Below, piece after piece: positions 1 through 64,000 of a stretch of DNA of 64,000 bases; the first letter of the stretch is position 1; the number at the start of each line of letters is the position of its first letter. The position numbers and the translations under genes were made by a program. The notes below the pieces were generated by a model, which saw only the letters and a list, made by a program, of their open reading frames with translations, ran no database searches and was not told the DNA's origin. Origin of the DNA: Capillimicrobium parvum (GTDB lineage Bacteria > Actinomycetota > Thermoleophilia > Solirubrobacterales > Solirubrobacteraceae); assembly GCF_021172045.1 (NCBI RefSeq), contig NZ_CP087164.1, forward strand, positions 5,394,001 through 5,458,000, in the 5' to 3' direction.

Positions 1-1
1 G

Positions 2-796
2 ACGAGCGTCCCGTACCGCGAGAAGGCGTGGGCCTGGTTCGTCGGGGCGATCGAACGCCTCGCCGTCCCGCGCGCCGCGCTCGTCATCACCGTGTCCGAC
101 GGGATCGCCGACCGGCTGCGCGACCGCTACGGACTCTCCGGCACGCCGGTCGTCGTGCGCAACGTCAGCGCCCTCGTCGAGGCGGAGCCCGGCGGTTCCG
201 CCCCGGGCCTGCGCGAGCGGCTCGGGCTCGGGCCGCGCACGCCGCTCGTCCTGCACCAGGGCGCGGCCGCGCCGATGCGCGGCTGCACCACGCTCGTGCG
301 GGCCGTGGCCGCCCTCGACGACGCGCACCTCGTCTTCCTCGGCGACGACGACGTCCGCGGCTTCAACGGGGAGCTCGCGCAGCTCGCATCCGGGCTGGGC
401 GCGGGCGACCGGGTGCACTTCGCGGCCAGCCAACCGCTCGAGCGCCTGCTCGCCCTCACGCGCGAGGCCGACGTCGGGGTGACCCTGCTCGAGGACACGT
501 GCGTCAACCATCAGCTCGCGCTGCCGAACAAGCTCTTCGAGTACGTCGCGGCCGGCATCCCCGTCGTGGCCAGCGACCTGCCGGAGATGGGCGCCCTCGT
601 GCGCGAGCGGCACATCGGCTGGACCGCGGACCCGTCCGATCCCGAGGCCGTCGCGGGCGCCCTGCGCGTGGCTCTCGCCGCCGGGCACCTCGAGCCCCTG
701 CGTGCGCGGCTGCGGGAGGCGGAGGCGGAGCTGCGCTGGCCGGTGGAGCGCCGGCGCCTCCTCGACGCCTACGCCCGGCTGGCGGCGCGCACGTGA
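2..796 (+). CDS. Glycosyltransferase family 4-like, 5' end outside the window
   Basis: The reading frame is open from the first bases, so the N-terminal acceptor domain is missing and only the C-terminal half of a GT-B enzyme is visible. It has the donor-binding signature LPNKLFEYVAAGIPVVASD followed by a terminal helix region, typical of GT4/Glyco_trans_1 enzymes that transfer a sugar from a nucleotide-sugar in the cytoplasm. An internal ATG at 92 exists, but homologous sequence (KAWAWFVGAIERLAVPRA) precedes it, so it is not the true start. The stop overlaps the next gene by four bases (GTGA), indicating translational coupling with another GT4 that shares the same LPNK.FEY.AAG motif. Donor and acceptor cannot be told from sequence. 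Confidence 0.85.
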   Translation, partial: TSVPYREKAWAWFVGAIERLAVPRAALVITVSDGIADRLRDRYGLSGTPVVVRNVSALVEAEPGGSAPGLRERLGLGPRTPLVLHQGAAAPMRGCTTLVRAVAALDDAHLVFLGDDDVRGFNGELAQLASGLGAGDRVHFAASQPLERLLALTREADVGVTLLEDTCVNHQLALPNKLFEYVAAGIPVVASDLPEMGALVRERHIGWTADPSDPEAVAGALRVALAAGHLEPLRARLREAEAELRWPVERRRLLDAYARLAART

Positions 797-2037
797 GCCG
801 GCGCGGGCTGATCGTCGTCCGCAACGGCGTGACGCACGACGCCCGGGTGCTGCGCGAGGCGGCGACGATGGCCGAGGCCGGGCTCGAGCCGCTCGTGCTC
901 GGCGTGCAGACGACGACCGAGCGCCGCCGACGCTCCGTCGAGGCGGGCTTTCCCGTCCTGCGGCTCGATCCGATGGCGTCGTGGCGCCGGACGCTCAGCC
1001 GGCTGCGCCCGGGCTGGGCGGTGGCGGCGCCGGACGCCGGCGCCGCGCCTGCGTCCACCTCCGGCGGTCGGGTCGCGCCGCCCGCCGTGCCGGGGCCCGC
1101 CCCGGGCCGCCGCGCACATGTGCGCCGCCTGCTCGTCGCGCTGGACTTCTACCGCCAGGCCATCGGCGTGACGCGCCGGCTGCGCCCGGCCGTCGTGCAC
1201 TGCAACGACCACAACACGATGTGGGTCGGCGTTGCGGCACGGCTGCTGACCGGCGCGCGCGTCATCTACGACAGCCACGAGCTGTGGCCGGACCGCAACG
1301 GCCGCCCGGAGTGGCGGCCGGCGCTGCTGGCCGGCGAGGCGCTGTTCGTGCGCGCCGCCGACCTCGTCATGACCACGAGCCCCGGCTACGCCGACGTCAT
1401 CGCCCGCCGCTACCGGGTCGCACGCCCTGCGGTCGTGCGCAACGTGCCGGCCGGCCTGCCCGGGGGCGCGCCGGAGCCGCAGCCGCCCGACGGCGATCCC
1501 GTGGCGGTGTACGTGGGCGGCATCCTGCGCGGCCGCGGCATCGAGCAGGCCATCGACGCGCTGCCGATGGCGCCGGGCGTGCGGCTGCGCTGCATCGGGC
1601 CTGGCGCGGGCGCCTACCGCGCCGAGCTCGCCCGGCGCGCCGCGCAGCGCGGGGTCGGCAACCGCGTCGAGCTCGTCGAGCCGGTCGCACCGGACGCGGT
1701 CGTCGCGAGCCTGCGGGGGGCGGCCATGGGGCTCATGCTCATCCAGCCCGTCTGCCTCAGCTACGAGCTGACGCTGCCCAACAAGATGTTCGAGTACGCC
1801 GCCGCCGGCCTGCCGATGGTCGTCAGCGACCTGCCGGTCATGGCCGGGATCACCCGCGAATACGGGTGCGGGGTGGTCGTCGCGCCCGCCGACCCGGGGG
1901 CGATCGCCGCCGCCATGCACCGCCTGCTGGACCCGCGGCTGCACGAGGCCTGCGCAGCGGGGGCCCGCCGGCTCGCAGCCGAGGTGACGTGGGACGGCGA
2001 GCAGGCGCGGCTGCGGGCGGCCTATGCCGCGCCGTGA
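793..2037 (+). CDS. Glycosyltransferase family 4
   Basis: A 414-residue GT-B fold protein starting at GTG 793, inside the stop codon of the upstream GT4. The N-terminal half begins LIVVRNGVTHDARVLREA, the usual acceptor-domain opening with a conserved D-x-R-V-x-x-E-A pattern. Residues about 160-200 contain HCNDHNTMW and IYDSHELWPD, typical of the interdomain region. The donor site LPNKMFEYAAAGLPMVVSD lies near residue 330. Its partner shares the C-terminal motif, so the two are likely ancient paralogues acting in sequence on one glycan. The enzyme is probably cytoplasmic or peripheral, as no membrane segment is seen. Specificity is unknown. Confidence 0.88.
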   Translation: MSRRGLIVVRNGVTHDARVLREAATMAEAGLEPLVLGVQTTTERRRRSVEAGFPVLRLDPMASWRRTLSRLRPGWAVAAPDAGAAPASTSGGRVAPPAVPGPAPGRRAHVRRLLVALDFYRQAIGVTRRLRPAVVHCNDHNTMWVGVAARLLTGARVIYDSHELWPDRNGRPEWRPALLAGEALFVRAADLVMTTSPGYADVIARRYRVARPAVVRNVPAGLPGGAPEPQPPDGDPVAVYVGGILRGRGIEQAIDALPMAPGVRLRCIGPGAGAYRAELARRAAQRGVGNRVELVEPVAPDAVVASLRGAAMGLMLIQPVCLSYELTLPNKMFEYAAAGLPMVVSDLPVMAGITREYGCGVVVAPADPGAIAAAMHRLLDPRLHEACAAGARRLAAEVTWDGEQARLRAAYAAP

Positions 2038-2044
2038 GAGGCGC

Positions 2045-2833
2045 TCAGCCCCGTCGCGGGCCTGCGGGGCGCTGGGCCACGAGATGCTGGTAGCGCGCGA
2101 ACCGGTGCGCCGGGCCCGGCCACTTCGAGTCCGGCGAGGGCAGCGCCCGCACCGAGATGAAGCCGGCGCGTCGCAGCTCGGCCCGCGCGCCGCGGTTGGA
2201 CAGCAGCCGCACCCGCGACCGGGACCGCCCGAGCATGCGGGCCGCCCGGCCGGCGCCGCGCGGGGGCAGCATGTGCACCCCCGGCAGGCCCGTGAACTGG
2301 TCGAGCAGCGCGAGCCGGTTCGGGTTGCGCACGAGCAGATGGCCGTGCGGGCGCAGGATCCGCCAGGTCTCGCCGAGCGCACGGGCGCGGTCCTCGCGCT
2401 CGACGACGTAGCAGAGGCTGTTGTTCTCGACGACGAGGTCGAACTCCCCGTCGTCGAGCGGCACGGCCTCCATGCGACCCGGGCGCAGCTCGACGTCGAG
2501 GCCGTGGCGGCGCGCGACGTTACGGCCGACGACGAGCCGGTTCGCGTTGGGGTCGATCCCGCGCACGACGGCGCCGTGGGCCGCGAAGAACACCGCCAGC
2601 GCACCGAAGCCGCAGCCGAGGTCGGCGACGCGCAGCCCGTTCAGCGACTGCGGGCCGCCGCCGCGCGCCAGCAGCTCGAGCAGCGGGTCCGCCCGGCGCT
2701 CCACGAAGCCCGAGTTCGTCTCGAGCGTGTTGTGCCATGAGGCCGCGGCCAGACGCTCGCCGCTCGTGCGGTAGTACTCGATCAGCTCCTGGCGCAGGCT
2801 GTCGACGATCATGGCGAAGTCGGGCGCGGTCAT
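2045..2833 (-). CDS. Class I SAM-dependent methyltransferase
   Basis: A 262-residue protein with a Methyltransf_11/25-type core. Motif I is VADLGCGFGALAVFF near residue 70, an acidic residue follows at the end of strand 2 (VRGIDPNANR), and FDLVVENNSLCYV stands at motif IV/post-I. It is convergent with the preceding GT4 (7-base gap) and divergent from the gene at 2918. A likely role is O-methylation of a sugar or lipid in the glycan pathway, inferred only from context. ATG 2833 is the first start; an in-frame ATG seven codons downstream (IVDSLRQ) is an alternative, and no clear Shine-Dalgarno distinguishes them. Confidence 0.85.
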   Translation of the reverse strand: MTAPDFAMIVDSLRQELIEYYRTSGERLAAASWHNTLETNSGFVERRADPLLELLARGGGPQSLNGLRVADLGCGFGALAVFFAAHGAVVRGIDPNANRLVVGRNVARRHGLDVELRPGRMEAVPLDDGEFDLVVENNSLCYVVEREDRARALGETWRILRPHGHLLVRNPNRLALLDQFTGLPGVHMLPPRGAGRAARMLGRSRSRVRLLSNRGARAELRRAGFISVRALPSPDSKWPGPAHRFARYQHLVAQRPAGPRRG

Positions 2834-2917
2834 CTATCTTCGCTGCAGGACGGTATCCGTCTCGACCGCCATCGCCGCTCGCTTGAGACTGTGGCCGCTC
2901 CCGCCGATCCAACGGCC

Positions 2918-5116
2918 ATGTCCGCCTTTCCTCGACCAGATCCCGACGAGCCCGTGCCGCCGCCCGCCGGAGACGCTCCGGCGCTGGCCGCCGCCGAGGG
3001 TTCGGGCGAGCTCACGCGCAAGGAGCGCGTCCGCCGCCGGCGCCGGCGGCTGCGCAACCGCCGCAGGCCCCCGAGGGGCAACGCCGACGCCCTCGAGGTG
3101 CTGCGCGCCGAGCGCGATGCGCTGCAGGCGCGCCTGCGCGACCTGGAGGCCCACCGGGCCGACCTCGTGTCCGAGGCGCTCGAGCTCGCCGCGGCGCAGC
3201 CGCGCGGCCCCGAGCTCTCGGCCCGCATCGAGCATCTCGTGGAGGCGCTCGTCGAGCTCGACCTGCGTGCGCCGTCCCCCGAGCCCGTGCCGGCGGACGG
3301 CCAGGACCCCGAGCGCGTCGACGACGCGCCGCCCGCGCCGGTGGACGCGATCGTCCTCGCCGACGGCCCCATCACGCAGCTGCGGCGGTGCCTGGACGCG
3401 CTGATCACCCGCACGCCGGCGCTCGGCGCGGTGCATCTGATCGAGCGCGAGGGCGGTCCGTCGGTCGCCGAGCTGTCCGCGCTCGCCGAGGAGCTCGCGG
3501 ACGGCCGGGTGCTGCCAGACGAGCCCGCATCGCGCGACACGGGCTCGGTCGGCGTCGCCGCCGCGCTCGGCCTCGGCGAGGCGCCGTTCGTCGCCGTGCT
3601 GTCGAGCGGGGTGGTGGTCGGCCGGGGCTGGGCCACCGCGCTGACCGGCGCGCTGCAGTCCGACGATCGCCTCGGCGCGGCTCTGCCGGTCGTGGGCGGC
3701 GGCGACGGGCCCACCGGCCTGGAGCTTCCCCCGGGGCACGGCATGGAGGCCGACGGCACCGCCGTCCTCGTGCGTGCCGCCGGAGTCGACGCGCCCGCGC
3801 GGCTGGAGTCGCTGCGCGCTCCGTGCGCGCTGCTGCGCCGACGCGCCTGCGACGCGGTGGGCTCGCTGGAGGACCGCCAGGGTCTGGACGACGCGCTCGA
3901 GGCCTACGGCGCGCGCCTGGCCCGGGACGGCTGGGGCGTCGGCGTCTCGCCCCGCGCGCTGGTCGTGCTCGACCACGACGAGCCCCCGCCCGCGCCATCG
4001 CGGTCGCAGCGCCTGCTGCGGACGAACCGAACACCGGACCGGGGCAGCTGGCTGCGCCCGGCCGAGGAGCTCGCGGCCGCCGCGGTCGAGTCGCCCGAGG
4101 CGGTCGGCGCCGCGCTGGCCCGCACCGGCGCGCCGCCCCGCGCGCTCTACGTGGTGCCCTCGCCCCCCGCGGCACGCAGCCCCCTGTGGGAGGCCGCCGT
4201 CGTCGACGTGCTCGGACTGCGCGCGATCGGCCTGACCGCCGACCTGTTCGTGACCGGTCGCAAGGCGCGCCCGCCCGCATCGGTCGAGGGCGCGCGCTAC
4301 GTGCCCGAGGAGGAGCTCGCCGAGGCGGTGGCCGAGACGGACGCGGACGTGATCGTCGCCGCCGATCGCGGCATCGCGGAGCTCGTCCGGGAGATCGCCG
4401 ACGAGCTCGACCTCGCCAGCGCCTGCCTCGTCCGCGCCCGGGCCAAGACGCTGCCCGACATGCCCCTGCTCGCGGTCTCCTCGGCGCTGTGGAAGGCGAC
4501 CGGGGCCCACCGGGAGCGGGCGCTGGCGCTGCCGCCGGTGGTCGACCGCTCGGTCTACCACCCGCGCGACGACGCGGGCGGCGACGAGACGCGGATCGCC
4601 GTCTGCGGCATCCTGCGCACTCCGGGCGCCGCCGCGACGCTCGGCGCGCTCGAGCACGTCGGGGCGATGCTGGGCGAGAGCTGCCGCATCACGACGTTCG
4701 GCCTGCGGGCCGACCTGCTGCTGGCCGACGGCGTGGCCGAGGGCGCCTGGCAGGAGCGCCACGTGGGCAGCACCCCGGGCGCGGAGAACCTCGCCGCGAT
4801 CCTCGGCGCCGCCGACATCTTCGTCGACGTCGCCCCGGGGGAGCTGACCGGGCGCATGCTGCTGTCGGCGATGGCCTGCGGCGCGGTGCCCGTCGCCGCC
4901 GACACCGGGGTGGCGCTCGAGATCACCGCCGGCGGGCGCGACGGGCTGCTCGTCGACGCCGCGGCCCCGGACACGTGGGCGACCGCGATCGCCGCTCTGG
5001 CGCAGGACTGGCCGCGCCTGCGCGAGCTGCGCCGGCGGTCGCTGACCGGTGCCGCGCGACGGGGGCTCGCCGCCGCCGGGGCCAGCCGTCTGGCCGCCCT
5101 GGAGCGCCTGCTCTGA
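2918..5116 (+). CDS. Degenerate two-domain glycosyltransferase-like protein (GT2-like + GT4-like)
   Basis: A 732-residue protein from ATG 2918; GTG 2891 is in frame and also possible. The N terminus is Pro/Asp-rich, then very basic (RRRRRRLRNRRRPPRGN), then an Ala/Leu/Glu-rich predicted coiled coil. Residues about 115-330 have the outline of a GT2 domain, but where GT2 enzymes have an acidic metal-binding triad this one reads AVLSSGVVVGRGW, with no DxD. Residues about 370-730 look like a weak GT-B domain ending in MLLSAMACGAVPVAADTGV, the position of the usual GT4 donor motif. It may be an inactive scaffold or regulatory pseudo-glycosyltransferase of a coiled-coil complex. Function is uncertain; it is flanked by glycan genes. 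Confidence 0.7.
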   Translation: MSAFPRPDPDEPVPPPAGDAPALAAAEGSGELTRKERVRRRRRRLRNRRRPPRGNADALEVLRAERDALQARLRDLEAHRADLVSEALELAAAQPRGPELSARIEHLVEALVELDLRAPSPEPVPADGQDPERVDDAPPAPVDAIVLADGPITQLRRCLDALITRTPALGAVHLIEREGGPSVAELSALAEELADGRVLPDEPASRDTGSVGVAAALGLGEAPFVAVLSSGVVVGRGWATALTGALQSDDRLGAALPVVGGGDGPTGLELPPGHGMEADGTAVLVRAAGVDAPARLESLRAPCALLRRRACDAVGSLEDRQGLDDALEAYGARLARDGWGVGVSPRALVVLDHDEPPPAPSRSQRLLRTNRTPDRGSWLRPAEELAAAAVESPEAVGAALARTGAPPRALYVVPSPPAARSPLWEAAVVDVLGLRAIGLTADLFVTGRKARPPASVEGARYVPEEELAEAVAETDADVIVAADRGIAELVREIADELDLASACLVRARAKTLPDMPLLAVSSALWKATGAHRERALALPPVVDRSVYHPRDDAGGDETRIAVCGILRTPGAAATLGALEHVGAMLGESCRITTFGLRADLLLADGVAEGAWQERHVGSTPGAENLAAILGAADIFVDVAPGELTGRMLLSAMACGAVPVAADTGVALEITAGGRDGLLVDAAAPDTWATAIAALAQDWPRLRELRRRSLTGAARRGLAAAGASRLAALERLL

Positions 5117-5177
5117 GGACGCCGGGTCCGGGTCGATCACCCGTCCGCGGGCGCGGCCTCCGGGGCCCGGCGGCCGA

Positions 5178-5183
5178 TACGAT
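5178..5183 (+). promoter_or_regulatory. -10 box TACGAT
   Basis: Ends nine bases before TTG 5193 of the GT92-like gene and supports that unusual start. Confidence 0.45.
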
Positions 5184-5192
5184 GGTGGAGCT

Positions 5193-6074
5193 TTGACTGA
5201 GACGACGCCGCGCGTCGCGATATGCGCGATCGCCAAGAACGAGAGCGCGTACCTCGAGGAGTGGGTCGCGTATCACCACATCCTCGGCTTCGATCCCATC
5301 CGGATCTACAGTCACGAGCCGACGGATGACTCCGACGAGGTCCTCGAGCGGCTGGCGCAGAAGGGCCTGGCCGAGTGGGTCGCGTGGACCGCGCCGGCCG
5401 ACAAGAAGCCGCAGTGGGTCGCCTACGAGGACGGCCTGGAGAAGCTGCGCGACCGCGCCGACTGGATCGCGTTCATCGACCTCGACGAGTTCGTGGTCGT
5501 CCCCGAGCACGAGACGATCCAGGACTTCCTGGCCGACTACGGCCACCTCGAGGCCATCGCCATCAACTGGAAGATGTTCGGCAGCTCGGGCCTGGAGAAG
5601 CACGAGCCGGGCCTGGTGATCGAGCGCTTCACGCGCTGCGCCAAGCGCTCGTTCTCCGGCAACCACGCCGTCAAGACCCTCGCCCGCGTGGACGCGGTCG
5701 AGGTGCCCCGGGTGCACACGTGCCACTTCCGCGAGGGCGTGACCTACCAGACGGTCGGCGGCGAGGTCATCCCGCACATGACCGGCAAGAGCGAGGTCGT
5801 CACGCACAACGTCATCCGCCTCAACCACTACTTCACGCGCTCGCGCGAGGAGTGGGACAACAAGGCCAAGCGCGGCCGCGGGGCCAAGCCGGCAAACCAC
5901 CCGCTCAAGCACCGCCAGGAGCACGAGTTCCACAACAACGACCGCAACGAGCGCGAGGAGATCGACATCCTCGCCTACATCCCGAAGGTCAAGGCGTTCA
6001 TGCGCGACGAGCTGGGTCTGACCGTCGCGGACGCCGCGGCGCCCGCGCCCGCCACCCGGGCGGCCGACGGCTAG
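5193..6074 (+). CDS. Glycosyltransferase family 92/DUF23-like (Glyco_tranf_2_4)
   Basis: The 293-residue product opens RVAICAIAKNESAYLEEW, the characteristic start of this family, followed by HHILGFDPIRIYSHEPTDDS and the acidic metal-site segment WIAFIDLDEFVVVP near residue 95. HFREGVTYQT and LNHYFTRSREEW match the conserved His/Arg C-terminal part of these GT-A enzymes. The start is TTG 5193: a -10 box TACGAT ends nine bases upstream, and the upstream in-frame sequence is Pro/Arg-rich junk overlapping the previous gene. The stop codon TAG forms part of the next -10 box. It is probably a cytoplasmic sugar transferase of the locus. Confidence 0.85.
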   Translation: MTETTPRVAICAIAKNESAYLEEWVAYHHILGFDPIRIYSHEPTDDSDEVLERLAQKGLAEWVAWTAPADKKPQWVAYEDGLEKLRDRADWIAFIDLDEFVVVPEHETIQDFLADYGHLEAIAINWKMFGSSGLEKHEPGLVIERFTRCAKRSFSGNHAVKTLARVDAVEVPRVHTCHFREGVTYQTVGGEVIPHMTGKSEVVTHNVIRLNHYFTRSREEWDNKAKRGRGAKPANHPLKHRQEHEFHNNDRNEREEIDILAYIPKVKAFMRDELGLTVADAAAPAPATRAADG

Positions 6075-6077
6075 ACT
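6072..6077 (+). promoter_or_regulatory. -10 box TAGACT overlapping a stop codon
   Basis: The first three bases are the TAG stop of the GT92-like gene; the box ends 11 bases before ATG 6089 of the FkbM gene. Confidence 0.4.
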
Positions 6078-6088
6078 CGCCCACCCCG

Positions 6089-6745
6089 ATGGCCGTCAAG
6101 TCGTATTCCCAGGTCGGAGAAGACCTCCAGATCGCCTACTTCATCGGCCGCGGCGCCGATGTCCGCTACATCGACGTCGGCTGCCTCTGGCCCGTGCAGC
6201 ACTCGAACTCGTACTACTTCTACGAGCGGGGCGGGTCGGGGCTGTGCATCGACCCGAACCCCACGGTCGGGGACGAGTACCGCGAGACGCGCCCGCGCGA
6301 CGTCTTCGTCAACTGCGGCATCGGCGCCGAGGCCGGGATGATGACGTACGTCATGCACGAGAACCCCGTCTTCAACACCTTCTCGACACAGCGGGCGGCC
6401 GAGGTGGCGCGCAAGGCGGAGAAGCGCCCGGGCGGGCGCACGATGACCGGGACCGTCGAGGTCGCGATCAAGCCGCTGGCCCAGGTCGTTGCGGAGACCG
6501 GCTTCGCCGAGCGCGTCGAGGGCCGCGTCGACTTCCTCAGCATCGACGTCGAGGGCTTCGAGCTCGACGTCATCCGCGGCTTCGACTTCGGCGTCCTGCG
6601 CCCGAAGCTCATCGTCACCGAGCACCTGCGCGGCAAGGCGGATGCGGTCGAGGACGCGGAGATCGTCAAGGTGATGGCCGGGCACGGCTACTGGGTCGGC
6701 GGCTACACCGGCCACGACCTGTACTTCCTCGACGAGCGCGCCTGA
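6089..6745 (+). CDS. FkbM-family methyltransferase
   Basis: A 218-residue SAM enzyme starting at ATG 6089. The opening KSYSQVGEDLQIAYF is the FkbM-family signature (SQ.GED), followed by YIDVGCLWPVQHSNSY as motif I and CIDPNPT as the acidic SAM-ribose site. The later segment VDFLSIDVEGFELDVIRGFD is the hallmark D-V-E-G-x-E motif. FkbM proteins O-methylate hydroxyls on polyketides and on surface sugars; in this context methylation of a glycan is the more likely role. It lies 14 bases after a GT92-like gene, with a -10 box in the overlap, so it may be transcribed both from the operon and on its own. It ends convergently to the flippase gene. Confidence 0.9.
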   Translation: MAVKSYSQVGEDLQIAYFIGRGADVRYIDVGCLWPVQHSNSYYFYERGGSGLCIDPNPTVGDEYRETRPRDVFVNCGIGAEAGMMTYVMHENPVFNTFSTQRAAEVARKAEKRPGGRTMTGTVEVAIKPLAQVVAETGFAERVEGRVDFLSIDVEGFELDVIRGFDFGVLRPKLIVTEHLRGKADAVEDAEIVKVMAGHGYWVGGYTGHDLYFLDERA

Positions 6746-6767
6746 GCGCCGGCGCCCCGTCCGCCGG

Positions 6768-8786
6768 TCACATGGCGACCGGCGCGCCCTCGTGGATCTG
6801 GCCGTTGCGCCACGCCCGCCGGGGCGCCCGGCGCAGCTCGTCGAAGGCGCTCTCGATGTGGTGCAGCGCGTACGTGTCCATGCCCGCCTCCTTCAGGCGG
6901 AGGACCATCGCGTCCTGCGCCGCGGTGGACTCGTTGACGCGCAGGAGCAGGTAGTCGCCGATCTGGCCGTCGAGCTCCTCGGGCGCCTCCTGCTCGGCGA
7001 CCTGGCGCACCGCGCGCGACAGGCGCACGTAGACCTCGTCCAGCGTGATGTGCTCCTCCGCGGCGACCTGGGCCGGCGGCTTGTTCTCGCGCACGATCGC
7101 CTCGAGCACGGCGCGCCGGCGCGCCGGCAGCCGGGGGACCCGGGCCACGACGTGGTGGCGCCGGCTCGGATGCGGGAGGGCCGCCCAGACGATGTCGCGC
7201 AGGACCGGTACGTGGTAGTACGGGACGGCACCGCTGACGACCAGGCCGACGGGCAGCAGGATGAGGCCGACGAGCCCGAGGAGCGGATGCAGCCACGGAT
7301 TGATCGATTCGGCCGCCGCCGCCAGCTGGGTGCCGACGGCCCACGAGACCACGGAGGCGAGGAACCCGCGGCCCACGCGGCCCCACTGCGGGACGAACGG
7401 ATCGCTCGACCGGGCGGCCAGGAACAGCAGGAGCCCCAGCACGCAGCCCATGGAGCAGATCACCGCGAGCGCGGCACCGTAGGCCCCCAGCGGCGGGATC
7501 AGCAGCGGGGAGAAGGCGGCGAGCAGGGCCACGCCCATGATCGACGAGGTGATGCGCCAGAACCGCGAGTGCTTGATGCTCGAGAAGCGCAGGATGATCG
7601 AGAAGAAGCCGTACATCGTGAACGAGACGGCGAGGATCGGGATGAGCTTCGACGCGTCGCGGTAGGACGGCGCCGCGATGAGCACGAGCAGGTCGGCCGT
7701 GATCGACATGATCACGACGAGCGACAGGCAGCACAGGATGAAGTAGGTGAAGATGTAGCGCTTGACGTGCGTCGAGCCGCCCTCGCGCTCGTACGTGGCG
7801 GCCGACAGCGCGGTGCGCTCCAGGGGCGGATACGCCGTCGTGTAGGCGCTGACGAAGTAGCTCGGGATGCTCGCGAGGCGGCTGGCGAGGCGGTACAGGC
7901 CGACCTGGCTGTTGGGCGAGTAGCGCGACAGGAAGAACGTGTCCGCGTTGTGCATGAGCCACATCGAGATGTGCATGACGCTCGCCGGGGCCCCGCCGAC
8001 CAGGATGCGCCGCACGTAGTGGCGGCTGAAGCCCCAGCGGAAGTTCTTGCGCGCGACGACCATGCACAGGAGGACGCTGATCGCCGTCCCGAGCGCCGTG
8101 CCCAGCACCGCCCCCCTGACGCCCTCGTGGGCGGTCACCACGAAGTAGACGGCCAGGCCGACGACGAGCGGGGGACGCATGACCGCCGCGACCACGTACC
8201 ACCACGGACGCCGCTCCATGCGCAGCAGGTTGTGCATGAAGCGGAAGAACGAGCCGGCGATCGCGGACACCTGGGCCAGCTGGACGAGCGAACCGCCCTC
8301 GGGGTCGTGGATGAGGAAGCCGGCGATCGGCGTGGCGAACACGAACACCGGCACCGTGACCACCACCATCACCGCGACCATGATCCAGACGCCCGTGGTG
8401 AGCGCGAGCTGGCGGTCCTTGACGAGCTGCTGGGTGCCGAGACCCTCGTCGACGGCCCCCATGTCGCCGCCGCCGTCGCCCATCCCGTCGTCGCCGCCGT
8501 CGTCGCCCGAGTGGCCGTAGGTCACGATGAGCGCGCCCTGCAGCGTGACGAGGTTCATGATCATCGTCGACAGGCCCGAGAAGAACATCAGCAGCGCCAG
8601 CTCGCCGTACTCCGCGGGCTCGAGGAAGCGCGTGAAGACGGCCAGCTGAAGCAGGCTGAACGGGAACACCGAGCACATGGCGATCGCGTAGATCGCCGTG
8701 TTGCGGCTCAGGATTCCCCCATAGCGGGAGAAGATCTCCCGCGTGTCCGGGCCTCCGTCGCGGGCCTCGGGCGGATCCGTCGGCAC
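6768..8786 (-). CDS. Wzx-like polysaccharide flippase with a C-terminal sigma-region-4-like HTH extension
   Basis: A 672-residue protein. Residues about 25-520 hold some 12-14 hydrophobic segments in the arrangement of MATE/Wzx lipid-linked-oligosaccharide flippases, with an unusual acidic Gly/Asp loop (DDGGDDGMGDGGGDMG) near residue 95. After the last helix about 140 soluble residues follow. They include LPARRRAVLEAIVRENKPPA, VAAEEHITLDEVYVRLSRAV, a pattern that closely resembles sigma-70 region 4 (LPxRxRxVL ... AxxxxIxxxxVxxRLxRA). Fusion of a flippase to such a helix-turn-helix-like domain is not something I recognise. The start is GTG 8786, seven bases after a TACATT -10 box. Expected role: moving lipid-linked glycan units across the membrane. 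Confidence 0.82.
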   Translation of the reverse strand: MPTDPPEARDGGPDTREIFSRYGGILSRNTAIYAIAMCSVFPFSLLQLAVFTRFLEPAEYGELALLMFFSGLSTMIMNLVTLQGALIVTYGHSGDDGGDDGMGDGGGDMGAVDEGLGTQQLVKDRQLALTTGVWIMVAVMVVVTVPVFVFATPIAGFLIHDPEGGSLVQLAQVSAIAGSFFRFMHNLLRMERRPWWYVVAAVMRPPLVVGLAVYFVVTAHEGVRGAVLGTALGTAISVLLCMVVARKNFRWGFSRHYVRRILVGGAPASVMHISMWLMHNADTFFLSRYSPNSQVGLYRLASRLASIPSYFVSAYTTAYPPLERTALSAATYEREGGSTHVKRYIFTYFILCCLSLVVIMSITADLLVLIAAPSYRDASKLIPILAVSFTMYGFFSIILRFSSIKHSRFWRITSSIMGVALLAAFSPLLIPPLGAYGAALAVICSMGCVLGLLLFLAARSSDPFVPQWGRVGRGFLASVVSWAVGTQLAAAAESINPWLHPLLGLVGLILLPVGLVVSGAVPYYHVPVLRDIVWAALPHPSRRHHVVARVPRLPARRRAVLEAIVRENKPPAQVAAEEHITLDEVYVRLSRAVRQVAEQEAPEELDGQIGDYLLLRVNESTAAQDAMVLRLKEAGMDTYALHHIESAFDELRRAPRRAWRNGQIHEGAPVAM

Positions 8787-8793
8787 ATCGGCG

Positions 8794-8799
8794 AATGTA
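8794..8799 (-). promoter_or_regulatory. -10 box TACATT (leaderless)
   Basis: Ends seven bases before GTG 8786 on the minus strand, heading the flippase gene and lying just outside the methyltransferase stop. Confidence 0.6.
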
Positions 8800-8802
8800 G
8801 CG

Positions 8803-9411
8803 TCAGCTCAGGGAGCCGACGAGGAGCTCGCCGCGATACTGGCCCTCCGCGAGCGCGACGCACTCCAGCGCGTCGAAGCGCTCCGCCACCCGGTCGAGCA
8901 GGTCCTCGCCGAACGCCCAGACGTTGCCGTAGCGGTTCGGCTCGGCCCGGCGCGTGGTGCGTCCTCGGGCGAACGGGATCTCCATGAGCGCATGGCCGCC
9001 GGGCGCCAGGACGCGCGCGATCTCGTCGAGCGCCCGCTCGTAGTCCTCGATCTCCTCCACGACGTGCTGCGTGACGAACAGCCCGAAGACGTGGTCGTTG
9101 AAGTCGCGCATGTCGGAGAGATCCACGGTGCGATCGACGAATCCGACCGCCCGCGGGTCGGCGGGGTTGCCGGTCGTCCAGCGGTCGATGGCGACGTAGC
9201 TCCACCCGCGCCGGCGCAGGTGCTCGCCGAACACCCGCGGGTTCAGCGGCCCGGCCTCGAGCGCCCAGCGCCCGTCGCCCGCGGCCAGGAGCCCCGCCGC
9301 CTCGCGGGCCAGGGCGCGCTGGCGCTCCAGCGCGCCGCATCCGTCACAGACGGCGGAGGTGCGGCCCCCGAAGGCCGAGAACGACGTGCTGTCGCAGATC
9401 GGACAAGCCAT
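8803..9411 (-). CDS. Zinc-ribbon SAM-dependent methyltransferase
   Basis: A 202-residue protein with an N-terminal CxxC...CxxC zinc-ribbon-like head (Cys 3, 6, 22, 25) followed by GALERQRALAREAAGLL. The methyltransferase part runs from about residue 50: ALEAGPLNPRVFGEHLRRRG as a divergent motif I, YVAIDRW as the acidic ribose site, and VFGLFVTQHVVEEIEDYERA at the catalytic strand. It is clearly paralogous to 22538-23164, which has the same Cys spacing. ATG 9411 is chosen because the zinc-ribbon head starts there; the frame is open further upstream. It lies directly behind the flippase start on the same strand. The substrate is unknown, probably a sugar. Confidence 0.82.
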   Translation of the reverse strand: MACPICDSTSFSAFGGRTSAVCDGCGALERQRALAREAAGLLAAGDGRWALEAGPLNPRVFGEHLRRRGWSYVAIDRWTTGNPADPRAVGFVDRTVDLSDMRDFNDHVFGLFVTQHVVEEIEDYERALDEIARVLAPGGHALMEIPFARGRTTRRAEPNRYGNVWAFGEDLLDRVAERFDALECVALAEGQYRGELLVGSLS

Positions 9412-9468
9412 TGCGGAGATGGCTTCTATCAATTCGTCCAGGTGTCCCGAACGCTCCTGGGATTGCGC

Positions 9469-9474
9469 TAGGAT
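9469..9474 (+). promoter_or_regulatory. -10 box TAGGAT
   Basis: A TANNNT hexamer ending 11 bases before a GTG that opens a 37-codon ORF, and about 145 bases before the 9620 gene. It probably drives 9620 through a leader that contains the small ORF. Confidence 0.4.
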
Positions 9475-9485
9475 CGCCCGCGCCG

Positions 9486-9599
9486 GTGAGTGGGCATCTC
9501 TCCGGGATGCCGCGGGAGCTTGGCGACGCAAACCCTTCTTTGGACGACCTTGGGCTTCGTGCTGAGCTGGCCGGCCCGGGTCGTCGTTTCGAACTCTAA
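9486..9599 (+). CDS. Possible small leader ORF (37 codons)
   Basis: GTG 9486 opens 37 sense codons ending TAA at 9597-9599, twenty bases before the gene at 9620. The product (SGHLSGMPRELGDANPSLDD...) matches no family I know. It is supported only by the -10 box 11 bases upstream and by its position in an otherwise empty 208-base divergent region. It could be a leader peptide, or the stretch may simply be untranslated leader RNA. Confidence 0.25.
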   Translation: MSGHLSGMPRELGDANPSLDDLGLRAELAGPGRRFEL

Positions 9600-9619
9600 T
9601 CCCACCGACGGAGCGGCGA

Positions 9620-10876
9620 GTGACTGTCAGACGACCCATTGAGAGCTGGTCCAGCACCTTGGAGACCGGGGCCATCCTGGTTCCCTCCGCGGACGGCTCC
9701 GACGACACCGTCGCGATGTACGCGCTGCTCGACGACGACGTCGCCGCGCTGCTCGTGCCGAACGGGGAGGCGACGGGCTGGAAGCTCGCCGAGGTCCCGG
9801 AGCGGCTGCGGCCGGTGATCTCCGCCCGCCATCCGGAGCGCAAGCTCCGCTACGGCAGCAATCCGGGCGGCCTGCTGTGGCGCGACCGGCCGGCGCTGCC
9901 GCTGGTCGACGTCGCGCCCGCCAAGATCAACCTGCGCTACACCGGCGGCGACACCGAGGCGCTGCTGCGCCGTCGCGGCCAGACGTACAAGGGCGACTGG
10001 GACCGCGAGGTCGAGCCGTTCGCGCCGGACGCGGCGGCCGGCGGCGAGCTCACGCAGTCGATCGCGACCGAGGGCTACAAGACCCAGCAGGAGCTGGACA
10101 CGGGAACCGAGGACGACGAGGTGCTGGTCGCCATCGGGCGCGACGGGCGCTTCGTCCTCGTCGACGGCGCCAAGCGCGTCGCGGCGGCGCGCGCCGCCGG
10201 CCTGGAGTCGATCCCGGTCAACGTGGTCGCGCGCCACCCGAGTTGGGAGACGTTCCGTGACCGCGTCGTCGCGTTCGCCGGCGGCCACCAGGGCCGCGTC
10301 TACCAGCGCGTCGAGCACCCGGACCTGTTCGACCTGCAGGCCCATCACTTCGACGACCGCCTCCCGGTGCTCACGAAGGCGTTCGAGGGCTACGACATCC
10401 CGGGCAAGAAGCTCATGGACATCGGCGCCCACTGGGGGCAGATGAGCCGCGCGATGGAGGATCTCGGGTTCGACGTCACGGCGGTCGAGGCCAACCCGCA
10501 GAGCGCGCGCATCGCCACGCGCCTGCGCGACGCGACGGAGTACCGCTACGAGATCTGGGAGGGCTCGGTCTTCGAGTTCCCCCGCCTCGCGGAGATGAAC
10601 GTCGTCCTCGGCCTGAACATCTTCCACCACTTCCTGAAGACGCAGGAGATGTACGAGGGCATGACGTCGATGCTCGACCGCCTCGACGCCGACATCCTCA
10701 TCTTCGCCGCGCACGTCTACGAGCGCCGCGGGCCGGACATGGACAACGCCTACCGGAACTACCCGCCGGACGAGTTCGCCCAGTACGTCTCCGAGCACAG
10801 CCGGCTTCCGCAGATCGACCTGCTCGGCCACTCGCACGACGGGCGGCCGCTGTTCAAGTTGTCCCGCAATGGCTGA
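9620..10876 (+). CDS. ParB-like N-terminal domain fused to a SAM methyltransferase
   Basis: A 418-residue protein. Residues about 100-215 resemble a ParB/sulfiredoxin-like nucleotide-handling domain: VLVAIGRDGRFVLVDGAKRV, AAARAAGLESIPVNVVAR is the classic [D/G]G.(H/K)R..A....G...IPV pattern, with Lys where ParB usually has His. Residues about 250-418 form a class I methyltransferase: GKKLMDIGAHWGQMSRAMED (motif I), VTAVEANPQSA (acidic ribose site), NVVLGLNIFHHFLKTQEMYE. GTG 9620 follows a GGAG seven bases upstream. The 3' end overlaps the P-loop gene by eight bases, so the two are translationally coupled. The role is unknown; it may link a nucleotide-dependent step to glycan methylation. Confidence 0.78.
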   Translation: MTVRRPIESWSSTLETGAILVPSADGSDDTVAMYALLDDDVAALLVPNGEATGWKLAEVPERLRPVISARHPERKLRYGSNPGGLLWRDRPALPLVDVAPAKINLRYTGGDTEALLRRRGQTYKGDWDREVEPFAPDAAAGGELTQSIATEGYKTQQELDTGTEDDEVLVAIGRDGRFVLVDGAKRVAAARAAGLESIPVNVVARHPSWETFRDRVVAFAGGHQGRVYQRVEHPDLFDLQAHHFDDRLPVLTKAFEGYDIPGKKLMDIGAHWGQMSRAMEDLGFDVTAVEANPQSARIATRLRDATEYRYEIWEGSVFEFPRLAEMNVVLGLNIFHHFLKTQEMYEGMTSMLDRLDADILIFAAHVYERRGPDMDNAYRNYPPDEFAQYVSEHSRLPQIDLLGHSHDGRPLFKLSRNG

Positions 10877-11543
10877 GACCCTCCGGGGAAACTGGGAGGC
10901 GACCACGCTGCTGTTCTGCGGCGCGTCGCACATGGGCAAGTCGTGGGCGGCGAAGAACGTCCTCGTCCCGCAGTACGGGGCCGTCTATCGCCAGGTCGAC
11001 CGGATGTACACGGTCGCGGCGATGGATGCGGGCATGCTGCCCGGAGGACCGACGGACAAGCCGGCCGCCAAGGAGGCGCGCCGGCGGGCCCGCAACCGAT
11101 CCTGGCCCAGTCCCGAGGCGGGACAGCTGTTCTTCGGATCCTTCGAGCGCCAGGTCCGCCAGGCGCTCCAGGAGGGGTTGGAGCTGCACGCCCCCGTGGT
11201 CATCGAGGGCGGCACGCTTCGCTGGGAGGAGGAGGCCGAGATCGCCGCGCGCTGCGCGCGCGAGGTCAACGGCCCGGATGCGCGCATCGTGCGCGCGACG
11301 TTCCAGATGTCGTACGAGCGGTGGCTGCAGAACCGCGTCAACCGGATGCTTCTCTCGCGGGTGGAGACGGTGCCCCTACGGGCGCTGTCGGTCGAGACCT
11401 ACAAGCGGGAGGCCAAGGACGCACGGCCCAAGCCGAGCGACTCGCTGGCGATCGAAGACGTGAAGCTGCGCACGCCCGCTGCCCTTCAGCGGTTGATGGC
11501 CGACCTGGACCGCAGCGCGGCCGCTGTGCAGACCAACCCATGA
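10869..11543 (+). CDS. P-loop NTPase / small-molecule kinase-like protein
   Basis: The 224-residue product carries an early Walker-A-like loop, LLFCGASHMGKSWAAKN (residues about 14-30), and a hydrophobic strand ending in an acidic residue, HAPVVIEGGTLRWEEE, near residue 112 that could be Walker B. RIVRATFQMSYERWLQNRVN suggests an Arg-rich lid. The overall size fits a kinase or sulfotransferase-like P-loop fold. ATG 10869 lies within the end of the ParB/methyltransferase gene, and the stop overlaps an upstream in-frame ATG of the lipoprotein gene. Two sulfotransferases follow nearby, so a kinase making an activated donor (APS-kinase-like) is conceivable, but no specific motif proves it. Confidence 0.6.
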   Translation: MAETLRGNWEATTLLFCGASHMGKSWAAKNVLVPQYGAVYRQVDRMYTVAAMDAGMLPGGPTDKPAAKEARRRARNRSWPSPEAGQLFFGSFERQVRQALQEGLELHAPVVIEGGTLRWEEEAEIAARCAREVNGPDARIVRATFQMSYERWLQNRVNRMLLSRVETVPLRALSVETYKREAKDARPKPSDSLAIEDVKLRTPAALQRLMADLDRSAAAVQTNP

Positions 11544-11557
11544 CGAGGAGGCGACCC

Positions 11558-12139
11558 ATGGCCCCGAAACACTCAGTCCTGGCCACCATCGCGGCCCTGG
11601 CCTCGATCGGCGCGATCATCACCGGCTGCGGCGGCAACAGCGGCTCGGACACGTCGGCGAGCACCGGCGCGACATCGACGCCGGCGTCCACCCCGTCGAC
11701 GTCCACCCCCTCGACCACGCCGGCGGAGACGACGCCCGGCCAGACGAGCACGACGCCGAAGCCCCCGAAGGACCTTCCGCTGCGCAAGAACACGAAGATC
11801 ACCGAGACGCAGCTCACGGCCGTGCGCGACCGGATGAAGCTCTTCGCCCAGTGCGTGCGTGACACGGGCTCGACCGTCAGCACCGAGCCCAAGGACGTCA
11901 AGGGCTTCGGCCTGCGGCGCGCCCAGGGCGGCCTGCTGCGCGTCACCTGGAAGGGCGGCAGCGACGGCGCCGACGTCGTCGTCCTGGCCACCCTCCCCAA
12001 CGCGAAGCGCACGAAGGCCTCGCTCACCGAGCAGCCGAAGGTCGTGCGCAAGAAGATGATCGTCATCGCCTTCGACTCCAAGCCGACCGCGGCGCAGACG
12101 AAGACCATCAACGCGTGCACGACTCGCGCGAACAAGTAG
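11558..12139 (+). CDS. Lipoprotein with Thr/Pro-rich linker
   Basis: A 193-residue product. ATG 11558 is chosen over ATG 11540 because a strong GAGGAGG lies six bases upstream. The signal peptide (APKHSVLATIAALASIGA) ends in a lipobox-like IITGC near residue 25, so the mature protein is probably anchored to the outer face of the membrane by a lipidated Cys. About 40 residues of Ser/Thr/Pro linker follow (TSTPASTPSTSTPSTTPAE), then a roughly 120-residue globular domain with two cysteines (FAQCVRDTG and NACTTRANK) that may form a disulfide. No family is recognised. It sits between a P-loop gene and two sulfotransferases. Confidence 0.75.
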   Translation: MAPKHSVLATIAALASIGAIITGCGGNSGSDTSASTGATSTPASTPSTSTPSTTPAETTPGQTSTTPKPPKDLPLRKNTKITETQLTAVRDRMKLFAQCVRDTGSTVSTEPKDVKGFGLRRAQGGLLRVTWKGGSDGADVVVLATLPNAKRTKASLTEQPKVVRKKMIVIAFDSKPTAAQTKTINACTTRANK

Positions 12140-12232
12140 CTCGGCACGCCACGACGGCGGCCGTGACGAAATACGGACGATCCGGACCCCCCGCCCGCAC
12201 TGCGCGCGGAGCGGATCCGCGGTAGGAGGACC

Positions 12233-13012
12233 ATGTACGACGACGTCGAGGTGTTCTGCCTCTTCATGGGCTACACGCGCAGCGGGCACAGCCTCGTCGG
12301 GACCGTGCTCGACGCCCACCCGGAGGCGGTCGTCGCGCACGAGGGCAAGATCTTCGCCGGCGACGAGCGCAAGTCGCTCACCGGCGAGCTGCGGCCGTTC
12401 AAGCGCAACAAGCTGTTCGACTACCTCGTCAACCGCTCGGCGCGCCAGGCGGAGCAGGGCCACCGCGGCTGGCGCCGCGACTCGAGCTCCACGAACCTCA
12501 TCCCCGGCGCCAGCAACGGCACCTACACGAAGCTCCGGGTGATCGGCACCAAGCGCGGCCAGGAGCCGCCGATGATCTGGGAGAAGAACCCGGAGATCTT
12601 CGACCAGCTCGCCCAGCTGACGGGGGCCGAGATCAGGCTGCTTCACGTGTACCGCAACCCGTGGGACAACATCGCCTCGATGGGGCGCTTCCACGGCGAC
12701 CGGGCGATCGGCAAGTACTTCCGGCGCGCGAACATCATCAACCGCTTCCAGCACGAGTCCGACGTGCCGATGCACCACATGGCGCTCGAGGATCTCGTCG
12801 ACGACCCGGAGCAGGAAGTCCGGACGATGCTCGAGTTCTACTCGCTGCCCGTCGACGACACGTTCCTCGCCGCCTGCCGCCAGCGCATCGACGGAAAGCC
12901 GAGCGAGAGCCGCAAGGAGCGGGAGTGGAGCGAGGGCGCCATCGAGGCGGTCGCCAAGCGGATGGATCGGGTGCCATGGCTCGAGCGGTATCCCAAGACG
13001 CCCTGGGAATAG
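12233..13012 (+). CDS. Sulfotransferase family protein, copy 1
   Basis: The 259-residue protein has a 5'-phosphosulfate-binding-like loop GYTRSGHSLVGTVLDAHP at residues 13-30 and a 3'-phosphate-binding-like segment VYRNPWDNIASMGRFHGD at residues 139-156, the two marks of the sulfotransferase superfamily. The C terminus ends in VPWLERYPKTPWE. It would use PAPS to sulfate a glycan or other hydroxyl in the cytoplasm. A strong ribosome site GGAGG lies three bases from ATG 12233. The next gene is a close paralogue, including near-identical nucleotide stretches, so this is a recent tandem duplication. The family could also be read as a sulfotransferase-like P-loop protein of other function; no PAPS-synthesis genes are seen in the window. 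Confidence 0.8.
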   Translation: MYDDVEVFCLFMGYTRSGHSLVGTVLDAHPEAVVAHEGKIFAGDERKSLTGELRPFKRNKLFDYLVNRSARQAEQGHRGWRRDSSSTNLIPGASNGTYTKLRVIGTKRGQEPPMIWEKNPEIFDQLAQLTGAEIRLLHVYRNPWDNIASMGRFHGDRAIGKYFRRANIINRFQHESDVPMHHMALEDLVDDPEQEVRTMLEFYSLPVDDTFLAACRQRIDGKPSESRKEREWSEGAIEAVAKRMDRVPWLERYPKTPWE

Positions 13013-13032
13013 CGGAGGGGTCGGCCGCCGCC

Positions 13033-13815
13033 ATGTTCGACGACGTCGAGCTGTTCTGCCTGTTCATGGGCTACACCCGCAGCGGGCACAGCCTCGTGGG
13101 CACGGTGCTCGACGCCCATCCCGAGGCGGTGATCGCCCACGAGGGCAAGATCTTCGCCAGCGAAGAGGGCAAGTCGATCACCGGCGGGCTGCGCGCGGTC
13201 GACCGGCGACGCCTGTTCACCTACCTCGTCGACCGGTCGGCGCGCCAGGCCCGCGAAGGGCACCGCGGCTACCGGCGCGACCAGTCGGCGCCGACCAACC
13301 TGATCCCGGGCGGCAGCCACGGGACGTACACCACGCTGCGGGTCCTCGGCACGAAGCGCGGGCAGGAGCCCCCGATCGCCTGGGACCGCAACCCGCTCGT
13401 GTTCGACCAGCTCGAGGAGCTCGCGCAGGCGAAGGTCCGCATGATCCACGTCTACCGCAACCCGTGGGACAACATCGCCTCCATGGGGCGCTTCCACGGC
13501 GACCGCGCGATCGTGAAGTACTTCCGGCGCGCGGAGATCATCAAGCGCTTCCGCGAGCAGGAGGTCCTGCCGATGTACGACCTCGCGCTCGAGGACCTGG
13601 TCGCCGACCCGGCCAAGGAGGTGCGCGGCCTGCTTGAGTTCCTCGACCTGCCGGTGACCGACGAGTTCCTCGCCGCGTGCGCGGACAACATCGACCGCCG
13701 GGTCAGCGCCAGCCGCAAGGAGCGCGAGTGGACCCGCCAGGACGTCGAGATGGTCGTCCGGCGCATGGCGATGATCCCGTGGCTCGAGCGGTACCCGCGG
13801 CGTCCCTGGCACTGA
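13033..13815 (+). CDS. Sulfotransferase family protein, copy 2
   Basis: A 260-residue tandem paralogue of 12233-13012, with identical GYTRSGHSLVGTVLDAHPEA loop and YRNPWDNIASMGRFHGDRAI segment. Differences cluster in residues about 45-65 and 85-130, the expected acceptor-recognition part, so the two copies may sulfate different positions. ATG 13033 lies 20 bases after the first copy; GGAGG sits about 14 bases upstream, a longer spacing than usual, so expression may depend on read-through translation. The gene ends 40 bases before the GT61 pair. Confidence 0.8.
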   Translation: MFDDVELFCLFMGYTRSGHSLVGTVLDAHPEAVIAHEGKIFASEEGKSITGGLRAVDRRRLFTYLVDRSARQAREGHRGYRRDQSAPTNLIPGGSHGTYTTLRVLGTKRGQEPPIAWDRNPLVFDQLEELAQAKVRMIHVYRNPWDNIASMGRFHGDRAIVKYFRRAEIIKRFREQEVLPMYDLALEDLVADPAKEVRGLLEFLDLPVTDEFLAACADNIDRRVSASRKEREWTRQDVEMVVRRMAMIPWLERYPRRPWH

Positions 13816-13843
13816 GTCAAGTCTACTAAATCTGTCGGCATGC

Positions 13844-13849
13844 TAGGTT
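13844..13849 (+). promoter_or_regulatory. -10 box TAGGTT (leaderless)
   Basis: The TANNNT hexamer ends six bases before ATG 13856, placing the transcript start at the start codon. This short segment is AT-richer than its surroundings. Confidence 0.6.
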
Positions 13850-13855
13850 TTTGGC

Positions 13856-15001
13856 ATGGCCGACATCGACGCCTACGAGGACTACCAGCAAGTCGACCGT
13901 ATCGCCGACCTGATGGGGCCCGGCAACCGCATCTTCGAGATGACGGCCGAGGCCCCGCCGCCGACCCCCGCGTTCGACTTCCTCAACGGCCCCCCGCCGA
14001 TGAAGCTCGGCCTGAGCCGGTGGCCGATCCAGCTCCGCGTGGTCAAGGTCGACAACGCCCTGGTCATGCCGCGGCGCACCATCGTCAACGCGTCGAACGG
14101 CAAGCTGCTGCTCGACAGCCTGCGCAAGCCGCTCGGACCCGGACAGCCGCTGCCCGAGAGCATGCAGCGCCGGGTGACGTCCCGGCGCATCGGCTCCATC
14201 CTGCGCAGCCCGAACACGGAACACGTCGCCGGCCCCGCCTTCAGCGCGATCGCGCGCAACGACGGCTACGGCCATGTCCTGCTCGAAGCCGTCAGCCAGC
14301 TCTGGGCGGCCGCTGAGCTCGATCTGTCGAGCATGCCCGTCGCCGTCAACGCGCTCGGCGGCGGCCGCGACTACCAGCTCCGGCTCATGCGGCCGTTCGG
14401 CGTGACCGAGCGCAACGCGGTCATGGCCAACCGCGGCAACGTCTTCTTCGAGTCGCTCATCGTCGCGGCGCAGTCCTACGTGCTGCCCAAGCGCATCTCG
14501 CAGCGCTTCTGGGACGTGACCCAGCGGATCAGCGGCTTCTACGCGTCCGACCTCGACGCTCGCCAGCCCGACCGGCGGCTGTACGTCTCGCGGCGCAAGG
14601 CAAGCAAGCGCCGGCTCGTCGACGAGGAACGCATCGAGCAGATCTTCGCCCGCCACGACTTCGAGGTCTTCCACCCCGAGGACCACGACGTACCCGAGCA
14701 GATCCGCACGTTCGCCCGCGCGAGCTGGATCGCCGGCTCCGTCGGCAGCGGCCTCTACAACTCCGTCTTCGCGCCGCCCGGCGTGCGCCGCATCATCCTC
14801 GCCCCCGGCCACTTCCACACGCCGAACGACCTGCTCATGAGCCGCGACCACGGGCCCATGTACCTGTTCGGCGAGTCCAGCTCGACGAACCCCAAGCAGG
14901 CGATCGTCGAGGACTGGTCGATCGACGCCGGCGTCGTGGAGCGAGCGCTCGACGGCGTGTTCGCCGGCGAGCGCGTGCTGGCCGGCGCGATCGCCGCCTG
15001 A
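13856..15001 (+). CDS. Glycosyltransferase family 61, copy 1
   Basis: The 381-residue product has the DUF563/GT61 layout: an N-terminal segment with WPIQLRVVKVDNALVMPRR, the NDGYGHVLLEAVSQLWAA motif near residue 140, LYVSRRKASKRRLVDEERIE near residue 245, and IAGSVGSGLYNSVFAPPG near residue 295, the counterpart of the family's GAHGAGL..N..F motif. GT61 enzymes are inverting transferases acting on glycoprotein or polysaccharide glycans. It is followed 44 bases later by a close paralogue. The -10 box six bases upstream of ATG 13856 suggests a leaderless transcript separate from the sulfotransferases. Confidence 0.87.
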   Translation: MADIDAYEDYQQVDRIADLMGPGNRIFEMTAEAPPPTPAFDFLNGPPPMKLGLSRWPIQLRVVKVDNALVMPRRTIVNASNGKLLLDSLRKPLGPGQPLPESMQRRVTSRRIGSILRSPNTEHVAGPAFSAIARNDGYGHVLLEAVSQLWAAAELDLSSMPVAVNALGGGRDYQLRLMRPFGVTERNAVMANRGNVFFESLIVAAQSYVLPKRISQRFWDVTQRISGFYASDLDARQPDRRLYVSRRKASKRRLVDEERIEQIFARHDFEVFHPEDHDVPEQIRTFARASWIAGSVGSGLYNSVFAPPGVRRIILAPGHFHTPNDLLMSRDHGPMYLFGESSSTNPKQAIVEDWSIDAGVVERALDGVFAGERVLAGAIAA

Positions 15002-15029
15002 CCCCGGAGGGCGGCCGGTGCGCCGCTGG

Positions 15030-15035
15030 TACGGT
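15030..15035 (+). promoter_or_regulatory. -10 box TACGGT
   Basis: Ends ten bases before ATG 15046 of the second GT61 gene, suggesting a very short leader of one to four bases. It gives the duplicate its own promoter. Confidence 0.45.
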
Positions 15036-15045
15036 TTTCCGGCGC

Positions 15046-16182
15046 ATGGCGGCCGATGTCGAGATCGATGTCTACGAGGACTACGAGCGGGTCGGCTCGG
15101 TCGCCGAGCTGTTCGGCCCGGGCAACCGCATCCTCGAGCTCGAGCCCGAGGAGCCGCCCGCCATCCCGGAGTACGCGTTCCTCAACGGCGCGCCGGACAT
15201 CGAGTACGGCATGGGCCGCTGGCCGATCCAGCTGCGGGTCGTCAAGGTGGACAACGTCCTCTTCCTGCCCCAGCGCACGATCGTCAACGCCGACACCGGC
15301 CGGCTGCTGCTCGACAGCCTGCGCAAGCCGCTGGGCCCCGACCACCCGCTGCCCGACGAGACCGAGCGCCGCATCCAGCCCGAGCGGCTGAACGACATCA
15401 TGCGCGACGCGGCCACCGTGCGCGTCGGGGGGACGACGTTCAACGCGGCCTCCCGCAACGGCGGCTACGGCCACGTGCTGCTCGAGGCGGTCAGCCAGCT
15501 GTGGGCGGCCGCGGACCTCGATCTGACGACGATGCCGGTGGCGGTCAACGGGCTGCGGCCGGACCTGCGCTACCACCTCCAGCTCCTGCGGCCCTTCGGC
15601 GTCACCGAGCGCAACGCCATCCGCGTCAACCGCGGCAACATGTGGTTCGAGTCGCTGATTCTTGCCTCGCAGTCCTACGTGCTGCCCAAGCGCATCTCCG
15701 AGCGCTTCTGGGACGTCATGCAGCGGGTCCGCGAGTTCTACGCGCCCGGCGCCGACGAGGGACCGCACGACCGGCGGCTGTTCGTCTCTCGCCGCAAGGC
15801 GAGCAAGCGCCGGCTCGATAACGAGGAGTGCATTGAGCAGATCTTCGCCGGCCACGGCTTCGAGATCTTCCACCCCGAGGACCACGACGTGCCCGAGCAG
15901 ATCCGCACGTTCGCGACCGCGAGCTGGATCGCCGGCTCCGTGGGCAGCGGCCTCTACAACACCGTCTTCGCACCGGCCGGGGTGCGCCGCATCATCCTCG
16001 CCCCCGGCCACTTCTACACGCCCAACGACGTCCTGATGACCCGCGAACATGGGCCGCTCTACCTCTTCGGCCGGTCGGGCTCGCCCAACCCCAAGCAGGC
16101 GATCATCGAGGATTGGACGATCGACGCCGAAGCGGTCGAGCGGGCCGTGGCCGGCGTGTTCGCGACGGAGGACGCGTCGTGA
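15046..16182 (+). CDS. Glycosyltransferase family 61, copy 2
   Basis: A 378-residue tandem paralogue of the preceding gene with the same blocks: RNGGYGHVLLEAVSQLWAA, LFVSRRKASKRRLDNEECIE and IAGSVGSGLYNTVFAPAG. Conservation is strongest around the presumed donor site. The first 50 residues and the middle (residues about 100-130) are more divergent, consistent with different acceptors. It overlaps the following acyltransferase gene by four bases (GTGA), so the two products are likely made together. Its own -10 box lies just upstream. Confidence 0.87.
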   Translation: MAADVEIDVYEDYERVGSVAELFGPGNRILELEPEEPPAIPEYAFLNGAPDIEYGMGRWPIQLRVVKVDNVLFLPQRTIVNADTGRLLLDSLRKPLGPDHPLPDETERRIQPERLNDIMRDAATVRVGGTTFNAASRNGGYGHVLLEAVSQLWAAADLDLTTMPVAVNGLRPDLRYHLQLLRPFGVTERNAIRVNRGNMWFESLILASQSYVLPKRISERFWDVMQRVREFYAPGADEGPHDRRLFVSRRKASKRRLDNEECIEQIFAGHGFEIFHPEDHDVPEQIRTFATASWIAGSVGSGLYNTVFAPAGVRRIILAPGHFYTPNDVLMTREHGPLYLFGRSGSPNPKQAIIEDWTIDAEAVERAVAGVFATEDAS

Positions 16183-17132
16183 GCAGCGCCGGCGAGCTGC
16201 AGCCGGGATGGGGCCGGCGCGACGTCGAGGCCATGGGCGCCGCGCTCGAGGCCACCCGCCGGGACCTCGAGCGCGTGCGCGACTCGCGCGCCTGGCGGAT
16301 CGGCCACGCCGTCACCGGCGGCCTGCGCCGGATGACCCTGCGCGGCCACAGCACGGAAGGCGCCGTCCAGGCGGCGATCGATCGCATCGAGGAGGTGCAG
16401 CGTTCCGTGTCGGCCTCCGCCACGCCCCCGAGCCCCCCGACGCCCGCGATCCCCGAGTGGGACGCGTGGCTGGCCTCGGCCTTCGGCGGCGACCCGCCGC
16501 GGGCCTACCTCACGGACATGGCGCAGGACCACCGGATCTGGCTGTCGACCACCGGCCTGGGCCGCGAGCTGATCGCCGATCCGGAGACGTTGCAGTTCGA
16601 GAAGTGCTCGTTCGACATCGAGGGCGACGACGCGACCATCGCGCTCGCGCCGGGCGCGTCGCTGCACCGCTGCCGGATCATCGTCCGCGGCCACCGCGCG
16701 CGCGTGGCGATCGGCGCCGGCGTGGAGATCCGCGAGACGACGCTGCGCATCGACGCCGACGACGGCACGATCCTCGTCGGGAACGCGTCGAACTGCTTCG
16801 GAGGCGCGCTGCTCGTCCACGAGGACGGCCTGAGCGTCGTCGTCGGCGAGGACTGCATGCTCTCGCGCGACATCTTCGTGCGCACGTCGGACTCGCACTC
16901 CGTGGTCGACATGCTGTCGGGCGACCGGATCAACCCGCCCGCCTCCGTGGTCCTCGGCGACCACGTCTGGGTGGGGGCCGAGGCCAGGATCCAGAAGGGC
17001 GTGACGGTGGGCGAGCACGCCGTCATCGGCGCCAACACGGTCGTCACCCATGACGTGCCGCCGCACACGGTCGTCGCGGGCAACCCCGCGCGCGTGGTGC
17101 GCGAGGACGTCACCTGGCGACGCTCGCTGTAG
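16179..17132 (+). CDS. Hexapeptide-repeat (left-handed beta-helix) acyltransferase with N-terminal coiled-coil/SRAWRIGH motif
   Basis: A 317-residue protein from GTG 16179. Residues about 15-50 form a short coiled coil ending in RDSRAWRIGHAVTGGLRRM, a motif shared with three other large proteins in this window. Residues about 150-310 are hexapeptide-like repeats (IGAGVEIRETTLRI, VVLGDHVWVGAEARIQKGVT) ending in VIGANTVVTHDVPPHTVVAG, NPARVV, the usual terminus of maltose/galactoside O-acetyltransferase relatives. The likely reaction is acetyl- or acyl-CoA-dependent O-acylation of a glycan, working as a trimer. The N-terminal motif may bring it to the glycosyltransferase complex. It is translationally coupled to the GT61 gene. 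Confidence 0.82.
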   Translation: MSSAGELQPGWGRRDVEAMGAALEATRRDLERVRDSRAWRIGHAVTGGLRRMTLRGHSTEGAVQAAIDRIEEVQRSVSASATPPSPPTPAIPEWDAWLASAFGGDPPRAYLTDMAQDHRIWLSTTGLGRELIADPETLQFEKCSFDIEGDDATIALAPGASLHRCRIIVRGHRARVAIGAGVEIRETTLRIDADDGTILVGNASNCFGGALLVHEDGLSVVVGEDCMLSRDIFVRTSDSHSVVDMLSGDRINPPASVVLGDHVWVGAEARIQKGVTVGEHAVIGANTVVTHDVPPHTVVAGNPARVVREDVTWRRSL

Positions 17133-17170
17133 CGGGGTCGCGAGACCGGCGGCGCCGGCGCGGCGGCGTG

Positions 17171-17176
17171 TAGCGT
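17171..17176 (+). promoter_or_regulatory. -10 box TAGCGT
   Basis: Ends ten bases before GTG 17187 and overlaps no coding sequence. Confidence 0.45.
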
Positions 17177-17186
17177 TGCGCGGTCA

Positions 17187-18071
17187 GTGCTCCTCAAGCT
17201 GAAGCGTCGCTACTGGCGGGCGAGGAAGCGGCTGCTTCAGGCTCTGCACCGCTGGCCCGAGCCCCCGCCGCCCTCCATGCCCCCGCCGCCACAGATCCAG
17301 GGATTCGCCGAGGCCGAAGCCGAGCGCAGGCTCAGCGACGAGAAGGTCCAGGAGATCTGCGAGTACATCCTCCATCGCGAGGAGGCGCTCGACCGCGACC
17401 TCCTGCGCTACGGCGACCCGGCCGGCAAGGACGTGCTGATCTTCGGCGGGGGCTACGGCAACGAGGTGCTGTGGGCCATGCGCCGCGGCGCCCGCTCGAT
17501 CGTCTCGATCGACCTCAGCCACGTCTCGGCCGCGCCGCTGAAGCGGGCGATGGCCGCCCGCGGCATCGACCACCCGTCGTTCGAGTTCCGCCAGGAGAAC
17601 GTCCACGAGACGGCACTGCGGGGAGAGACGTACGACCTCATCGTCTCCAACGGCGTGTTCGAGCACGTCCTCGACCTCAAGGGCGTGCTCGGCGCGTTCC
17701 GGCCGCTGCTGCGCGCGAAGGGCCGGATCGCGATCTTCGCCGACGGCCTCTGGTACTCGTCGATCGGCGGACACCTCCGCGGCGAGCCCTGGGAGCATCT
17801 CTGGCGCAGCCCCGCCGACGTCAAGGCGGCGCACCCGGACCGCTGGGACTACTACTGCAATCAGCTCAACCGCATGACGATCGTCGACTTTCTCGAGGCG
17901 GTCCGCAGCACCGGTCTGCTCGTGCTGCAGCTCAACACCGGCTGCGACCCCGCGCTCGTCCAGCTGCCCCGCCGCCTGCCCGCCATCCGCGAGCGCCTCG
18001 ACGCCGTCTCACCGACCGACTGCTCGATCGTCTCGATCGGCTGCGAGCTGTGCTTCGCCGAGCACCTCTGA
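17187..18071 (+). CDS. Class I SAM-dependent methyltransferase
   Basis: A 294-residue protein with a basic N terminus (LKLKRRYWRARKRLLQALHR), a Pro-rich stretch (PEPPPPSMPPPP), then a methyltransferase domain: DVLIFGGGYGNEVLWAMRRG (motif I), IVSIDLSHVSAA (acidic ribose site) and YDLIVSNGVFEHVLDL (motif IV). The C-terminal third includes GEPWEHLWRSPADV, common in glycan-cluster methyltransferases. Its last 63 bases overlap, in antisense, the end of the very large glycosyltransferase gene on the other strand. GTG 17187 is ten bases after a TAGCGT -10 box and has no Shine-Dalgarno. Confidence 0.83.
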   Translation: MLLKLKRRYWRARKRLLQALHRWPEPPPPSMPPPPQIQGFAEAEAERRLSDEKVQEICEYILHREEALDRDLLRYGDPAGKDVLIFGGGYGNEVLWAMRRGARSIVSIDLSHVSAAPLKRAMAARGIDHPSFEFRQENVHETALRGETYDLIVSNGVFEHVLDLKGVLGAFRPLLRAKGRIAIFADGLWYSSIGGHLRGEPWEHLWRSPADVKAAHPDRWDYYCNQLNRMTIVDFLEAVRSTGLLVLQLNTGCDPALVQLPRRLPAIRERLDAVSPTDCSIVSIGCELCFAEHL

Positions 18072-21000
18072 GCGCGGCCGCGGCGAAGGCCTCACACGCA
18101 GGGGATGGTCGCGGTCCTCGATGACCCGCTCGACCGCCGCCAGAAGGGTGTCGACGCGGCGGGCGAACGTGTGCTCGGCGAGGACGAGCTCCATGCCGCG
18201 GCGGCCGCGGTCGGCCCGGTCCCGGGGATCGGCGAGCAACGCGGCGATCGCCGACTCGAGCTCGTGGGGCGAGCCGTAGGTGACGACGGCGTCGCCGAAG
18301 CGCTCGAGGCCCGGGACGTCGTCGCTCACGACCACCGCTCCGCAGGCGAGCGCGTCATAGATCCGGTTCGAGACGAACCCGTGGGCGCGCATGTCGTCCC
18401 AGTGGTCGTTGAGGACGATCGCCGCGGAGCTGTACACGCGGCGCAGCTCGTCGTTGGGCACGTGCTCGGCGACGACGAGCTTCGTGTCGATCAGCCCCGC
18501 CCAGTTGGCGCCGTAGATCGCCAGGTCGCGCTTCGTCGGCAGCAGGTCGCGCACGATCGGGCGCAGGACGTTGCGCGAGTTGGCCACGTACGCGAGGTCG
18601 CGCCCGTGGACCTCGTCGGGATCGGGATAGAAGACGCGCGGGTCGGTCGCCTGCTCGAGCACGATCACCGGCGTGCGCGTGCGACCCCCGACCTCGGCGG
18701 CGAACGGCGGCGAGGCGACGCACACGAGGTCGTAGCTGTCGCACTCCTCGCCCGTGAGGAACTCGGGATGGCTGATGTTCCACAGCACGTTTAGCTGGCC
18801 GGGCTTGGGCTGATGGCGGCTGAGGCCCTTGAGCACGACCGCCACGTCGTACTCGAGCCCCTCGGGCTCCTCCCACTCCTCGAGGACCTGGATGAGGCAG
18901 CGATGCCCGCGGCGGCGCAGCTCGCGCTCCATCGCGCGAGCGAAGTGCAGGTCGCCCCAGCGCTCGGCCACGTCCCACGACGGGGCCCCGATCTTGAGCA
19001 CGAACGACAGGCTCTGCTCGACATCGCGCAGCACGCGCGTGAGCTCGCGGGCGCGATGGGCGTACGTGTGGCGCTCGAGGACCACGCCGCGGTAGCGGGC
19101 GGCCAGCGCCTCGCGCCGGTCCGCGTCCGCCAGCAGCGCGTCGAGCTGGGCGCGCAGCTCGTCCGCGTCCGACCAGGTGGGGAACTCGTCGTCGAAGAGC
19201 TCGTGCACGCCCTCGGCGCAGTTCGTCAGCGGCAGCCGGCCGCAGGCCAGCGCGTCGAACACCCGGCAGTTCACGGCCCCGTAGGGCAGCGTCGGCGCCG
19301 CCGTGTCGTCGATGACGACGGTGGCCGACGCGTAGACGTCGCGGAGGCGGTCGTAGGCGATGGGGCCCTCCGCGTAGGGCGCTGCCTCCGGGACCTCCTC
19401 CCAGCCGCGGCCGAAGATCCGCAGACGCTCGCCCTCGTGCGGGGTCAGGGCCCGCTGCACCGCGCGCTCCTCGCCCCAGTGGTTGCCGGTGAAGACGTAG
19501 TCGGCCGCATAGCGGTCCTGGACGGGAGCGGGGGCGAAGCGCTCCGGGTTCGTCGCGAGCGAGAACGGGATGGAGGGCCGGCCGGTGCGTTCCTCGATGA
19601 TCCGCGCCGACCCCGCCGACGAGGCCAGCAGCACGTCCGCGCGCTCGAACCAGGGACGCGCGAGCCAGCGGTCGGTCCAGTTGCGGATCCAGGCGATCGT
19701 CACGACCCGAGGATCCACGCGGCGCAGGTCGAAGACGTCCATGAGCGCGAGGACGTAGTCGAGGTCGTCCGGCAGGTCGTACCAGGCGTCGCCCTTGCGC
19801 TCGATGTAGGTCACGCGCCAGCCCTCGTCCTCCAGCGCCTCGCCCATCTCGTGCGCGGTGTACCAGTCGCCCCAGCCGTCGGCGACGTCCCGGCTCGTCA
19901 GCGTGATGGCGATGTGCGGCCTCGTGGGGCCGGCCCACGCCTCGTCGCCATCGAGCAGCGCGAGCCGGTTCTCGCGGCGCACGCGGGCGCCCCAGCGGTC
20001 GAGGAAGGCGCGCCGGTTGCCGAGCCGGTTGAGGCGCTGGAACTCCCGGCCCTGCAGATCCTGCGTGGAGGACTCGTTGTGGAAGGCGACCGAGCGCCCG
20101 CTGCACCACACCTCGCCGCCGGCGGCCAGCAGCTTGAGCCCCAGGTCGACGTCCTCGGTGCCGTAGCGGTAGCCCGGCGACATGCCGCCGACTCGGTCGA
20201 ACCACTCGCGCGTCATCAGCAGGCACGCCGCGGTGACCGCCGGACAGCGGAGGTCGACGCCGAACTGCGCGTCGAACAGGGCATCGCCGTCGCCGTCGTT
20301 GTAGGGCAGGATCTCCGAGCCGTCGCTGAAGCGCACGCCGCGGTGCTGGACGGTGGGCCCCAGCAGCCACTCCTCCTCGACGCGCAGGAGCGTGGCGCCG
20401 ACGGCCGCCGCGCCGGTCCGGTCGCACAACGCGACGAGCTCGGTCAGCCAGTGACGCTCGAACGGCACGATGTCGTTGTTGGCGAACAGCAGCAGTTCGC
20501 CTTCCGCGAGGTGAGCGCCCTGGTTGTTGCCCTCCGAGAACGAGACGTTGCGCTCGTTGCGGTGCACCTGGATCGGGAACGGCGCCTCCAGCTCGGCGAG
20601 GTATTGGGTGGTCCCGTCGGTCGACGCGTTGTCGACCACGACCAGCTCCAGCGCCGGGTAGTCGGTGTGGTCGACGAGCGCGGCGACAAGGCGCTTGAGG
20701 TGGACGAGGCCCTGGTGGGTGAGGACGATCATCGACACCGACCGGGGCTCGGCATCCGGGCGGCGGCCGAGACGGCGGCGCACCTCGTCGGCGAGGGTGC
20801 GGCGGCCGGGCTCGCGCTCGGCCTCGTCGACGATGCGCAGCGGGGCGCGGCGCATCGTCCGTCCCCCGGGCAGAGAGCCCGGCACGGGCGCGTGGGGCAG
20901 CAGGCGCGTCTGCTCGTCGATGAGCTCCAGGCGGTGCAACGTCGCCTGCAGTGCGCCCCGCGTCATGATCGGCCGCCGCAGCAGGCGCCGGCCGGTCCGC

Positions 21001-21239
21001 GTGAGGAAGTGGCCGATCCGCCAGGCCGTCGACTGCTCGGTCCGCTCGATGTCCTTGCGCGTCTCGCTCAGCGCGAGCAGCAGCGTCGACACCGTCTGCT
21101 CGAGCTCCCGGATGCGGGCCCGCTGCTCGCGCGTGACGGTCGCCGCGCGCTCCCGCTGGTGCGTGAGCTCCTCGATCGACGTACGCGCCTGCTCCAGCAG
21201 GTCCACACGGGGCTCTGTGTCGGGCGGGAGGTCGCTCAC
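18009..21239 (-). CDS. Three-domain glycosyltransferase (coiled coil - GT2 - two CgeB/GT-B-like domains)
   Basis: A 1076-residue protein. Residues about 10-70 are a coiled coil, ending in the STAWRIGHFLTRTGRRLLRR motif. A GT2 (GT-A fold) domain occupies about 167-400: VSMIVLTHQGLVHLKRLVAA, LELVVVDNASTDGT, and the metal site LLFANNDIVPF. Two successive CgeB-like GT-B domains follow, each with a donor motif: CRVFDALACGRLPLTNCAEG near residue 670 and NRIYDALACGAVVVSDDVPG near residue 1000. It could add two or three sugars in one polypeptide. It starts GTG 21239, seven bases behind the AlgX-like gene, so the pair forms an operon. Its 3' end overlaps the convergent methyltransferase by 63 bases. 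Confidence 0.86.
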   Translation of the reverse strand: MSDLPPDTEPRVDLLEQARTSIEELTHQRERAATVTREQRARIRELEQTVSTLLLALSETRKDIERTEQSTAWRIGHFLTRTGRRLLRRPIMTRGALQATLHRLELIDEQTRLLPHAPVPGSLPGGRTMRRAPLRIVDEAEREPGRRTLADEVRRRLGRRPDAEPRSVSMIVLTHQGLVHLKRLVAALVDHTDYPALELVVVDNASTDGTTQYLAELEAPFPIQVHRNERNVSFSEGNNQGAHLAEGELLLFANNDIVPFERHWLTELVALCDRTGAAAVGATLLRVEEEWLLGPTVQHRGVRFSDGSEILPYNDGDGDALFDAQFGVDLRCPAVTAACLLMTREWFDRVGGMSPGYRYGTEDVDLGLKLLAAGGEVWCSGRSVAFHNESSTQDLQGREFQRLNRLGNRRAFLDRWGARVRRENRLALLDGDEAWAGPTRPHIAITLTSRDVADGWGDWYTAHEMGEALEDEGWRVTYIERKGDAWYDLPDDLDYVLALMDVFDLRRVDPRVVTIAWIRNWTDRWLARPWFERADVLLASSAGSARIIEERTGRPSIPFSLATNPERFAPAPVQDRYAADYVFTGNHWGEERAVQRALTPHEGERLRIFGRGWEEVPEAAPYAEGPIAYDRLRDVYASATVVIDDTAAPTLPYGAVNCRVFDALACGRLPLTNCAEGVHELFDDEFPTWSDADELRAQLDALLADADRREALAARYRGVVLERHTYAHRARELTRVLRDVEQSLSFVLKIGAPSWDVAERWGDLHFARAMERELRRRGHRCLIQVLEEWEEPEGLEYDVAVVLKGLSRHQPKPGQLNVLWNISHPEFLTGEECDSYDLVCVASPPFAAEVGGRTRTPVIVLEQATDPRVFYPDPDEVHGRDLAYVANSRNVLRPIVRDLLPTKRDLAIYGANWAGLIDTKLVVAEHVPNDELRRVYSSAAIVLNDHWDDMRAHGFVSNRIYDALACGAVVVSDDVPGLERFGDAVVTYGSPHELESAIAALLADPRDRADRGRRGMELVLAEHTFARRVDTLLAAVERVIEDRDHPLRVRPSPRPRSEVLGEAQLAADRDDRAVGR

Positions 21240-21245
21240 GGGCCG

Positions 21246-22460
21246 CTACCGCACACCGGACCGGCGCAGCAACCCGCCGTCCGTGAGGATCTGCACCACG
21301 ACGTCGGGTCGTTCCGCCCGGACGAGGTCTTCATCAAGCCGGTCGGTGTCGAGCAGCAGCGTCGTAGACGCGTGCTCTGCGAGGAGTCGCCCGATGCGTC
21401 CCGTGAGCGGCTCGCCCGCGACCAGCAGGCGCGGCGTGTCGAGCCCGGCCGCGCGCTCGAGCACGCGGGCGCCCGGCGCGACGTCGCGCCCCGGTCGCGC
21501 CGTCAGGGCCATGCCGGGGGCGAGCACCGGCTCGAGGTCGCGTCGCACCGCCTCGCCGGGCCGCCGGCCCGCCAGCGGCGCCTCGGCCAGGCTGTCGGCA
21601 ACGGGCTCGTAGACCCCGAGGTCGAGCGCGTTCCACGGCATCGGGTTCAGCGCGACGCCCCGGACGGCCAGCGCCTTGGCGATCGCGCGTGCGGCGTAGA
21701 ACGCGCCGGTCCAGGTCGGCTGCGCGCCGGTCCGCGTGAACACGCGGCCATGGGCGCGGGCGTCGGCCATCACGGGCAGCAGGTCGAGCACCTCGGCGAG
21801 TTGGGAGTCGCGGAGCCGGGCGACGAGCCGGGCGGCGATCCGGTTGGCCGGCTCGACCCCGAGGCCCACCGGCAGGTGCTCGGGATAGACGTGCAGCTTG
21901 TCGGGCAGCACGGCGACGATCGGCGTGAAGCGCAGGTCGCTGCCGAGGGCGTACAGGCCCTCGATGGCCTCCACGTAGGCGTCGATGACGGCATGCGGAA
22001 CGGCGTGGGCACCGCGCAGCTCGGCGACCTCGGCGGGCGCGCCGGCGAAGACCCAGTCCGCGATGCCGGCCAGACCCATCGGGGAGGCCGCAGGCTCGTC
22101 CGCGAGATCGACCTGGGGATCCTCGACGAGCGCGACCCCGGGCAGCGGCACGCCCTCAGACGCCCAGGCGATCCAGTTGTTCGACAGCGGCAGCCGGCTG
22201 CCGCTGTCGACGTCGACGACCGCGATCCGGTGCTCCCCCGGCCCCAGCGGCCGAGTCAGCGGGATCCGGAACCCGTGGTACCCGTCCCCGATCCCGTGGC
22301 GGACCAGGTCGCTGCGCGGCTCGGCCGCACGTCCCCGGGCGAGCACCTCGCCGTCGACCTGGGCGCGGAGGACCAGCCGCCGATCGGGCGCGTCCTCGTC
22401 CCAGGCCCAACCGTGCACGGCGTCGCCGATGACGCCGTCGATGTAGCCGCTCACCCGCAC
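21246..22460 (-). CDS. AlgX/AlgJ-related SGNH O-acyltransferase-like protein
   Basis: A 404-residue protein. Residues 1-95 form a beta-rich domain with the repeated idea G-x-x-x-GWAWDE and IAVVDVDSGSRLPLSNNW, seen in glycan-associated proteins. From about residue 130 the sequence resembles AlgX-type O-acetyltransferases: LRFTPIVAVLPDKLHVYPEH (the P.K..VY motif) and GRVFTRTGAQPTWTGAFYAA (the position of the family's T.WN..GA segment). No signal peptide or transmembrane helix is visible, unlike the periplasmic relatives. Likely job: handling acyl groups on the glycan made by the downstream glycosyltransferase, seven bases away. GTG 22460 lies seven bases after a TAGTCT box; GTG 22454 is an alternative. 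Confidence 0.6.
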   Translation of the reverse strand: MRVSGYIDGVIGDAVHGWAWDEDAPDRRLVLRAQVDGEVLARGRAAEPRSDLVRHGIGDGYHGFRIPLTRPLGPGEHRIAVVDVDSGSRLPLSNNWIAWASEGVPLPGVALVEDPQVDLADEPAASPMGLAGIADWVFAGAPAEVAELRGAHAVPHAVIDAYVEAIEGLYALGSDLRFTPIVAVLPDKLHVYPEHLPVGLGVEPANRIAARLVARLRDSQLAEVLDLLPVMADARAHGRVFTRTGAQPTWTGAFYAARAIAKALAVRGVALNPMPWNALDLGVYEPVADSLAEAPLAGRRPGEAVRRDLEPVLAPGMALTARPGRDVAPGARVLERAAGLDTPRLLVAGEPLTGRIGRLLAEHASTTLLLDTDRLDEDLVRAERPDVVVQILTDGGLLRRSGVR

Positions 22461-22467
22461 CGGCGCG

Positions 22468-22473
22468 AGACTA
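22468..22473 (-). promoter_or_regulatory. -10 box TAGTCT (leaderless)
   Basis: Ends seven bases before GTG 22460 on the minus strand. It heads the AlgX-like/three-domain glycosyltransferase operon. Confidence 0.6.
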
Positions 22474-22524
22474 GCCGCATCGATTGGCGGGGGGTGCGGC
22501 CGTCCGGCGTGCAGGTCCGACAGG

Positions 22525-22530
22525 TAGCGT
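22525..22530 (+). promoter_or_regulatory. -10 box TAGCGT (leaderless)
   Basis: Ends seven bases before ATG 22538. A GGAGG immediately follows the box but is only two bases from the ATG, too near to serve as a Shine-Dalgarno. This supports leaderless initiation. Confidence 0.6.
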
Positions 22531-22537
22531 GGAGGCC

Positions 22538-23164
22538 ATGCGGCCCTGTCCGATCTGCGGTTCCACGGAGCGCCGAGAAGGCAACGGGCGCCCGCGCGCC
22601 GGCTGTGTCGGGTGTGGGTCCCTCGAGCGCCAGCGAGCGCTGGCCGGAGGACTGGCCGACCTGCTGGTGCCCACCGGGAACGGCAGCGGGCGCGTCCTCG
22701 AGTGCGCGCCGAACAGCCCGATGTTGCTGGGCAACTGGCTGCGCGACCGCGGCTGGCACTACGAGTCCTTCGACAAACGCTCGTTTCGCGAGCCGTTTCA
22801 TCCCGGCGTCTTCGACCGGTTCGTCGACCATGACGCCGACGTGACGGACATGCGCTTCGCGCGGACCGGCGGCTACGAGCTCGTCCTGCTGCAGCACGTC
22901 CTCGAGCAGGTCCCGGACTACCTCGCGGGGCTCGACGAGCTCGCCCGGGTCGTCGAGCCGGGCGGCCGCGCCGTCCTGGAGATCGCCTGGCGCCGGGAGC
23001 GGCCCACCACCGAACCGCTGGCCCCGAACAAGCACGGCCACCGGTGGGTCATCGGCGCCGACGTCCTGCCCGAGCTGCACGCCCGGTTCGCCTCCGTCGA
23101 GCCGCGGGAGCTCGTCGACGAGGACGGCTACAAGGGGACGTTCTTCATCTGCCGGCCGGGCTGA
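22538..23164 (+). CDS. Zinc-ribbon SAM-dependent methyltransferase (paralogue)
   Basis: A 208-residue paralogue of 8803-9411. The head RPCPICGSTERREGN plus GCVGCGSLERQRALAGGL gives four cysteines at 4, 7, 23 and 26. The methyltransferase part has RVLECAPNSPMLLGNWLRDR as a divergent motif I, YESFDKRSF as the acidic ribose site and YELVLLQHVLEQVPDYLAGL at motif IV. It ends convergently, overlapping the last 20 bases of the large glycosyltransferase at 23145. It likely methylates a glycan intermediate; the zinc ribbon may bind substrate or a partner. Confidence 0.82.
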   Translation: MRPCPICGSTERREGNGRPRAGCVGCGSLERQRALAGGLADLLVPTGNGSGRVLECAPNSPMLLGNWLRDRGWHYESFDKRSFREPFHPGVFDRFVDHDADVTDMRFARTGGYELVLLQHVLEQVPDYLAGLDELARVVEPGGRAVLEIAWRRERPTTEPLAPNKHGHRWVIGADVLPELHARFASVEPRELVDEDGYKGTFFICRPG

Positions 23165-25667
23165 GCGCTTCGGGGGCGGTGTCGGGGCTCCGGGGGCGGA
23201 ACGCCCGGCGCCGGTCGGCCACCTCGCGGTAGAGCTCGGCGTAGGCCTGCGCCATGTCCGAGACGCTCGTCTCGTGCAGAATCGCCCGGGCCTGTTGGCG
23301 CCGGTACTCCTCGGGGTCGTCCGCGATCTCGAAGATGCGGCGCACGACCTCGGCGGGATCGTCGTGGGGCACGAGCCAGCCGCCACCCTGAGCTCCGATG
23401 CGCTCGCGAAGGGCGCCGAGATCCGACGCGACGACCGGAATCCCGGCGGCCCACGCCTCCGTGAGCGTGTGCGAGTAGGACTCGGCGGTGATCGACAGGA
23501 CCGCGGCGAACGACGGGCCGATCTCGCGGACGCGGGCGAGGAACTGGTCGCGCTCGTACCCGCCGTGCTGGACACCGAGGTGGAGGAAGCGTGGGGGAAC
23601 GAGGCCGAGGAAATGCAGCTCGAGGCGATCCTCCGTGTCGAGCGCCTTCATCTCGGCCAGAAGCTGGGCGCCCTTGTGCTCGCCGATGTTGCCGGGCACG
23701 AGTATGCGGATGGGCTCGCCGGGCTCAGGCACGACCGCGATGCCGGACGCCTGCTCGAGATCCCGCCCGTGCGGGATGATCGCGAAGGGGACATCCTCGA
23801 TGCCGGGATACGTGCGGCGATACACGAACCGGATGTGCTCCGACGTCGTGACGAGCGCATCGGCGTTCTCGAGTACCGGCGCGATGCGGTGGCGCCAGTC
23901 GTTGATCCAGCGGTGCTTGAGCGGCGGGATCGCGCCCATCGTCGGCGGCACCTGGCAGACGCCGTCCCCGTCGGTGCAGATCCCCGCGCAGTAGCGGTGA
24001 TCCTCGTCGAGCAGGTGGATGGTCGGGCAGGACAGGTAGAAGTCGTGGAAGGAGACGATGACCGGAATGCCGAGAGCCTCCGCGGTGAGGGGCAGGTCGA
24101 GCGTGTGCCGGAACAGGTGACGGACGTGGACGATCTCGACGGCGTAGGCCGTGAGGACGTGACGAGCGATCGCCGCACCGTCTGGACGCTCGAAGTCGAC
24201 CGCCTGCCACGGCGTCTCGAGCTGCCACTGCTCGAGCTCGCGCAGGCCCCCCGGCTCCCAGCGCGACAGCCGCATCGTCACGCCGTCCGAGGTCAGGGCC
24301 AGGCAGTCATAGCGCGCGGCCAGACCGCGCATGAGGTCGCCGCTGGTCGCGGGCACGCCGCCGCCGCCGACGTGCAGGACGAACAGCAGCCGCGGCAGCG
24401 GCGGGGCGCCGCCGCGCTCGGCCCACGCAAACAGCTCGCGGGTGTGCTCGCGCAGCGTCCGCAGCTCGTCCGAGGCCACGAACGCGCGCACGAGCGACGT
24501 GTACCGCGGGTGGCGCTCGTCAAGCGTGACCCGGTTGCGCGCCACGAGCGCGGCCTTCTCCTCGCCGAAGCTCGACTCGCGATGATGCAGCACCCACGTG
24601 GCGTCATCGACCGCGTGCGACCATCCGAGCGCGGACGCGCGCATGCAGAAGTCGTTCTCCTCGCCGTAGCCGCGCGGGAAGCGCTCTTCGTCGAAGCGGC
24701 CGACGGTCTCGAGGCACGCGCGCTTGATGTAGAGGCAGAACCCGCTTCCCGTGGGCGCACGCAACCGCACGAGCGCCGGGTCCCGCGCGACGAGACGCGC
24801 GATGTCGTCGGGGGCGAAGCCGGGCGGCAGCGCGTTGTCGGCGTCGATCTCCGGCACGGAGAAGGCGCCGGCGTTGTTGGAGACCGGGGTGACCGTGCCG
24901 ATCTCGCGCTCCTCGTAGGCCGCGATCATCAGCTGCTCGAGCCAGCGCGGCGGTACTTCGGTGTCGCTGTTGAGGACGACGACGTCCGCATCCGCGTCCG
25001 CCTGGTCGAACCCCCGGTTCACGGTGGCGGTGAACCCCAGGTTCTGCTCGTTGACCAGGACCCGGACGTTCGCGAGGCGGGCGCAGCGCTCGAGCAGCAC
25101 CGCGATCCGCGGATCCGTGCTGGCGTCGTCGACGAGCAGCAGCCGGCCACGACTGCCGGTGTTCCGGACGAGGCTGTCGAGGCAGCGCTCGAGCTCCTCC
25201 GCGGCATTGTGGATCGGGACGATGATGGTCACGCTGGGCACCGCGGCCATGCGGGTCAGATCCACGCCGCCCGGGTCGCGGCGACGCACGGTCTGCTTGA
25301 CCGGGAGCGTCGCGATGGCCGCGTCGACCGAGGGGGGCGGGGTGGAGAGGCGGGCGACGAGCGACTCGGCCGCGCCCTCGTTGCTCAGCGGCCGGCGCCG
25401 GACGCGGCCGAGCGCGCGCATGACGCGGTGGCCGTAGCGCCATGATCGTGAGGTCTGCAGACGCCGTGCATCATCGAGCAGCGCCGCCCGCTCGGCGAGC
25501 AGCTCCTCCAGCGCGGCCTCGAGCTGCTCCAGCCGCTCGGAGGACTCGGCCAGGGCCGTGCGGAGTCCTGGAGCCGCGGCGCTCTCCCCTCGCAGCAGTG
25601 TGAGCTCTTCGCGCAGCCATGCGATCTGGCGCTCGTGCAGCGATGTCAGGTCGTCGGATGCCACCAC
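23145..25667 (-). CDS. Bifunctional glycosyltransferase (coiled coil - GT2 - GT4)
   Basis: A 840-residue protein. Residues 5-72 form a coiled coil closing with TSRSWRYGHRVMRALGRVRR. The GT2 domain spans about 143-390: VTIIVPIHNAAEELERCLDS, LLLVDDASTD, metal site VVLNSDTEVPPRWLE (232-240), then FDEERFPRGYGEENDFCMRA. The GT4 domain spans about 430-830, with a Cys-rich insert (DEDHRYCAGICTDGDGVCQV), the phosphate-binding IRILVPGNIGEHKG and the donor end YSHTLTEAWAAGIPVVASD. The Cys-rich insert could bind a metal and also appears in the GT4 at 46815. Start GTG 25667, or 25664. Expected role: transfer of two sugars to one growing glycan. Confidence 0.88.
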   Translation of the reverse strand: MVASDDLTSLHERQIAWLREELTLLRGESAAAPGLRTALAESSERLEQLEAALEELLAERAALLDDARRLQTSRSWRYGHRVMRALGRVRRRPLSNEGAAESLVARLSTPPPSVDAAIATLPVKQTVRRRDPGGVDLTRMAAVPSVTIIVPIHNAAEELERCLDSLVRNTGSRGRLLLVDDASTDPRIAVLLERCARLANVRVLVNEQNLGFTATVNRGFDQADADADVVVLNSDTEVPPRWLEQLMIAAYEEREIGTVTPVSNNAGAFSVPEIDADNALPPGFAPDDIARLVARDPALVRLRAPTGSGFCLYIKRACLETVGRFDEERFPRGYGEENDFCMRASALGWSHAVDDATWVLHHRESSFGEEKAALVARNRVTLDERHPRYTSLVRAFVASDELRTLREHTRELFAWAERGGAPPLPRLLFVLHVGGGGVPATSGDLMRGLAARYDCLALTSDGVTMRLSRWEPGGLRELEQWQLETPWQAVDFERPDGAAIARHVLTAYAVEIVHVRHLFRHTLDLPLTAEALGIPVIVSFHDFYLSCPTIHLLDEDHRYCAGICTDGDGVCQVPPTMGAIPPLKHRWINDWRHRIAPVLENADALVTTSEHIRFVYRRTYPGIEDVPFAIIPHGRDLEQASGIAVVPEPGEPIRILVPGNIGEHKGAQLLAEMKALDTEDRLELHFLGLVPPRFLHLGVQHGGYERDQFLARVREIGPSFAAVLSITAESYSHTLTEAWAAGIPVVASDLGALRERIGAQGGGWLVPHDDPAEVVRRIFEIADDPEEYRRQQARAILHETSVSDMAQAYAELYREVADRRRAFRPRSPDTAPEALSPAGR

Positions 25668-25679
25668 GGTCCAGGTGCG

Positions 25680-25685
25680 AGGCTA
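25680..25685 (-). promoter_or_regulatory. -10 box TAGCCT
   Basis: Ends 12 bases before GTG 25667 on the minus strand and lies within the 3' end of the upstream deacetylase-like gene. Confidence 0.35.
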
Positions 25686-26516
25686 GGCCGTGCCGGTCCC
25701 GGAGCGCTGCAGCAACCGGCGCCAGCCGCGCGGGCTCGCGCGGGGCTCCGGCTCCTGCGGCGGCAGCGAGGCGGGCGCGGCGGCGGCGAGTCGCTCGGCG
25801 AGGCCGCGATAGGACGCGAGGTCGAGGCCGGCCGTCGCCGCGCGCCAGGGGGCCTCGCCGAGCTTGGGGTTGTCCTCGGCGGGGTGCGTGACGATCTCCA
25901 CGGACAGCGTGCGCGCCCGCTCGAGCCACTCCAGACCGGCACCGCCGAGGTCGGGGTGCAGGTGGTGGAGCTCCCACACGAGGTCGACCGCGGGAAAGCT
26001 CTGATACAGCCCGGCCTCCCGCCGGTCGAGCGGGTCGTCGGAGTGCGGCGGGGTCCGCGGGACCGCGCGGATCGGGGTGTCGGCAGGCAGGAGCTCCGGA
26101 AGCAGCTCGAGGACCTCACTGTGGACGTGGACGTGGTGGTGGCCGTCGAGGTGCGTCGGCTCGCCGATCACCTCCCGGAAGCGGTCGAGCTGGTCGCGGA
26201 TGGTGTCGCGCAGCATCTGGCGGTCGCCGGCGAAGGCGTCCGGGGCGCGCCATCCCTGCTTGCCGAACTGCTCGGTGAGCCGCAGCTGGCGCTCGCGCGC
26301 CCGCGCGGGGACGTCGTCGGCGCGGTAAGGCGCGGTGAGGTTGAGGTGCAGGCCGATCGGCAGGCGCCGTTCCCGGCCGATCTCGGCGGCGCGCTCGGTG
26401 TCGCGCTGCCACACCATCGCGGTGGTCGACGACACCGTCCCGGCCTCGAAGCCGTCGACGATGGCCTGCGTCACGCGCTCGCTGTAGCCCCAGTCGTCCG
26501 CGTTGACGATCAGCAC
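25683..26516 (-). CDS. YdjC/ChbG-family carbohydrate deacetylase
   Basis: A 277-residue product from GTG 26516, where the family opening LIVNADDWGYSERVTQAIVD begins; the Asp-Asp pair is metal-binding in the family. The downstream histidine cluster HLDGHHHVHVHSEVLELLPE supplies the other metal ligands, and PIGLHLNLTAPYR carries the conserved H-x-N. YdjC/ChbG proteins remove acetyl groups from N-acetyl sugars. About 40 C-terminal residues are Pro/Ala-rich. The frame is open for another 34 codons upstream, but those overlap the divergent promoter and look non-coding. It is divergent from a second deacetylase-like gene. Confidence 0.85.
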   Translation of the reverse strand: MLIVNADDWGYSERVTQAIVDGFEAGTVSSTTAMVWQRDTERAAEIGRERRLPIGLHLNLTAPYRADDVPARARERQLRLTEQFGKQGWRAPDAFAGDRQMLRDTIRDQLDRFREVIGEPTHLDGHHHVHVHSEVLELLPELLPADTPIRAVPRTPPHSDDPLDRREAGLYQSFPAVDLVWELHHLHPDLGGAGLEWLERARTLSVEIVTHPAEDNPKLGEAPWRAATAGLDLASYRGLAERLAAAAPASLPPQEPEPRASPRGWRRLLQRSGTGTA

Positions 26517-26522
26517 GAGGCG

Positions 26523-26528
26523 AGTATG
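26523..26528 (-). promoter_or_regulatory. Weak -10 box CATACT
   Basis: Ends six bases before GTG 26516, the leaderless spacing. The first base is C rather than T, so it is a weaker match to TANNNT than the other boxes. Confidence 0.35.
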
Positions 26529-26554
26529 GCAAAGGGCCTGCTCCCCGCCGTTCC

Positions 26555-26560
26555 TATGAT
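26555..26560 (+). promoter_or_regulatory. -10 box TATGAT (leaderless)
   Basis: Ends eight bases before GTG 26569. It is the box closest to the canonical TATAAT in the window. Confidence 0.6.
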
Positions 26561-26568
26561 CCGCTCGC

Positions 26569-27360
26569 GTGGACCCCAGCCCCGCGTCCGGACGGACCCG
26601 GCGACGCCTGTCGCGCACGCTGTCGCGCAGCCGCTTCTCCGACTACCGGGCGGTCCTCGAGCGGGCCCTTGCGCGCGGGTACGCCGTCACGTCGCTCGAG
26701 CGGTTCGTCATCGACGGGCCGCAGGCCGACCGGGTGCTCATCCTGCGCCACGACGTCGACCAGGCGCCGCGGTCGGTCCTGCCGATGCTGGCGGTCGAGC
26801 GCGAGCTCGGGCTGCCGGCGACCTGGTACTTCCGCTGGCGCACCGCGCAGCCGGCGATCGTCCGGGCGGTGCGCGACGCCGGCCACGAGGTGGGCCTGCA
26901 CTACGAGACGCTGACGCGCCTGGCGCTCACGCGGGGCGCGCCTGACGGCGACGCCGAGGCGGCGGCGACCCTGGCCGCGTGCCGCGACGTCCTGCGCGCG
27001 GAGATCCGCGCATTCGACGAGCGCTTCGGGCCCACCCGGTCGATCGCGGCCCACGGCGACACGCGCATGCCGCAGCTGCGCAACGGCGACCTGCTCGCCG
27101 ACCAGGATCCCCGCGGCTTCGGCATCGAGTTCGACGCCAACTACGGCATCCGGCGCCACGACCTCGCGTGCTGGCTCACCGATCGCAGCGCCGCCGAGGG
27201 CCAGTGGAAGGACGGCATCGATCCGCTGCACCTCATCGCCGAGGGCGCCTCGCCGATCCTGTGCCTCACGCACCCGAACAACTGGGTCTCCGGGGCCCGG
27301 CTCTGGGTGGCGCGCGCCGCGCACCGTGCCCGGGGAAGCGGCGATCGCCCGCCGCTCTGA
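26569..27360 (+). CDS. Polysaccharide deacetylase-like protein
   Basis: A 263-residue protein of the NodB/CE4-like fold. RVLILRHDVDQAPRSVLPML (residues 55-74) gives the H-D-x-D metal/catalytic motif, LPATWYFRWRTAQPAIVRAV the next strand, and AGHEVGLHYETL the second conserved His segment. SIAAHGDTRMPQLRN and CLTHPNNW add further His residues at the barrel end. Proteins of this subtype in glycan loci are usually annotated as polysaccharide deacetylase-like and often lack the full CE4 motif set, so activity is uncertain. No signal peptide is seen, so it would act inside the cell, unlike typical wall deacetylases. Confidence 0.8.
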   Translation: MDPSPASGRTRRRLSRTLSRSRFSDYRAVLERALARGYAVTSLERFVIDGPQADRVLILRHDVDQAPRSVLPMLAVERELGLPATWYFRWRTAQPAIVRAVRDAGHEVGLHYETLTRLALTRGAPDGDAEAAATLAACRDVLRAEIRAFDERFGPTRSIAAHGDTRMPQLRNGDLLADQDPRGFGIEFDANYGIRRHDLACWLTDRSAAEGQWKDGIDPLHLIAEGASPILCLTHPNNWVSGARLWVARAAHRARGSGDRPPL

Positions 27361-27409
27361 ACGAGTCGAGTAGACGAAATCCGGATCGCCGAAGCCGCCC
27401 TCTTGTCGG

Positions 27410-27415
27410 TAGGAT
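27410..27415 (+). promoter_or_regulatory. -10 box TAGGAT (leaderless)
   Basis: Ends seven bases before GTG 27423. It fixes the start of this gene despite an open frame of more than 400 bases upstream. Confidence 0.6.
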
Positions 27416-27422
27416 CGCCCTC

Positions 27423-29240
27423 GTGCAGCGCTACCGGATCGCCGTCATCGAACCGATCATCGAGGCGGCCGATCCCCGGGTCGTGCTGGATCTGGACCGT
27501 GGAGACGGTCAGCTCGCCCACCGCCTCGCGGCGCTGTGCCGAGAGCGCGACATCGCCCTGCACGTCGCGCACCCGGATCCGTCCTTCGACCCGGAGGCGC
27601 TCGAGCAGCTCGGCGGCGACGCGGTGCGCGTGCAGCGCGCCGGCGCGGTCCGGGCCGCGAGCGAGTGCACGGACGTCGGCGTGGCGATCGTCGATGCCGA
27701 CCCGAACTGGTACACGGTCATGCAGGTCCTGCAGGAGCTCGAGTCGCGCGCCCGGCAGGACGGCCACGAGCCGCCGGTCGTGGTCGTCCACGACGTCCGC
27801 TGGCCGTTCGGGCGCCGCGACGGCTACCGCGACCCGGAGGCGATCCCCGAGGGCGCCCGCCAACCCGCCGGTCGCGACGGCGTCGTGCCCGGCCGCCGAG
27901 GGCTGGACCCCGAGGGCCTGCAGACCGGCCTCTGGCACGCCCTCTCCGATGACGGCGACCGCAACGGCGTGCGCACCGCGATCGAGGACTTCGCCGAGCA
28001 GTCCGAGCGCGACTGGGTGATCGCCGACCTGCCCGGGCTGGGCGGCATCGCGGTCGTCGCCGAGGTCCAGCTGGTGCGGGGCAACGCCGCGCTCGCCCGC
28101 GTCCTGCACGACCTGCGCAGTCCCGAGTTCCTCGAGGACCACTGCCGCCGGGTCGACATGGAGCGCGCTCGCGCCGAGACCGCTCTGCAGGCGGCCCGCC
28201 GCGCCGCCGCGGCGCTCGAGGCCGAGCAGCGCGATGTCGCCGAGCGCGCGGCCACGCAGGCCGGCGCCCTCGCCGCGGCGACGGAGGCGCACCGCGCCGA
28301 GGCCGACGACCTGCGCGCCGAGGTGCGCCGCAGCCAGGAGCGCGCCGACGCGCTCGAGCACGAGCTCTCCGACGCCCGCGTCGCCGTCGCGTCGCTGCAG
28401 GCGCGGGTCGCCGAGCTCGACGCGGCGGTCCGCGAGCAGCGCGCCGACCGCGAGCGCCTCATCGCCGCCGCGTCCACCGGCGAGCGCGAGCGCGCGGTGG
28501 CCGAGACGCGCCTGGAGGCGCTCGAGCGCAGCAGCGCCGCCATCGAGGCCGAGCTGCGCAGCGGCCGCGACCGCCTCGAGCGCCAGCTCGCCGCCAACGA
28601 GCAGGAGCGCACCCAGCTGCGCATCGACCTCACCCGCCGCGATGCCGAGCTCCAGAGCCTGCGCGCCGAGCGCACCGTGCTGCAGTCGCGCGTCGACGGC
28701 GACGCCCAGCGCGTGGCGGACGCCGTCGTGGCCGCCGAGCGCGTCCGCGAGCAGCTCGGGCGGGCCGAGGCCGCCCGCGAGCGCGAGCGCCAGGCCCTCG
28801 CCGACGCCGAGCGCCGGGCGGGGATCCTCGAGCGCGAGGTCGAGGCCCGGACGAACGAGCTCGGGGCCACGCGCGACCAGGAGCGGCTGCTGAGCTCACG
28901 CACCGCCGACCTCGACCGCCAGCTCGTCGCCGCACAGGGCGACCTGCGGACGCATCGTGCGGCCCGCGAGACCCTCGAGGCCGAGCGCGAGGTCGTCCGC
29001 GCACAGCTCGAGCGCGCGATCGCCTCACGCTCGTGGCGGCTGGGCCACAAGACCACGATGCTCATGCGCCGCCTGACCTTCCGCCGGCCCCAGAGCGACG
29101 CCGGAGCGCTCGACAAGGCGCTGCAGACCGTCTCCCGTCCCCTCCCCGCCGCGCAGCTGCCCGCCGCAGAGTCCGACATGCGTCCAATCCTGCGGTCCTG
29201 GGCTCAAGAGCCCTCCCAGCAGTCCACGACCCGGAGCTAG
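27423..29240 (+). CDS. Degenerate methyltransferase-like domain fused to a long coiled coil with SRSWRLGH motif
   Basis: A 605-residue protein. Residues 1-225 align along their length with the N-terminal methyltransferase of the giant protein at 29524 (VHDVRWPFGRRDGYRDPEAI against LHDVDWPYGRRDMYY; DRNGVRTAIEDFAEQSE against PRNGVRTAIEDFIATSD). The SAM-binding loop is altered (VVLDLDRGDGQLAHRL for VVVEIGSQFGELTRRL) and the DGDHNHFTV segment is DADPNWYTV, so it may be inactive. Residues about 235-530 are an almost unbroken Ala/Glu/Arg coiled coil, ending in ASRSWRLGHKTTMLMRRLTF. I infer a scaffold that pairs with the giant enzyme. Confidence 0.75.
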   Translation: MQRYRIAVIEPIIEAADPRVVLDLDRGDGQLAHRLAALCRERDIALHVAHPDPSFDPEALEQLGGDAVRVQRAGAVRAASECTDVGVAIVDADPNWYTVMQVLQELESRARQDGHEPPVVVVHDVRWPFGRRDGYRDPEAIPEGARQPAGRDGVVPGRRGLDPEGLQTGLWHALSDDGDRNGVRTAIEDFAEQSERDWVIADLPGLGGIAVVAEVQLVRGNAALARVLHDLRSPEFLEDHCRRVDMERARAETALQAARRAAAALEAEQRDVAERAATQAGALAAATEAHRAEADDLRAEVRRSQERADALEHELSDARVAVASLQARVAELDAAVREQRADRERLIAAASTGERERAVAETRLEALERSSAAIEAELRSGRDRLERQLAANEQERTQLRIDLTRRDAELQSLRAERTVLQSRVDGDAQRVADAVVAAERVREQLGRAEAARERERQALADAERRAGILEREVEARTNELGATRDQERLLSSRTADLDRQLVAAQGDLRTHRAARETLEAEREVVRAQLERAIASRSWRLGHKTTMLMRRLTFRRPQSDAGALDKALQTVSRPLPAAQLPAAESDMRPILRSWAQEPSQQSTTRS

Positions 29241-29243
29241 TCT
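29238..29243 (+). promoter_or_regulatory. -10 box TAGTCT overlapping a stop codon
   Basis: The first three bases are the TAG stop of the upstream gene. It lies 48 bases ahead of ATG 29292, which has its own Shine-Dalgarno, so the transcript would have a normal leader. Confidence 0.4.
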
Positions 29244-29291
29244 CTTGCGCCGCTTCGGCCCCTCGACCCCGACATCGCCCAGGAGCATCTG

Positions 29292-29486
29292 ATGGCCTCG
29301 AAAGTTCGTCTCGCCGACGGTAGGGAGATCACCGTCGCCCTTCCCGGCAAGAAGGTGATCGACATGCTGGAGCAGGCCGCAACCGGCTCCGAGAGCTTCA
29401 CCCGGTTCAACACCGCCACGAGCACCCGCGTGTGGATCAACCCGACCCACGTCGCGGCCGTCGAGGACCGGCCGGACCTCGACTGA
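29292..29486 (+). CDS. Small conserved-looking protein, 64 residues, function unknown
   Basis: The product (starting ASKVRLADGREITVALPGKK) is compact, acidic at the C terminus and predicted to be beta-rich. It resembles small DUF-type proteins with a strand-helix-strand pattern ending in TRVWINPTHVAAVED. AGGAG at 29281-29285 lies six bases before ATG 29292, a good ribosome site and one of the few in this region. It sits between two proteins that share a methyltransferase domain. No family is recognised; a small regulator or accessory subunit is possible. Confidence 0.65.
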   Translation: MASKVRLADGREITVALPGKKVIDMLEQAATGSESFTRFNTATSTRVWINPTHVAAVEDRPDLD

Positions 29487-29523
29487 ACCGGCCCGGTCCG
29501 GCCGCCCGACCCGATCGCCTCAC

Positions 29524-32500
29524 GTGCACCGCTTCTGGTCTGCGTTCCTCGAACCGCTGGTGCGCACCGTGCGCCCGTCGGTCGTCGTCGAGATCGGCTC
29601 CCAGTTCGGGGAGCTGACCCGGCGCCTGCTCGAGATCGCCGAGGAGGTCGATGCCGTGATCCACAGCATCGACCCCGAGCCCGGCTTCGACGTCGAGGGC
29701 TGGGAGGCCGAGTTCGGCGATCGGTTCGTCTTCCATCGCGGGCTGAGCCTCAACGTCCTGCCCGACATCGCCGACGTCGACCTGCTGCTGATCGACGGCG
29801 ACCACAACCACTTCACGGTCCTCAGCGAGCTGCGGGCGAGCGAGGAGCGGGCGGCGCGCGACCGGCGCTCGCCGCCCGTGATCGCGCTGCACGACGTCGA
29901 CTGGCCCTACGGCCGGCGCGACATGTACTACGCGCCCGACCGGATCCCCGAGCACCGCCGCCACCCGTACGCCCACAAGGGCCTGCGGCCCGGCACCGCG
30001 GAGATGTTCGAGGTCGGCATCAACGACCACCTGGCCAACGCGATCGAGGAGGGCGGCCCGCGCAACGGCGTGCGCACCGCCATCGAGGACTTCATCGCGA
30101 CGTCCGATCCCGAGTGGGTGTTCCGCGACATCCCGGGCGCGCACGGGCTGGGCATCCTGGCGCCGGAGACCACCGTCGCCGAGGACGGCCGGCTCGGCGA
30201 CCTGCTCGAGCTCACCGGCGGCTCCGAGTGGCTGCGCGAGCGTGCCGGGGCGATCGAGCTGATGCGGCTCTGGGGCATCGTCGCGCGCCGGGAGACGGCG
30301 CACCAGCTCGAGCTGACGCAGCAGGGCCTGGCCGAGGCGCAGGAGCGCATGCGCACCGGCGGGGGTGACCCGGCCGACCGTCAGCTGCTCGACGACCTCC
30401 TCAAGGAGGTCAAGCGGCTGCGGCGCTCGCTGGACAAGGAGCGCGAGCGGACGGCGACCGCCCCGGCGGCCGGGGCCGGCCCGGACCCGGCGCTCGCCGA
30501 GCAGATCGCGCAGCTGGGGCGCCAGCTCGGTGCGGCCCGCGAGACGCGTTCGTCGGACGACCCGGAGATCGTCGACGAGCTGCGCGATCTCGCCGCCGTC
30601 GAGGCCGCCCGCGCCACCGACGCGATGGCCAAGGCCACCGAGGCCGCGACCCGGGCCGGTGCGTTCGAGCGCGAGCTCGAGTCGATGCGCGCGGACTACG
30701 CGCGCCTCGCCGCCGGAGTCGACACGCGGGAGGCCGAGCTCGCCACCGCGACGCAGGCCCTCGAGGAGCTCGAGCAGCGCCTGTCCGACGAGCAGGCGGC
30801 GCGCACGGCGGCCGAGGCGCGCGTCGCGGAGCTCGAGGAGCAGGCGTCCCGCGCGACGGTCGACGCCGGCGCCGCGGCGTCGCAGCGGCGACGCGCCGAG
30901 CAGGACCTCGCCGACGTGCGCGAGACGCTCGAGCGCGAGCTCGACGAGCAGCGGGCCGCGCTCGAGGCCGTCCGCGCTGGTGCCGCGGACGCCGAGCAGC
31001 GCCGCCTCGAGGACCGCTCGCTCGCCGAGCAGGCCGCCCGGACCGCGGAGGCCGCCGAGGCGCGCGTCGCCGAGCTGCGCGCGGCCCTCGACGAGCAGGC
31101 GCGCGAGCGCACCCGGCTGGAGACCGAGCTGGGCGCGGCGCGGGGCGACCTCGAGGGCGCAGCGGCCGAGCGCGCCGCCCAGCAGGCCGAGATCGAGAGC
31201 CTCACGACCGAGCTCGGCGAGGCGCGGATCGCCCACGAGCGCCGCGCCATGGAGCTCGAGTACGCGCAGACGAGCGCGCGCGACGCCGAGCAGGCGCGCG
31301 AGCGCGCCGAGCGGGAGCTTCAGGACGGCGAGCGCCGCCGCTCCGACGAGCTCGCCGACACCCGCAGCCGGGCGCAGGCCGCCGAGGAGGCGGCCGCGCG
31401 CGCCAGGGACGATCTCGACCAGGCGACGCAGCGCGTCCTGGCGCTCGAGCGCCAGCTGGGCTCGGGACCGCCCGCGATCGCTGACCCGGCCGGCTCAGCG
31501 ATCGCGACAGGTGAACCGGCCACCTCGCCGTCCGACAACGGGCACGTGGTCCCGGGCGCCGAGCACGGGCTCGACCCGGCCAGCCCGGAGTTCGAACCGC
31601 GCCGGGCGTTTCTGTCGCAGTACCTCGGCACGGTGCGCTGGACGCGGCGCCCCGTCGAGGGCGTCGACCCGCTGGCGCTGCCGCAGGCCGCCGACCGCCG
31701 CCACGTGCTCGTCGATCGCGCCGACCAGGTGCTCATCAGCCCCTCGATCGACGTCGTCGTCTGCGTCCACAACGCGCTCGAGGACGTGCGGGTCTGCCTG
31801 TGGTCGCTCGTCGCGAAGTCCGACCGGCCGTTCCGGCTGATCCTCGTCAACGACGGCAGCGACGCGGCGACCACCGCGTACCTCGAATCGGTCGCGGAGA
31901 CGAACCCGAAGGTCACGCTCATCCACAACGCCGAGCCGCCGCACGGCTACACGATCGCCGCGAACCTCGGGATGCGGGAGGCGACCGCCGACTACGTCGC
32001 CGTGCTCAACAGCGACACGATCGTGACGTTCGGCTGGCTGCAGCGGCTCGTGGACACCGGCGACTCGAACGGCGCGATCGGCATCCTCGGGCCGCTGTCC
32101 AACGCGGCCAGCCATCAGTCCGTGCCGCGGCTGCGCGAGGGCGGGTCGTGGGCGACGAATCCGCTGCCGCCGTGGCTGACCGCGGACGGGATGGCGTCGA
32201 TCGTGGCGCACGTCTCCCCGCGCGACCGCCCGCGCCTGCCGTTCGTCAACGGCTTCTGCTACGTCGTCAAGCGCGCCGTCTTCGACGCGATCGGCTACTT
32301 CGACGAGGAGCACTTCGCCTCCGGCTACTCCGAGGAGAACGACTTCAGCTATCGCGCGCTGAAGGCCGGCTTCGAGCTCGCCGTCGCCGACGACGCCTAC
32401 GTCTTCCACGCCAAGTCGAAGTCGTTCACCGTCGAGGGGCGCAACGTCCACGCCAAGCGCAACTACCAGATCTTCCTCGACAAGCACGGGCGCGAGGAGA

Positions 32501-33732
32501 TCGAGACGCTCGTCAAGGGCATGGAGGCCAACACGGCGCTGGCGCCGCTGCGCGCGGCGGTGGAGGACGCGGCCGCGACGCCCGTCGGGACGGCGGCCGC
32601 GCTCATGCACGGCGACACCGACCCGCTGGCCGTCGTCTTCGTCCTGCCGGGCCTCGGCGACGGCGGCTCGGGCGGCTCGCACTCGATCTACCAGGAGGTG
32701 CGCGGGCTGCGCCAGCTCGGCGTCAACGCGCACATCGCGCTGCCCGAGCGGGCCTTCACGCGCGCCCAGGCGGTCTACGACGACGCGGCCGAGGTCTTCC
32801 AGACCTTCCGCGACGAGGACGACCTGGTCGACAAGACGGCCGGCGCCGACGTCATCTCGGCGACCCACTTCAAGTCGGTCGCGATGGTCCAGCGGGTGCG
32901 CCAGGCCCGCGAGGACTTCCTGCCCGCCTACTACATCCAGGACTACGAGCCGTTCTTCGCGTCGAAGAACCCGGAGGACGTCGCGGAGGCGGTCGAGTCC
33001 TACACGGCGATCGAGGACATGCTCCTGTTCGCCAAGACGCACTGGCTGTGCAACGTCGTCGGCGAGGTGCACGGCCTGCACGTGGCCAAGGTCGAGCCGA
33101 GCATCGACGAGCAGCTGTACGTGCCGCCGCTGCGCCCACGCGACCCCGACGGGCCGGTGCGGGTCGTCGGCATGGTGCGGCCGCGCACGCCGCGCCGGCA
33201 GCCGTTCGGCACGGTGAAGGCCCTCGAGCGCCTGCAGGATGCGTTCCCGGACACGGTCGAGGTGATGACGTTCGGCTGCCATGACGCCGAACTGGCGAAG
33301 ATCACCGAGTCGGCGGCGATCCGGGCGCGCCACCTCGGCCTGCTGACCCGCCACCGCGTGGCGAGCCTGCTCGCGCGCAGCGACGTCTTCCTGGACCTGT
33401 CCATGTACCAGGCGTTCGGGCGCACGGCGCTCGAGGCGATGGCCTGCGGGTGCACGGCGGTCGCGCCGCGCCTCGGCGGGGTCTGGGAGTTCGCACGCGA
33501 CGGCGAGAACATGGTCGCCGTCGACACGCTCGACGAGGCCGCGGCGCTCGACGCGCTCACCGCGCTCGTCGACGACCGCCAGCGGCTGCGCCACCTGCAG
33601 ACGAACGCGCGCGAGACGGCGAGCCGGTACTCGATCCTGCGCGCGGCGATCTCGGAGTACGTCGTCTTCGAGCAGGAGCACGCGCGGCGCTTCGGCCGGA
33701 CCTTCCGGCGCGCCGACCAGCCGTCGCGCTGA
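29524..33732 (+). CDS. Giant methyltransferase - coiled coil - GT2 - GT4 fusion
   Basis: A 1402-residue protein. Residues 1-215: Methyltransf_24-like domain with VVVEIGSQFGELTRRLLEIA, VDLLLIDGDHNHFTV and VIALHDVDWPYGRRDMYY. Residues about 235-650: continuous coiled coil. Residues about 738-990: GT2 domain with IDVVVCVHNALEDVRVCLWS, VAVLNSDTIVTFGWLQRLVD and FDEEHFASGYSEENDFSYRA. Residues about 1030-1395: GT4/WsaF-like domain with VVFVLPGLGDGGSGGSHSIY and the donor end YQAFGRTALEAMACGCTAV. This resembles length-controlling WbdD-type polymer terminators joined by coiled coil to polymerases, but here everything is in one chain. GTG 29524. Confidence 0.86.
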   Translation: MHRFWSAFLEPLVRTVRPSVVVEIGSQFGELTRRLLEIAEEVDAVIHSIDPEPGFDVEGWEAEFGDRFVFHRGLSLNVLPDIADVDLLLIDGDHNHFTVLSELRASEERAARDRRSPPVIALHDVDWPYGRRDMYYAPDRIPEHRRHPYAHKGLRPGTAEMFEVGINDHLANAIEEGGPRNGVRTAIEDFIATSDPEWVFRDIPGAHGLGILAPETTVAEDGRLGDLLELTGGSEWLRERAGAIELMRLWGIVARRETAHQLELTQQGLAEAQERMRTGGGDPADRQLLDDLLKEVKRLRRSLDKERERTATAPAAGAGPDPALAEQIAQLGRQLGAARETRSSDDPEIVDELRDLAAVEAARATDAMAKATEAATRAGAFERELESMRADYARLAAGVDTREAELATATQALEELEQRLSDEQAARTAAEARVAELEEQASRATVDAGAAASQRRRAEQDLADVRETLERELDEQRAALEAVRAGAADAEQRRLEDRSLAEQAARTAEAAEARVAELRAALDEQARERTRLETELGAARGDLEGAAAERAAQQAEIESLTTELGEARIAHERRAMELEYAQTSARDAEQARERAERELQDGERRRSDELADTRSRAQAAEEAAARARDDLDQATQRVLALERQLGSGPPAIADPAGSAIATGEPATSPSDNGHVVPGAEHGLDPASPEFEPRRAFLSQYLGTVRWTRRPVEGVDPLALPQAADRRHVLVDRADQVLISPSIDVVVCVHNALEDVRVCLWSLVAKSDRPFRLILVNDGSDAATTAYLESVAETNPKVTLIHNAEPPHGYTIAANLGMREATADYVAVLNSDTIVTFGWLQRLVDTGDSNGAIGILGPLSNAASHQSVPRLREGGSWATNPLPPWLTADGMASIVAHVSPRDRPRLPFVNGFCYVVKRAVFDAIGYFDEEHFASGYSEENDFSYRALKAGFELAVADDAYVFHAKSKSFTVEGRNVHAKRNYQIFLDKHGREEIETLVKGMEANTALAPLRAAVEDAAATPVGTAAALMHGDTDPLAVVFVLPGLGDGGSGGSHSIYQEVRGLRQLGVNAHIALPERAFTRAQAVYDDAAEVFQTFRDEDDLVDKTAGADVISATHFKSVAMVQRVRQAREDFLPAYYIQDYEPFFASKNPEDVAEAVESYTAIEDMLLFAKTHWLCNVVGEVHGLHVAKVEPSIDEQLYVPPLRPRDPDGPVRVVGMVRPRTPRRQPFGTVKALERLQDAFPDTVEVMTFGCHDAELAKITESAAIRARHLGLLTRHRVASLLARSDVFLDLSMYQAFGRTALEAMACGCTAVAPRLGGVWEFARDGENMVAVDTLDEAAALDALTALVDDRQRLRHLQTNARETASRYSILRAAISEYVVFEQEHARRFGRTFRRADQPSR

Positions 33733-33735
33733 GCG

Positions 33736-34440
33736 TCAGGCCCCCGGCGCCCACGCGAACCAGTGGGTGCGCAGGGGCGGCAGACGGACGAGCAGCGGGT
33801 ACACGCGCTCGGTCGCCGGACCGAGGCGGCGGGCGACCGGCGGCACGAGGGTGGAGGTCTGCGTGCGCAGCCCGGGGCCGAGCTCGCGGCGCAGGAAGGC
33901 GGCGGGCACGGCGCGCGCGGTGCGGCGCAGGTCCCAGACGACGACGAGGCCCGCGGGACCGGCCACTCGGCGCGCCTCGCGCACCGTCGCGGCGCGGTCG
34001 GCCTCGGCGACCTGCGAGCTCAGGACCGTGAAGAGCAGGACGAGCGCGCAGCTGGCGTTCTCGAAGGGCAGCCGGCGCACATCGGCCTGTCGGACGTCGG
34101 CGCCCGGGACGCGGCGGCGGGCGGCATCGGCGCGCGCGGCGATCATCTCCGCACCGCGCAGGCGAGCGGGCGCGACGCCGCGGTCCTGCAGCCACCCCAG
34201 CCAGTAGCCGGCGCCGCAGCCGGCGTCGAGGATCGGCCGGTCGCCCGCCAGCGCAGGCCCGGCCACGCGTTCGAGGCGGGCGCCGACCTCGGCGCGCAGG
34301 GCGACGTTGCCGGGGTTGGCGGCGTCCCAGGCCTGCTGACGCGCCGGATCGGCCGCGTAGCCGCCGTATGCGCGCTCCAGGCGCTTGCGCTCGACCGGGT
34401 CGAGGTCCGCCGGGTCGCCCGGAGGCGGATTCGAGTTCAA
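33736..34440 (-). CDS. Class I SAM-dependent methyltransferase
   Basis: The 234-residue product has PILDAGCGAGYWLGWLQDRG (motif I), LRGAEMIAARADAARRR (ribose site), ADVRQADVRRLPFENAS (motif II region) and CALVLLFTVLSSQV (motif IV). The C terminus, LRTHWFAWAPGA, is typical of glycan-cluster methyltransferases. There is no ATG or GTG near the domain start. TTG 34440 is chosen as the first start that does not overlap the divergent gene at 34450; ATG 34475 would overlap it. The stop is three bases from the convergent giant gene. Confidence 0.72.
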   Translation of the reverse strand: MNSNPPPGDPADLDPVERKRLERAYGGYAADPARQQAWDAANPGNVALRAEVGARLERVAGPALAGDRPILDAGCGAGYWLGWLQDRGVAPARLRGAEMIAARADAARRRVPGADVRQADVRRLPFENASCALVLLFTVLSSQVAEADRAATVREARRVAGPAGLVVVWDLRRTARAVPAAFLRRELGPGLRTQTSTLVPPVARRLGPATERVYPLLVRLPPLRTHWFAWAPGA

Positions 34441-34449
34441 TGGCGCGCG

Positions 34450-35652
34450 ATGCGCGTCGTGTTCCTCACCCATTACTTCCCGCCCGAGAAGGGGGCGGCG
34501 CAGACGCGCATCGCGGCGCTCGCCGGCGGGCTGCAGGCGGCCGGGCTGGACGTCACGGTGCACACCGGCTTTCCACACTATCCCGATGGCGCCGTGAAGC
34601 GCCCCTACCGCAACCGCGCCTGGCTGCGCGAGGCGGGCCCCGTGCCGGTCCTGCGCAGTGCGGTCTGCCCGGTGGCCAACCGCGGGGTGGCGCGGCGGCT
34701 GCTCGACCACACGGGCTTCGCCGCGAGCGCGCTGGCCACGGCCCCGCTGGCCGGGCCGGCCGACGTGGTGGTCGTCGAGTCGCCGCCGCTGTTCACGGCC
34801 GCGGCGGGCGTGCTGTACGCCCGGGGCAAGCGGGCAGCGCTGGTCATGAACGTCGCCGACCGCTGGCCCGCCACGGCCGTAGAGCTCGGTGCGCTGACGA
34901 ACGCGCGGGCCGTCGCCGCCGCCGAGGGTCTCGAGCGCTGGTGCTACCGCCACGCGGCGGCCGTCACGACGCCCACCGAGGGCATCGCCGCGGCGCTCGA
35001 GCGCCTCCCCGAGGCGGCCGGCAAGGTCGCCCGCGTCCTGCCCGCCGTGGATCTGGAGCGGTTCGCGGCGGCCCCCCCGCCCCGGCTCGACGGGCCGCTG
35101 CGGGTGGTCTACGCGGGGACGATCGGCCTGGCCCAGAACATGGCCACGCTCGTCGAGGCCGCGCGACTGGCAGGTCCCGAGACGGTGGCGGTGACGATCG
35201 CCGGGGACGGCGCCCAGGCGCAGGAGGTTGAGGCGCGGGCGGCGTCGGTCGACAACGTCACGTGGCTGGGCACCGTCGCGCCCGATGCCGTGCCGGGACT
35301 CTACGCCGGCGCCCACGCCGGGGCCGTCCTGCTCGGCGCCCAGCCGATCCTCGACGGCGCGTTTCCGACGAAGCTGCTCGAGGTCATGGCCGCGCGCCGG
35401 CCGGTGGTCCTCGGCGCGCGGGGCGAGTCGGCCCGCGAGGTGCGGGAAGCGGGCGCGGGCGTCGTGGCCGACCCGGACGACGCGCCGGCGCTCGCGGACG
35501 CGCTGCGGCGGCTCCGGGCGGACCCGGCGGGCGTCGCGCGCATGGGCGACGCCGGCCTGGCGCGGGTGCGCGAGCGCTACAGCCGCGCACGCAGCGTCGA
35601 GCACTGGCGCGAGCTGCTCACCGCCGTCGCGGGCCAGTGCTCCGTCTCGTAA
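34450..35652 (+). CDS. Glycosyltransferase family 4 (WbuB/WcaI-like)
   Basis: The 400-residue product opens RVVFLTHYFPPEKGAAQTRI, the acceptor-domain start of the WbuB/FnlB-associated GT4 subgroup, with VVVVESPPLFTAAAG and VMNVADRWPATAVELGAL in the interdomain region. The donor site reads GAFPTKLLEVMAARRPVVLG near residue 305. Members of this subgroup often add N-acetylfucosamine-type sugars in O-antigen synthesis, but specificity is unproven. The last five codons and the stop lie inside the left arm of a 162-bp palindrome, so the natural C terminus may have been altered by that element. Confidence 0.86.
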   Translation: MRVVFLTHYFPPEKGAAQTRIAALAGGLQAAGLDVTVHTGFPHYPDGAVKRPYRNRAWLREAGPVPVLRSAVCPVANRGVARRLLDHTGFAASALATAPLAGPADVVVVESPPLFTAAAGVLYARGKRAALVMNVADRWPATAVELGALTNARAVAAAEGLERWCYRHAAAVTTPTEGIAAALERLPEAAGKVARVLPAVDLERFAAAPPPRLDGPLRVVYAGTIGLAQNMATLVEAARLAGPETVAVTIAGDGAQAQEVEARAASVDNVTWLGTVAPDAVPGLYAGAHAGAVLLGAQPILDGAFPTKLLEVMAARRPVVLGARGESAREVREAGAGVVADPDDAPALADALRRLRADPAGVARMGDAGLARVRERYSRARSVEHWRELLTAVAGQCSVS

Positions 35653-35798
35653 CGATCGGCCTGAAAGGTGGGTCGTCGGCGCCGCCAGGCAAGGAGGCAG
35701 ACCCGAAGGAATCCCTCTGGGATTTCGAGTGGTCGAGGACGCCGCATGGCGGTGATCGACGGCCCGCATTTCGGGTCGATGGTTGCGAGATGGAGCAC
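35637..35798. repeat. 162-bp imperfect palindrome at a convergent gene junction
   Basis: The outer arms, 35637-35678 and 35757-35798, match in inverted orientation at 34 of 42 positions. Inner matches continue (CCGCCA at 35682-35687 with TGGCGG at 35747-35752; GAATCCC with GGGATTTC around a TCT loop at 35716-35718). Six of the eight outer mismatches become G.U pairs in plus-strand RNA, so 40 of 42 positions can pair in that transcript but not in the reverse one. It covers the end of the GT4 and most of the gap to the ligase. It could be a bidirectional terminator, a palindromic mobile element or a structured RNA. Confidence 0.75.
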
Positions 35799-35812
35799 TA
35801 GCGCCCGCGGGC

Positions 35813-37747
35813 TCAGCCCGTGGCCTTCGGATCCCCGCCCGTCTTGGCGAGCTGCTGGAGGCCGACGTCGACCGGGTTGAGCTTGAGCGCGCGCCCATAC
35901 CAGTAGCGGGCGGCGCGGTAGCGCCCCTGGCGGGCGTAGAAGTCGCCGATGACGCCCATCGTGGCGAAGTTGCCGGGCTCCTTGTCGAGCGCCTTGAGGA
36001 GGTCCGAGCGCGCCTCGGCGAGCTGGCCGTCGCTCTCGTGCGCCGACGCCATCAGGTACCACGGGACGACCGAGACCGGGTTGAGCTTGGAGGCGGTCCG
36101 GGCCGCCGAGAGCTGCTTGGCCGGCGAGTCGGCGGCGTCCGCGCGCGCCTGGCGGACGTAGAAGTCCGAGAGGTACAGGACGGCGACGGCGACGACCGCG
36201 ATCGCGAGGGCGCCCGCGGTGACCGCCCGCCACGCGGCGGGCAGCCGGCGCGACGGCGCGGTGGCGGGATCGAGGACGAGCGCGACGCCGATGCCCAGGC
36301 AGAGCAGGCCGAGCCCCGTGACGCCCGGGATCCGCCACATCCAGTCGACCATGGACTGGCCGATCAGCACGGCTCCCGAGGCGGCCAGGCCGCTGGCCAA
36401 TCGCTGCCGGGGTTGCGGGACGTGGCGCCAGCGCGTGACGAGCACGCCGATCGCCCCGACGAGGAAGGCGCCCATGAGGATCGCGCCGACCAGGCCGAGC
36501 TCCGACAGCACCTGGAACGGCAGCCCGTGTGGGTCGTCCAGGTTGCGGTCGTTGTTGCGGTGCCCGTAGTACTCGAAGGGGTAGGACGCCTCGCCGACGC
36601 CGGTGATCGGGTTGTCGGCGAACGCGTTCAGCGACACGCGCCAGAGGTCGTAGCGCTGGCCGGAGACGTTGGCGTACCGGGTCGCTCCGGTGGCGATGGT
36701 CTCGTTGGCGGTGAACTCGTCCCACTTCTGGCGGGCCTCGCTGACGGGGTTGCCGACGACCATGAGCCCGCCGACGATCCCGACGATCACGATCAGGACG
36801 AGCCCGGCCCGCGCGGCGAGGCGGGCGACGCGGATGCCCTCGCTGCCGGTGCGCAGGCCGTTGTCGACCAGGGCGATGGCCAGGCCGACGCCGAAGGCGA
36901 CCACCATGAGCAGCAGCGTCGTCCAGGCGGCACGGCTGATGTCGCCGTCCTGTACGACGCCCTGCCCGCCGTCGAAGGCGTTGTACGGCGTCAGCAGGCC
37001 GCTCGAGAAGATCGCGATGAGCACGACCGCCAGCACGCCGAGCCAGGCCCGGCGGATCCGCTCGGGCCCGAGCCCCAGCGCGACGACGGCGCCCACGCCG
37101 AGGCCGATGACGATGCCGCGGCTCTGCGTCAGGAACGCCAGGGCGAGGCAGAGGACGGCCAGCGAGAACGCGGCGGCGCGGAACGCCCGCTTCTCGCCGC
37201 GGGCGGCCAGCGCCAGCAGCGGCCAGACGCCCAGCGCGAAGAGCAGCGCCGTCGCGTTGCGGTAGCCCACCGGAGCGTCGAGGCGCCCGGCCAGGAAGAG
37301 CCCGTCGTCGCCGATGAGCATGCGGACGAGCGTGAGGAGGGCCAGCGCGGCGATGCCGGCGACCAGCCCGAGGCCGAGGACCTCGATCACCCGCCCGCGC
37401 GGGACGAGCACGATCGGGACCGTGACGAGCGCCGCGTAGAACAGGTCGCGCGCGCCGCCCTCCCAGGCGGCGGAGGGCGACGTCGACCAGAGCGCGGAGA
37501 GCAGCGCCCAGGCCGCGAAGCCCCAGATGCCGGCGAGCATGACCTTCGTCCAGCGGCCGCCCAGGGGGAGGCCGCCGCCGGCGATCTGCAGGGCCAGCAG
37601 CGTGCCGAGGACCAGCACGGCCGGCGGGCCCCAGTCGCGCAGGTAGAAGGCTCCGTGGTAGACGGTCGCCAGAAGGAGCAGGACGATGACGAACACCGCC
37701 GGAGCCGCGATGAGGGGGGACCGCGGCGGCGGCGTACGACTGTCCAC
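35813..37747 (-). CDS. O-antigen ligase/polymerase family (Wzy_C) membrane protein with TPR tail
   Basis: A 644-residue product from GTG 37747; ATG 37819 is in frame but would overlap the divergent gene. About 11-13 hydrophobic segments run from residue 15 to about 545. The large extracytoplasmic loop contains YDLWRVSLNAFADNPITGVG and EASYPFEYYGHRNNDRN, the usual Wzy_C/WaaL loop with R.....A....P..G.G. The C-terminal 95 residues hold TPR-like repeats (GQLAEARSDLLKALDKEPGN; GRYRAARYWYGRALKLNP). Expected role: joining or polymerising lipid-linked glycans outside the membrane. It has a second copy at 52444, also next to a secreted low-complexity protein. Confidence 0.84.
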   Translation of the reverse strand: MDSRTPPPRSPLIAAPAVFVIVLLLLATVYHGAFYLRDWGPPAVLVLGTLLALQIAGGGLPLGGRWTKVMLAGIWGFAAWALLSALWSTSPSAAWEGGARDLFYAALVTVPIVLVPRGRVIEVLGLGLVAGIAALALLTLVRMLIGDDGLFLAGRLDAPVGYRNATALLFALGVWPLLALAARGEKRAFRAAAFSLAVLCLALAFLTQSRGIVIGLGVGAVVALGLGPERIRRAWLGVLAVVLIAIFSSGLLTPYNAFDGGQGVVQDGDISRAAWTTLLLMVVAFGVGLAIALVDNGLRTGSEGIRVARLAARAGLVLIVIVGIVGGLMVVGNPVSEARQKWDEFTANETIATGATRYANVSGQRYDLWRVSLNAFADNPITGVGEASYPFEYYGHRNNDRNLDDPHGLPFQVLSELGLVGAILMGAFLVGAIGVLVTRWRHVPQPRQRLASGLAASGAVLIGQSMVDWMWRIPGVTGLGLLCLGIGVALVLDPATAPSRRLPAAWRAVTAGALAIAVVAVAVLYLSDFYVRQARADAADSPAKQLSAARTASKLNPVSVVPWYLMASAHESDGQLAEARSDLLKALDKEPGNFATMGVIGDFYARQGRYRAARYWYGRALKLNPVDVGLQQLAKTGGDPKATG

Positions 37748-37786
37748 TGCTTCCGTGATCGTCTGCGGGGCCGCTTCCTGCTGCTC

Positions 37787-37792
37787 TACACT
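37787..37792 (+). promoter_or_regulatory. -10 box TACACT (leaderless)
   Basis: Ends seven bases before GTG 37800 and lies about 40 bases upstream of the divergent ligase start, so it may couple the two transcripts. Confidence 0.6.
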
Positions 37793-37799
37793 CGCTGCG

Positions 37800-38417
37800 G
37801 TGAGTCGTGCTTCCCTCATCGCCTCGTTCGCGTTCGTGGTCGTGTGCCTGGCCGCGCCCCCGGTGAGTGCACAGCAGCAGCGGACCGACCCGGACGCTAG
37901 CAGCCCTGCCGGGGTCATCTACGAAATTCCGTTCGATACGGCCCGCAAGGACGCCGCTCCGAAGAAGGCGCGAGCGAAGGCGGACGACGGCTCGGGCGAC
38001 CAGCAGGACAACGGCACCTCGACCGCCGGGGCGGCCGGCACGACCGGCTCCGGGGGCGGTGGCAACGGGGATTCCGGCGCCAGCGGCGCGACCGCGGCCA
38101 CCGGATCGTCGGGATCTTCGGGCTCCTCGGGCTCATCGGGCTCATCGGGCTCATCGGGCTCATCGGGCTCATCGAGCGACAATCCGAACGTCGGCACGTC
38201 CATCCACTCCGAGAACGGATTCGGATCTTCGTCCAGGGTCCCGGGCGTGGGCGGCGCGACGGTCGGCACGGACGGTCCGCCGTCATCGGCGCTGCGCTCG
38301 GACTCGAGCTCCAGCACGACGTCCCCGGCCGTCACGTACGGCCTGCTGCTGATCCTGCTCGTCGTGGGCGGCTGGATCGGCCTCGCGGCCAGCCGCGGGC
38401 TGCGCACGTCCACCTGA
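37800..38417 (+). CDS. Secreted low-complexity protein with C-terminal membrane anchor
   Basis: A 205-residue product. A signal peptide at residues 1-21 (SRASLIASFAFVVVCLAAPP then VSA) is followed by an acidic/basic segment, about 60 residues of Gly/Ser/Ala with GSS repeats, and a single hydrophobic helix near the end (TYGLLLILLVVGGWIGLAAS) followed by RGLRTST. The topology would be an exposed flexible stalk held by the C-terminal helix. The same layout occurs at 51873, also beside a ligase gene. GTG 37800 is fixed by the signal peptide and by the -10 box seven bases upstream. The molecular role is unknown; it could be a glycan attachment or ligase partner protein. Confidence 0.7.
   Translation: MSRASLIASFAFVVVCLAAPPVSAQQQRTDPDASSPAGVIYEIPFDTARKDAAPKKARAKADDGSGDQQDNGTSTAGAAGTTGSGGGGNGDSGASGATAATGSSGSSGSSGSSGSSGSSGSSGSSSDNPNVGTSIHSENGFGSSSRVPGVGGATVGTDGPPSSALRSDSSSSTTSPAVTYGLLLILLVVGGWIGLAASRGLRTST
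38103..38174 (+). repeat. 9-bp tandem repeat (five exact GGCTCATCG units plus three variants)
   Basis: Positions 38130-38174 hold five perfect copies of GGCTCATCG, preceded by three diverged copies at 38103-38129. Each unit encodes Gly-Ser-Ser, so changes in copy number lengthen or shorten the linker of the secreted protein without a frameshift. Confidence 0.9.
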
Positions 38418-38449
38418 CCTGACGGCGCCGTTCCAGCGCGCGCCTCCCG

Positions 38450-38496
38450 ACGTGCGTCAGGTTTGTCCCGAGGGGTGGGCAAAAGGTGACGCACGT
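38450..38496. terminator. Bidirectional hairpin terminator candidate
   Basis: Perfect 10-bp arms ACGTGCGTCA (38450-38459) and TGACGCACGT (38487-38496), with further partial pairing inside (TTTG...CCC with GGGCAAAA). It lies in the 118-base gap between convergent genes 37800-38417 and 38536-39633. There is no strong U tract on either side. Confidence 0.5.
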
Positions 38497-38535
38497 CCGG
38501 GCGCGGCCACGCCCGCGCCGTCCGTCGCGGCCGGC

Positions 38536-39633
38536 TCAGCCCGCCGGAACCGTGTCCGCCGGCGGCGCGTCCGTCGTCGCCGGAGGCTCCGTCACCGCGG
38601 GCGGCTCGGTCGTCGCGGGCGGCTCGGTGACCGGCGGGGTCGTCGCGGTCGGCGTCGGCGTCGTCGGCGGGGCGGTCTGCGTGATCGGGGGCACCGTGGT
38701 GGTGCTCGTCGGCAGCGGGACCGTGGCCGTGGGCCGCGTGGTGGTCGTCGTCGGCTGCCTCGTGCCGCCCTTCTTGCCGGTGCTCTTCGGGGCGGCGGCG
38801 GGCGTCCGCGAGGGCGCGGTGGCCTTCGTCGGGGTCGGCGCGCCGGCGGCCGCGGACGGCTCCTGTGCCTGCGTGGTCACCGGCTCGCCGGACGGCGTCA
38901 CCGCGCCGGTGCCCGCGGTCGCCGAGGACGACGACCCCGCCTTCCTGGCCTTCTTCGCGGTCGTCGCCGTGGTGTCCGCGGGCGAAGGCGTGGTGCCCGC
39001 GCCGGTGGTGGGCGCGTCGGGCGGCGCGTCCGCGGGCGCGGTCGAGACCTTCGCGGCCCGCTGGCCGGACGGCTCGTCGCCGCCGCTGAGCGCGACGGCG
39101 CCCGCCGCGATCGCGGCGACCCCGAACAGCCCCAGCACCCCGCCAGCGACCAGCGCGGCCGGGCGACGCCGCAGGCGCCCGCCGACGCGGGACGGCGCGG
39201 CCGCGGCCGCCGGCGCCGGCAGCCCGGTGTCCGCGGTCCGAGGCGGCAGGGACGGCAGCACCGCGGCGCCGACGAGTGCCTCGAGCTGGCTGCGCAGCTC
39301 CTGCTCGTGCTCGTCACCTTCCGCGGCGGCCCCGAGATGCTCGGCCTGCACGTCGCCGGAGGCCAGCGACTCGAGCCAGGCAGCGGGATCGGCGGGCCGC
39401 GCGCCGGCACGCGCGGCGCTCCACGCGCCGAGCAGCGTGTCACGCAGGCGGTCCTCGTCACCGCCGGCGGCGGCCAGCAGCCGCTCGCGATGGCGGTCGG
39501 CGAGGACGGCGAAGGCGACGGGCAGCCCGGACCCCGCGAGGTCCATCAGCGAGCGGTCGGGCTGGCGCAGCAGCGGGCGCGCCCACACCGGCTGGTCGAG
39601 GACAGGGTCGGGCGGCTCCCGCACGATCGGCAC
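38536..39633 (-). CDS. Membrane protein with sigma-region-2-like head and Pro/Thr-rich extracellular tail
   Basis: A 365-residue product. Residues about 30-95 read like an ECF sigma region 2 (VAFAVLADRHRERLLAAAGG, DEDRLRDTLLGAWSAARAG, DPAAWLESLASGD) but no region 4 follows. One membrane helix (LVAGGVLGLFGVAAIAAGAV) lies near residues 158-180. The remaining 180 residues are Thr/Pro/Ala-rich with repeats such as EPPATTEPPAVTEPPATT, probably exposed and a good glycosylation substrate. It may be a sigma- or anti-sigma-related membrane sensor, or the resemblance may be coincidental. GTG 39633 is six bases after a TAGAGT box. Confidence 0.65.
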   Translation of the reverse strand: MPIVREPPDPVLDQPVWARPLLRQPDRSLMDLAGSGLPVAFAVLADRHRERLLAAAGGDEDRLRDTLLGAWSAARAGARPADPAAWLESLASGDVQAEHLGAAAEGDEHEQELRSQLEALVGAAVLPSLPPRTADTGLPAPAAAAAPSRVGGRLRRRPAALVAGGVLGLFGVAAIAAGAVALSGGDEPSGQRAAKVSTAPADAPPDAPTTGAGTTPSPADTTATTAKKARKAGSSSSATAGTGAVTPSGEPVTTQAQEPSAAAGAPTPTKATAPSRTPAAAPKSTGKKGGTRQPTTTTTRPTATVPLPTSTTTVPPITQTAPPTTPTPTATTPPVTEPPATTEPPAVTEPPATTDAPPADTVPAG

Positions 39634-39639
39634 GCCCCG

Positions 39640-39645
39640 ACTCTA
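39640..39645 (-). promoter_or_regulatory. -10 box TAGAGT (leaderless)
   Basis: Ends six bases before GTG 39633 on the minus strand. Confidence 0.6.
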
Positions 39646-39795
39646 ACGAGGTCCAGCCGCCGGTCCACCGCCATCCGGTCAGGCGGAAGTCCAACACCCG
39701 GCCAGGATTCCGCCGGGAAGGATTCTCCGACCGGGATCCGGCCGACAGCAGGGGGGAGCCCGCCGCCGTTCCACCGCGCGGCGGCCCCGTCCCGA

Positions 39796-39838
39796 CGGAG
39801 GCGCACGGAGCGCCTCCGGCCACTGCCAAGGAGGCGCC
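39796..39838 (+). promoter_or_regulatory. Structured leader with alternative Shine-Dalgarno-masking hairpin
   Basis: A perfect 9-bp stem, CGGAGGCGC (39796-39804) with GCGCCTCCG (39810-39818), precedes the start codon. The Shine-Dalgarno region 39830-39837 repeats the left arm exactly (GGAGGCGC), so the right arm can pair with either one. Pairing with the left arm frees the ribosome site; pairing with the ribosome site masks it. The leader further upstream (about 39740-39780) also holds a GCCGCC/GGCGGC hairpin. The strands' roles are inferred from base pairing only. Confidence 0.5.
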
Positions 39839-41143
39839 ATGCTTCACCCTGCCCGCACGGGTCGCCGACGCCTGCGCGACCACCCGGCCCATCTGCTCGC
39901 CGCCATCAGCGCGGCGATGGTGCTCTTCGCGCTGGCCACCGCATCCCCCAGCCCCGCGCCCGCCGCGCCCGCGCCGGGGACCGCGGCCGCCGTCCCGCCG
40001 CAGGGCGTCTACGACCAGTGCGCCCCCACGCCGGATCTCGGCACCTGCATCGAGCACGTCCGCCGGGTCGCCAGCAACGGGATGCCCATCATCCTCAACT
40101 ACACGAGCTGGTACGCGACGCCGACGGACCTGGTCGCGTATGCCGACGCCGCGGCCCTCGCGGGCGTGAAGCTCATCTGGCCGCTCAACGACAAGGTGTG
40201 GCGCGAGCAGGGCAACCTCTTCAAGCGCTACCCGAAGCTCGCGGCGCAGTGCTACTGCAACGACATGCTGGCCTACGTCGTCAACCGCCTGAAGGACCAT
40301 CCCGCAACGTGGGGCTGGTACATCGGCGACGAGCTGACCGTCAACGAGGCGCCGCTCGTGCAGGCGCTCGCCGACCGCGTCCGCGCGCTCGACCCCGACC
40401 ACCCGACGATCTACGTCGGCATGGGCATGCTCGAGCAGCTCGGCGCCAACCTCGGGCCGTACATCCGCGCCGCGGACTACATCGGCAGCGACATGTACCC
40501 GATCGGCAGCGTCGTGCCGCACACGCTCACGGGCGAGGCGATGGCAGCGTCGGCCCGCCAAATCAAGCCGGCCGGGAGGAACATGGTCGCGGTCCTGCAG
40601 GCCTTCGCGCACAACCAGTACCCCCAGGACGGGATGCCCGACGACCACTTCCCGACCGCCGCGGAGATGACCGATCAGCGCAACCAGGCGATCCTGGCGA
40701 GCGATCCCAGCCTCATCCTGTGGTACTCGCTCAACGACGTCGACCGCTCGGCGGACCCCGCCGGCAACTGGGCGAACCTCGTGCAGGCGGCCAACGCTCC
40801 TCCGCCGGTCGTGCCCGAGCCGCCGGTCGCCACCGCACCGCGCCCGTCGGCCACCCCGGCCGCGAAGGCCCGCGCGCGCACGGTGGCCGAGACGACGCGG
40901 ACGAGAGGGCCAAGCGTGCGACGTCGCGCACGGTGGCCGAGACGACGCGGACGAGCAGGGCCAAGCGGGCGACGTCGCGCTCGAACGCCGAGCGGGCGAC
41001 CGCGCGCCGGCGGTCCTAGCGCGGAGCCGGCGCCCGGACGGCGCGCGCCCAGTCGGCGAAGTGGCGAGCGGGGGCCCTGGAGTGGTCGATGTCCTGCAGC
41101 GAGTACCACAGGATCATCACGGGGCGCGAGACCTTCAGCGTGA
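39839..41143 (+). CDS. Secreted TIM-barrel (glycoside-hydrolase-like) protein, likely frameshifted at its C terminus
   Basis: As sequenced, 434 residues. An N-terminal signal or anchor (HLLAAISAAMVLFALATASP) precedes the catalytic-like domain, residues about 58-320: GVYDQCAPTPDLGTCIEHV, IILNYTSWYATP, GVKLIWPLNDKVW, ATWGWYIGDELTVNE (the acidic pair typical of hydrolase barrels), YIGSDMYPIG and LILWYSLNDVD. It is paralogous to 41016-41957. The tail holds a duplicated 51-base unit, one copy short by one base; restoring it gives a clean TVAETTRTSRAKRATSR repeat and a stop at 41019, four bases into the convergent gene. Without it the frame reads on as Arg-rich non-homologous sequence to 41143. A GGAGG ribosome site is four bases from ATG. 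Confidence 0.75.
   Translation: MLHPARTGRRRLRDHPAHLLAAISAAMVLFALATASPSPAPAAPAPGTAAAVPPQGVYDQCAPTPDLGTCIEHVRRVASNGMPIILNYTSWYATPTDLVAYADAAALAGVKLIWPLNDKVWREQGNLFKRYPKLAAQCYCNDMLAYVVNRLKDHPATWGWYIGDELTVNEAPLVQALADRVRALDPDHPTIYVGMGMLEQLGANLGPYIRAADYIGSDMYPIGSVVPHTLTGEAMAASARQIKPAGRNMVAVLQAFAHNQYPQDGMPDDHFPTAAEMTDQRNQAILASDPSLILWYSLNDVDRSADPAGNWANLVQAANAPPPVVPEPPVATAPRPSATPAAKARARTVAETTRTRGPSVRRRARWPRRRGRAGPSGRRRARTPSGRPRAGGPSAEPAPGRRAPSRRSGERGPWSGRCPAASTTGSSRGARPSA
40881..40981 (+). repeat. Two tandem copies of a 51-base unit, the first lacking one base
   Basis: Copy 1 is 40881-40930 (50 bases) and copy 2 is 40931-40981 (51 bases). They differ by a missing C after position 40895 (ACGAGAGGG against ACGAGCAGGG) and a few substitutions. 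It encodes a basic 17-residue repeat at the C terminus of the barrel protein. Confidence 0.8.
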
Positions 41144-41957
41144 GGTTGCGCGCCTTGAGCATCTCCGCGTAGGTCGGGAAGTGGTTGCGGTCGACGATCC
41201 CGGTGGGCGGGGCGTCGCGCACCTGGTTCCACGCGAACGCCTGAAGCGTCGCGACGAACTTGCGCCGCAGCGCGCTGGCCTCGCGTCCGGCGGAGCCCAT
41301 GGACTGCGCGAGGATCGACGTCGCGAACGCGGTGCCGAAGGGGAACATGTCGTTGCCGAGGTACTCCGCGGCGGGCGCGAACGGCTTGAGCCCCGCGCCG
41401 AAGAGCTGGTCGAGGCCGGCCTGCATGTAGAGGCGCGGGTGGTTCGGGTCGAGGAACAGCACCCGGTCGGCGAGCCGGATGACGGCGGGCGCGGTGCTCG
41501 CCGGCAGCTCGTCGCCGACGTACCAGCCCCACGTCGCGGGGTTGTGGCGCAACAGACGAACCGTGTACCGCAGCAGGTTGGTGCAGTGACATCCGCGGGA
41601 GAGCTGCGGATACGTCCTGCGCAGGCTCACTGCGCCGCGCCAGGCCGGGTGGATGAGCGGCCAGATGAGCTTGACCCCGGCGTTGCGCGCCGCGCGCGCG
41701 TACGCCCGGATCTGGCGCGGCGAGCCGTTGAGCGCCTGGTAGTTGAGGACGTACTTGATGCCGACGCGCGCGACGCGGCGCAGGTTGGCGGCGCACCGCG
41801 CCGGATGCGCGCCCGGCGGGCACTGCTCGTAGACGCCCTGCGGGGGCAGCTTCGCCGCCGCCGACGCGCCGGCCGGGCAGCGGGCGAGCAGCAACGCCGC
41901 AACGAGTGTCGCGAGCAACACACCCGCGCCGGCGATCCGTGCGCCAGTCGGTGACAC
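41016..41957 (-). CDS. Secreted TIM-barrel (glycoside-hydrolase-like) protein
   Basis: A 313-residue product from GTG 41957, with a signal peptide (AGVLLATLVAALLLARC then PAGASAAAK; the Cys might be lipidated). The domain matches the convergent neighbour block by block: GVYEQCPPGAHPARCAANLR, YVLNYQALNGSP, GVKLIWPLIHPAW, ATWGWYVGDELPAST, YLGNDMFPFG, MILWYSLQDID. The G-D-E-L acidic pair is retained, so hydrolase activity is plausible. The two genes are tail-to-tail paralogues, an unusual inverted duplication. It probably acts on the secreted glycan outside the membrane, by trimming or release. GTG 41957 lies seven bases after a TACCGT box; GTG 41975 is also in frame. Confidence 0.72.
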   Translation of the reverse strand: MSPTGARIAGAGVLLATLVAALLLARCPAGASAAAKLPPQGVYEQCPPGAHPARCAANLRRVARVGIKYVLNYQALNGSPRQIRAYARAARNAGVKLIWPLIHPAWRGAVSLRRTYPQLSRGCHCTNLLRYTVRLLRHNPATWGWYVGDELPASTAPAVIRLADRVLFLDPNHPRLYMQAGLDQLFGAGLKPFAPAAEYLGNDMFPFGTAFATSILAQSMGSAGREASALRRKFVATLQAFAWNQVRDAPPTGIVDRNHFPTYAEMLKARNLTLKVSRPVMILWYSLQDIDHSRAPARHFADWARAVRAPAPR

Positions 41958-41964
41958 GCCGCCC

Positions 41965-41970
41965 ACGGTA
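41965..41970 (-). promoter_or_regulatory. -10 box TACCGT (leaderless)
   Basis: Ends seven bases before GTG 41957 on the minus strand and supports that start over GTG 41975. Confidence 0.55.
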
Positions 41971-42003
41971 CACACGAGCCCCTGCGCAACAAAACGCGAA
42001 CGT

Positions 42004-43083
42004 TCAGGGGGCGCGCTGATACGCCGTGAACGCCGGCTTGCGGACGCCGTCGATCGCGATGAGGCCGGTGGTGAGCGAGCGATCGGTCCCGTCGTCGATC
42101 TCGTCCTGCAGGTTGAACCAGCCGAGCCCCGACACGTAGTCGACGGAGTTGACGAGCTTGTAGGCGGCCGTCACCCACTTCGCCTGCTGCGCACGGCTGA
42201 CCGAGAAGTTGAACGCGCGGTTCGGGCGGTCCGACGACACGGTGAACTCCGACACCCAGATCGGAGGGGTCGCGCGTCCACGGTATGCGCGCTTCAGCTC
42301 GGAGTGCAGCGTGTCGAGGTCGTTGATGTCGCGCAGGCCCTTGACGTAGACGTTGTCCTTGAGGCGCGGGAAGCGCGTCGAGAACGCGTTGTGGCCGTAC
42401 CAGTCCAGGCGCGGGGGCTTGCCGTTGGGCAGCCGCATCCACCTGACGAAGTCGCGCGGCGTCACCAGGCCGGTCGTGAAGGTCATCCCGCCGATGACGA
42501 TGTTCGTGGGGTCGACGAACTTCAGCGCGCCGTAGGCGGCGTCGAGCAGCTTCGCGTAGGACCGCGGGCCCTGCTTCTTGTTGAACGGCATCGGCTGGTA
42601 GCTGCCCTGCCGCGTCGGCTCGCCCCAGATCATCCAGCGGCGCACCGGCGGGTACCGGCGCGAGGCGGCGACGAGGAAGTCGCCGTAGTCGGTCGGGTTG
42701 CTCGGCGTCCAGTCCGGGGTCCGTCCGCCGTTGGCCCACGGCGGCGTGCCGCGGACCATGACCGCGACCTGGATGTTCTCGGCGGTCGCCTGCGCCACCG
42801 CATCGTCCAGCGCGCGCGGCCACCTGTACGCGGGGTCGTCGGGGTTGCCGGGATCCGCCGGGCGCTCGGGTGCCGTCGTCGCCCAGTCGAGCTGGACCTC
42901 GAAGACGTCGACGCCGAGCTCCTTGTAGACCGGGAACGCCGAGGTGCCGTCGCCGAGGGTCGTGGCGCCCCAGATCGCCTTCTCGGCGGGGGCGGCGCGC
43001 CGCTTCGTCGCGGCGGAGGCGGTGGTGCCGACGACGAGCAGCACGGCGAGCAGCGCGGCGGCCAGGGGTGGAATGCGGCGCAT
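42004..43083 (-). CDS. Secreted glycoside hydrolase-like protein (clan A, GH5/GH39-like)
   Basis: A 359-residue product. The signal peptide RRIPPLAAALLAVLLVVGTT then ASA starts at ATG 43083, which has GGAG six bases upstream; GTG 43131 would be a leaderless alternative. The barrel begins AIWGATTLGDGTSAFPVYKE, continues with VMVRGTPPWANGG and WMIWGEPTRQGSYQ (the W-G-E-P segment corresponds to the acid/base W.EPN motif of clan GH-A), LDWYGHNAFSTR and PIWVSEFTVSSD (candidate nucleophile Glu). It is probably an extracellular glycan-cleaving enzyme. It is divergent from 43143, and its -10 box overlaps that gene's start codon. Confidence 0.8.
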   Translation of the reverse strand: MRRIPPLAAALLAVLLVVGTTASAATKRRAAPAEKAIWGATTLGDGTSAFPVYKELGVDVFEVQLDWATTAPERPADPGNPDDPAYRWPRALDDAVAQATAENIQVAVMVRGTPPWANGGRTPDWTPSNPTDYGDFLVAASRRYPPVRRWMIWGEPTRQGSYQPMPFNKKQGPRSYAKLLDAAYGALKFVDPTNIVIGGMTFTTGLVTPRDFVRWMRLPNGKPPRLDWYGHNAFSTRFPRLKDNVYVKGLRDINDLDTLHSELKRAYRGRATPPIWVSEFTVSSDRPNRAFNFSVSRAQQAKWVTAAYKLVNSVDYVSGLGWFNLQDEIDDGTDRSLTTGLIAIDGVRKPAFTAYQRAP

Positions 43084-43137
43084 CGGGGACTCCAACCCGG
43101 CCATGCGTCCAGCGATGCGGTGAACGCGCACGCGGGA

Positions 43138-43143
43138 ACTCTA
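43138..43143 (-). promoter_or_regulatory. -10 box TAGAGT overlapping the divergent start codon
   Basis: On the minus strand it lies six bases from GTG 43131 and 54 bases from ATG 43083. Its first base pairs with the A of the divergent gene's ATG at 43143, so the two genes are likely mutually exclusive in initiation. Confidence 0.5.
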
Positions 43144-43703
43144 TGCTTCGCCGCCTGAAGCGCCTCGCCGTCATCCTCGTCACCGCCTGTGCGGTCGCTC
43201 TGGCCGGTCCCGTGGCCGCCGCCCCCGCGCAGGACGACTGCGGCGGCGCGGCCTACTGCCTGCCGCCGCCCCCGGCGAGCAAGGCCGCCAAGAAGCGCGG
43301 CGCGAAGAAGTCCAAGAGCTCGCTGGACGTCAACGTGACGCTGGCCGGCCAGGTCGGCGCGGCGCTCGTCTACGCGCCCCGCGGCGGGGTCGTCACGCCG
43401 CGGCCGGGCCGGCGCAAGCGCGTCAGCGTGCCGGCCGTCTCGGTCTACTGCCCGTCGGCCTGCACGGTCTCCGGATCGCTGTCGCTGAAGGTCGGCGGAC
43501 GCACGCTGCGCCAGCCGGGACTGAGCGCCTCGCTGAAGGCGGGCGCCGCCGCCTCGGGGCGGCTGTCGCTGTCGCGGGCGGCGCTGCGTCGCATCGTGAA
43601 GGCGCGCGGGGCGACGCTCACGGTCACCGTGAAGGTCACGGACCTCTACGGCGGCCACGAGCAGTCGATCGCCGTGGCCGTGCACCCCGCGCCGCTGACC
43701 TGA
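43143..43703 (+). CDS. Secreted beta-rich hypothetical protein
   Basis: A 186-residue product. The basic start LRRLKRLAVILVTACAVALA and cleavage near GPVAAAPA form a clear signal peptide. The mature part begins with a short CGGAAYCLPPPP loop, then a Lys/Ala linker, then about 125 residues of alternating hydrophobic/polar strands (VNVTLAGQVGAALVYAPRGG; ATLTVTVKVTDLYGGHEQS), suggesting an immunoglobulin-like or beta-sandwich fold. Two more cysteines (YCPSACTVSG) may form a disulfide. No family is recognised. It faces the hydrolase gene from a tightly overlapping promoter region. Confidence 0.7.
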   Translation: MLRRLKRLAVILVTACAVALAGPVAAAPAQDDCGGAAYCLPPPPASKAAKKRGAKKSKSSLDVNVTLAGQVGAALVYAPRGGVVTPRPGRRKRVSVPAVSVYCPSACTVSGSLSLKVGGRTLRQPGLSASLKAGAAASGRLSLSRAALRRIVKARGATLTVTVKVTDLYGGHEQSIAVAVHPAPLT

Positions 43704-43750
43704 CCGGCTTCCCGGCCCGATTGCGGGCGGACTGAGCGAGCAGCCTGCCA

Positions 43751-43771
43751 GACGCCCGCTCCCCGGGCGTC
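43751..43771. terminator. Hairpin terminator candidate
   Basis: GACGCCCG (43751-43758) pairs with CGGGCGTC (43764-43771) across a five-base loop. It lies in the 127-base gap between convergent genes ending at 43703 and 43831. No U tract follows, as usual in such GC-rich genomes. Confidence 0.4.
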
Positions 43772-43830
43772 GCGGAGCGGGGCGCAGAACATCGTCCTGC
43801 GCGTGCGCCTGCGCCCGCAGTGACCGCTCC

Positions 43831-44586
43831 TCAGCGGGAGGGGCGCGGCGACCTGACGGAGGGCTGCGGCTCGGGGATCAGCGTGGCGCGCAGACGCTCG
43901 AACTCGTCCTGCGCCTGCGCGTAGTCCTCGGGCCGCCCGACGTCGAGCCAGAAGCACTGCTGGTGGTGCGCGCGGACGACCTCGCCGCGCTCGATGAGCC
44001 GCAGGATCAGCTCGGGGAAGTCGAGCCGGACGCCCGGGTCCAGGAAGCCGAGGACCCGGGGCGAGAAGCAGTACACGCCCATGGACGCGTCGAAGTCGGT
44101 CGTCGGCTTCTCGACGTAGTCGCTGAGCCGGCTCGGGTCGTTCTCGTCGAGCAGGATGACGCCGAGCGAGATCTGGATCGTGCGGGCGTGGGCGGCGATG
44201 GTGACGGTCGCGTCGCCGGCCGCGAGGTGCTCGCGCATGAGCGCCGCGTAGCTCATGTCGGTCAGCACGTCGCCGTTCATCACGAGGAAGTCCTCGCCGT
44301 CGAGCCCGTCGATGAGGCTGAGCGAGCCCACGGTGCCCAGCGGCTGCTCCTCGCGGAAGTAGTCGATCTCCACGCCGTGCCGGGAGCCGTCGCCGAAGAA
44401 CGCCTCGATCAGCTCGGCGAGGTGGCCGGTCGCGATCGTGACGCGGTCGAAGCCGTCGCGCTGCAACTGGCGGATGACGATGTCGAGCACGGGCCGGTCG
44501 CCCACGGGCATGAGCGGCTTGGGCAGGACGGTCGTGTAGGGCAGCAGCCGGGTCCCGAGACCCCCTGCCAGGACGATGGCTCGCAT
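43831..44586 (-). CDS. Sugar-nucleotide nucleotidyltransferase
   Basis: A 251-residue product with the NTP-transferase signature AIVLAGGLGTRLLPYTTVLP (residues 3-22), Lys 23 (LPKPLMPVGDRPVLDIVI), the DFLVMNGDVLTDMSY metal-site Asp, YVEKPTTDFDASMGVYCFSP and FWLDVGRPEDYAQAQDEF. These mark a nucleoside-diphosphate-sugar pyrophosphorylase (RfbA/RmlA/GlmU-N type), which activates a sugar-1-phosphate with NTP in the cytoplasm. It is the last gene of a three-gene minus-strand operon with a DegT aminotransferase and an epimerase, together making an amino- or deoxysugar donor. The size lacks an acyltransferase tail. Confidence 0.9.
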   Translation of the reverse strand: MRAIVLAGGLGTRLLPYTTVLPKPLMPVGDRPVLDIVIRQLQRDGFDRVTIATGHLAELIEAFFGDGSRHGVEIDYFREEQPLGTVGSLSLIDGLDGEDFLVMNGDVLTDMSYAALMREHLAAGDATVTIAAHARTIQISLGVILLDENDPSRLSDYVEKPTTDFDASMGVYCFSPRVLGFLDPGVRLDFPELILRLIERGEVVRAHHQQCFWLDVGRPEDYAQAQDEFERLRATLIPEPQPSVRSPRPSR

Positions 44587-44597
44587 GTGCGGCGGCG

Positions 44598-44603
44598 AGT
44601 CTA
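44598..44603 (-). promoter_or_regulatory. -10 box TAGACT overlapping a stop codon
   Basis: On the minus strand its first three bases are the TAG stop of the aminotransferase gene; it ends 11 bases before ATG 44586. It is a possible internal promoter for the nucleotidyltransferase. Confidence 0.4.
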
Positions 44604-45767
44604 CGCGGTGACCGGCCGCTTGAGCGCATCGGCCAGGGCGCCCACCACCCGCTCCTGCTGCTCGGCGGTGAGGTGGCCGTAGAGCGGGATGGTCACCTCG
44701 CGCGCGGCGGCGTCCTCGGTGCGCGGCAGCGACGTGGCGCCCTGCCGCTGCACGTAGGCGGTGAAGCGGTGCGCGGGGGGATAGAGGATCGACGTCTGCA
44801 CGCCGTGGCGCTCGCGCAGCGTGACGCACAGCGCGTCGCGCCGGTCCGCGTCGTCGAGCATGACCGGCATGACGTAGCACGAGGAATCGTCGATCGCGGC
44901 GTCCTCGTACGGCACGCCGATCCCGTCGACGCCGGCCAACAGGTCGCGGTAGCGGCGGGTGAGCACCCGGCGGCGCGCGACGTCGGCGTCGACCTTGGCC
45001 ATCCGGGCCAGCGCCAGCGCCGCCCGCGGCTCGTCGAGGCGGTAGTTGAAGCCGACGTCGACGACGTCGTAGCTGAGCGCGCGGCCCAGGTGGCGGTCGA
45101 ACGTGCCGGTCGTCATCGCGTGCGAGCGCAGGAGCCGGATGCGCTGCGCCGCGTCGTCGTCGTCGGTGACGACCACCCCGCCCTCGCCGACCGAGAGCAC
45201 CTTGTTCGAGAACAGCGAGAAGCAGCCCGCCAGGCCCCACGTGCCGAGCGCGCGGCCGTGCAGCGTGGCGACGGGCGCGTGCGCGGCGTCCTCGATCAGC
45301 GCGAGGCCGTGCTCGTCGCACAGCGCGCGCAGCCGGTCCACCGGGGCGGGGTAGCCCGCGAAGTGCACGACGGCGACGGCCCGGGTGCGCGGCGTGATGC
45401 GGGTCGCGACGTCGTCGGGATCGAGCGACGGGTCGTGGGCGCCGAGGACGTCGGCGAACACCGGCGCGGCGCCGCAGGCGACGACCGCCGCCGCCGTGGC
45501 GACGAACGTGTAGGAGGGCACGATCACCTCGTCGCCGGGCCCGATCCCGGCGGCGAGGTAGGCGAGGTGCAGCGCCGCCGTGCCGTTGGCCACCGCGATC
45601 GCGTGCCGGCACCCGAGCCGCTGCGCGAACGCCTCCTCGAACGCGGCGGTGCGCGGGCCCATGGTCAGCCAGCCGGAGCGCAGCGCGTCGGCCGCCGCGG
45701 CGATCTCGTCCTCGGCGACGCGCACGTCGCTGAGCGGGATCTCAAACGGTGTTCCGGTAACGGACAT
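44601..45767 (-). CDS. DegT/DnrJ/EryC1/StrS-family PLP aminotransferase
   Basis: The 388-residue product carries AIAVANGTAALHLAYLAAGI (PLP phosphate site), DEVIVPSYTFVATAAAVVAC, ALIEDAAHAPVATLHGRALG and the catalytic lysine in FSLFSNKVLSVGEGG (Lys 189). These are the defining motifs of sugar aminotransferases that convert a keto-sugar nucleotide to an amino sugar. The family also contains dehydratases, in which the Lys is replaced by His; here it is Lys. ATG 45767 overlaps the end of the epimerase gene by 26 bases. Confidence 0.92.
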   Translation of the reverse strand: MSVTGTPFEIPLSDVRVAEDEIAAAADALRSGWLTMGPRTAAFEEAFAQRLGCRHAIAVANGTAALHLAYLAAGIGPGDEVIVPSYTFVATAAAVVACGAAPVFADVLGAHDPSLDPDDVATRITPRTRAVAVVHFAGYPAPVDRLRALCDEHGLALIEDAAHAPVATLHGRALGTWGLAGCFSLFSNKVLSVGEGGVVVTDDDDAAQRIRLLRSHAMTTGTFDRHLGRALSYDVVDVGFNYRLDEPRAALALARMAKVDADVARRRVLTRRYRDLLAGVDGIGVPYEDAAIDDSSCYVMPVMLDDADRRDALCVTLRERHGVQTSILYPPAHRFTAYVQRQGATSLPRTEDAAAREVTIPLYGHLTAEQQERVVGALADALKRPVTA

Positions 45768-46728
45768 CGAAGGGGTCGGGGAAGCGGCCCTCGGCGAGGG
45801 CCTCGGCGACCTCCGCGATCCCGTCCGGGACGCGATGCTCGGGCACGAAGCCGAGGACGGCGTGGACCTTCTCGAAGGCGACGCGGTAGTCGCGCGGGTC
45901 CTCGTCGCGCTGGACGTAGTGGACGCGCCCCGCCGCCACCTGGCGGGCGATCGCCTCGACGAGGTGGCGCTTGGTGTAGTTCTCGTCGGAGCGGCCGACG
46001 TTGAAGACCTCGCCGGCCGCGACGTCGTCGGGGGCCCCGAGGACCGTGCGCACGGCACGCCCGGCGTCGGCGACGTGCAGGTACGGCCGCCAGAACTGCT
46101 CGCCGAAGATCTCGAGGTCGCGGTCGAGCCAGAGGTCGCGGGTGAACTCGTTGACGGTGAGGTCGAAGCGCATGCGGGGCGCCACGCCGTAGATCGTGGC
46201 GAAGCGCAGGCACGTCGCGGGCGGAACCGGACCGCCGCCGCGGTCGCCGCCCAGCAGCCGGCGCTCGATCGCCACCTTCTGCTCGGCGTACAGGGATACG
46301 GGCCGCAGCTCGGCGTCCTCGTCGACCGGCACCTCGGGGTCGGCCATGCGGCCGTAGTTCGAGCACGTGGAGGCGAAGACGAAGCGGCGAACGCCGGCGC
46401 GGGCGGCCTCGTCGATCACCGCGTTCGCCGCGTCGAGGTTCACGGCGCCCGAGAGCGCCGGGTCGGCCGCGCAGGCGTGGTCGCCGACGATCGCCGCGAG
46501 GTGCACCACCGCGCCGGCGCCCTCGAGCGCGCGGGCGCGGGCCGCGGGATCGCGCACGTCGCCGACCTGGACCTCGACCCCCTGGGCGGCCAGCTGCTGC
46601 GCGACGTCCTGCTGGCCGTGCAGGAGCGAGTCGAGCACGCGCACGTCGGCCCCGGCGTCGAGCAGCTCGGCGCAGACCATGGCGCCGATGTAGCCGGCGC
46701 CGCCGGTGACGAGGACGCGGTCGGGCAT
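45742..46728 (-). CDS. NAD-dependent sugar-nucleotide epimerase/dehydratase (extended SDR)
   Basis: The 328-residue product has the Rossmann motif VLVTGGAGYIGAMV (residues 5-18), the active-site Ser/Thr in FVFASTCSNYGRMADPEV, the YxxxK pair (Tyr 147, Lys 151) in SLYAEQKVAIE, and FWRPYLHVADAGRAVRTVL as in GalE/RfbB-like enzymes. It would make or epimerise a keto-sugar nucleotide that the downstream aminotransferase uses. Its -10 box lies eight bases before ATG 46728. It begins the operon epimerase - aminotransferase - nucleotidyltransferase. Confidence 0.9.
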   Translation of the reverse strand: MPDRVLVTGGAGYIGAMVCAELLDAGADVRVLDSLLHGQQDVAQQLAAQGVEVQVGDVRDPAARARALEGAGAVVHLAAIVGDHACAADPALSGAVNLDAANAVIDEAARAGVRRFVFASTCSNYGRMADPEVPVDEDAELRPVSLYAEQKVAIERRLLGGDRGGGPVPPATCLRFATIYGVAPRMRFDLTVNEFTRDLWLDRDLEIFGEQFWRPYLHVADAGRAVRTVLGAPDDVAAGEVFNVGRSDENYTKRHLVEAIARQVAAGRVHYVQRDEDPRDYRVAFEKVHAVLGFVPEHRVPDGIAEVAEALAEGRFPDPFDVRYRNTV

Positions 46729-46736
46729 TGCGCTGC

Positions 46737-46742
46737 ACCGTA
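46737..46742 (-). promoter_or_regulatory. -10 box TACGGT (leaderless)
   Basis: Ends eight bases before ATG 46728 on the minus strand, directly downstream of the terminator-like hairpin of the preceding gene. Confidence 0.55.
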
Positions 46743-46764
46743 CCGCCCGCCCGCCCGGCATCGA

Positions 46765-46803
46765 TTGTCGGGTTCGTCCGGCTGAGCCCGACGAACCTGA
46801 CAA
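46765..46803 (-). terminator. 17-bp stem hairpin terminator candidate
   Basis: Arms 46765-46781 and 46787-46803 are inverted copies of each other with two mismatches (TTGTCGGGTTCGTCCGG; CCCGACGAACCTGACAA), around a five-base loop. It lies 11 bases after the stop of the minus-strand GT4 gene and before the epimerase promoter, the expected place for a terminator. It could also be an operator. Confidence 0.55.
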
Positions 46804-46814
46804 CGGGCGTGCGG

Positions 46815-47924
46815 TCAGGCGGCGTAGGCCTCGGCCAGCGCGGCGGCGACCCGCTCGGGCGCCGCCAGCTCGGCCACCCGGGCCAGCCCGTGCCCCGCCG
46901 CGGCGGCGGGATCCGGCAGGGCGAGCGCGGCGGCCAGAGCGTCGGGGTCGCCCGGGGCGACGAGCCGCGCGTCGTCGGCGACGAGCTCCGTCAGCGCGCC
47001 GATGCGCGACGCGATCACCGGCAGCCCCGCGGCCATCGCCTCCGCGGCGGCCAGCCCGAACGTCTCGGCCGACCGCGACGGCACGAGCGCGACCGAGGCG
47101 GCGGCGCGGGCGGCGGCCAGCCCATCCGGATCGAGCCGGCCGGCGAAGCGCACGCCGGCGCCGGCGGCGCGGGCCTCGAGCTGCGGACGCAGCGGGCCGT
47201 CGCCGGCGATCACGAGCGGGCGCCCGGCGCGGCGGCAGGCGTCGATCGCCACGTCCGCGCCCTTCTCGACCGCGAGACGGCCGGCGAACAGCGCCGGGCC
47301 GGCGGGGTCGAAGCACGGCGCCGTGGCGACCGCCGCGACCGGGTGCGCGATGACGCGCACCCGGCCCGGGTCGAGCGGCGCACCGAGGTCGATCAGCCGC
47401 CTGCGCGCGAACGCGCTCGGCACGACGACCACGTCGGCCTGCGCGACCAGCCGCCGCTGCCAGAGCGCCAGCGCCGCGCCGTAGACCGCCGCCTCGGCTC
47501 CCGTGCCCCGGCAGTCGAGCCGGACGCCGGGCCGGGTGTCGCGCCCGTGGCAGCGGGTGCAGTCCACCCCCCGCGTGAAGCAGGTCCCCACCGCGCACAC
47601 GAGCCGGTAGTTGTGCAGATGCAGCACGACGCGCGCGCCCGCCGCGCGCGCCGCCGCGAGCCCGCGCCAGCCGAACGCCGGCAGCACGTTGTGGGCGTGC
47701 ACGACCCGCGCCCCCGTCCGCCGCACGGCGGCGGCGACGTCGCCGGGCGCCAGCCCGCCGCCCAGCAGGCCCGCCGCCGCCCGCGCCCGGCCGAGCGCGG
47801 CGCTGTCGCGCTCGAGCAGCTCGGCGTCCTCGCCCAGCCGCTCGCGTACGAGCGCCAGCAGGTCGGCGACGACGCGCTCCTCGCCGCCGGTCGTGCGGTA
47901 GCGATTGTGCAGGAACAGGATCAC
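46815..47924 (-). CDS. Glycosyltransferase family 4
   Basis: A 369-residue protein from GTG 47924, where the family start ILFLHNRYRTTGGEERVVAD appears; GTG 47945 is an in-frame alternative. The acceptor half has VVHAHNVLPAFGW and a Cys-containing loop (VCAVGTCFTRGVDCTRCHGR) also seen in the 23145 protein. The donor half has FAGRLAVEKGADVAIDACRR, LVIAGDGPL and SRSAETFGLAAAEAMAAGLP. The Cys loop is frequent in GT4 enzymes of actinobacterial and cyanobacterial exopolysaccharide loci and may bind zinc. It is likely a peripheral inner-membrane sugar transferase. It is divergent from the 47978 gene. Confidence 0.87.
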   Translation of the reverse strand: MILFLHNRYRTTGGEERVVADLLALVRERLGEDAELLERDSAALGRARAAAGLLGGGLAPGDVAAAVRRTGARVVHAHNVLPAFGWRGLAAARAAGARVVLHLHNYRLVCAVGTCFTRGVDCTRCHGRDTRPGVRLDCRGTGAEAAVYGAALALWQRRLVAQADVVVVPSAFARRRLIDLGAPLDPGRVRVIAHPVAAVATAPCFDPAGPALFAGRLAVEKGADVAIDACRRAGRPLVIAGDGPLRPQLEARAAGAGVRFAGRLDPDGLAAARAAASVALVPSRSAETFGLAAAEAMAAGLPVIASRIGALTELVADDARLVAPGDPDALAAALALPDPAAAAGHGLARVAELAAPERVAAALAEAYAA

Positions 47925-47933
47925 TGCGCCGCA

Positions 47934-47939
47934 ACGGTA
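47934..47939 (-). promoter_or_regulatory. -10 box TACCGT
   Basis: Ends nine bases before GTG 47924 on the minus strand and supports that start over GTG 47945. Confidence 0.45.
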
Positions 47940-47961
47940 CGGCACGCTCCCGGCGCCCCCG

Positions 47962-47967
47962 TACGCT
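47962..47967 (+). promoter_or_regulatory. -10 box TACGCT
   Basis: Ends ten bases before GTG 47978. It is back-to-back with the GT4 promoter, the two boxes 22 bases apart. Confidence 0.45.
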
Positions 47968-47977
47968 GCGGGCGACC

Positions 47978-49642
47978 GTGGACACGACCGTCTCCATCGC
48001 CATACCGACGCGCAACCGCGCCGGCTACCTGCGCACCGCGCTGCGGTCGATCGTGCCCCAGGCGCGCGCGGCGGGCGCCGACGTCCTCGTGGTCGTCGAC
48101 GGGCCCGACCCGGCCAGCGAGGCCGTCGCCGCCGAGCTGGGCGTGCGCGCGGTCGTCCACGAGGCGCCGCGCGGGCTGAACGCCGCCCGCAACACCGCCA
48201 TCGCGCAGACCGGCGGCGAGCTCCTCGCCTTCGTCGACGACGACGTCGCGGTGCACCCCGGCTGGCTCGCCGCGCTGCGCTCCGCCGCCGCCGCCGAGCC
48301 CGGCGTCGACTGCTTCACCGGCCCGATCGTCGCGCGCATCGAAGACCACGCCTTCCCGATGTGCGGGCGCGAGGGGCCGCCGGTCACCTTCCTCGACCTC
48401 GGCCGCGCCGACGTCGACGCCCCGCACGCGTGGGGGGCGAACATGACGATCCGCCGCGGCGCGTTCGAGCGGGTGGGCCGCTTCGACGAGAGCCGCGAGC
48501 TCTACGGCGACGAGCAGGAATGGCAGGACCGGCTGCGCGCCTCCGCCCGCCCGCGCATCCGCTACGTGGCCGCCGCCCGGCTCGACCACCGGCGCGCGGG
48601 CGACGACGCCCGCCTGCGCAGCCTGATGCGCGCGGCGCGGGCGCGGGGCCGCGCCAGCCGCCGCTTCGACGTCCACCGCGGCACGGCGCCGGGCCTCGCC
48701 GCCGAGCTGCGCGTGCTCGCCGGCTGCGTCGCGCATGGGCCGCGCCACCGGTGCGCCAACGGCCCGGTCATGGCCGCCCACAGCGCCGGCCGGCTCGAGG
48801 CCGCCCTGCGGCCCGCGCCCGACCCGGCCGCGCCGGACTTCCTCGCCGGCGTCTCCGGCACCGTGGGCGGACGCCGCGCGGCGCTGCGCCGCGCCGCGGA
48901 TGCGCTGCTCGACGTCGCCGCCCTGCCGGTCCGCGCCCGCCTGCGCCGGGCCGGTCGCGCGACGCCCCGCCGGCGCGTCCTCGCCCTGGCGATCGTCCGC
49001 GACGAGCACCGCGACCGCTGGGACCGCATCGCGGCGCAGCTGCGCGCGAGCCGCCACGACGTCGAGGTGGCGACCACCGCTCCCGGCGACCGCGGCAAGT
49101 TCGAGAACCTCGACGCGCTGCTCAGCGCCCACCCCGCCGGCGCCCACGACTGGCTGCTCGTCTGCGACGACGACGTCGTCCTGCCCGGCGCCTTCCTCGA
49201 CGACCTGGTCGCCGCCGCCGAGCGCCTGGACCTCCAGCTCGCCCAGCCGGCGCACCGCCTGCACTCCCACGCCGCCTGGAGCGTGACCCGCCGGCGGGGC
49301 GGGTGGGCCGGATCCCTCGCCCGCGAGACGGCGTTCGTCGAGATCGGCCCGGTCACGCTCGTCGCCGCGGCCGCGTTCGGAGACCTGCTGCCGTTCCCGC
49401 CGCTGCGCATGGGCTGGGGGCTCGACGTCCACTGGGCGGCGCTGGCCCGCGAGCGCGGGCTGCGCCTCGGCGTCGTCGACGCCGTGCCGGTCCTGCACGA
49501 CGCCGCGCCCGCCGCGGCCGCGTACTCCCGCCGCGACGCGGAGGCCGAGGCGCGCGCGTTCCTCGCCACGCGCCCGTACCTCCCGCGCGATGAGGCCAAC
49601 CGCACCCTGCGCGTCCACCGAAGGCTCCCTGCAGCGGGGTAG
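47978..49642 (+). CDS. Two-domain GT2-type glycosyltransferase
   Basis: The 554-residue product has an N-terminal GT-A domain: TTVSIAIPTRNRAGYLRTAL, VLVVVDGPD, LLAFVDDDVAVHPGWLAALR (metal site DDD), HAWGANMTIRRGAFERVGRF and the ELYGDEQEWQDRLRAS catalytic-acid region. After a basic linker (PVRARLRRAGRATPRRR, about residues 315-335) a second GT-A-like domain begins RVLALAIVRDEHRDRWDRIA and has the metal-like site DWLLVCDDDVVLPGAFLDD, then GWGLDVHWAALARERGL. It could add two residues or couple transfer and chain-length control. It starts at GTG 47978; its TAG stop forms part of the next -10 box. Confidence 0.84.
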   Translation: MDTTVSIAIPTRNRAGYLRTALRSIVPQARAAGADVLVVVDGPDPASEAVAAELGVRAVVHEAPRGLNAARNTAIAQTGGELLAFVDDDVAVHPGWLAALRSAAAAEPGVDCFTGPIVARIEDHAFPMCGREGPPVTFLDLGRADVDAPHAWGANMTIRRGAFERVGRFDESRELYGDEQEWQDRLRASARPRIRYVAAARLDHRRAGDDARLRSLMRAARARGRASRRFDVHRGTAPGLAAELRVLAGCVAHGPRHRCANGPVMAAHSAGRLEAALRPAPDPAAPDFLAGVSGTVGGRRAALRRAADALLDVAALPVRARLRRAGRATPRRRVLALAIVRDEHRDRWDRIAAQLRASRHDVEVATTAPGDRGKFENLDALLSAHPAGAHDWLLVCDDDVVLPGAFLDDLVAAAERLDLQLAQPAHRLHSHAAWSVTRRRGGWAGSLARETAFVEIGPVTLVAAAAFGDLLPFPPLRMGWGLDVHWAALARERGLRLGVVDAVPVLHDAAPAAAAYSRRDAEAEARAFLATRPYLPRDEANRTLRVHRRLPAAG

Positions 49643-49645
49643 CCT
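49640..49645 (+). promoter_or_regulatory. -10 box TAGCCT overlapping a stop codon
   Basis: Its first three bases are the TAG stop of the GT2 gene. It ends 38 bases before GTG 49684, so it would give a leader of about 30 bases. Confidence 0.4.
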
Positions 49646-49683
49646 GCGCACATCCTGCGCGCTGACGTCCGCATCCCGCCGCC

Positions 49684-50865
49684 GTGAAGGCGCTCGTCGT
49701 CGCCGAGTTCTACCCGTCCGAGCGCGACCCCGTGCTGGGGATCTGGGCGCACGAGCAGGCCGTCGCCGCGCGCGACGCCGGAGCCGAGGTCGAGGTCGTG
49801 GTGCTGCACCGGCTCGTCCCGCCGCGGACGTCCCTGCGCAACCGCAGCGCGCTGCACGAGCTCGGCCGGCGGCTGCGCGAGCCCCGCACCCAGCACCGCG
49901 ACGGCCTGCGCGTGACGTACGTGCCGTTCGTCTCGCCCCCCCGCGCGCGGGCGTACGCGCGCTGGGGCGCCTGGGCCGCCCCGCCGCTGGCCGCCGCCCT
50001 GCGCCGCATCCGCCGGCGCTTCCCGTTCGACGTCGTGCACGCCCACAACAGCGTGCCCGCCGGCCAGGCCGTCCTGCGCGCCCGCACCCGTGCGCCGCTC
50101 GTCCTCTCGGTCCACGGCCCCGACGTGCTCTTCGTCCCGCAGCAGGTGCCCGGCGGCGACGTGGCCGTACGGCACGCGCTCAGCGGGGCGCGGATCGTGC
50201 TCGCCAACTCGGAGGGCATCGCCAACCTCGTGCGCCGGCAGGGCGTCGGCGACGTGCGGGTCGTGCACCTCGGCACCGATCTGCCCGGCGGGATCGAGCA
50301 GAAGAGCGCCGAGACGATCGTCACCGTCGGCCACCTCGTCGCCCGCAAGCGCCACGCCGACGTCATACGGGCGCTCTGGCTGCTGCGCGAGCGCCACCCA
50401 GAGCTGCACTACCTCGTCATCGGCGACGGCCCCGAGCGCGGCAACCTCGAACGGCTCGCCGCCGACCTCGGCGTGCCCGTGCGCTTCACGGGCCAGCTCG
50501 AGCACGCGCAGGCACTGGGGCTCGCCCGGCGCTGCGCGCTGTTCGTCATGCCGAGCATCGACGAGGCCTTCGGCGTCGCCTACGTCGAGGCGATGGCCGG
50601 CGGCGTGCCGGCGATCGGCGCACGCGGCGAGCCCGGCCCCGAGGACATCGGCGACGGGCTCGTGCTCGTTCCGCCGGGCGACCCTGAGCGGCTGGCCGCG
50701 CAGATCGAGGACCTCGTCGCGGAGCCGCGCTACCTGCAGGAGCTGGGCGCCGTCGCGCGGGCGACCGTCGCCGAGCGCTTCACGTGGGCGCGCTGCGGCA
50801 CGGACACGGTCGCCGCCTACGAGGCCGCGCTGGGCGCCGAAGCCGGAGACAAGCGGGCGATTTGA
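49684..50865 (+). CDS. Glycosyltransferase family 4
   Basis: The 393-residue product starts KALVVAEFYPSERDPVLGIW, with FDVVHAHNSVPAGQAVLRAR and LVLSVHGPDVLFVPQQ as the acceptor-side motifs, VHLGTDLPGG at the hinge, VTVGHLVARKRHADVIRALW and YLVIGDGPERGNLERLAADL in the donor domain, and the end motif DEAFGVAYVEAMAGGVPAIG. GTG 49684 is the only reasonable start. It overlaps the next gene by four bases (TTGA), so two GT-B enzymes are made together. This is a clear retaining GT4 of the exopolysaccharide type; donor unknown. Confidence 0.9.
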   Translation: MKALVVAEFYPSERDPVLGIWAHEQAVAARDAGAEVEVVVLHRLVPPRTSLRNRSALHELGRRLREPRTQHRDGLRVTYVPFVSPPRARAYARWGAWAAPPLAAALRRIRRRFPFDVVHAHNSVPAGQAVLRARTRAPLVLSVHGPDVLFVPQQVPGGDVAVRHALSGARIVLANSEGIANLVRRQGVGDVRVVHLGTDLPGGIEQKSAETIVTVGHLVARKRHADVIRALWLLRERHPELHYLVIGDGPERGNLERLAADLGVPVRFTGQLEHAQALGLARRCALFVMPSIDEAFGVAYVEAMAGGVPAIGARGEPGPEDIGDGLVLVPPGDPERLAAQIEDLVAEPRYLQELGAVARATVAERFTWARCGTDTVAAYEAALGAEAGDKRAI

Positions 50866-51866
50866 AGCCGGTCCTGCTGGTGACCGGCCACGCGCCGGGC
50901 GACCGCGTGGCCCCGTTCGCCGCGCTGCACGAGCGCGAGTCCATCGAGGTCGCGCTGTTCGGCGGGCGCGACCGCCACGGCGCGGCGGGCCGCGCCGCCC
51001 TGCCCGTGCCGCACCGCACCGTCGGCCAGCGGGGCGTCTACGGGCTGGCCGCCGGCGGCCGCTACCGGGCGGTGATCGCCGGGCTCGGCGGTCGCGTCGC
51101 GCCGCTCGCCGCCGCGCTCGGCGCCCGCCGCGCCGGGATCCCGTTCGTCCTGTGGACGGGGCTGTGGGCGCACCCGCGCAGCGCCGCGCACCTCCTCTCC
51201 TACACCCCGACGCTCTGGCTGTACCGCAGCGCCGGCGCGGTGGTCACGTACGGACCCCACGTGTCCGAGTACGTCCGCCGCCGCGGGGCGCGCAACGTGC
51301 ACGTCGCCCCGCAGGCCGTCGACGCCGCGTTCTGGGGCGCGACGGTGCCCGGCCGGCGCGAGCGCGCGTTCCAGGTGCTGTTCGTCGGCCGGCCCGATCC
51401 CGAGAAGGGCCGCGCGGTGCTGCTCGACGCCTGGCCGGACGCCGTCTGCGTCGGCGACCCGCCCGTGCCGCCGGAGGAGGTGCGCAACTTCCTGGCGGGA
51501 TCGCACGTCCTGGTCGTAGCGTCGCTGCGGACCCGCACCTTCCGGGAGCCGTGGGGGCTCGTCGTCAACGAAGCCATGCACCAGCGCGTTGCAGTCATCG
51601 CCACCGACCAGGTCGGCGCCGCCGCCGGCGGCCTCCTGCGCCACGAGCGCACCGGGCTCGTCGTGCCCGCGGGCGATGCGGGCGCCCTGCGCGCCGCGAT
51701 CGAGCGCCTGCGCGACGACCCCGGCCTGCGCGAGCGCCTCGCCGCCGCCGGGGCCGCGGCCGTCGCCGCCCACACCCCGCAGGCCTGGGCGGGCGGCATG
51801 TCCGCGGCCCTGGCGAGCGTGGGCGCCGGCGCGCCGACCCCCCGAACCGAGCCGCTAGCGTCGTAG
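50862..51866 (+). CDS. Glycosyltransferase family 4
   Basis: A 334-residue protein translated from TTG 50862, coupled to the preceding gene. The acceptor half is shorter than usual: PVLLVTGHAPGDRVAPFAAL, PFVLWTGLWAHPRSAAHLL and VTYGPHVSEYVRRRG. The donor half has QVLFVGRPDPEKGRAVLLDA and the end motif FREPWGLVVNEAMHQRVAVI, a typical GT4 variant with E-P-W-G-L-V-V-N-E. The tail RTEPLAS runs to a TAG just ahead of the secreted-protein gene. It likely acts on the product of the neighbouring GT4. Confidence 0.85.
   Translation: MKPVLLVTGHAPGDRVAPFAALHERESIEVALFGGRDRHGAAGRAALPVPHRTVGQRGVYGLAAGGRYRAVIAGLGGRVAPLAAALGARRAGIPFVLWTGLWAHPRSAAHLLSYTPTLWLYRSAGAVVTYGPHVSEYVRRRGARNVHVAPQAVDAAFWGATVPGRRERAFQVLFVGRPDPEKGRAVLLDAWPDAVCVGDPPVPPEEVRNFLAGSHVLVVASLRTRTFREPWGLVVNEAMHQRVAVIATDQVGAAAGGLLRHERTGLVVPAGDAGALRAAIERLRDDPGLRERLAAAGAAAVAAHTPQAWAGGMSAALASVGAGAPTPRTEPLAS
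51856..51861 (+). promoter_or_regulatory. -10 box TAGCGT
   Basis: Ends 11 bases before ATG 51873 of the secreted protein and lies within the last codons of the GT4 gene. Confidence 0.4.
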
Positions 51867-51872
51867 GGCTTC

Positions 51873-52469
51873 ATGCGCAGGGCGTTCCTCCTCACCCTCC
51901 TGCTCGTGCTGCTTCCGGCTGCCGCCGCGCACGCCAGCGCCGCCCAGGTCATCCGGGACTGCACCGACGACGGCGTCCTCTCCGGCAGCTACAGCCAGAA
52001 GGAGCTGCGCTCGGCGCTCGCCAACCTGCCCAGCGACGTCGACGAGTACACCAACTGCCGCGACGTGATCCGCGCCGCGCAGCTCTCGGGCGGCAGCGGC
52101 AACGCCGGCGGGGGTGGCTCCACGACCGGCGGCGGGTCCACCGGCACCGGTGGCGGCGGCACCGGCGCCACGGGCACGACGAGCGGCGGCACCGGCGCCA
52201 CGGGTACCGCCCCCAAGCCGAAGACCGGCAGCTCGCCGGGCCCCTTCGGCGGCTTCTCGGGATATCCGGCGGACCCGGAGGCGGGCGCCACGAAGCGGGA
52301 GCTCGCGGCGGTCGGCGCCGCGCAGCACGCGCCGGCCGAGAACACGTCCGTGGCCGCGGCCACCCTGCCGGCGCCGCTCGTGGTCGCCCTGGCGCTCGGC
52401 GCGCTGGGACTGATCGTCCTCGGAGCCCTCGACCTTCGGCGCCGTGTCGTCGCACGCCGCGGCGCCTGA
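51873..52469 (+). CDS. Secreted protein with Cys pair, Gly/Thr-rich stalk and C-terminal anchor
   Basis: A 198-residue product. Signal peptide RRAFLLTLLLVLLPAAAAHA then SA, mature start AQVIRDCTDDGVLSGSYSQK, with a second Cys in EYTNCRDVIRAAQ, giving a small two-Cys domain at residues about 22-70. About 70 residues of Gly/Thr/Ser low complexity follow (GGGGSTTGGGSTGTGGGGTG), then a hydrophobic helix near the C terminus (LVVALALGALGLIVLGALDL) followed by RRRVVARRGA. The order signal - stalk - helix - basic tail matches the 37800 protein, and both adjoin an O-antigen ligase gene. It overlaps the ligase start by 26 bases. It may be a ligase acceptor or partner. Confidence 0.72.
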   Translation: MRRAFLLTLLLVLLPAAAAHASAAQVIRDCTDDGVLSGSYSQKELRSALANLPSDVDEYTNCRDVIRAAQLSGGSGNAGGGGSTTGGGSTGTGGGGTGATGTTSGGTGATGTAPKPKTGSSPGPFGGFSGYPADPEAGATKRELAAVGAAQHAPAENTSVAAATLPAPLVVALALGALGLIVLGALDLRRRVVARRGA

Positions 52470-54510
52470 CGCCGCGCTCGCGCCGGCCCGCGCCCTCGCC
52501 CTGCGCCGCCCGGGGGCGACCGCGTGGACGACGCTCGGCGTGGGCGCGCTGCTCACGCTCGTGGCGTTCGCCGCCAACGGCGGGCTGCGGCTCGGCGAGA
52601 CGACGACCGTCGAGATCGGGCTCCTGCTCGGCTGCGGGGTCGGCGGCGCCGGGGCGATCCTGGCCACGCCCGACCGCGGCCGCTGGTGGGGCGCCGGGGC
52701 GCTGGCCGCCTTCGCACTCTTCGCCGGCTGGACGCTCGTGTCGATCGTCTGGGCGGTGCAGCCGTCGGATGCCTGGGTCGAGGCGAACCGCACGCTGACC
52801 TACCTGGCGGTGTTCGCCGCCTCGCTCGCGTTCGTGCGCGTCGCGCCGCGCCAGTGGGAGGGCGTGCTCGGCGGGATCGTGCTGGCCACGGTCGTCGTCT
52901 CCGGCTACGCCTTGGTGACGAAGGTGTTCCCGGGGACGCTCAGCGCCGATGAGCTCTACGCCCGCCTGCGCGCCCCGTTCGGCTACTGGAACGCGACCGG
53001 CCTCTTCGCCGCGCTCGGGATCCCCGCCTGCGTCTGGCTCGGCGCGCGCCGGCACGGCTACGGCCCGCTCTCGGCGCTCGCCTTCCCCGCGCTCGGCGTC
53101 CTGCTCGTCGCGGTGCTGCTGGCCTACTCGCGCGGCGCGCTGCTCGCCCTCGCCCTCGGCCTGATCTTCTGGTTCGCGGTCGTGCCGCTGCGCGTGCGCG
53201 GCGCGGCGGTGCTGCTCATCGGCGCGGCCGGTGCGGTGCCGGTGGCGCTGTGGGCGTTCGCGCGTGACGGGCTGACCACCGACCGCCTGTCCACCGACCT
53301 GCGCGCGCCTTCCGGCCACGAGCTCGGCGTGCTGCTGGTCGTGATGGTCGGGCTGCTGCTCGCGGTGGGCCTGTGGGTGAGCTTCCGGGAGTCGCGCGAT
53401 TCGCTGAGCCGGATCGCCCGCCGCCGCATCGGCGTGACGCTCCTCGTCTGCCTGGCGCTCGTGCCGGTCGGCGTCGCCGCCTACCTCGCGACGACCGACC
53501 GCGGGCTGTTCGGCTCGATCTCGCACGGCTGGACGACGCTGACCGACCCGCACGCCACGACGCCGCCCAACGACCCCAGCCGCCTGACCGCGGTGGGCTC
53601 GGTGCGCTCGCGCTACTGGAACGAGGCGCTCAAGGCGTTCAAGGACCACCCGGTGCTCGGCGTCGGCGCCGAGGGCTACGCGACGGCCCGCGCGTTCTAC
53701 CGCGACGACACGCTCGAGGTGCGCCACGCCCACGGCTTCGTCGTGCAGACGCTGGCCGACCTGGGAATCGTGGGCCTGGCGCTCGCGCTGCTGGCGCTGG
53801 GCGCGTGGCTGTACGCCGCCGCGCGCGCGACCGGCCTGCGCGAACGCGACCGAGGCCGCCGCTACGGCCCGGAGCGCATCGGCCTGCTGACGATGGTGTC
53901 GATCGTCGTCGTCTACGGCGTGCACTCGTTCGTCGACTGGACGTGGTTCATCCCCGGCTGCACCGTCCTCGCGCTGCTGTGCAGCGGCTGGGTCGCGGGC
54001 CGCGGGCCGCTGCGCCAGCCGCCGCCGGACCCGCCGCCTCTGCGCGGGCCGCGCGCCTGGCTGCGCGAGCGCCCGGCGGTCGCGGCCGCGCTGCTGGCCC
54101 TCGTCACGGCGGTGGGCGTCGCGTGGGCGGTGTGGCAGCCGCTGCGCTCGCTGGACGCGACGAACGCGGCCCTGGCCAAGCTCGAGTCCGGCGACCTGGT
54201 CGGCGCGCAGCGCGACGCGCGGACCGCCGGCGACCGAAACCCGCTCTCGCTCGAGCCGCTGAGCGTTCTCGCCGTCGCCCAGAGCCGCGCGGGCGACCAG
54301 CAGGCGGCGCTGCAGACGCTGCAGCGCGAGGTGCGCCTGCAGCCGAGCAACCCGGAGCCGTGGCTGCGCCTGGGCGACTTCCAGTTCAACAAGCTCCACC
54401 AACCGGCCGAGGCGCTGAAGTCCGTGCGCACCGCGCTGTACCTGGACCCGCACAACCCGCAGACGATCGGCGCGTACATCGTCGTGCTGCGGGCCACGCA
54501 GAAGGGCTGA
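52444..54510 (+). CDS. O-antigen ligase/polymerase family (Wzy_C) membrane protein with TPR tail
   Basis: A 688-residue protein from GTG 52444. About 12 membrane segments run from residue 25 to about 560. The large loop contains RYWNEALKAFKDHPVLGVGA and RHAHGFVVQTLADLGIVGLA, including the conserved R..YW..A...F..HP..G.G and H...L....E/D.G patterns of the WaaL/Wzy family. The last 110 residues hold TPR-like repeats (GDQQAALQTLQREVRLQPSN; AEALKSVRTALYLDPHNP). It is a paralogue of 35813-37747 and likely joins finished glycans to a carrier outside the membrane. Translationally coupled to the preceding secreted protein. Confidence 0.87.
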   Translation: MSSHAAAPDAALAPARALALRRPGATAWTTLGVGALLTLVAFAANGGLRLGETTTVEIGLLLGCGVGGAGAILATPDRGRWWGAGALAAFALFAGWTLVSIVWAVQPSDAWVEANRTLTYLAVFAASLAFVRVAPRQWEGVLGGIVLATVVVSGYALVTKVFPGTLSADELYARLRAPFGYWNATGLFAALGIPACVWLGARRHGYGPLSALAFPALGVLLVAVLLAYSRGALLALALGLIFWFAVVPLRVRGAAVLLIGAAGAVPVALWAFARDGLTTDRLSTDLRAPSGHELGVLLVVMVGLLLAVGLWVSFRESRDSLSRIARRRIGVTLLVCLALVPVGVAAYLATTDRGLFGSISHGWTTLTDPHATTPPNDPSRLTAVGSVRSRYWNEALKAFKDHPVLGVGAEGYATARAFYRDDTLEVRHAHGFVVQTLADLGIVGLALALLALGAWLYAAARATGLRERDRGRRYGPERIGLLTMVSIVVVYGVHSFVDWTWFIPGCTVLALLCSGWVAGRGPLRQPPPDPPPLRGPRAWLRERPAVAAALLALVTAVGVAWAVWQPLRSLDATNAALAKLESGDLVGAQRDARTAGDRNPLSLEPLSVLAVAQSRAGDQQAALQTLQREVRLQPSNPEPWLRLGDFQFNKLHQPAEALKSVRTALYLDPHNPQTIGAYIVVLRATQKG

Positions 54511-54517
54511 GCGGGCG

Positions 54518-55126
54518 CTACCAGCGCCCGCGGACGGCCGCCAGCCAGAGCGTCCGGCCGTCGGCCTCGATCTCGACCGCCTCGAAGCCGAGGTCCTCGA
54601 CGACCTCGCGCAGCGAGCGCTCGTTGAAGAAGCGGACGTGGTCGGCGCGCGGCTCGAAGTGCTCGGCGAACGCCTCCGGATCCGCGGCGAGGCGCTGCAG
54701 CAGCTGCGGCGGATGGTCGGGCGTCGTCAGCAGCAGGCGGCCGCCGGAGGGCAGCACGCGGCGCACCTCGCTCAGCCAGCCGGCGACGTCGACGACGTGC
54801 TCGACGACCTCGCCGGCCCAGACGACGTCGACCGCCGCGTCGTCGAGGACGAGCGCTCCTTCGAGCGGCGCGTGCCGGAACGTGAGGCCCGGGTGGCGCT
54901 CGCGCGCGCGGCGCAGCGGCTCGCCGACGACGTCGACGCCGACCGGCTGCGCGCCTGCGGCGGCAAGCGCCGCGGTGAAGTCCCCCTCGCCGCAGCCGAG
55001 GTCCAGAACCGGCTCGCCGGGACGCACGCGCGCGAGCAGCCAGTCGCGGCGCTCCGCGAAGCGCTCGGGCTGCGTTCCCGGCGGGATCAAGGCCCAGAGC
55101 GCCTCGAGCAGCTCGGCATGGCTCAC
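54518..55126 (-). CDS. Class I SAM-dependent methyltransferase
   Basis: A 202-residue protein from GTG 55126, which lies eight bases after a TAGCGT box; the longer open frame upstream is Arg-rich and overlaps a divergent promoter, so it is rejected. Motifs: EPVLDLGCGEGDFTAALAAA (I), PVGVDVVGEPLRRARERHPG (ribose site), VDVVWAGEVVEHVVDVAGWL (IV) and GGRLLLTTPDHPP (post-IV). A Methyltransf_11/23 protein, likely modifying a glycan or lipid. It is convergent with the ligase (seven bases) and divergent from the GT4 at 55183. Confidence 0.86.
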   Translation of the reverse strand: MSHAELLEALWALIPPGTQPERFAERRDWLLARVRPGEPVLDLGCGEGDFTAALAAAGAQPVGVDVVGEPLRRARERHPGLTFRHAPLEGALVLDDAAVDVVWAGEVVEHVVDVAGWLSEVRRVLPSGGRLLLTTPDHPPQLLQRLAADPEAFAEHFEPRADHVRFFNERSLREVVEDLGFEAVEIEADGRTLWLAAVRGRW

Positions 55127-55134
55127 GCCGGCGA

Positions 55135-55140
55135 ACGCTA
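55135..55140 (-). promoter_or_regulatory. -10 box TAGCGT (leaderless)
   Basis: Ends eight bases before GTG 55126 on the minus strand and decides the start of the methyltransferase gene. Confidence 0.55.
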
Positions 55141-55169
55141 CCCGCCCGCCACCGCGCGACGATTGGAAG

Positions 55170-55175
55170 TACGCT
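55170..55175 (+). promoter_or_regulatory. -10 box TACGCT (leaderless)
   Basis: Ends seven bases before GTG 55183 and is divergent from the methyltransferase box 29 bases away. Confidence 0.6.
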
Positions 55176-55182
55176 AGAGCAC

Positions 55183-56157
55183 GTGAGGGTGGCCTTCGAC
55201 TCCCGTCCCGCCACGGACGGTGGAGGGATCGGCCGGTACGCGCGCTGCGTGCTCGCCGGCCTGCGCGAGACCGCGCCGTCCGGTGCGGAGATCGTCGAGA
55301 CCCACCGGCCACGACGCGCCGACCTCTTCCACTCGCCGTGGTTGGACGGCGCGCCGCTGCGCCCGTCGATCCCCACCGTCGTGACGCTCCACGACCTGCA
55401 CCAGATCAAGCGCCGCGGCGAGTACCTGCGCTCGGGCGTGCGCTCGAAGCTGCGCTATCTCGCCGTCCAGCGCGCGACGCGCGTGATCGTGCCGACGGAG
55501 GCGGTGGCGGCCGACGTCGTCGAGCACCTCCGCGTCGCACGCCAGGCCATCAGCGTCATCCCCGAGGCCGCGGCCCGCACGCTGACGGCGCGCCCGCCCG
55601 ACGTGGTCGCCCAGGCGCGCAAGCGCTACGGCCTGCCGCAGGACTACCTGCTCTGGGTCGGCGGGCTCGAGCATCCCGATCCCCGCAAGCGCGTGGCGGA
55701 CCTCGCCGGCGCGCCCCGCACGCTGCCGCTCGTGCTCGTCGGCTCGACGAGCCGGTGGGCCGAGGAACTGCCGGACGTGACGCTCACCGGGCACGTGCCC
55801 GACGACGACCTCGCGGCCATCTACAGCGGCGCCCGCGCGCTCGTCATCCCCTCCGACGACGAGGGCTTCGGGCTGCCCGCCGTGGAGGCGCTCGCCTGCG
55901 GCACGCCGGTCGTGGCGAGCGACGTCCCCGCGCTGCGCGAGGTGCTCGCCGGCCGCGCGACGTTCGTCGGCATCGACGACGTCGCCGGCCTGCTGGCCGC
56001 CGCCGAACGGGTCGAGCGCCCGGCGCCGCCGCCGCCGAGATGGAGCTGGAACGACGCCGCCCTCGCCACGTGGGACGTCTACCGCGAGGCGATCGCCGCG
56101 ACCACGGCGCCGGCCACCCTGCGCCCGCGCCGACGACCGGCGCGCCCCGTCGGCTGA
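55183..56157 (+). CDS. Glycosyltransferase family 4 (mannosyltransferase-like)
   Basis: A 324-residue protein, shorter than most GT4 enzymes because the acceptor half is compact: RVAFDSRPATDGGGIGRYAR (Gly-rich acceptor loop), LFHSPWLDGAPL, VVTLHDLHQIKRRGEY. The donor half has LLWVGGLEHPDPRKRVADLA, PLVLVGSTSRWAEEL, LTGHVPDDDLAAIYSGARAL and the end motif DEGFGLPAVEALACGTPVVA. This set is close to mannosyl/rhamnosyltransferases of the WbdB/MtfB-like group. It is the rightmost glycosyltransferase of the locus and ends five bases from the convergent zinc-ribbon gene. GTG 55183 follows a TACGCT box by seven bases. Confidence 0.87.
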   Translation: MRVAFDSRPATDGGGIGRYARCVLAGLRETAPSGAEIVETHRPRRADLFHSPWLDGAPLRPSIPTVVTLHDLHQIKRRGEYLRSGVRSKLRYLAVQRATRVIVPTEAVAADVVEHLRVARQAISVIPEAAARTLTARPPDVVAQARKRYGLPQDYLLWVGGLEHPDPRKRVADLAGAPRTLPLVLVGSTSRWAEELPDVTLTGHVPDDDLAAIYSGARALVIPSDDEGFGLPAVEALACGTPVVASDVPALREVLAGRATFVGIDDVAGLLAAAERVERPAPPPPRWSWNDAALATWDVYREAIAATTAPATLRPRRRPARPVG

Positions 56158-56161
56158 GCCC

Positions 56162-56689
56162 CTACGACCCGGGCGGCCGCAGCATCAGCTGGAGCTCGAG
56201 CATCTCGTCGCGCTTGAGGGCGGTGACGACCAGCTCCTCGCCGCCGGCGCAGTGCACCTCGAGCCGGCTGCGACCCAGCCGCCGTGAGACCTCGGTCCCG
56301 AGCACGTGGCTGAGGTCGTTCTCGAAGCGCAGGCGGTGGCGCTTGCCGACGCCCTCGAGGAGGAACAGCCGCGTGCTCGTCACGACGACGATCCCGTCGA
56401 TGCCGTTGACGCTGCCGAAGCGAAAGAAGCCGACGACCTCGTCGGACCCGAGGTGCCCGCCCGCCGCGTCGATGATCTGCTGAGGGGTCGTGTTGCGCGG
56501 CTTACGGCGCACGAGCAGCCCGCCCAGGATGCTCGGCTCGTCCTCGAGGTCGGCCGGCGGCGGCGTGGCGGCCGCGGTCTCGCCCCGGTCGAAGCGATAG
56601 CCGCAGAAGCGGCACTTGCGCGCGGCCTCGAGCACCTCCTCGGCGCAGTCCGGGCAGATCTTCGTGGGGCGGTCGGCGGCGTCGCTCAC
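56162..56689 (-). CDS. Zinc-ribbon plus PH-like domain protein
   Basis: A 175-residue protein from GTG 56689. The head KICPDCAEEVLEAARKCRFC with Cys 12, 15, 26 and 29 is a UPF0547-type zinc ribbon. A linker (PPPADLEDEPSILGGLLVRR) leads to a domain of about 100 residues with IDGIVVVTSTRLFLLEGVGK, LRFENDLSHVLGTEVSRRLG and LEVHCAGGEELVVTALKR, a beta-rich pattern like bacterial PH (bPH/GRAM) domains. It may bind membranes or lipids. It marks the right edge of the glycan locus and is divergent from the GPP34 gene. Confidence 0.72.
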   Translation of the reverse strand: MSDAADRPTKICPDCAEEVLEAARKCRFCGYRFDRGETAAATPPPADLEDEPSILGGLLVRRKPRNTTPQQIIDAAGGHLGSDEVVGFFRFGSVNGIDGIVVVTSTRLFLLEGVGKRHRLRFENDLSHVLGTEVSRRLGRSRLEVHCAGGEELVVTALKRDEMLELQLMLRPPGS

Positions 56690-56756
56690 GGCGCAGCAGA
56701 TGTTCTCACGGGACGCGCCCGTGGCCCATCCACCCCGAGCGGGCGGCGCGAATCGG

Positions 56757-56762
56757 TAGCCT
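56757..56762 (+). promoter_or_regulatory. -10 box TAGCCT (leaderless)
   Basis: Ends six bases before ATG 56769, the tightest spacing in the set. Confidence 0.6.
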
Positions 56763-56768
56763 CGTCGG

Positions 56769-57440
56769 ATGGAGCTCATCCTCGCCGAGCAGACGCTCCT
56801 GATCGCGCTCGACGACGAGAAGGGACGCGACTCGACCTCGTGGGGGAGCGACCCCGGCCTGGCCGCCGCCCTGCTGCTCGACCTCGCCCGCCACGAGCTC
56901 GTCGTGGTCGACGCGGACGGCAGGCTCGCCGCCGTCGACGGGCCACCGCCGGGCCACGAGCTGTTGCGCGAGGCCCATGCCGCCATCCTCGGCTCGGAGC
57001 GGCGACGCAACGCCAAGGGCTGGGTGGGCCGGCTGCCGCACGAGCTCAAGCCGCTGCGCACGCGCCTGGCCCGCGGCCTCGTCGAGCGCGGCATCCTCAC
57101 CGAGCAGCGCACCAAGTTCCTCGGCCTGCTTCCGACGACGCGCTTCCCGGCGGCGGACGAGCGCCCGGAGCGCGAGCTGCGCGAGCGCCTGCACCAGGTG
57201 CTCGTCGAAGGCCGCGAGCCGTCCGAGGACGAGGCGCTGCTCATCGGACTGCTCGAGCCGCTGGAACTGATCGACACGGTGGTGGAGCGCGACGAGCGGC
57301 GCGCCGCGCGCAAGCGGGCCAAGGCGGTCGCCGAGCAGGGCATCGCGGGCCGGGCGGTGCGCGACGCGGTCGCGTCCGTGCAGGCGGCGGTCATCGCCGC
57401 GGTGGTGGCGTCGAGCGTCGCCGCCACGTCGTCGACCTGA
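56769..57440 (+). CDS. GPP34 (GOLPH3/Vps74-like) family protein
   Basis: The 223-residue product has the family pattern: LILAEQTLLIALDDEKGRDS at the N terminus, LAAALLLDLARHELVVVDAD, LPHELKPLRTRLARGLVERG with ILTEQRTKFLGLLPTTRFPA (the conserved beta-hairpin strand), then a helical C-terminal half. Eukaryotic GOLPH3 binds phosphatidylinositol-4-phosphate and holds glycosyltransferases in the Golgi; bacterial GPP34 proteins are common in actinobacteria and their role is poorly known. Position beside a glycosyltransferase locus is suggestive but it faces away from it. ATG 56769 is leaderless. Confidence 0.88.
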   Translation: MELILAEQTLLIALDDEKGRDSTSWGSDPGLAAALLLDLARHELVVVDADGRLAAVDGPPPGHELLREAHAAILGSERRRNAKGWVGRLPHELKPLRTRLARGLVERGILTEQRTKFLGLLPTTRFPAADERPERELRERLHQVLVEGREPSEDEALLIGLLEPLELIDTVVERDERRAARKRAKAVAEQGIAGRAVRDAVASVQAAVIAAVVASSVAATSST

Positions 57441-57562
57441 GCGGCGCCGGCGCCGGCGCCCGTGCCCGTGCCCGCGGCGAGCGCGCCACAGCCGCGCAGA
57501 CCTGACGGCGCCTACGACGGGGACGTGCCGGACGCGGGCTCGCCGCGGCGGATCGCGGGTAG

Positions 57563-59551
<1,989 letters not shown>

Positions 59552-59555
<4 letters not shown>

Positions 59556-59995
59556 AGCGGTCCGACGCTCTCGCCTCGCTCTCGCGCGACCACCACCACG
59601 CGCTGGTCGCCGCGCAGCGCCTGCGCCGGGCCGGCCCGGAGACCGCCGCGGCGGCGCGCGCGGCGTTCCTCGAGTTCTGGACGACCGACGGGCGCCGGCA
59701 CTTCCGCCTCGAGGAGGAGATCCTGCTGCCGGCCTACGCCGCGTTCGGCGACGCGCACCACCCGCTCGTGCTCAAGGCGCTCGGCGAGCACGTCGAGATC
59801 CGGCAGCGGGCGGACGCGCTGACGGCCGCCGCCGAGCCCGGGGTCGACGCGCTGCACGACCTGGGCGAGCGTCTCGCCGCCCATGTCCGGCTCGAGGAGC
59901 GGCAGCTCTTCGTGCTCATCGAGGAGGCGATGCCCGCGCAGCCGCTCGCGGCGGTCGCCGCGGCAATCGAGCGGGCGGAGCGCGACGGGGCGTGA
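59552..59995 (+). CDS. Hemerythrin-like HHE protein
   Basis: A 147-residue protein from GTG 59552. His and acidic residues fall in the four-helix hemerythrin pattern: SLSRDHHHALVAAQRL, RRHFRLEEEILLPAY, LGEHVEIRQRADAL and LAAHVRLEERQLFVLIEE, giving the H...HxxxE...H...HxxxE/D set for a di-iron site. Such proteins bind oxygen, nitric oxide or iron, or sense redox state. It overlaps both the exporter upstream and selD downstream by four bases, so three genes are translationally chained. Role in this operon unknown. Confidence 0.85.
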
Positions 59996-61020
59996 CCCAG
60001 GTCGGGGCCGTCACGCTGACCTCGCTGTCGCACGGCGCCGGCTGCGGCTGCAAGCTGCCGGTCGCGGCGCTCGAGCCGCTCCTGCGGGGCCTGCCGCGCA
60101 GCGCCGACCCGCGGCTGCTCGTGGGCCACGAGACCTCCGACGACGCGGGGGTCGTGCAGGTGGCGCCCGACCTCGCGCTCGTGCAGACCGTCGACTTCTT
60201 CACGCCGATCGTCGACGACCCCTACGACTTCGGCCGCATCGCCGCCGCCAACGCACTGTCCGACGTCTACGCGATGGGGGGCCGACCGCTCAGCGCGCTG
60301 AGCCTCGTCGCGTTCCCGCTCGAGCGGCTCGGCGCGGAGATGCTCGCCGAGATCCTCCAGGGCGGGCTCGATGTCGTCGAGGCGGCGGGGGCGATGGTCG
60401 TCGGCGGCCACTCGATCGACGATCCCGAGCCGAAGTTCGGCCTCGCCGTCACCGGGCTCGTGCACCCCGGCGCCGTCCTCACGAACGCGGGTGGCCGTGC
60501 GGGCGACGCGCTCGTCCTGACCAAGCCGCTCGGCGTGGGCGCGATCTCGACCGCGCTCAAGCGCGGTGCCGCCGGTCCCGGGCTGCTCGACGCGGCGGTG
60601 GCGACGATGGTGGCCCTCAACGACGCGGCGTCGCAGGCGGCCCTCGCGGCCGGGGCCCACGCCGCGACCGACGTCACCGGCTTCGGCCTGCTCAACCACC
60701 TCCACGAGCTGGCGCGGGCCAGCGGCGTGGCGGCGGAGGTCGACGCGGCGGCGGTCCCGGTCCTGCCCGGCGTGCAGGAGCTCCTGCGCGGCGACGACGC
60801 CGTGTCGGGCGGCAGCCGGCGCAACCGCCTGCACGCCGAGGGCTTCACGCGCTACGAGGCGGGCGTCGAGGAATGGCGCCGGCGCCTGGTCGCCGACGCG
60901 ACGACCTCGGGCGGCCTGCTCGTCGCGGTCGACCCGGCGCGCGCCGGCGACGTGCCGGGACCGGTCGTGGGCCGGCTCGTGCACGGCGCCGCGGGCGCCG
61001 TCACGGTGCGCGCGCGCTGA
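59992..61020 (+). CDS. selD: Selenide, water dikinase
   Basis: The 342-residue product has SHGAGCGCKLP with Cys 18 and Lys 21 at the positions of E. coli Cys17 and Lys20, followed by VGHETSDDAGV, TVDFFTPIVDDPYDFGRIAA, NALSDVYAMGGRP, GGHSIDDPEPKFGLAVTG, LTKPLGVGAISTA and DVTGFGLLNHL. It makes selenophosphate from selenide and ATP in the cytoplasm, the donor for selenocysteine and 2-selenouridine. The active site is Cys, not selenocysteine. GTG 59992 overlaps the hemerythrin stop; the 3' end overlaps the convergent MMPL gene by 20 bases. No selA, selB, selenocysteine tRNA or selU is seen here. Confidence 0.95.
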   Translation: MTQVGAVTLTSLSHGAGCGCKLPVAALEPLLRGLPRSADPRLLVGHETSDDAGVVQVAPDLALVQTVDFFTPIVDDPYDFGRIAAANALSDVYAMGGRPLSALSLVAFPLERLGAEMLAEILQGGLDVVEAAGAMVVGGHSIDDPEPKFGLAVTGLVHPGAVLTNAGGRAGDALVLTKPLGVGAISTALKRGAAGPGLLDAAVATMVALNDAASQAALAAGAHAATDVTGFGLLNHLHELARASGVAAEVDAAAVPVLPGVQELLRGDDAVSGGSRRNRLHAEGFTRYEAGVEEWRRRLVADATTSGGLLVAVDPARAGDVPGPVVGRLVHGAAGAVTVRAR

Positions 61021-63112
61021 CCGCGACCTCCGGGTGGCCGCTGCCGGGCCACCACGCGCGCTCGCCGAGGACCACCGTGATCGAGGGAACGAGCAGCGCG
61101 CGGACGACGAACGTGTCGAGCAGGACGCCGAGCGCGACCGTCCCGCCGATCTGGACGAGCTGCTCGAGCGGCAGGACCGTCAGCGAGGCGAACGTGCCGG
61201 CGAGGATCAGCCCGGCGCCGGTCACGACGCCGCCGGTCGTGACGAGCGCCCGGGTGACGCCCTCCGCGGTGCCGTGCTCGCGCGCCTCGTCGCGCGCCCG
61301 GTGCATGAGGAAGATGTTGTAGTCCACCCCGAGCGCGACGAGGAAGATGAACGACATGAGCGTGAGGTTGAACGTCAGCCCGTCCTCGCCGAGCACCTTG
61401 GTGAAGAGCACGGTCGCGATGCCGAGCGTCGCCGCGAACGACGCGATCACCGTGACGATCAGGTAGAGGGGCGCCACGAGCGCGCGCAGCAGCAGGCACA
61501 GGACGGCGAAGACGACGAGCAGCGCGACCGGCACGATGATCCGCGTGTCGCTGCGGTTCGTCTCCTCGACGTCGAGGTTCTCCGCCGTGATGCCGCCCAC
61601 CGACGCCTCGTCGGTGAGCCCGGCCAGCAGCTCGCGGATCCGCTCGACGACGTGCGCGGCCGGCGAGCCGTACGGGTCCTCGTCGAGGATCACGGCGATC
61701 AGCGCCAGCTGGCCGTTCCGCGAGGCGCCCGCCGGAACCGCCGCGTCGACCTCCCGCAGGTCGTTGAGCGCGTCGAGCGCCCGTCCCGCGACCGGCACGT
61801 CGACGAGCACGATGAGCGGCGAGTTGATGCCGGGCGGGAAGTGGGCGTTCAGGAGCTCCGTGCCCTGGCCCGAGTCCGTCGTACCCAGGATGCCCTGCCC
61901 GAACCCGATCGACTGCGTGCCGACCAGGTTGCCGGCGGCGCAGACGACGAGCCCGGCGGTGATCGCGGCGATCAGCACGCGGGCGCGCCGACGCACGAGC
62001 GCCGCCACGCGGACCCAGCGCGGCGACCGCACGGGCCGGGACGCGGCCTGTGTCGGCCAGAACGCGTGCGGGCCGAGGACCGCGAGCACCGCGGGCAGCA
62101 GCGTGAACGCGGCGAGCAGCATCACGGCGATGCCGAGCGCCAGCACCGGCCCCAGCCAATGGGTCGACTCGAGGTCGGCCAGGAGCAGGACCAGCATGGC
62201 GGCGATCACGGTCGCGCCCGCCGCGCCGATCGCGGGCGCGGACCCGACGACCGCGCGCCGCAGCGCCGGCTCGTGACCGTCGCCGGCGCCCAGCTCCTCG
62301 CGGTAGCGCTGGACGATCAGCAGCGCGTAGTCGGTCCCCGCCCCGAAGATGAGGACGAGCAGCAGCATCGTGCCCTCGGCGTTGACCTGGATGGCGTCGG
62401 CTTCGATGAGCAGGTACGTCAGGCCCGCCGTGACGAGGTAGGCCGCGGCGACCACGATCAGCGGCAGGACCGCGAGCGCCGGCGCCCGGTAGACGACGAG
62501 CAGCAGCACGAGGACGAGACCCGCGGTGACGAACAGCAGCGTGCGCCCGGCGTCGTCGGCGGCCTGCTCGAAGTCCACGGCCGTGCCGGCCGGGCCGGTC
62601 ACGTGGGCCTGCAGGCCGGGCGGGGTCTGCGCGCGGACGACGCGCCGGATCTGGTGCACGGCCGGCGTGATCGCGCCCGGCACGTTGGCGTCGATGCCGA
62701 CCGGCACCACCGCCGCGTCGCCGTCGCGCGAGATGAGGCCCGCGCCGCCGAGGATGTCTGAGCGGCCGCGCTCGGTGAACGGCGCGAACGCCGGCGTGGC
62801 GCCGCGCAGGCCGAGCCGGTCGATCGAGGTGGCCATCCCGCCGATGGCCGTGCGGTCGGCCCGGGTCAGGCCGCCGTCGCGGGCGAAGACGATGAGCGCC
62901 GGGATGTCGCTGCCGCCCTGGACGCCGCCCTGGCCGAGGGCCTGGGTCGCCTTCGTCGAGTTCGAGTGGCGGGGCAGGAAGCTGGTCTGCCCGCCCTGCG
63001 TGACGTCCGGCAGCTTCGCGTGCCCCATGTAGCCGAGCACGGCGGCGGCCAGCCACGCCGCGATGACGACGAAGCGCCCTCGCCGTCCTGTAGCCCACGC
63101 CACGACCCGCAT
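61001..63112 (-). CDS. MMPL/RND-family transporter
   Basis: A 703-residue protein. Layout: membrane helix 1 (VVIAAWLAAAVLGYMGHAKL), an extracytoplasmic domain of about 130 residues, helices around 175-320 with GTDYALLIVQRYREELGAGD (the GxDY signature), a second extracytoplasmic domain about 400-510 and a second helix set with ALGVDYNIFLMHRARDEARE. Two GxDY copies and twelve helices are typical of MMPL proteins, which export lipids or glycolipids across the inner membrane. ATG 63112 is the first start. It might move lipid components of the cell envelope. The end overlaps selD by 20 bases. Confidence 0.9.
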   Translation of the reverse strand: MRVVAWATGRRGRFVVIAAWLAAAVLGYMGHAKLPDVTQGGQTSFLPRHSNSTKATQALGQGGVQGGSDIPALIVFARDGGLTRADRTAIGGMATSIDRLGLRGATPAFAPFTERGRSDILGGAGLISRDGDAAVVPVGIDANVPGAITPAVHQIRRVVRAQTPPGLQAHVTGPAGTAVDFEQAADDAGRTLLFVTAGLVLVLLLVVYRAPALAVLPLIVVAAAYLVTAGLTYLLIEADAIQVNAEGTMLLLVLIFGAGTDYALLIVQRYREELGAGDGHEPALRRAVVGSAPAIGAAGATVIAAMLVLLLADLESTHWLGPVLALGIAVMLLAAFTLLPAVLAVLGPHAFWPTQAASRPVRSPRWVRVAALVRRRARVLIAAITAGLVVCAAGNLVGTQSIGFGQGILGTTDSGQGTELLNAHFPPGINSPLIVLVDVPVAGRALDALNDLREVDAAVPAGASRNGQLALIAVILDEDPYGSPAAHVVERIRELLAGLTDEASVGGITAENLDVEETNRSDTRIIVPVALLVVFAVLCLLLRALVAPLYLIVTVIASFAATLGIATVLFTKVLGEDGLTFNLTLMSFIFLVALGVDYNIFLMHRARDEAREHGTAEGVTRALVTTGGVVTGAGLILAGTFASLTVLPLEQLVQIGGTVALGVLLDTFVVRALLVPSITVVLGERAWWPGSGHPEVAVSARAP

Positions 63113-63205
63113 GTCGAGGCGCAGTCTCCCTCACCGCGCGGTCAGGGCGAAAGCGCCGGCCGTCCTGGCGTTGAGGGTCGACAGTCCGGGTACGTCGTCA
63201 TCACC

Positions 63206-64000
63206 GTGCGGAAGCTCTCCTGCTCGTCGGGCAGTGCCGTGTTGGCGGTCGGTCTCCTCCTCTCGCTTCATCGTGCCCGGCGTGCCAGTGCAGACCTACG
63301 CCAGGCCCACGATGAAGCAGCCGCTCAGCGCCGGCGCCACGAGGGTGAGCTGCGACGGCTCCGCGAAACGATGGGACGGCATCGTGCCGCAGAGGCGCGC
63401 CTGCAGCGGGCGTGGAAGGCAGAACGCGAGTGGAGCCGCGAGCTGCGGTCGCAGATCGCCCGCCTCACCGCAGAGCCACGTCGCTCCAGCGGACGTGACG
63501 ACGTTCGGTCCCTCGTGCTCGAGGCGGCCATCGTGCTGTCCCAAGGCGATCGCGGAATCCTGCTCTCCCACGAGGACGCTGACGACGACGGCAAGCTCGA
63601 TGTCGTTCTGTCGCGCGGCTTTGATCATGACCCGCGCGACAGCGCCGTCGCCCAGCGCTTCGCGCGTGAAGTGCTCAAGCGCGATCAGATCCTTCGCGAG
63701 GACGCGCCGGCGAAGCATGGCGAGCAGTCCACCGCGGCAGATCGGGAAATCGAGTCGCTCGTCGCGATCCCGCTCTACCTTCACGACCGATTCCACGGCG
63801 TCGTCATTTGTGCCAACCGCCCCGGCGGCTTCGAGGACGTCGAAGATGCCGTGCTACTCGCACTCGGGGATCACGCGGGCGCCGCCCTGCAGCAGGGGAT
63901 GCTGCATCACCAGCTCGAGTCGGCGCACCGCGGTGCGCTCCGGACGCTCGTGGAGGCGGTTAGTGCGTTCGATCCGCTCCTGCATCGCGAGTCGGCCCGT
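63206..64000 (+). CDS. Membrane-anchored GAF-domain sensor protein, 3' end outside the window
   Basis: The open frame from GTG 63206 gives 265 residues before the window ends. An N-terminal hydrophobic segment (AVLAVGLLLSLHRAR) is followed by an Arg/Ala/Glu-rich coiled coil (about residues 35-85) and a GAF-like domain, about 95-235: VRSLVLEAAIVLSQGDRGIL, LDVVLSRGFDHDP, ESLVAIPLYLHDRFHGVVIC, and FEDVEDAVLLALGDHAGAAL. The last visible piece, ALRTLVEAVSAFDPLLHRES, is where an HD-GYP or other output domain could begin, but it is cut. The gene is divergent from the MMPL gene. Its third-position GC looks somewhat lower than that of its neighbours. Confidence 0.7.
   Translation, partial: MRKLSCSSGSAVLAVGLLLSLHRARRASADLRQAHDEAAAQRRRHEGELRRLRETMGRHRAAEARLQRAWKAEREWSRELRSQIARLTAEPRRSSGRDDVRSLVLEAAIVLSQGDRGILLSHEDADDDGKLDVVLSRGFDHDPRDSAVAQRFAREVLKRDQILREDAPAKHGEQSTAADREIESLVAIPLYLHDRFHGVVICANRPGGFEDVEDAVLLALGDHAGAALQQGMLHHQLESAHRGALRTLVEAVSAFDPLLHRESAR

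What the first reader, a model, noticed from the sequence alone, without database searches (positions are those of the whole stretch)
35813..54510. Repeated gene pair: secreted flexible-stalk membrane protein plus TPR-tailed O-antigen ligase
Two ligase-TPR genes (35813-37747 and 52444-54510) each adjoin a gene for a protein with signal peptide, Gly/Ser/Thr stalk and C-terminal helix with basic tail (37800-38417 and 51873-52469). One pair is divergent over a shared promoter region, the other overlaps by 26 bases. Two independent arrangements suggest functional partnership: the stalk protein may be the glycan acceptor or a specificity factor of the ligase.
Basis: partly seen in the sequence, partly recalled or inferred. 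Interest (0 to 1): 0.7.

Follow-up and report, generated by a model that had tools for sequence, protein, structure and literature searches.

The report
Glycan ligases paired with stalk proteins
In a class of mostly soil-dwelling actinobacteria, enzymes that attach sugar chains sit again and again beside genes for small surface stalk proteins with a conserved tyrosine, which suggests that the stalks are the proteins onto which the sugar chains are loaded.

Summary
In detail: all four genes are at the stated places. Both ligases have Wzy_C plus a C-terminal TPR tail; both neighbours have signal peptide, linker and C-terminal membrane helix. The pairing is not chance. Of 69 ligase-2 relatives with at least 700 nt upstream, 66 have the stalk gene directly upstream; 20 of 28 other loci of the stalk-1 family have a ligase homologue within 1.5 kb. 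In 14 genomes, 24 of 43 long-tailed Wzy_C genes (31 with seven picked by hand after a looser look) have a stalk neighbour, against 5 of 55 short-tailed ones and 6 of 177 background genes. The two stalks are unrelated beyond the signal peptide and the ligases fall in different clades; other clades use further stalk families and orientations. The genome holds a third pair. Each of three stalk alignments keeps one tyrosine after the signal peptide. In some relatives the stalk ends in LPxTG with a sortase gene alongside. My reading: stalks are dedicated acceptors of TPR-tailed O-oligosaccharyltransferases (nearest known: WsfB, PglL), probably loaded on tyrosine and held in membrane or wall. Partnership is near certain; acceptor role and tyrosine linkage are inferred. 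Twelve of 43 long-tailed ligases have no stalk found.

The parts
35813..37918 (-). Ligase 1: Wzy_C + C-terminal TPR tail (ATG at 37918 gives 701 aa; GTG at 37747 gives 644 aa)
   Evidence: clade C of the tree
35867..36064 (-). TPR tail of ligase 1 (residues about 619-684 of the 701-aa form)
   Evidence: Pfam TPR_2 38.8 bits over cut-off 27
37800..38417 (+). Stalk 1: signal peptide, conserved N-terminal motif, Gly/Ser linker, C-terminal membrane helix
   Evidence: family alignment A5; 28 other loci in 201 genomes of the order, 20 of them within 1.5 kb of a ligase homologue
37887..37952 (+). Conserved motif of stalk 1 (residues 30-51; invariant D30 P31 S35 G38 Y41 P44 R49 D51)
   Evidence: Alignment A5, 7 of 7 sequences
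37920..37922 (+). Codon of Tyr41 of stalk 1, proposed glycan attachment site
   Evidence: Invariant in A5; role inferred
38340..38393 (+). C-terminal membrane helix of stalk 1
   Evidence: Hydropathy
51873..52469 (+). Stalk 2: signal peptide, Cys-pair mini-domain, Gly/Thr linker, LPxPL boundary motif, membrane helix, basic tail
51939..52094 (+). Cys-pair helical mini-domain of stalk 2 (residues about 23-74); no Pfam family
   Evidence: AlphaFold, residues 21-70 in blocks at pLDDT 88-95; no Pfam family shared by members
52047..52049 (+). Codon of Tyr59 of stalk 2, proposed glycan attachment site
   Evidence: Invariant in 50 of 50 (A4) and 38 of 38 (A2); role inferred
52371..52460 (+). C-terminal membrane helix and basic tail of stalk 2 (residues 167-196)
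   Evidence: AlphaFold helix
52444..54510 (+). Ligase 2: Wzy_C + TPR tail; GTG start inside the end of stalk 2 (26-nt overlap)
   Evidence: AlphaFold mean pLDDT 92.6; WaaL fold Z 21.3
53332..53787 (+). Wzy_C domain of ligase 2 with invariant Arg380, Arg388, His430
54133..54507 (+). TPR domain of ligase 2 (residues about 564-688), predicted outside the cytoplasm
   Evidence: fold; topology by positive-inside rule

Best explanation
Each pair is an O-oligosaccharyltransferase and its dedicated acceptor. The ligase (WaaL fold) takes a glycan from its lipid carrier on the outer face of the membrane and moves it onto the stalk protein made by the neighbouring gene. An extra membrane helix after the WaaL-like core puts the TPR domain outside, where it can hold the exported stalk. 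The most likely attachment point is the one tyrosine that the stalk families keep soon after the signal peptide. The loaded stalk is then kept in the membrane by its C-terminal helix or, in other clades, joined to the wall by a sortase. In these presumably single-membrane bacteria (recalled: no lipid A) it would take the place that lipid A has in Gram-negatives: a carrier for a surface glycan. Shown here: gene pairing, conservation, fold of ligase 2, conserved residues, sortase operons. Inferred: glycosylation, tyrosine linkage, TPR-stalk contact, topology.
For: (1) Pairing: 66 of 69 ligase-2 relatives, found by ligase alone, have a codirectional stalk with the Cys-domain pattern upstream, 22 of the 66 with the same 26-nt overlap by the starts my script chose; 48 of 55 stalk-2 relatives sit by a ligase homologue; 20 of 28 other stalk-1 loci have a ligase homologue within 1.5 kb. 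(2) Specificity: strict stalk neighbour in 24 of 43 long-tailed, 5 of 55 short-tailed Wzy_C, 6 of 177 background genes (Fisher p 5e-7 and 4e-15); chain-length (Wzz/BY-kinase-like) neighbours show the opposite, 4 of 43 against 19 of 55 (p 0.004). (3) Pairs kept through rearrangement: clade A stalk upstream, B divergent, C and D divergent or downstream, E convergent, F downstream. (4) Stalk families of A, C and D do not match in their ectodomains, which fits acceptors better than a conserved subunit. (5) WaaL fold and TPR fold of ligase 2; invariant Arg230, Arg380, Arg388, His430. (6) Among Ser, Thr and Tyr the only column kept in at least 85% of sequences is Tyr59 in A4 (50/50) and Tyr39 in A6 (4/4); in A5 Tyr41 and Ser35 (7/7). 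All 21 stalks found among 30 loci of the nearest L157-ligase relatives have Gly-Tyr or Thr-Tyr after the signal peptide (read off). (7) In those 30 loci 11 have an LPxTG stalk and 8 of the 11 also a sortase match (two sortases confirmed by Pfam): a wall-bound protein is a product rather than a membrane subunit. (8) Enzymes that start lipid-linked glycans are fused to (PF00953 in L188, L138) or beside (PF02397 in L132, L133) clade C ligases. (9) Precedents: PglL genes next to pilin genes, 21 of 31 (PMC3643930, passages); WsfB has Wzy_C and a C-terminal TPR, and the P. alvei S-layer protein is glycosylated on tyrosine (PMC2943079, passages).
Against: No direct evidence of glycosylation. 12 of 43 long-tailed ligases have no stalk that I accept. 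Four stalk-2 relatives with the full architecture have no ligase homologue in the fetched stretch (L098, L119, L121, L127), and 8 of 28 other stalk-1 loci have none within 1.5 kb. The clade-B stalk of L150 has no tyrosine in its ectodomain and does not match the stalk-2 profile. In clades A and B the tyrosine lies in or beside a folded domain and could be structural. The linkers hold many Ser/Thr, so Ser/Thr linkage is not excluded. Four of 55 short-tailed Wzy_C genes also have such neighbours. Neither ligase shows a PglL_A match; the tails of L126 (clade B) and L162 (clade E) have no Pfam TPR match.
Confidence: 0.6

Rival explanations
1. The stalk is a membrane partner (specificity or activity factor, or scaffold) of the ligase and is not itself glycosylated, as Wzz is for Wzy.
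For: Direct neighbours with overlapping genes in 51 of 66 loci by the starts chosen; membrane helix with basic tail; conserved folded domain and conserved C-terminal tail in clade B stalks.
Against: LPxTG stalks with a sortase gene alongside would leave the membrane; unrelated stalk families across clades; single conserved tyrosine.
Confidence: 0.22
2. The acceptor reading is right but glycans go onto Ser/Thr of the flexible linker, as in low-complexity PglL targets; the tyrosine is a docking residue.
For: Linkers and ectodomains average 8-21 Ser and 5-12 Thr per protein by family; PglL of Neisseria modifies additional substrates in flexible low-complexity regions (PMC3643930, passage).
Against: No Ser/Thr column is kept in at least 85% of A4 or A6.
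Confidence: 0.3
3. The TPR-tailed proteins are polymerases (Wzy) for surface polysaccharide and the small genes are unrelated envelope genes that share the neighbourhood.
For: Two long-tailed genes (L019, L158) sit directly next to chain-length genes and have no accepted stalk.
Against: Chain-length neighbours go mainly with the short-tailed genes (19 of 55 against 4 of 43), and pairing with stalks is far above background.
Confidence: 0.08
4. The stalks are sorting substrates of an exosortase, and the ligase is only part of that export system, as suggested by the name of PEP_O_lig_1.
For: LPxPL-type pattern at the helix boundary in 44 of 50 stalk-2 relatives; weak TIGR03097 scores.
Against: Exosortase PF09721 in 0 of 61 genomes; LPxTG in 0 of 50 stalk-2 relatives; TIGR03097 cut-off 188.1 not reached (32.7 and 40.0).
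Confidence: 0.05

Closest known systems
WsfB of Paenibacillus alvei (predicted S-layer O-oligosaccharyltransferase; PMC2943079, passages seen)
   Same: Wzy_C domain with C-terminal TPR; Gram-positive host; acceptor glycosylated on tyrosine
   Different: Acceptor is an S-layer protein; wsfB is transcribed on its own; here small dedicated stalks lie beside the ligases in several unrelated families. Sequence kinship to WsfB was not tested.
PglL and other pilin O-oligosaccharyltransferases (PMC3643930, passages seen); TfpM (NCBIfam model)
   Same: Wzy_C proteins; enzyme gene often next to its acceptor gene; some low-complexity targets
   Different: The PglL acceptors named are mostly type IV pilins; no PglL_A match here; TfpM model far below its cut-off (24.5 of 600)
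WaaL O-antigen ligase (7tpg)
   Same: Fold over residues 24-526 (Z 21.3, rmsd 4.5, 384 aligned); conserved Arg/His in the outer loop
   Different: Acceptor lipid A-core (recalled); no TPR tail in the matched chain; no stalk partner
PEP_O_lig_1 (TIGR03097, exosortase A-associated ligase)
   Same: Best NCBIfam model for both ligases
   Different: Scores 32.7 and 40.0 against a cut-off of 188.1; no exosortase in 61 genomes
Wzy polymerase with Wzz/BY-kinase
   Same: Same Pfam domain; candidates present in the same genomes
   Different: Short tail, chain-length neighbour rather than stalk

Membership tests
Wzy_C superfamily (WaaL / O-oligosaccharyltransferase) | Wzy_C domain over the Pfam cut-off | tested here: met
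   66.1 and 54.6 bits, cut-off 31.7
Wzy_C superfamily (WaaL / O-oligosaccharyltransferase) | WaaL fold | tested here: met
   7tpg_B, Z 21.3, rmsd 4.5, 384 aligned, 16% identity; ligase 2 only, ligase 1 not modelled
Wzy_C superfamily (WaaL / O-oligosaccharyltransferase) | Conserved Arg and His of the catalytic loop | tested here: met
   R230, R380, R388, H430 invariant in 30 (with ligase 1) and 56 sequences; which of them answer to WaaL R215/R288/H338 is inferred, not superposed
PglL | PglL_A motif beside Wzy_C | tested here: not met
   No such Pfam match at E up to 0.1 in either ligase
PglL | Acceptor gene next door | tested here: inconclusive
   A stalk is next door; that it is the acceptor is not shown
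WsfB-like TPR O-oligosaccharyltransferase | Wzy_C with C-terminal TPR | tested here: met
   for the window's ligases; of ten other long-tailed ligases scanned, L126 and L162 show no Pfam TPR match
WsfB-like TPR O-oligosaccharyltransferase | Transfer of glycan to tyrosine of the acceptor | not testable with these tools
   Only conservation of the tyrosine was seen
WsfB-like TPR O-oligosaccharyltransferase | Sequence kinship to WsfB | not tested
   WsfB sequence was not at hand
PEP_O_lig_1 (TIGR03097) | Score over 188.1 and an exosortase in the genome | tested here: not met
   32.7 and 40.0 bits; PF09721 in 0 of 61 genomes, own included
LPxTG sortase substrate | LPxTG before the C-terminal helix | tested here: not met
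   0 of 50 stalk-2 relatives, none in stalk 1; present in three clade E stalks and in 11 of 30 loci near clade F

The most novel reading that the evidence does not exclude
Thermoleophilia run a class-wide set of parallel protein O-glycosylation modules. Each TPR ligase lineage has recruited its own small carrier protein, again and again and in unrelated families. Each carrier offers a single tyrosine near its N-terminus to the ligase and has a flexible arm that ends in a membrane helix or a sortase signal. Surface glycans are thus hung on protein stalks in the membrane or wall, a protein-based counterpart of lipopolysaccharide.
Probability: 0.42. Interest if true: 0.85.

Novelty: new variant of a known kind. 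Interest (0 to 1): 0.72.

Why it matters
Wzy_C proteins carry the Pfam name O-antigen ligase although lipid A, the acceptor of O-antigen, is not expected in these bacteria (recalled). A dedicated protein acceptor next to the gene would say what they ligate to. It gives a genome-readable working rule (TPR tail: protein ligase with stalk; short tail: polymerase with chain-length regulator), names candidate tyrosine glycosylation sites, and offers new enzyme-acceptor pairs for glycoprotein engineering. It also makes tyrosine O-glycosylation, a little explored modification, testable in a large group.

Tried and rejected
Tried: search for stalk paralogues in the own genome gave, besides the genes themselves, one weak hit each (E 0.115 and 0.0246), not followed. 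Exosortase hypothesis: no PF09721 in 61 genomes. Fold search with the stalk-2 model: no match with E up to 0.001 (best E 2.9); much of the model is disordered, so this says little about the mini-domain. Homology of the stalk families: the profile match of A4 and A5 (E 6.8e-7) covers 33 columns at the signal peptide, that of A5 and A6 (E 4.5e-5) 24 columns at the membrane helix, so I do not call them homologous. A pattern count of the stalk-1 motif took the first matching frame and is unreliable; I do not use it. Literature: nine searches. Among the titles and abstract starts listed, none describes these pairs; held 124 and 515 papers of which 15 and 10 were listed, and subscription journals are mostly missing. 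Passages were seen of PMC3643930, PMC2943079 and PMC12004945 only.

Limits of counts: one search covers 55 of the 80 stalk-2 rows outside the window (3 rows stronger than 1e-6 and 22 weaker ones left out). One search dropped 11 of 80 loci with under 700 nt upstream; the 80 were the best of 126 confirmed stretches, and many are the same places as, so the two counts are not independent. One search gave loci for 29 distinct stalk-1 places, the window's included, and none for two further rows; the ligase match is by tblastn (E up to 1e-3), without a TPR check for each. Searches scored at most 16 and 8 first-look candidates per genome, so their absences are soft. In the census I dropped seven second-segment rows of split matches and kept one fragment below the cut-off (G043:C5:195685). 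The strict test misses 19 of 43 long-tailed genes. The looser test passes ORFs near 14 of these 19; I accepted seven by eye (L016, L173 at 960 nt, L105, L196, L120 second gene, L115, L150) and set the others aside as pieces of other genes or antisense frames. No looser look was made in the short-tailed or background sets. Two of the 6 background hits (L124, L161) are stalks linked to a ligase, seen from their other side. One of the 5 short-tailed hits (L154) is a chain-length protein. The chain-length set drifted to include some Wzy_C proteins; one count (L154) rests on that alone (18 of 55 without it, p 0.007). In one search the clade-F group was picked by a tyrosine pattern; the unpicked count (21 of 21) is read off the sequences printed, where L363 also had a second, antisense-looking candidate that I set aside. 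The 30 loci are the best matches to the L157 ligase, not all placed in the tree, and some are near copies (L338, L339).


Full report
What is there. The window lies in a 5.95 Mb, single-contig genome; 4-kb stretches of the window run from 69 to 78% G+C. The closest named records by ligase 2 are Solirubrobacterales and Solirubrobacteraceae metagenome genomes; the order belongs to Actinomycetota, class Thermoleophilia. All four reading frames are at the stated places. Ligase 1 has a choice of starts, ATG 37918 or GTG 37747; the second leaves 52 nt to stalk 1. Ligase 2 starts 26 nt inside the end of stalk 2. Pfam finds Wzy_C over cut-off in both ligases; TPR is over cut-off in ligase 1 and weak in ligase 2.

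Stalk 2. Matches occur in 48 of 61 genomes, the own one and weak matches included (E up to 0.01). The relatives read share a signal peptide, a domain of about 50 residues with a Cys pair (exactly two Cys in residues 19-110 in 47 of 50), a Gly/Ser/Thr linker, an LPxPL-like motif (44 of 50) and a membrane helix with a basic end. AlphaFold gives residues 21-70 pLDDT 88-95 and a disordered linker. No Pfam family is shared by the members (two families, one member each, of 50 scanned). In a sample of the phylum, 25 of 396 genomes have a match, 24 of them in the class and one weak match outside (with a capped first look).

Pairing of stalk 2 and ligase 2. Starting from the stalk, 48 of 55 loci have a ligase homologue beside it: 44 codirectional downstream, 4 divergent. 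Starting from the ligase alone, 66 of 69 loci with at least 700 nt upstream have the stalk upstream, although the aligned ligases go down to 30% identity. By the starts my script chose, the genes overlap in 51 of 66 and by exactly 26 nt in 22 of 66. The exceptions are L269, L277 and L294.

Stalk 1 and ligase 1. Stalk 1 belongs to another family; 7 of 7 aligned members keep D30 P31 S35 G38 Y41 P44 R49 D51. It has a match in 29 of 201 genomes of the order. Of 28 loci other than the window, 20 have a ligase homologue within the 1.5 kb flank. Both divergent order (as in the window) and stalk-downstream order occur. In L188 and L138 the ligase is fused to a PF00953 transferase domain, and in L132 and L133 a PF02397 sugar transferase lies alongside: enzymes of the kind that start lipid-linked glycans.

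Census. I took the Wzy_C matches (E up to 0.001) of 14 genomes, 98 places after merging split matches. Tails after the last membrane helix fall into long (at least 100 aa, 43) and short (55). A six-frame test for signal + low-complexity middle + one C-terminal helix, which finds 52 of 55 known stalk-2 relatives, gives 24 of 43 long, 5 of 55 short and 6 of 177 background genes (Fisher p 5e-7 and 4e-15). Seven more long-tailed loci were accepted by eye after a looser look, 31 of 43. Chain-length proteins lie within 2.5 kb of 19 of 55 short and 4 of 43 long (p 0.004). Stalk neighbours and chain-length neighbours thus mark two kinds of Wzy_C gene. In the own genome three of four long-tailed genes have a stalk; the fourth (L019) sits beside a chain-length gene.

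Tree. The 43 long-tailed ligases form clades that I name A to F. A (ligase 2): 12 of 13 with stalk upstream. B: 6 of 6 divergent; five of the six B stalks match the stalk-2 profile (E 2e-18 to 2e-11), L150 does not. C (ligase 1): divergent or downstream, 2 of 5. D (third pair of this genome): divergent in this genome, downstream in L190, L149 and, 960 nt away, L173, 4 of 5. E: convergent, LPxTG, 3 of 5. F: downstream, 4 of 9. The stalk families of A, C and D do not match outside signal peptide or membrane helix. The partnership therefore outlives orientation and involves several unrelated stalks.

Clade F in more depth. Of the 30 loci nearest to the L157 ligase, 21 have an adjacent stalk, 11 of them with LPxTG; 9 have a sortase match, 8 have both; L337, L338 and L339 also have the deacetylase. 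In L157 and L196 the order is sortase, polysaccharide deacetylase, ligase, LPFTG stalk, all in one direction (sortase and deacetylase by Pfam). Sortases occur in 13 of 14 census genomes. A stalk sent to the wall is more easily read as a product that carries something than as a subunit of the membrane enzyme.

The ligase. AlphaFold gives ligase 2 mean pLDDT 92.6. Residues 24-526 match WaaL (7tpg_B, Z 21.3, rmsd 4.5) and about 560-688 match TPR domains at Z up to 18.2. Arg230, Arg380, Arg388 and His430 are invariant. By the positive-inside rule one more helix after the core carries the TPR domain outside; the loop before the last helix is net positive in 38 of 43 long-tailed ligases. This is a prediction. 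TPR domains of O-GlcNAc transferase appear among the fold and sequence matches, an analogy only.

The tyrosine. Among Ser, Thr and Tyr, the only column kept in at least 85% of sequences is Tyr59 in A4 (50 of 50) and Tyr39 in A6 (4 of 4); in A5 it is Tyr41 and Ser35 (7 of 7). Five clade B stalks have Gln-Tyr-Ala/Ser-Pro, and the three clade E stalks have one tyrosine each in the ectodomain. The 21 stalks all have Gly-Tyr or Thr-Tyr shortly after the signal peptide. L150 is an exception with no tyrosine there. WsfB, a TPR-tailed Wzy_C protein of a Gram-positive, belongs to a system in which the acceptor is glycosylated on tyrosine (PMC2943079, passages). I therefore propose tyrosine as the site, as the less certain half of the reading.

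Verdict. Real, conserved, and a strong partnership. The acceptor role is the best reading and follows the PglL-pilin logic (21 of 31 PglL genes near pilin genes, PMC3643930, passages). New here, as far as the searches named above show: the number of unrelated small stalk families, the kept tyrosine, and the sortase form. The enzyme family itself is known, so I file it as a new variant of a known kind.

Noticed in passing
G000:C1 about 995287-997693 (locus L016, 7288-7767 and 7826-9694): Third TPR-ligase of the genome with a divergent small signal + Cys pair + membrane-helix gene (clade D).
   Followed up: partly
L188 3806-6523; L138 3227-6112: Single proteins that fuse a PF00953 transferase domain to a Wzy_C-TPR ligase: start and transfer of a lipid-linked glycan in one chain.
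   Followed up: partly
L157 2754-6760; L196 4006-8193; also L339: Gene row sortase - polysaccharide deacetylase - ligase - LPFTG stalk in one direction (L157, L196); L339 has matches to all four.
   Followed up: yes
L125 8078-8509; L130 7660-8094: Secreted proteins with what look like two copies of the stalk-2 Cys domain, no C-terminal helix and no ligase homologue in the stretch: the domain has another life.
   Followed up: no
L195 3792-4388; L140 5845-6369; L142 5963-6832; L161 2601-3635: Stalk-like genes with an N-terminal (D/E/S)QY motif beside short-tailed Wzy_C genes, so the link may reach beyond TPR ligases.
   Followed up: no
window 39839-41143 (+) and 41016-41975 (-): Two secreted proteins that look related by eye, in convergent, overlapping order, perhaps an inverted duplication.
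   Followed up: no
window 12233-13815 and 13856-16182: Two neighbouring gene doublets whose starts look alike by eye, probably tandem duplications.
   Followed up: no
window 38536-39633 (-): Membrane protein with a long Pro/Thr-rich C-terminal part, next to stalk 1; no Pfam family over cut-off.
   Followed up: no
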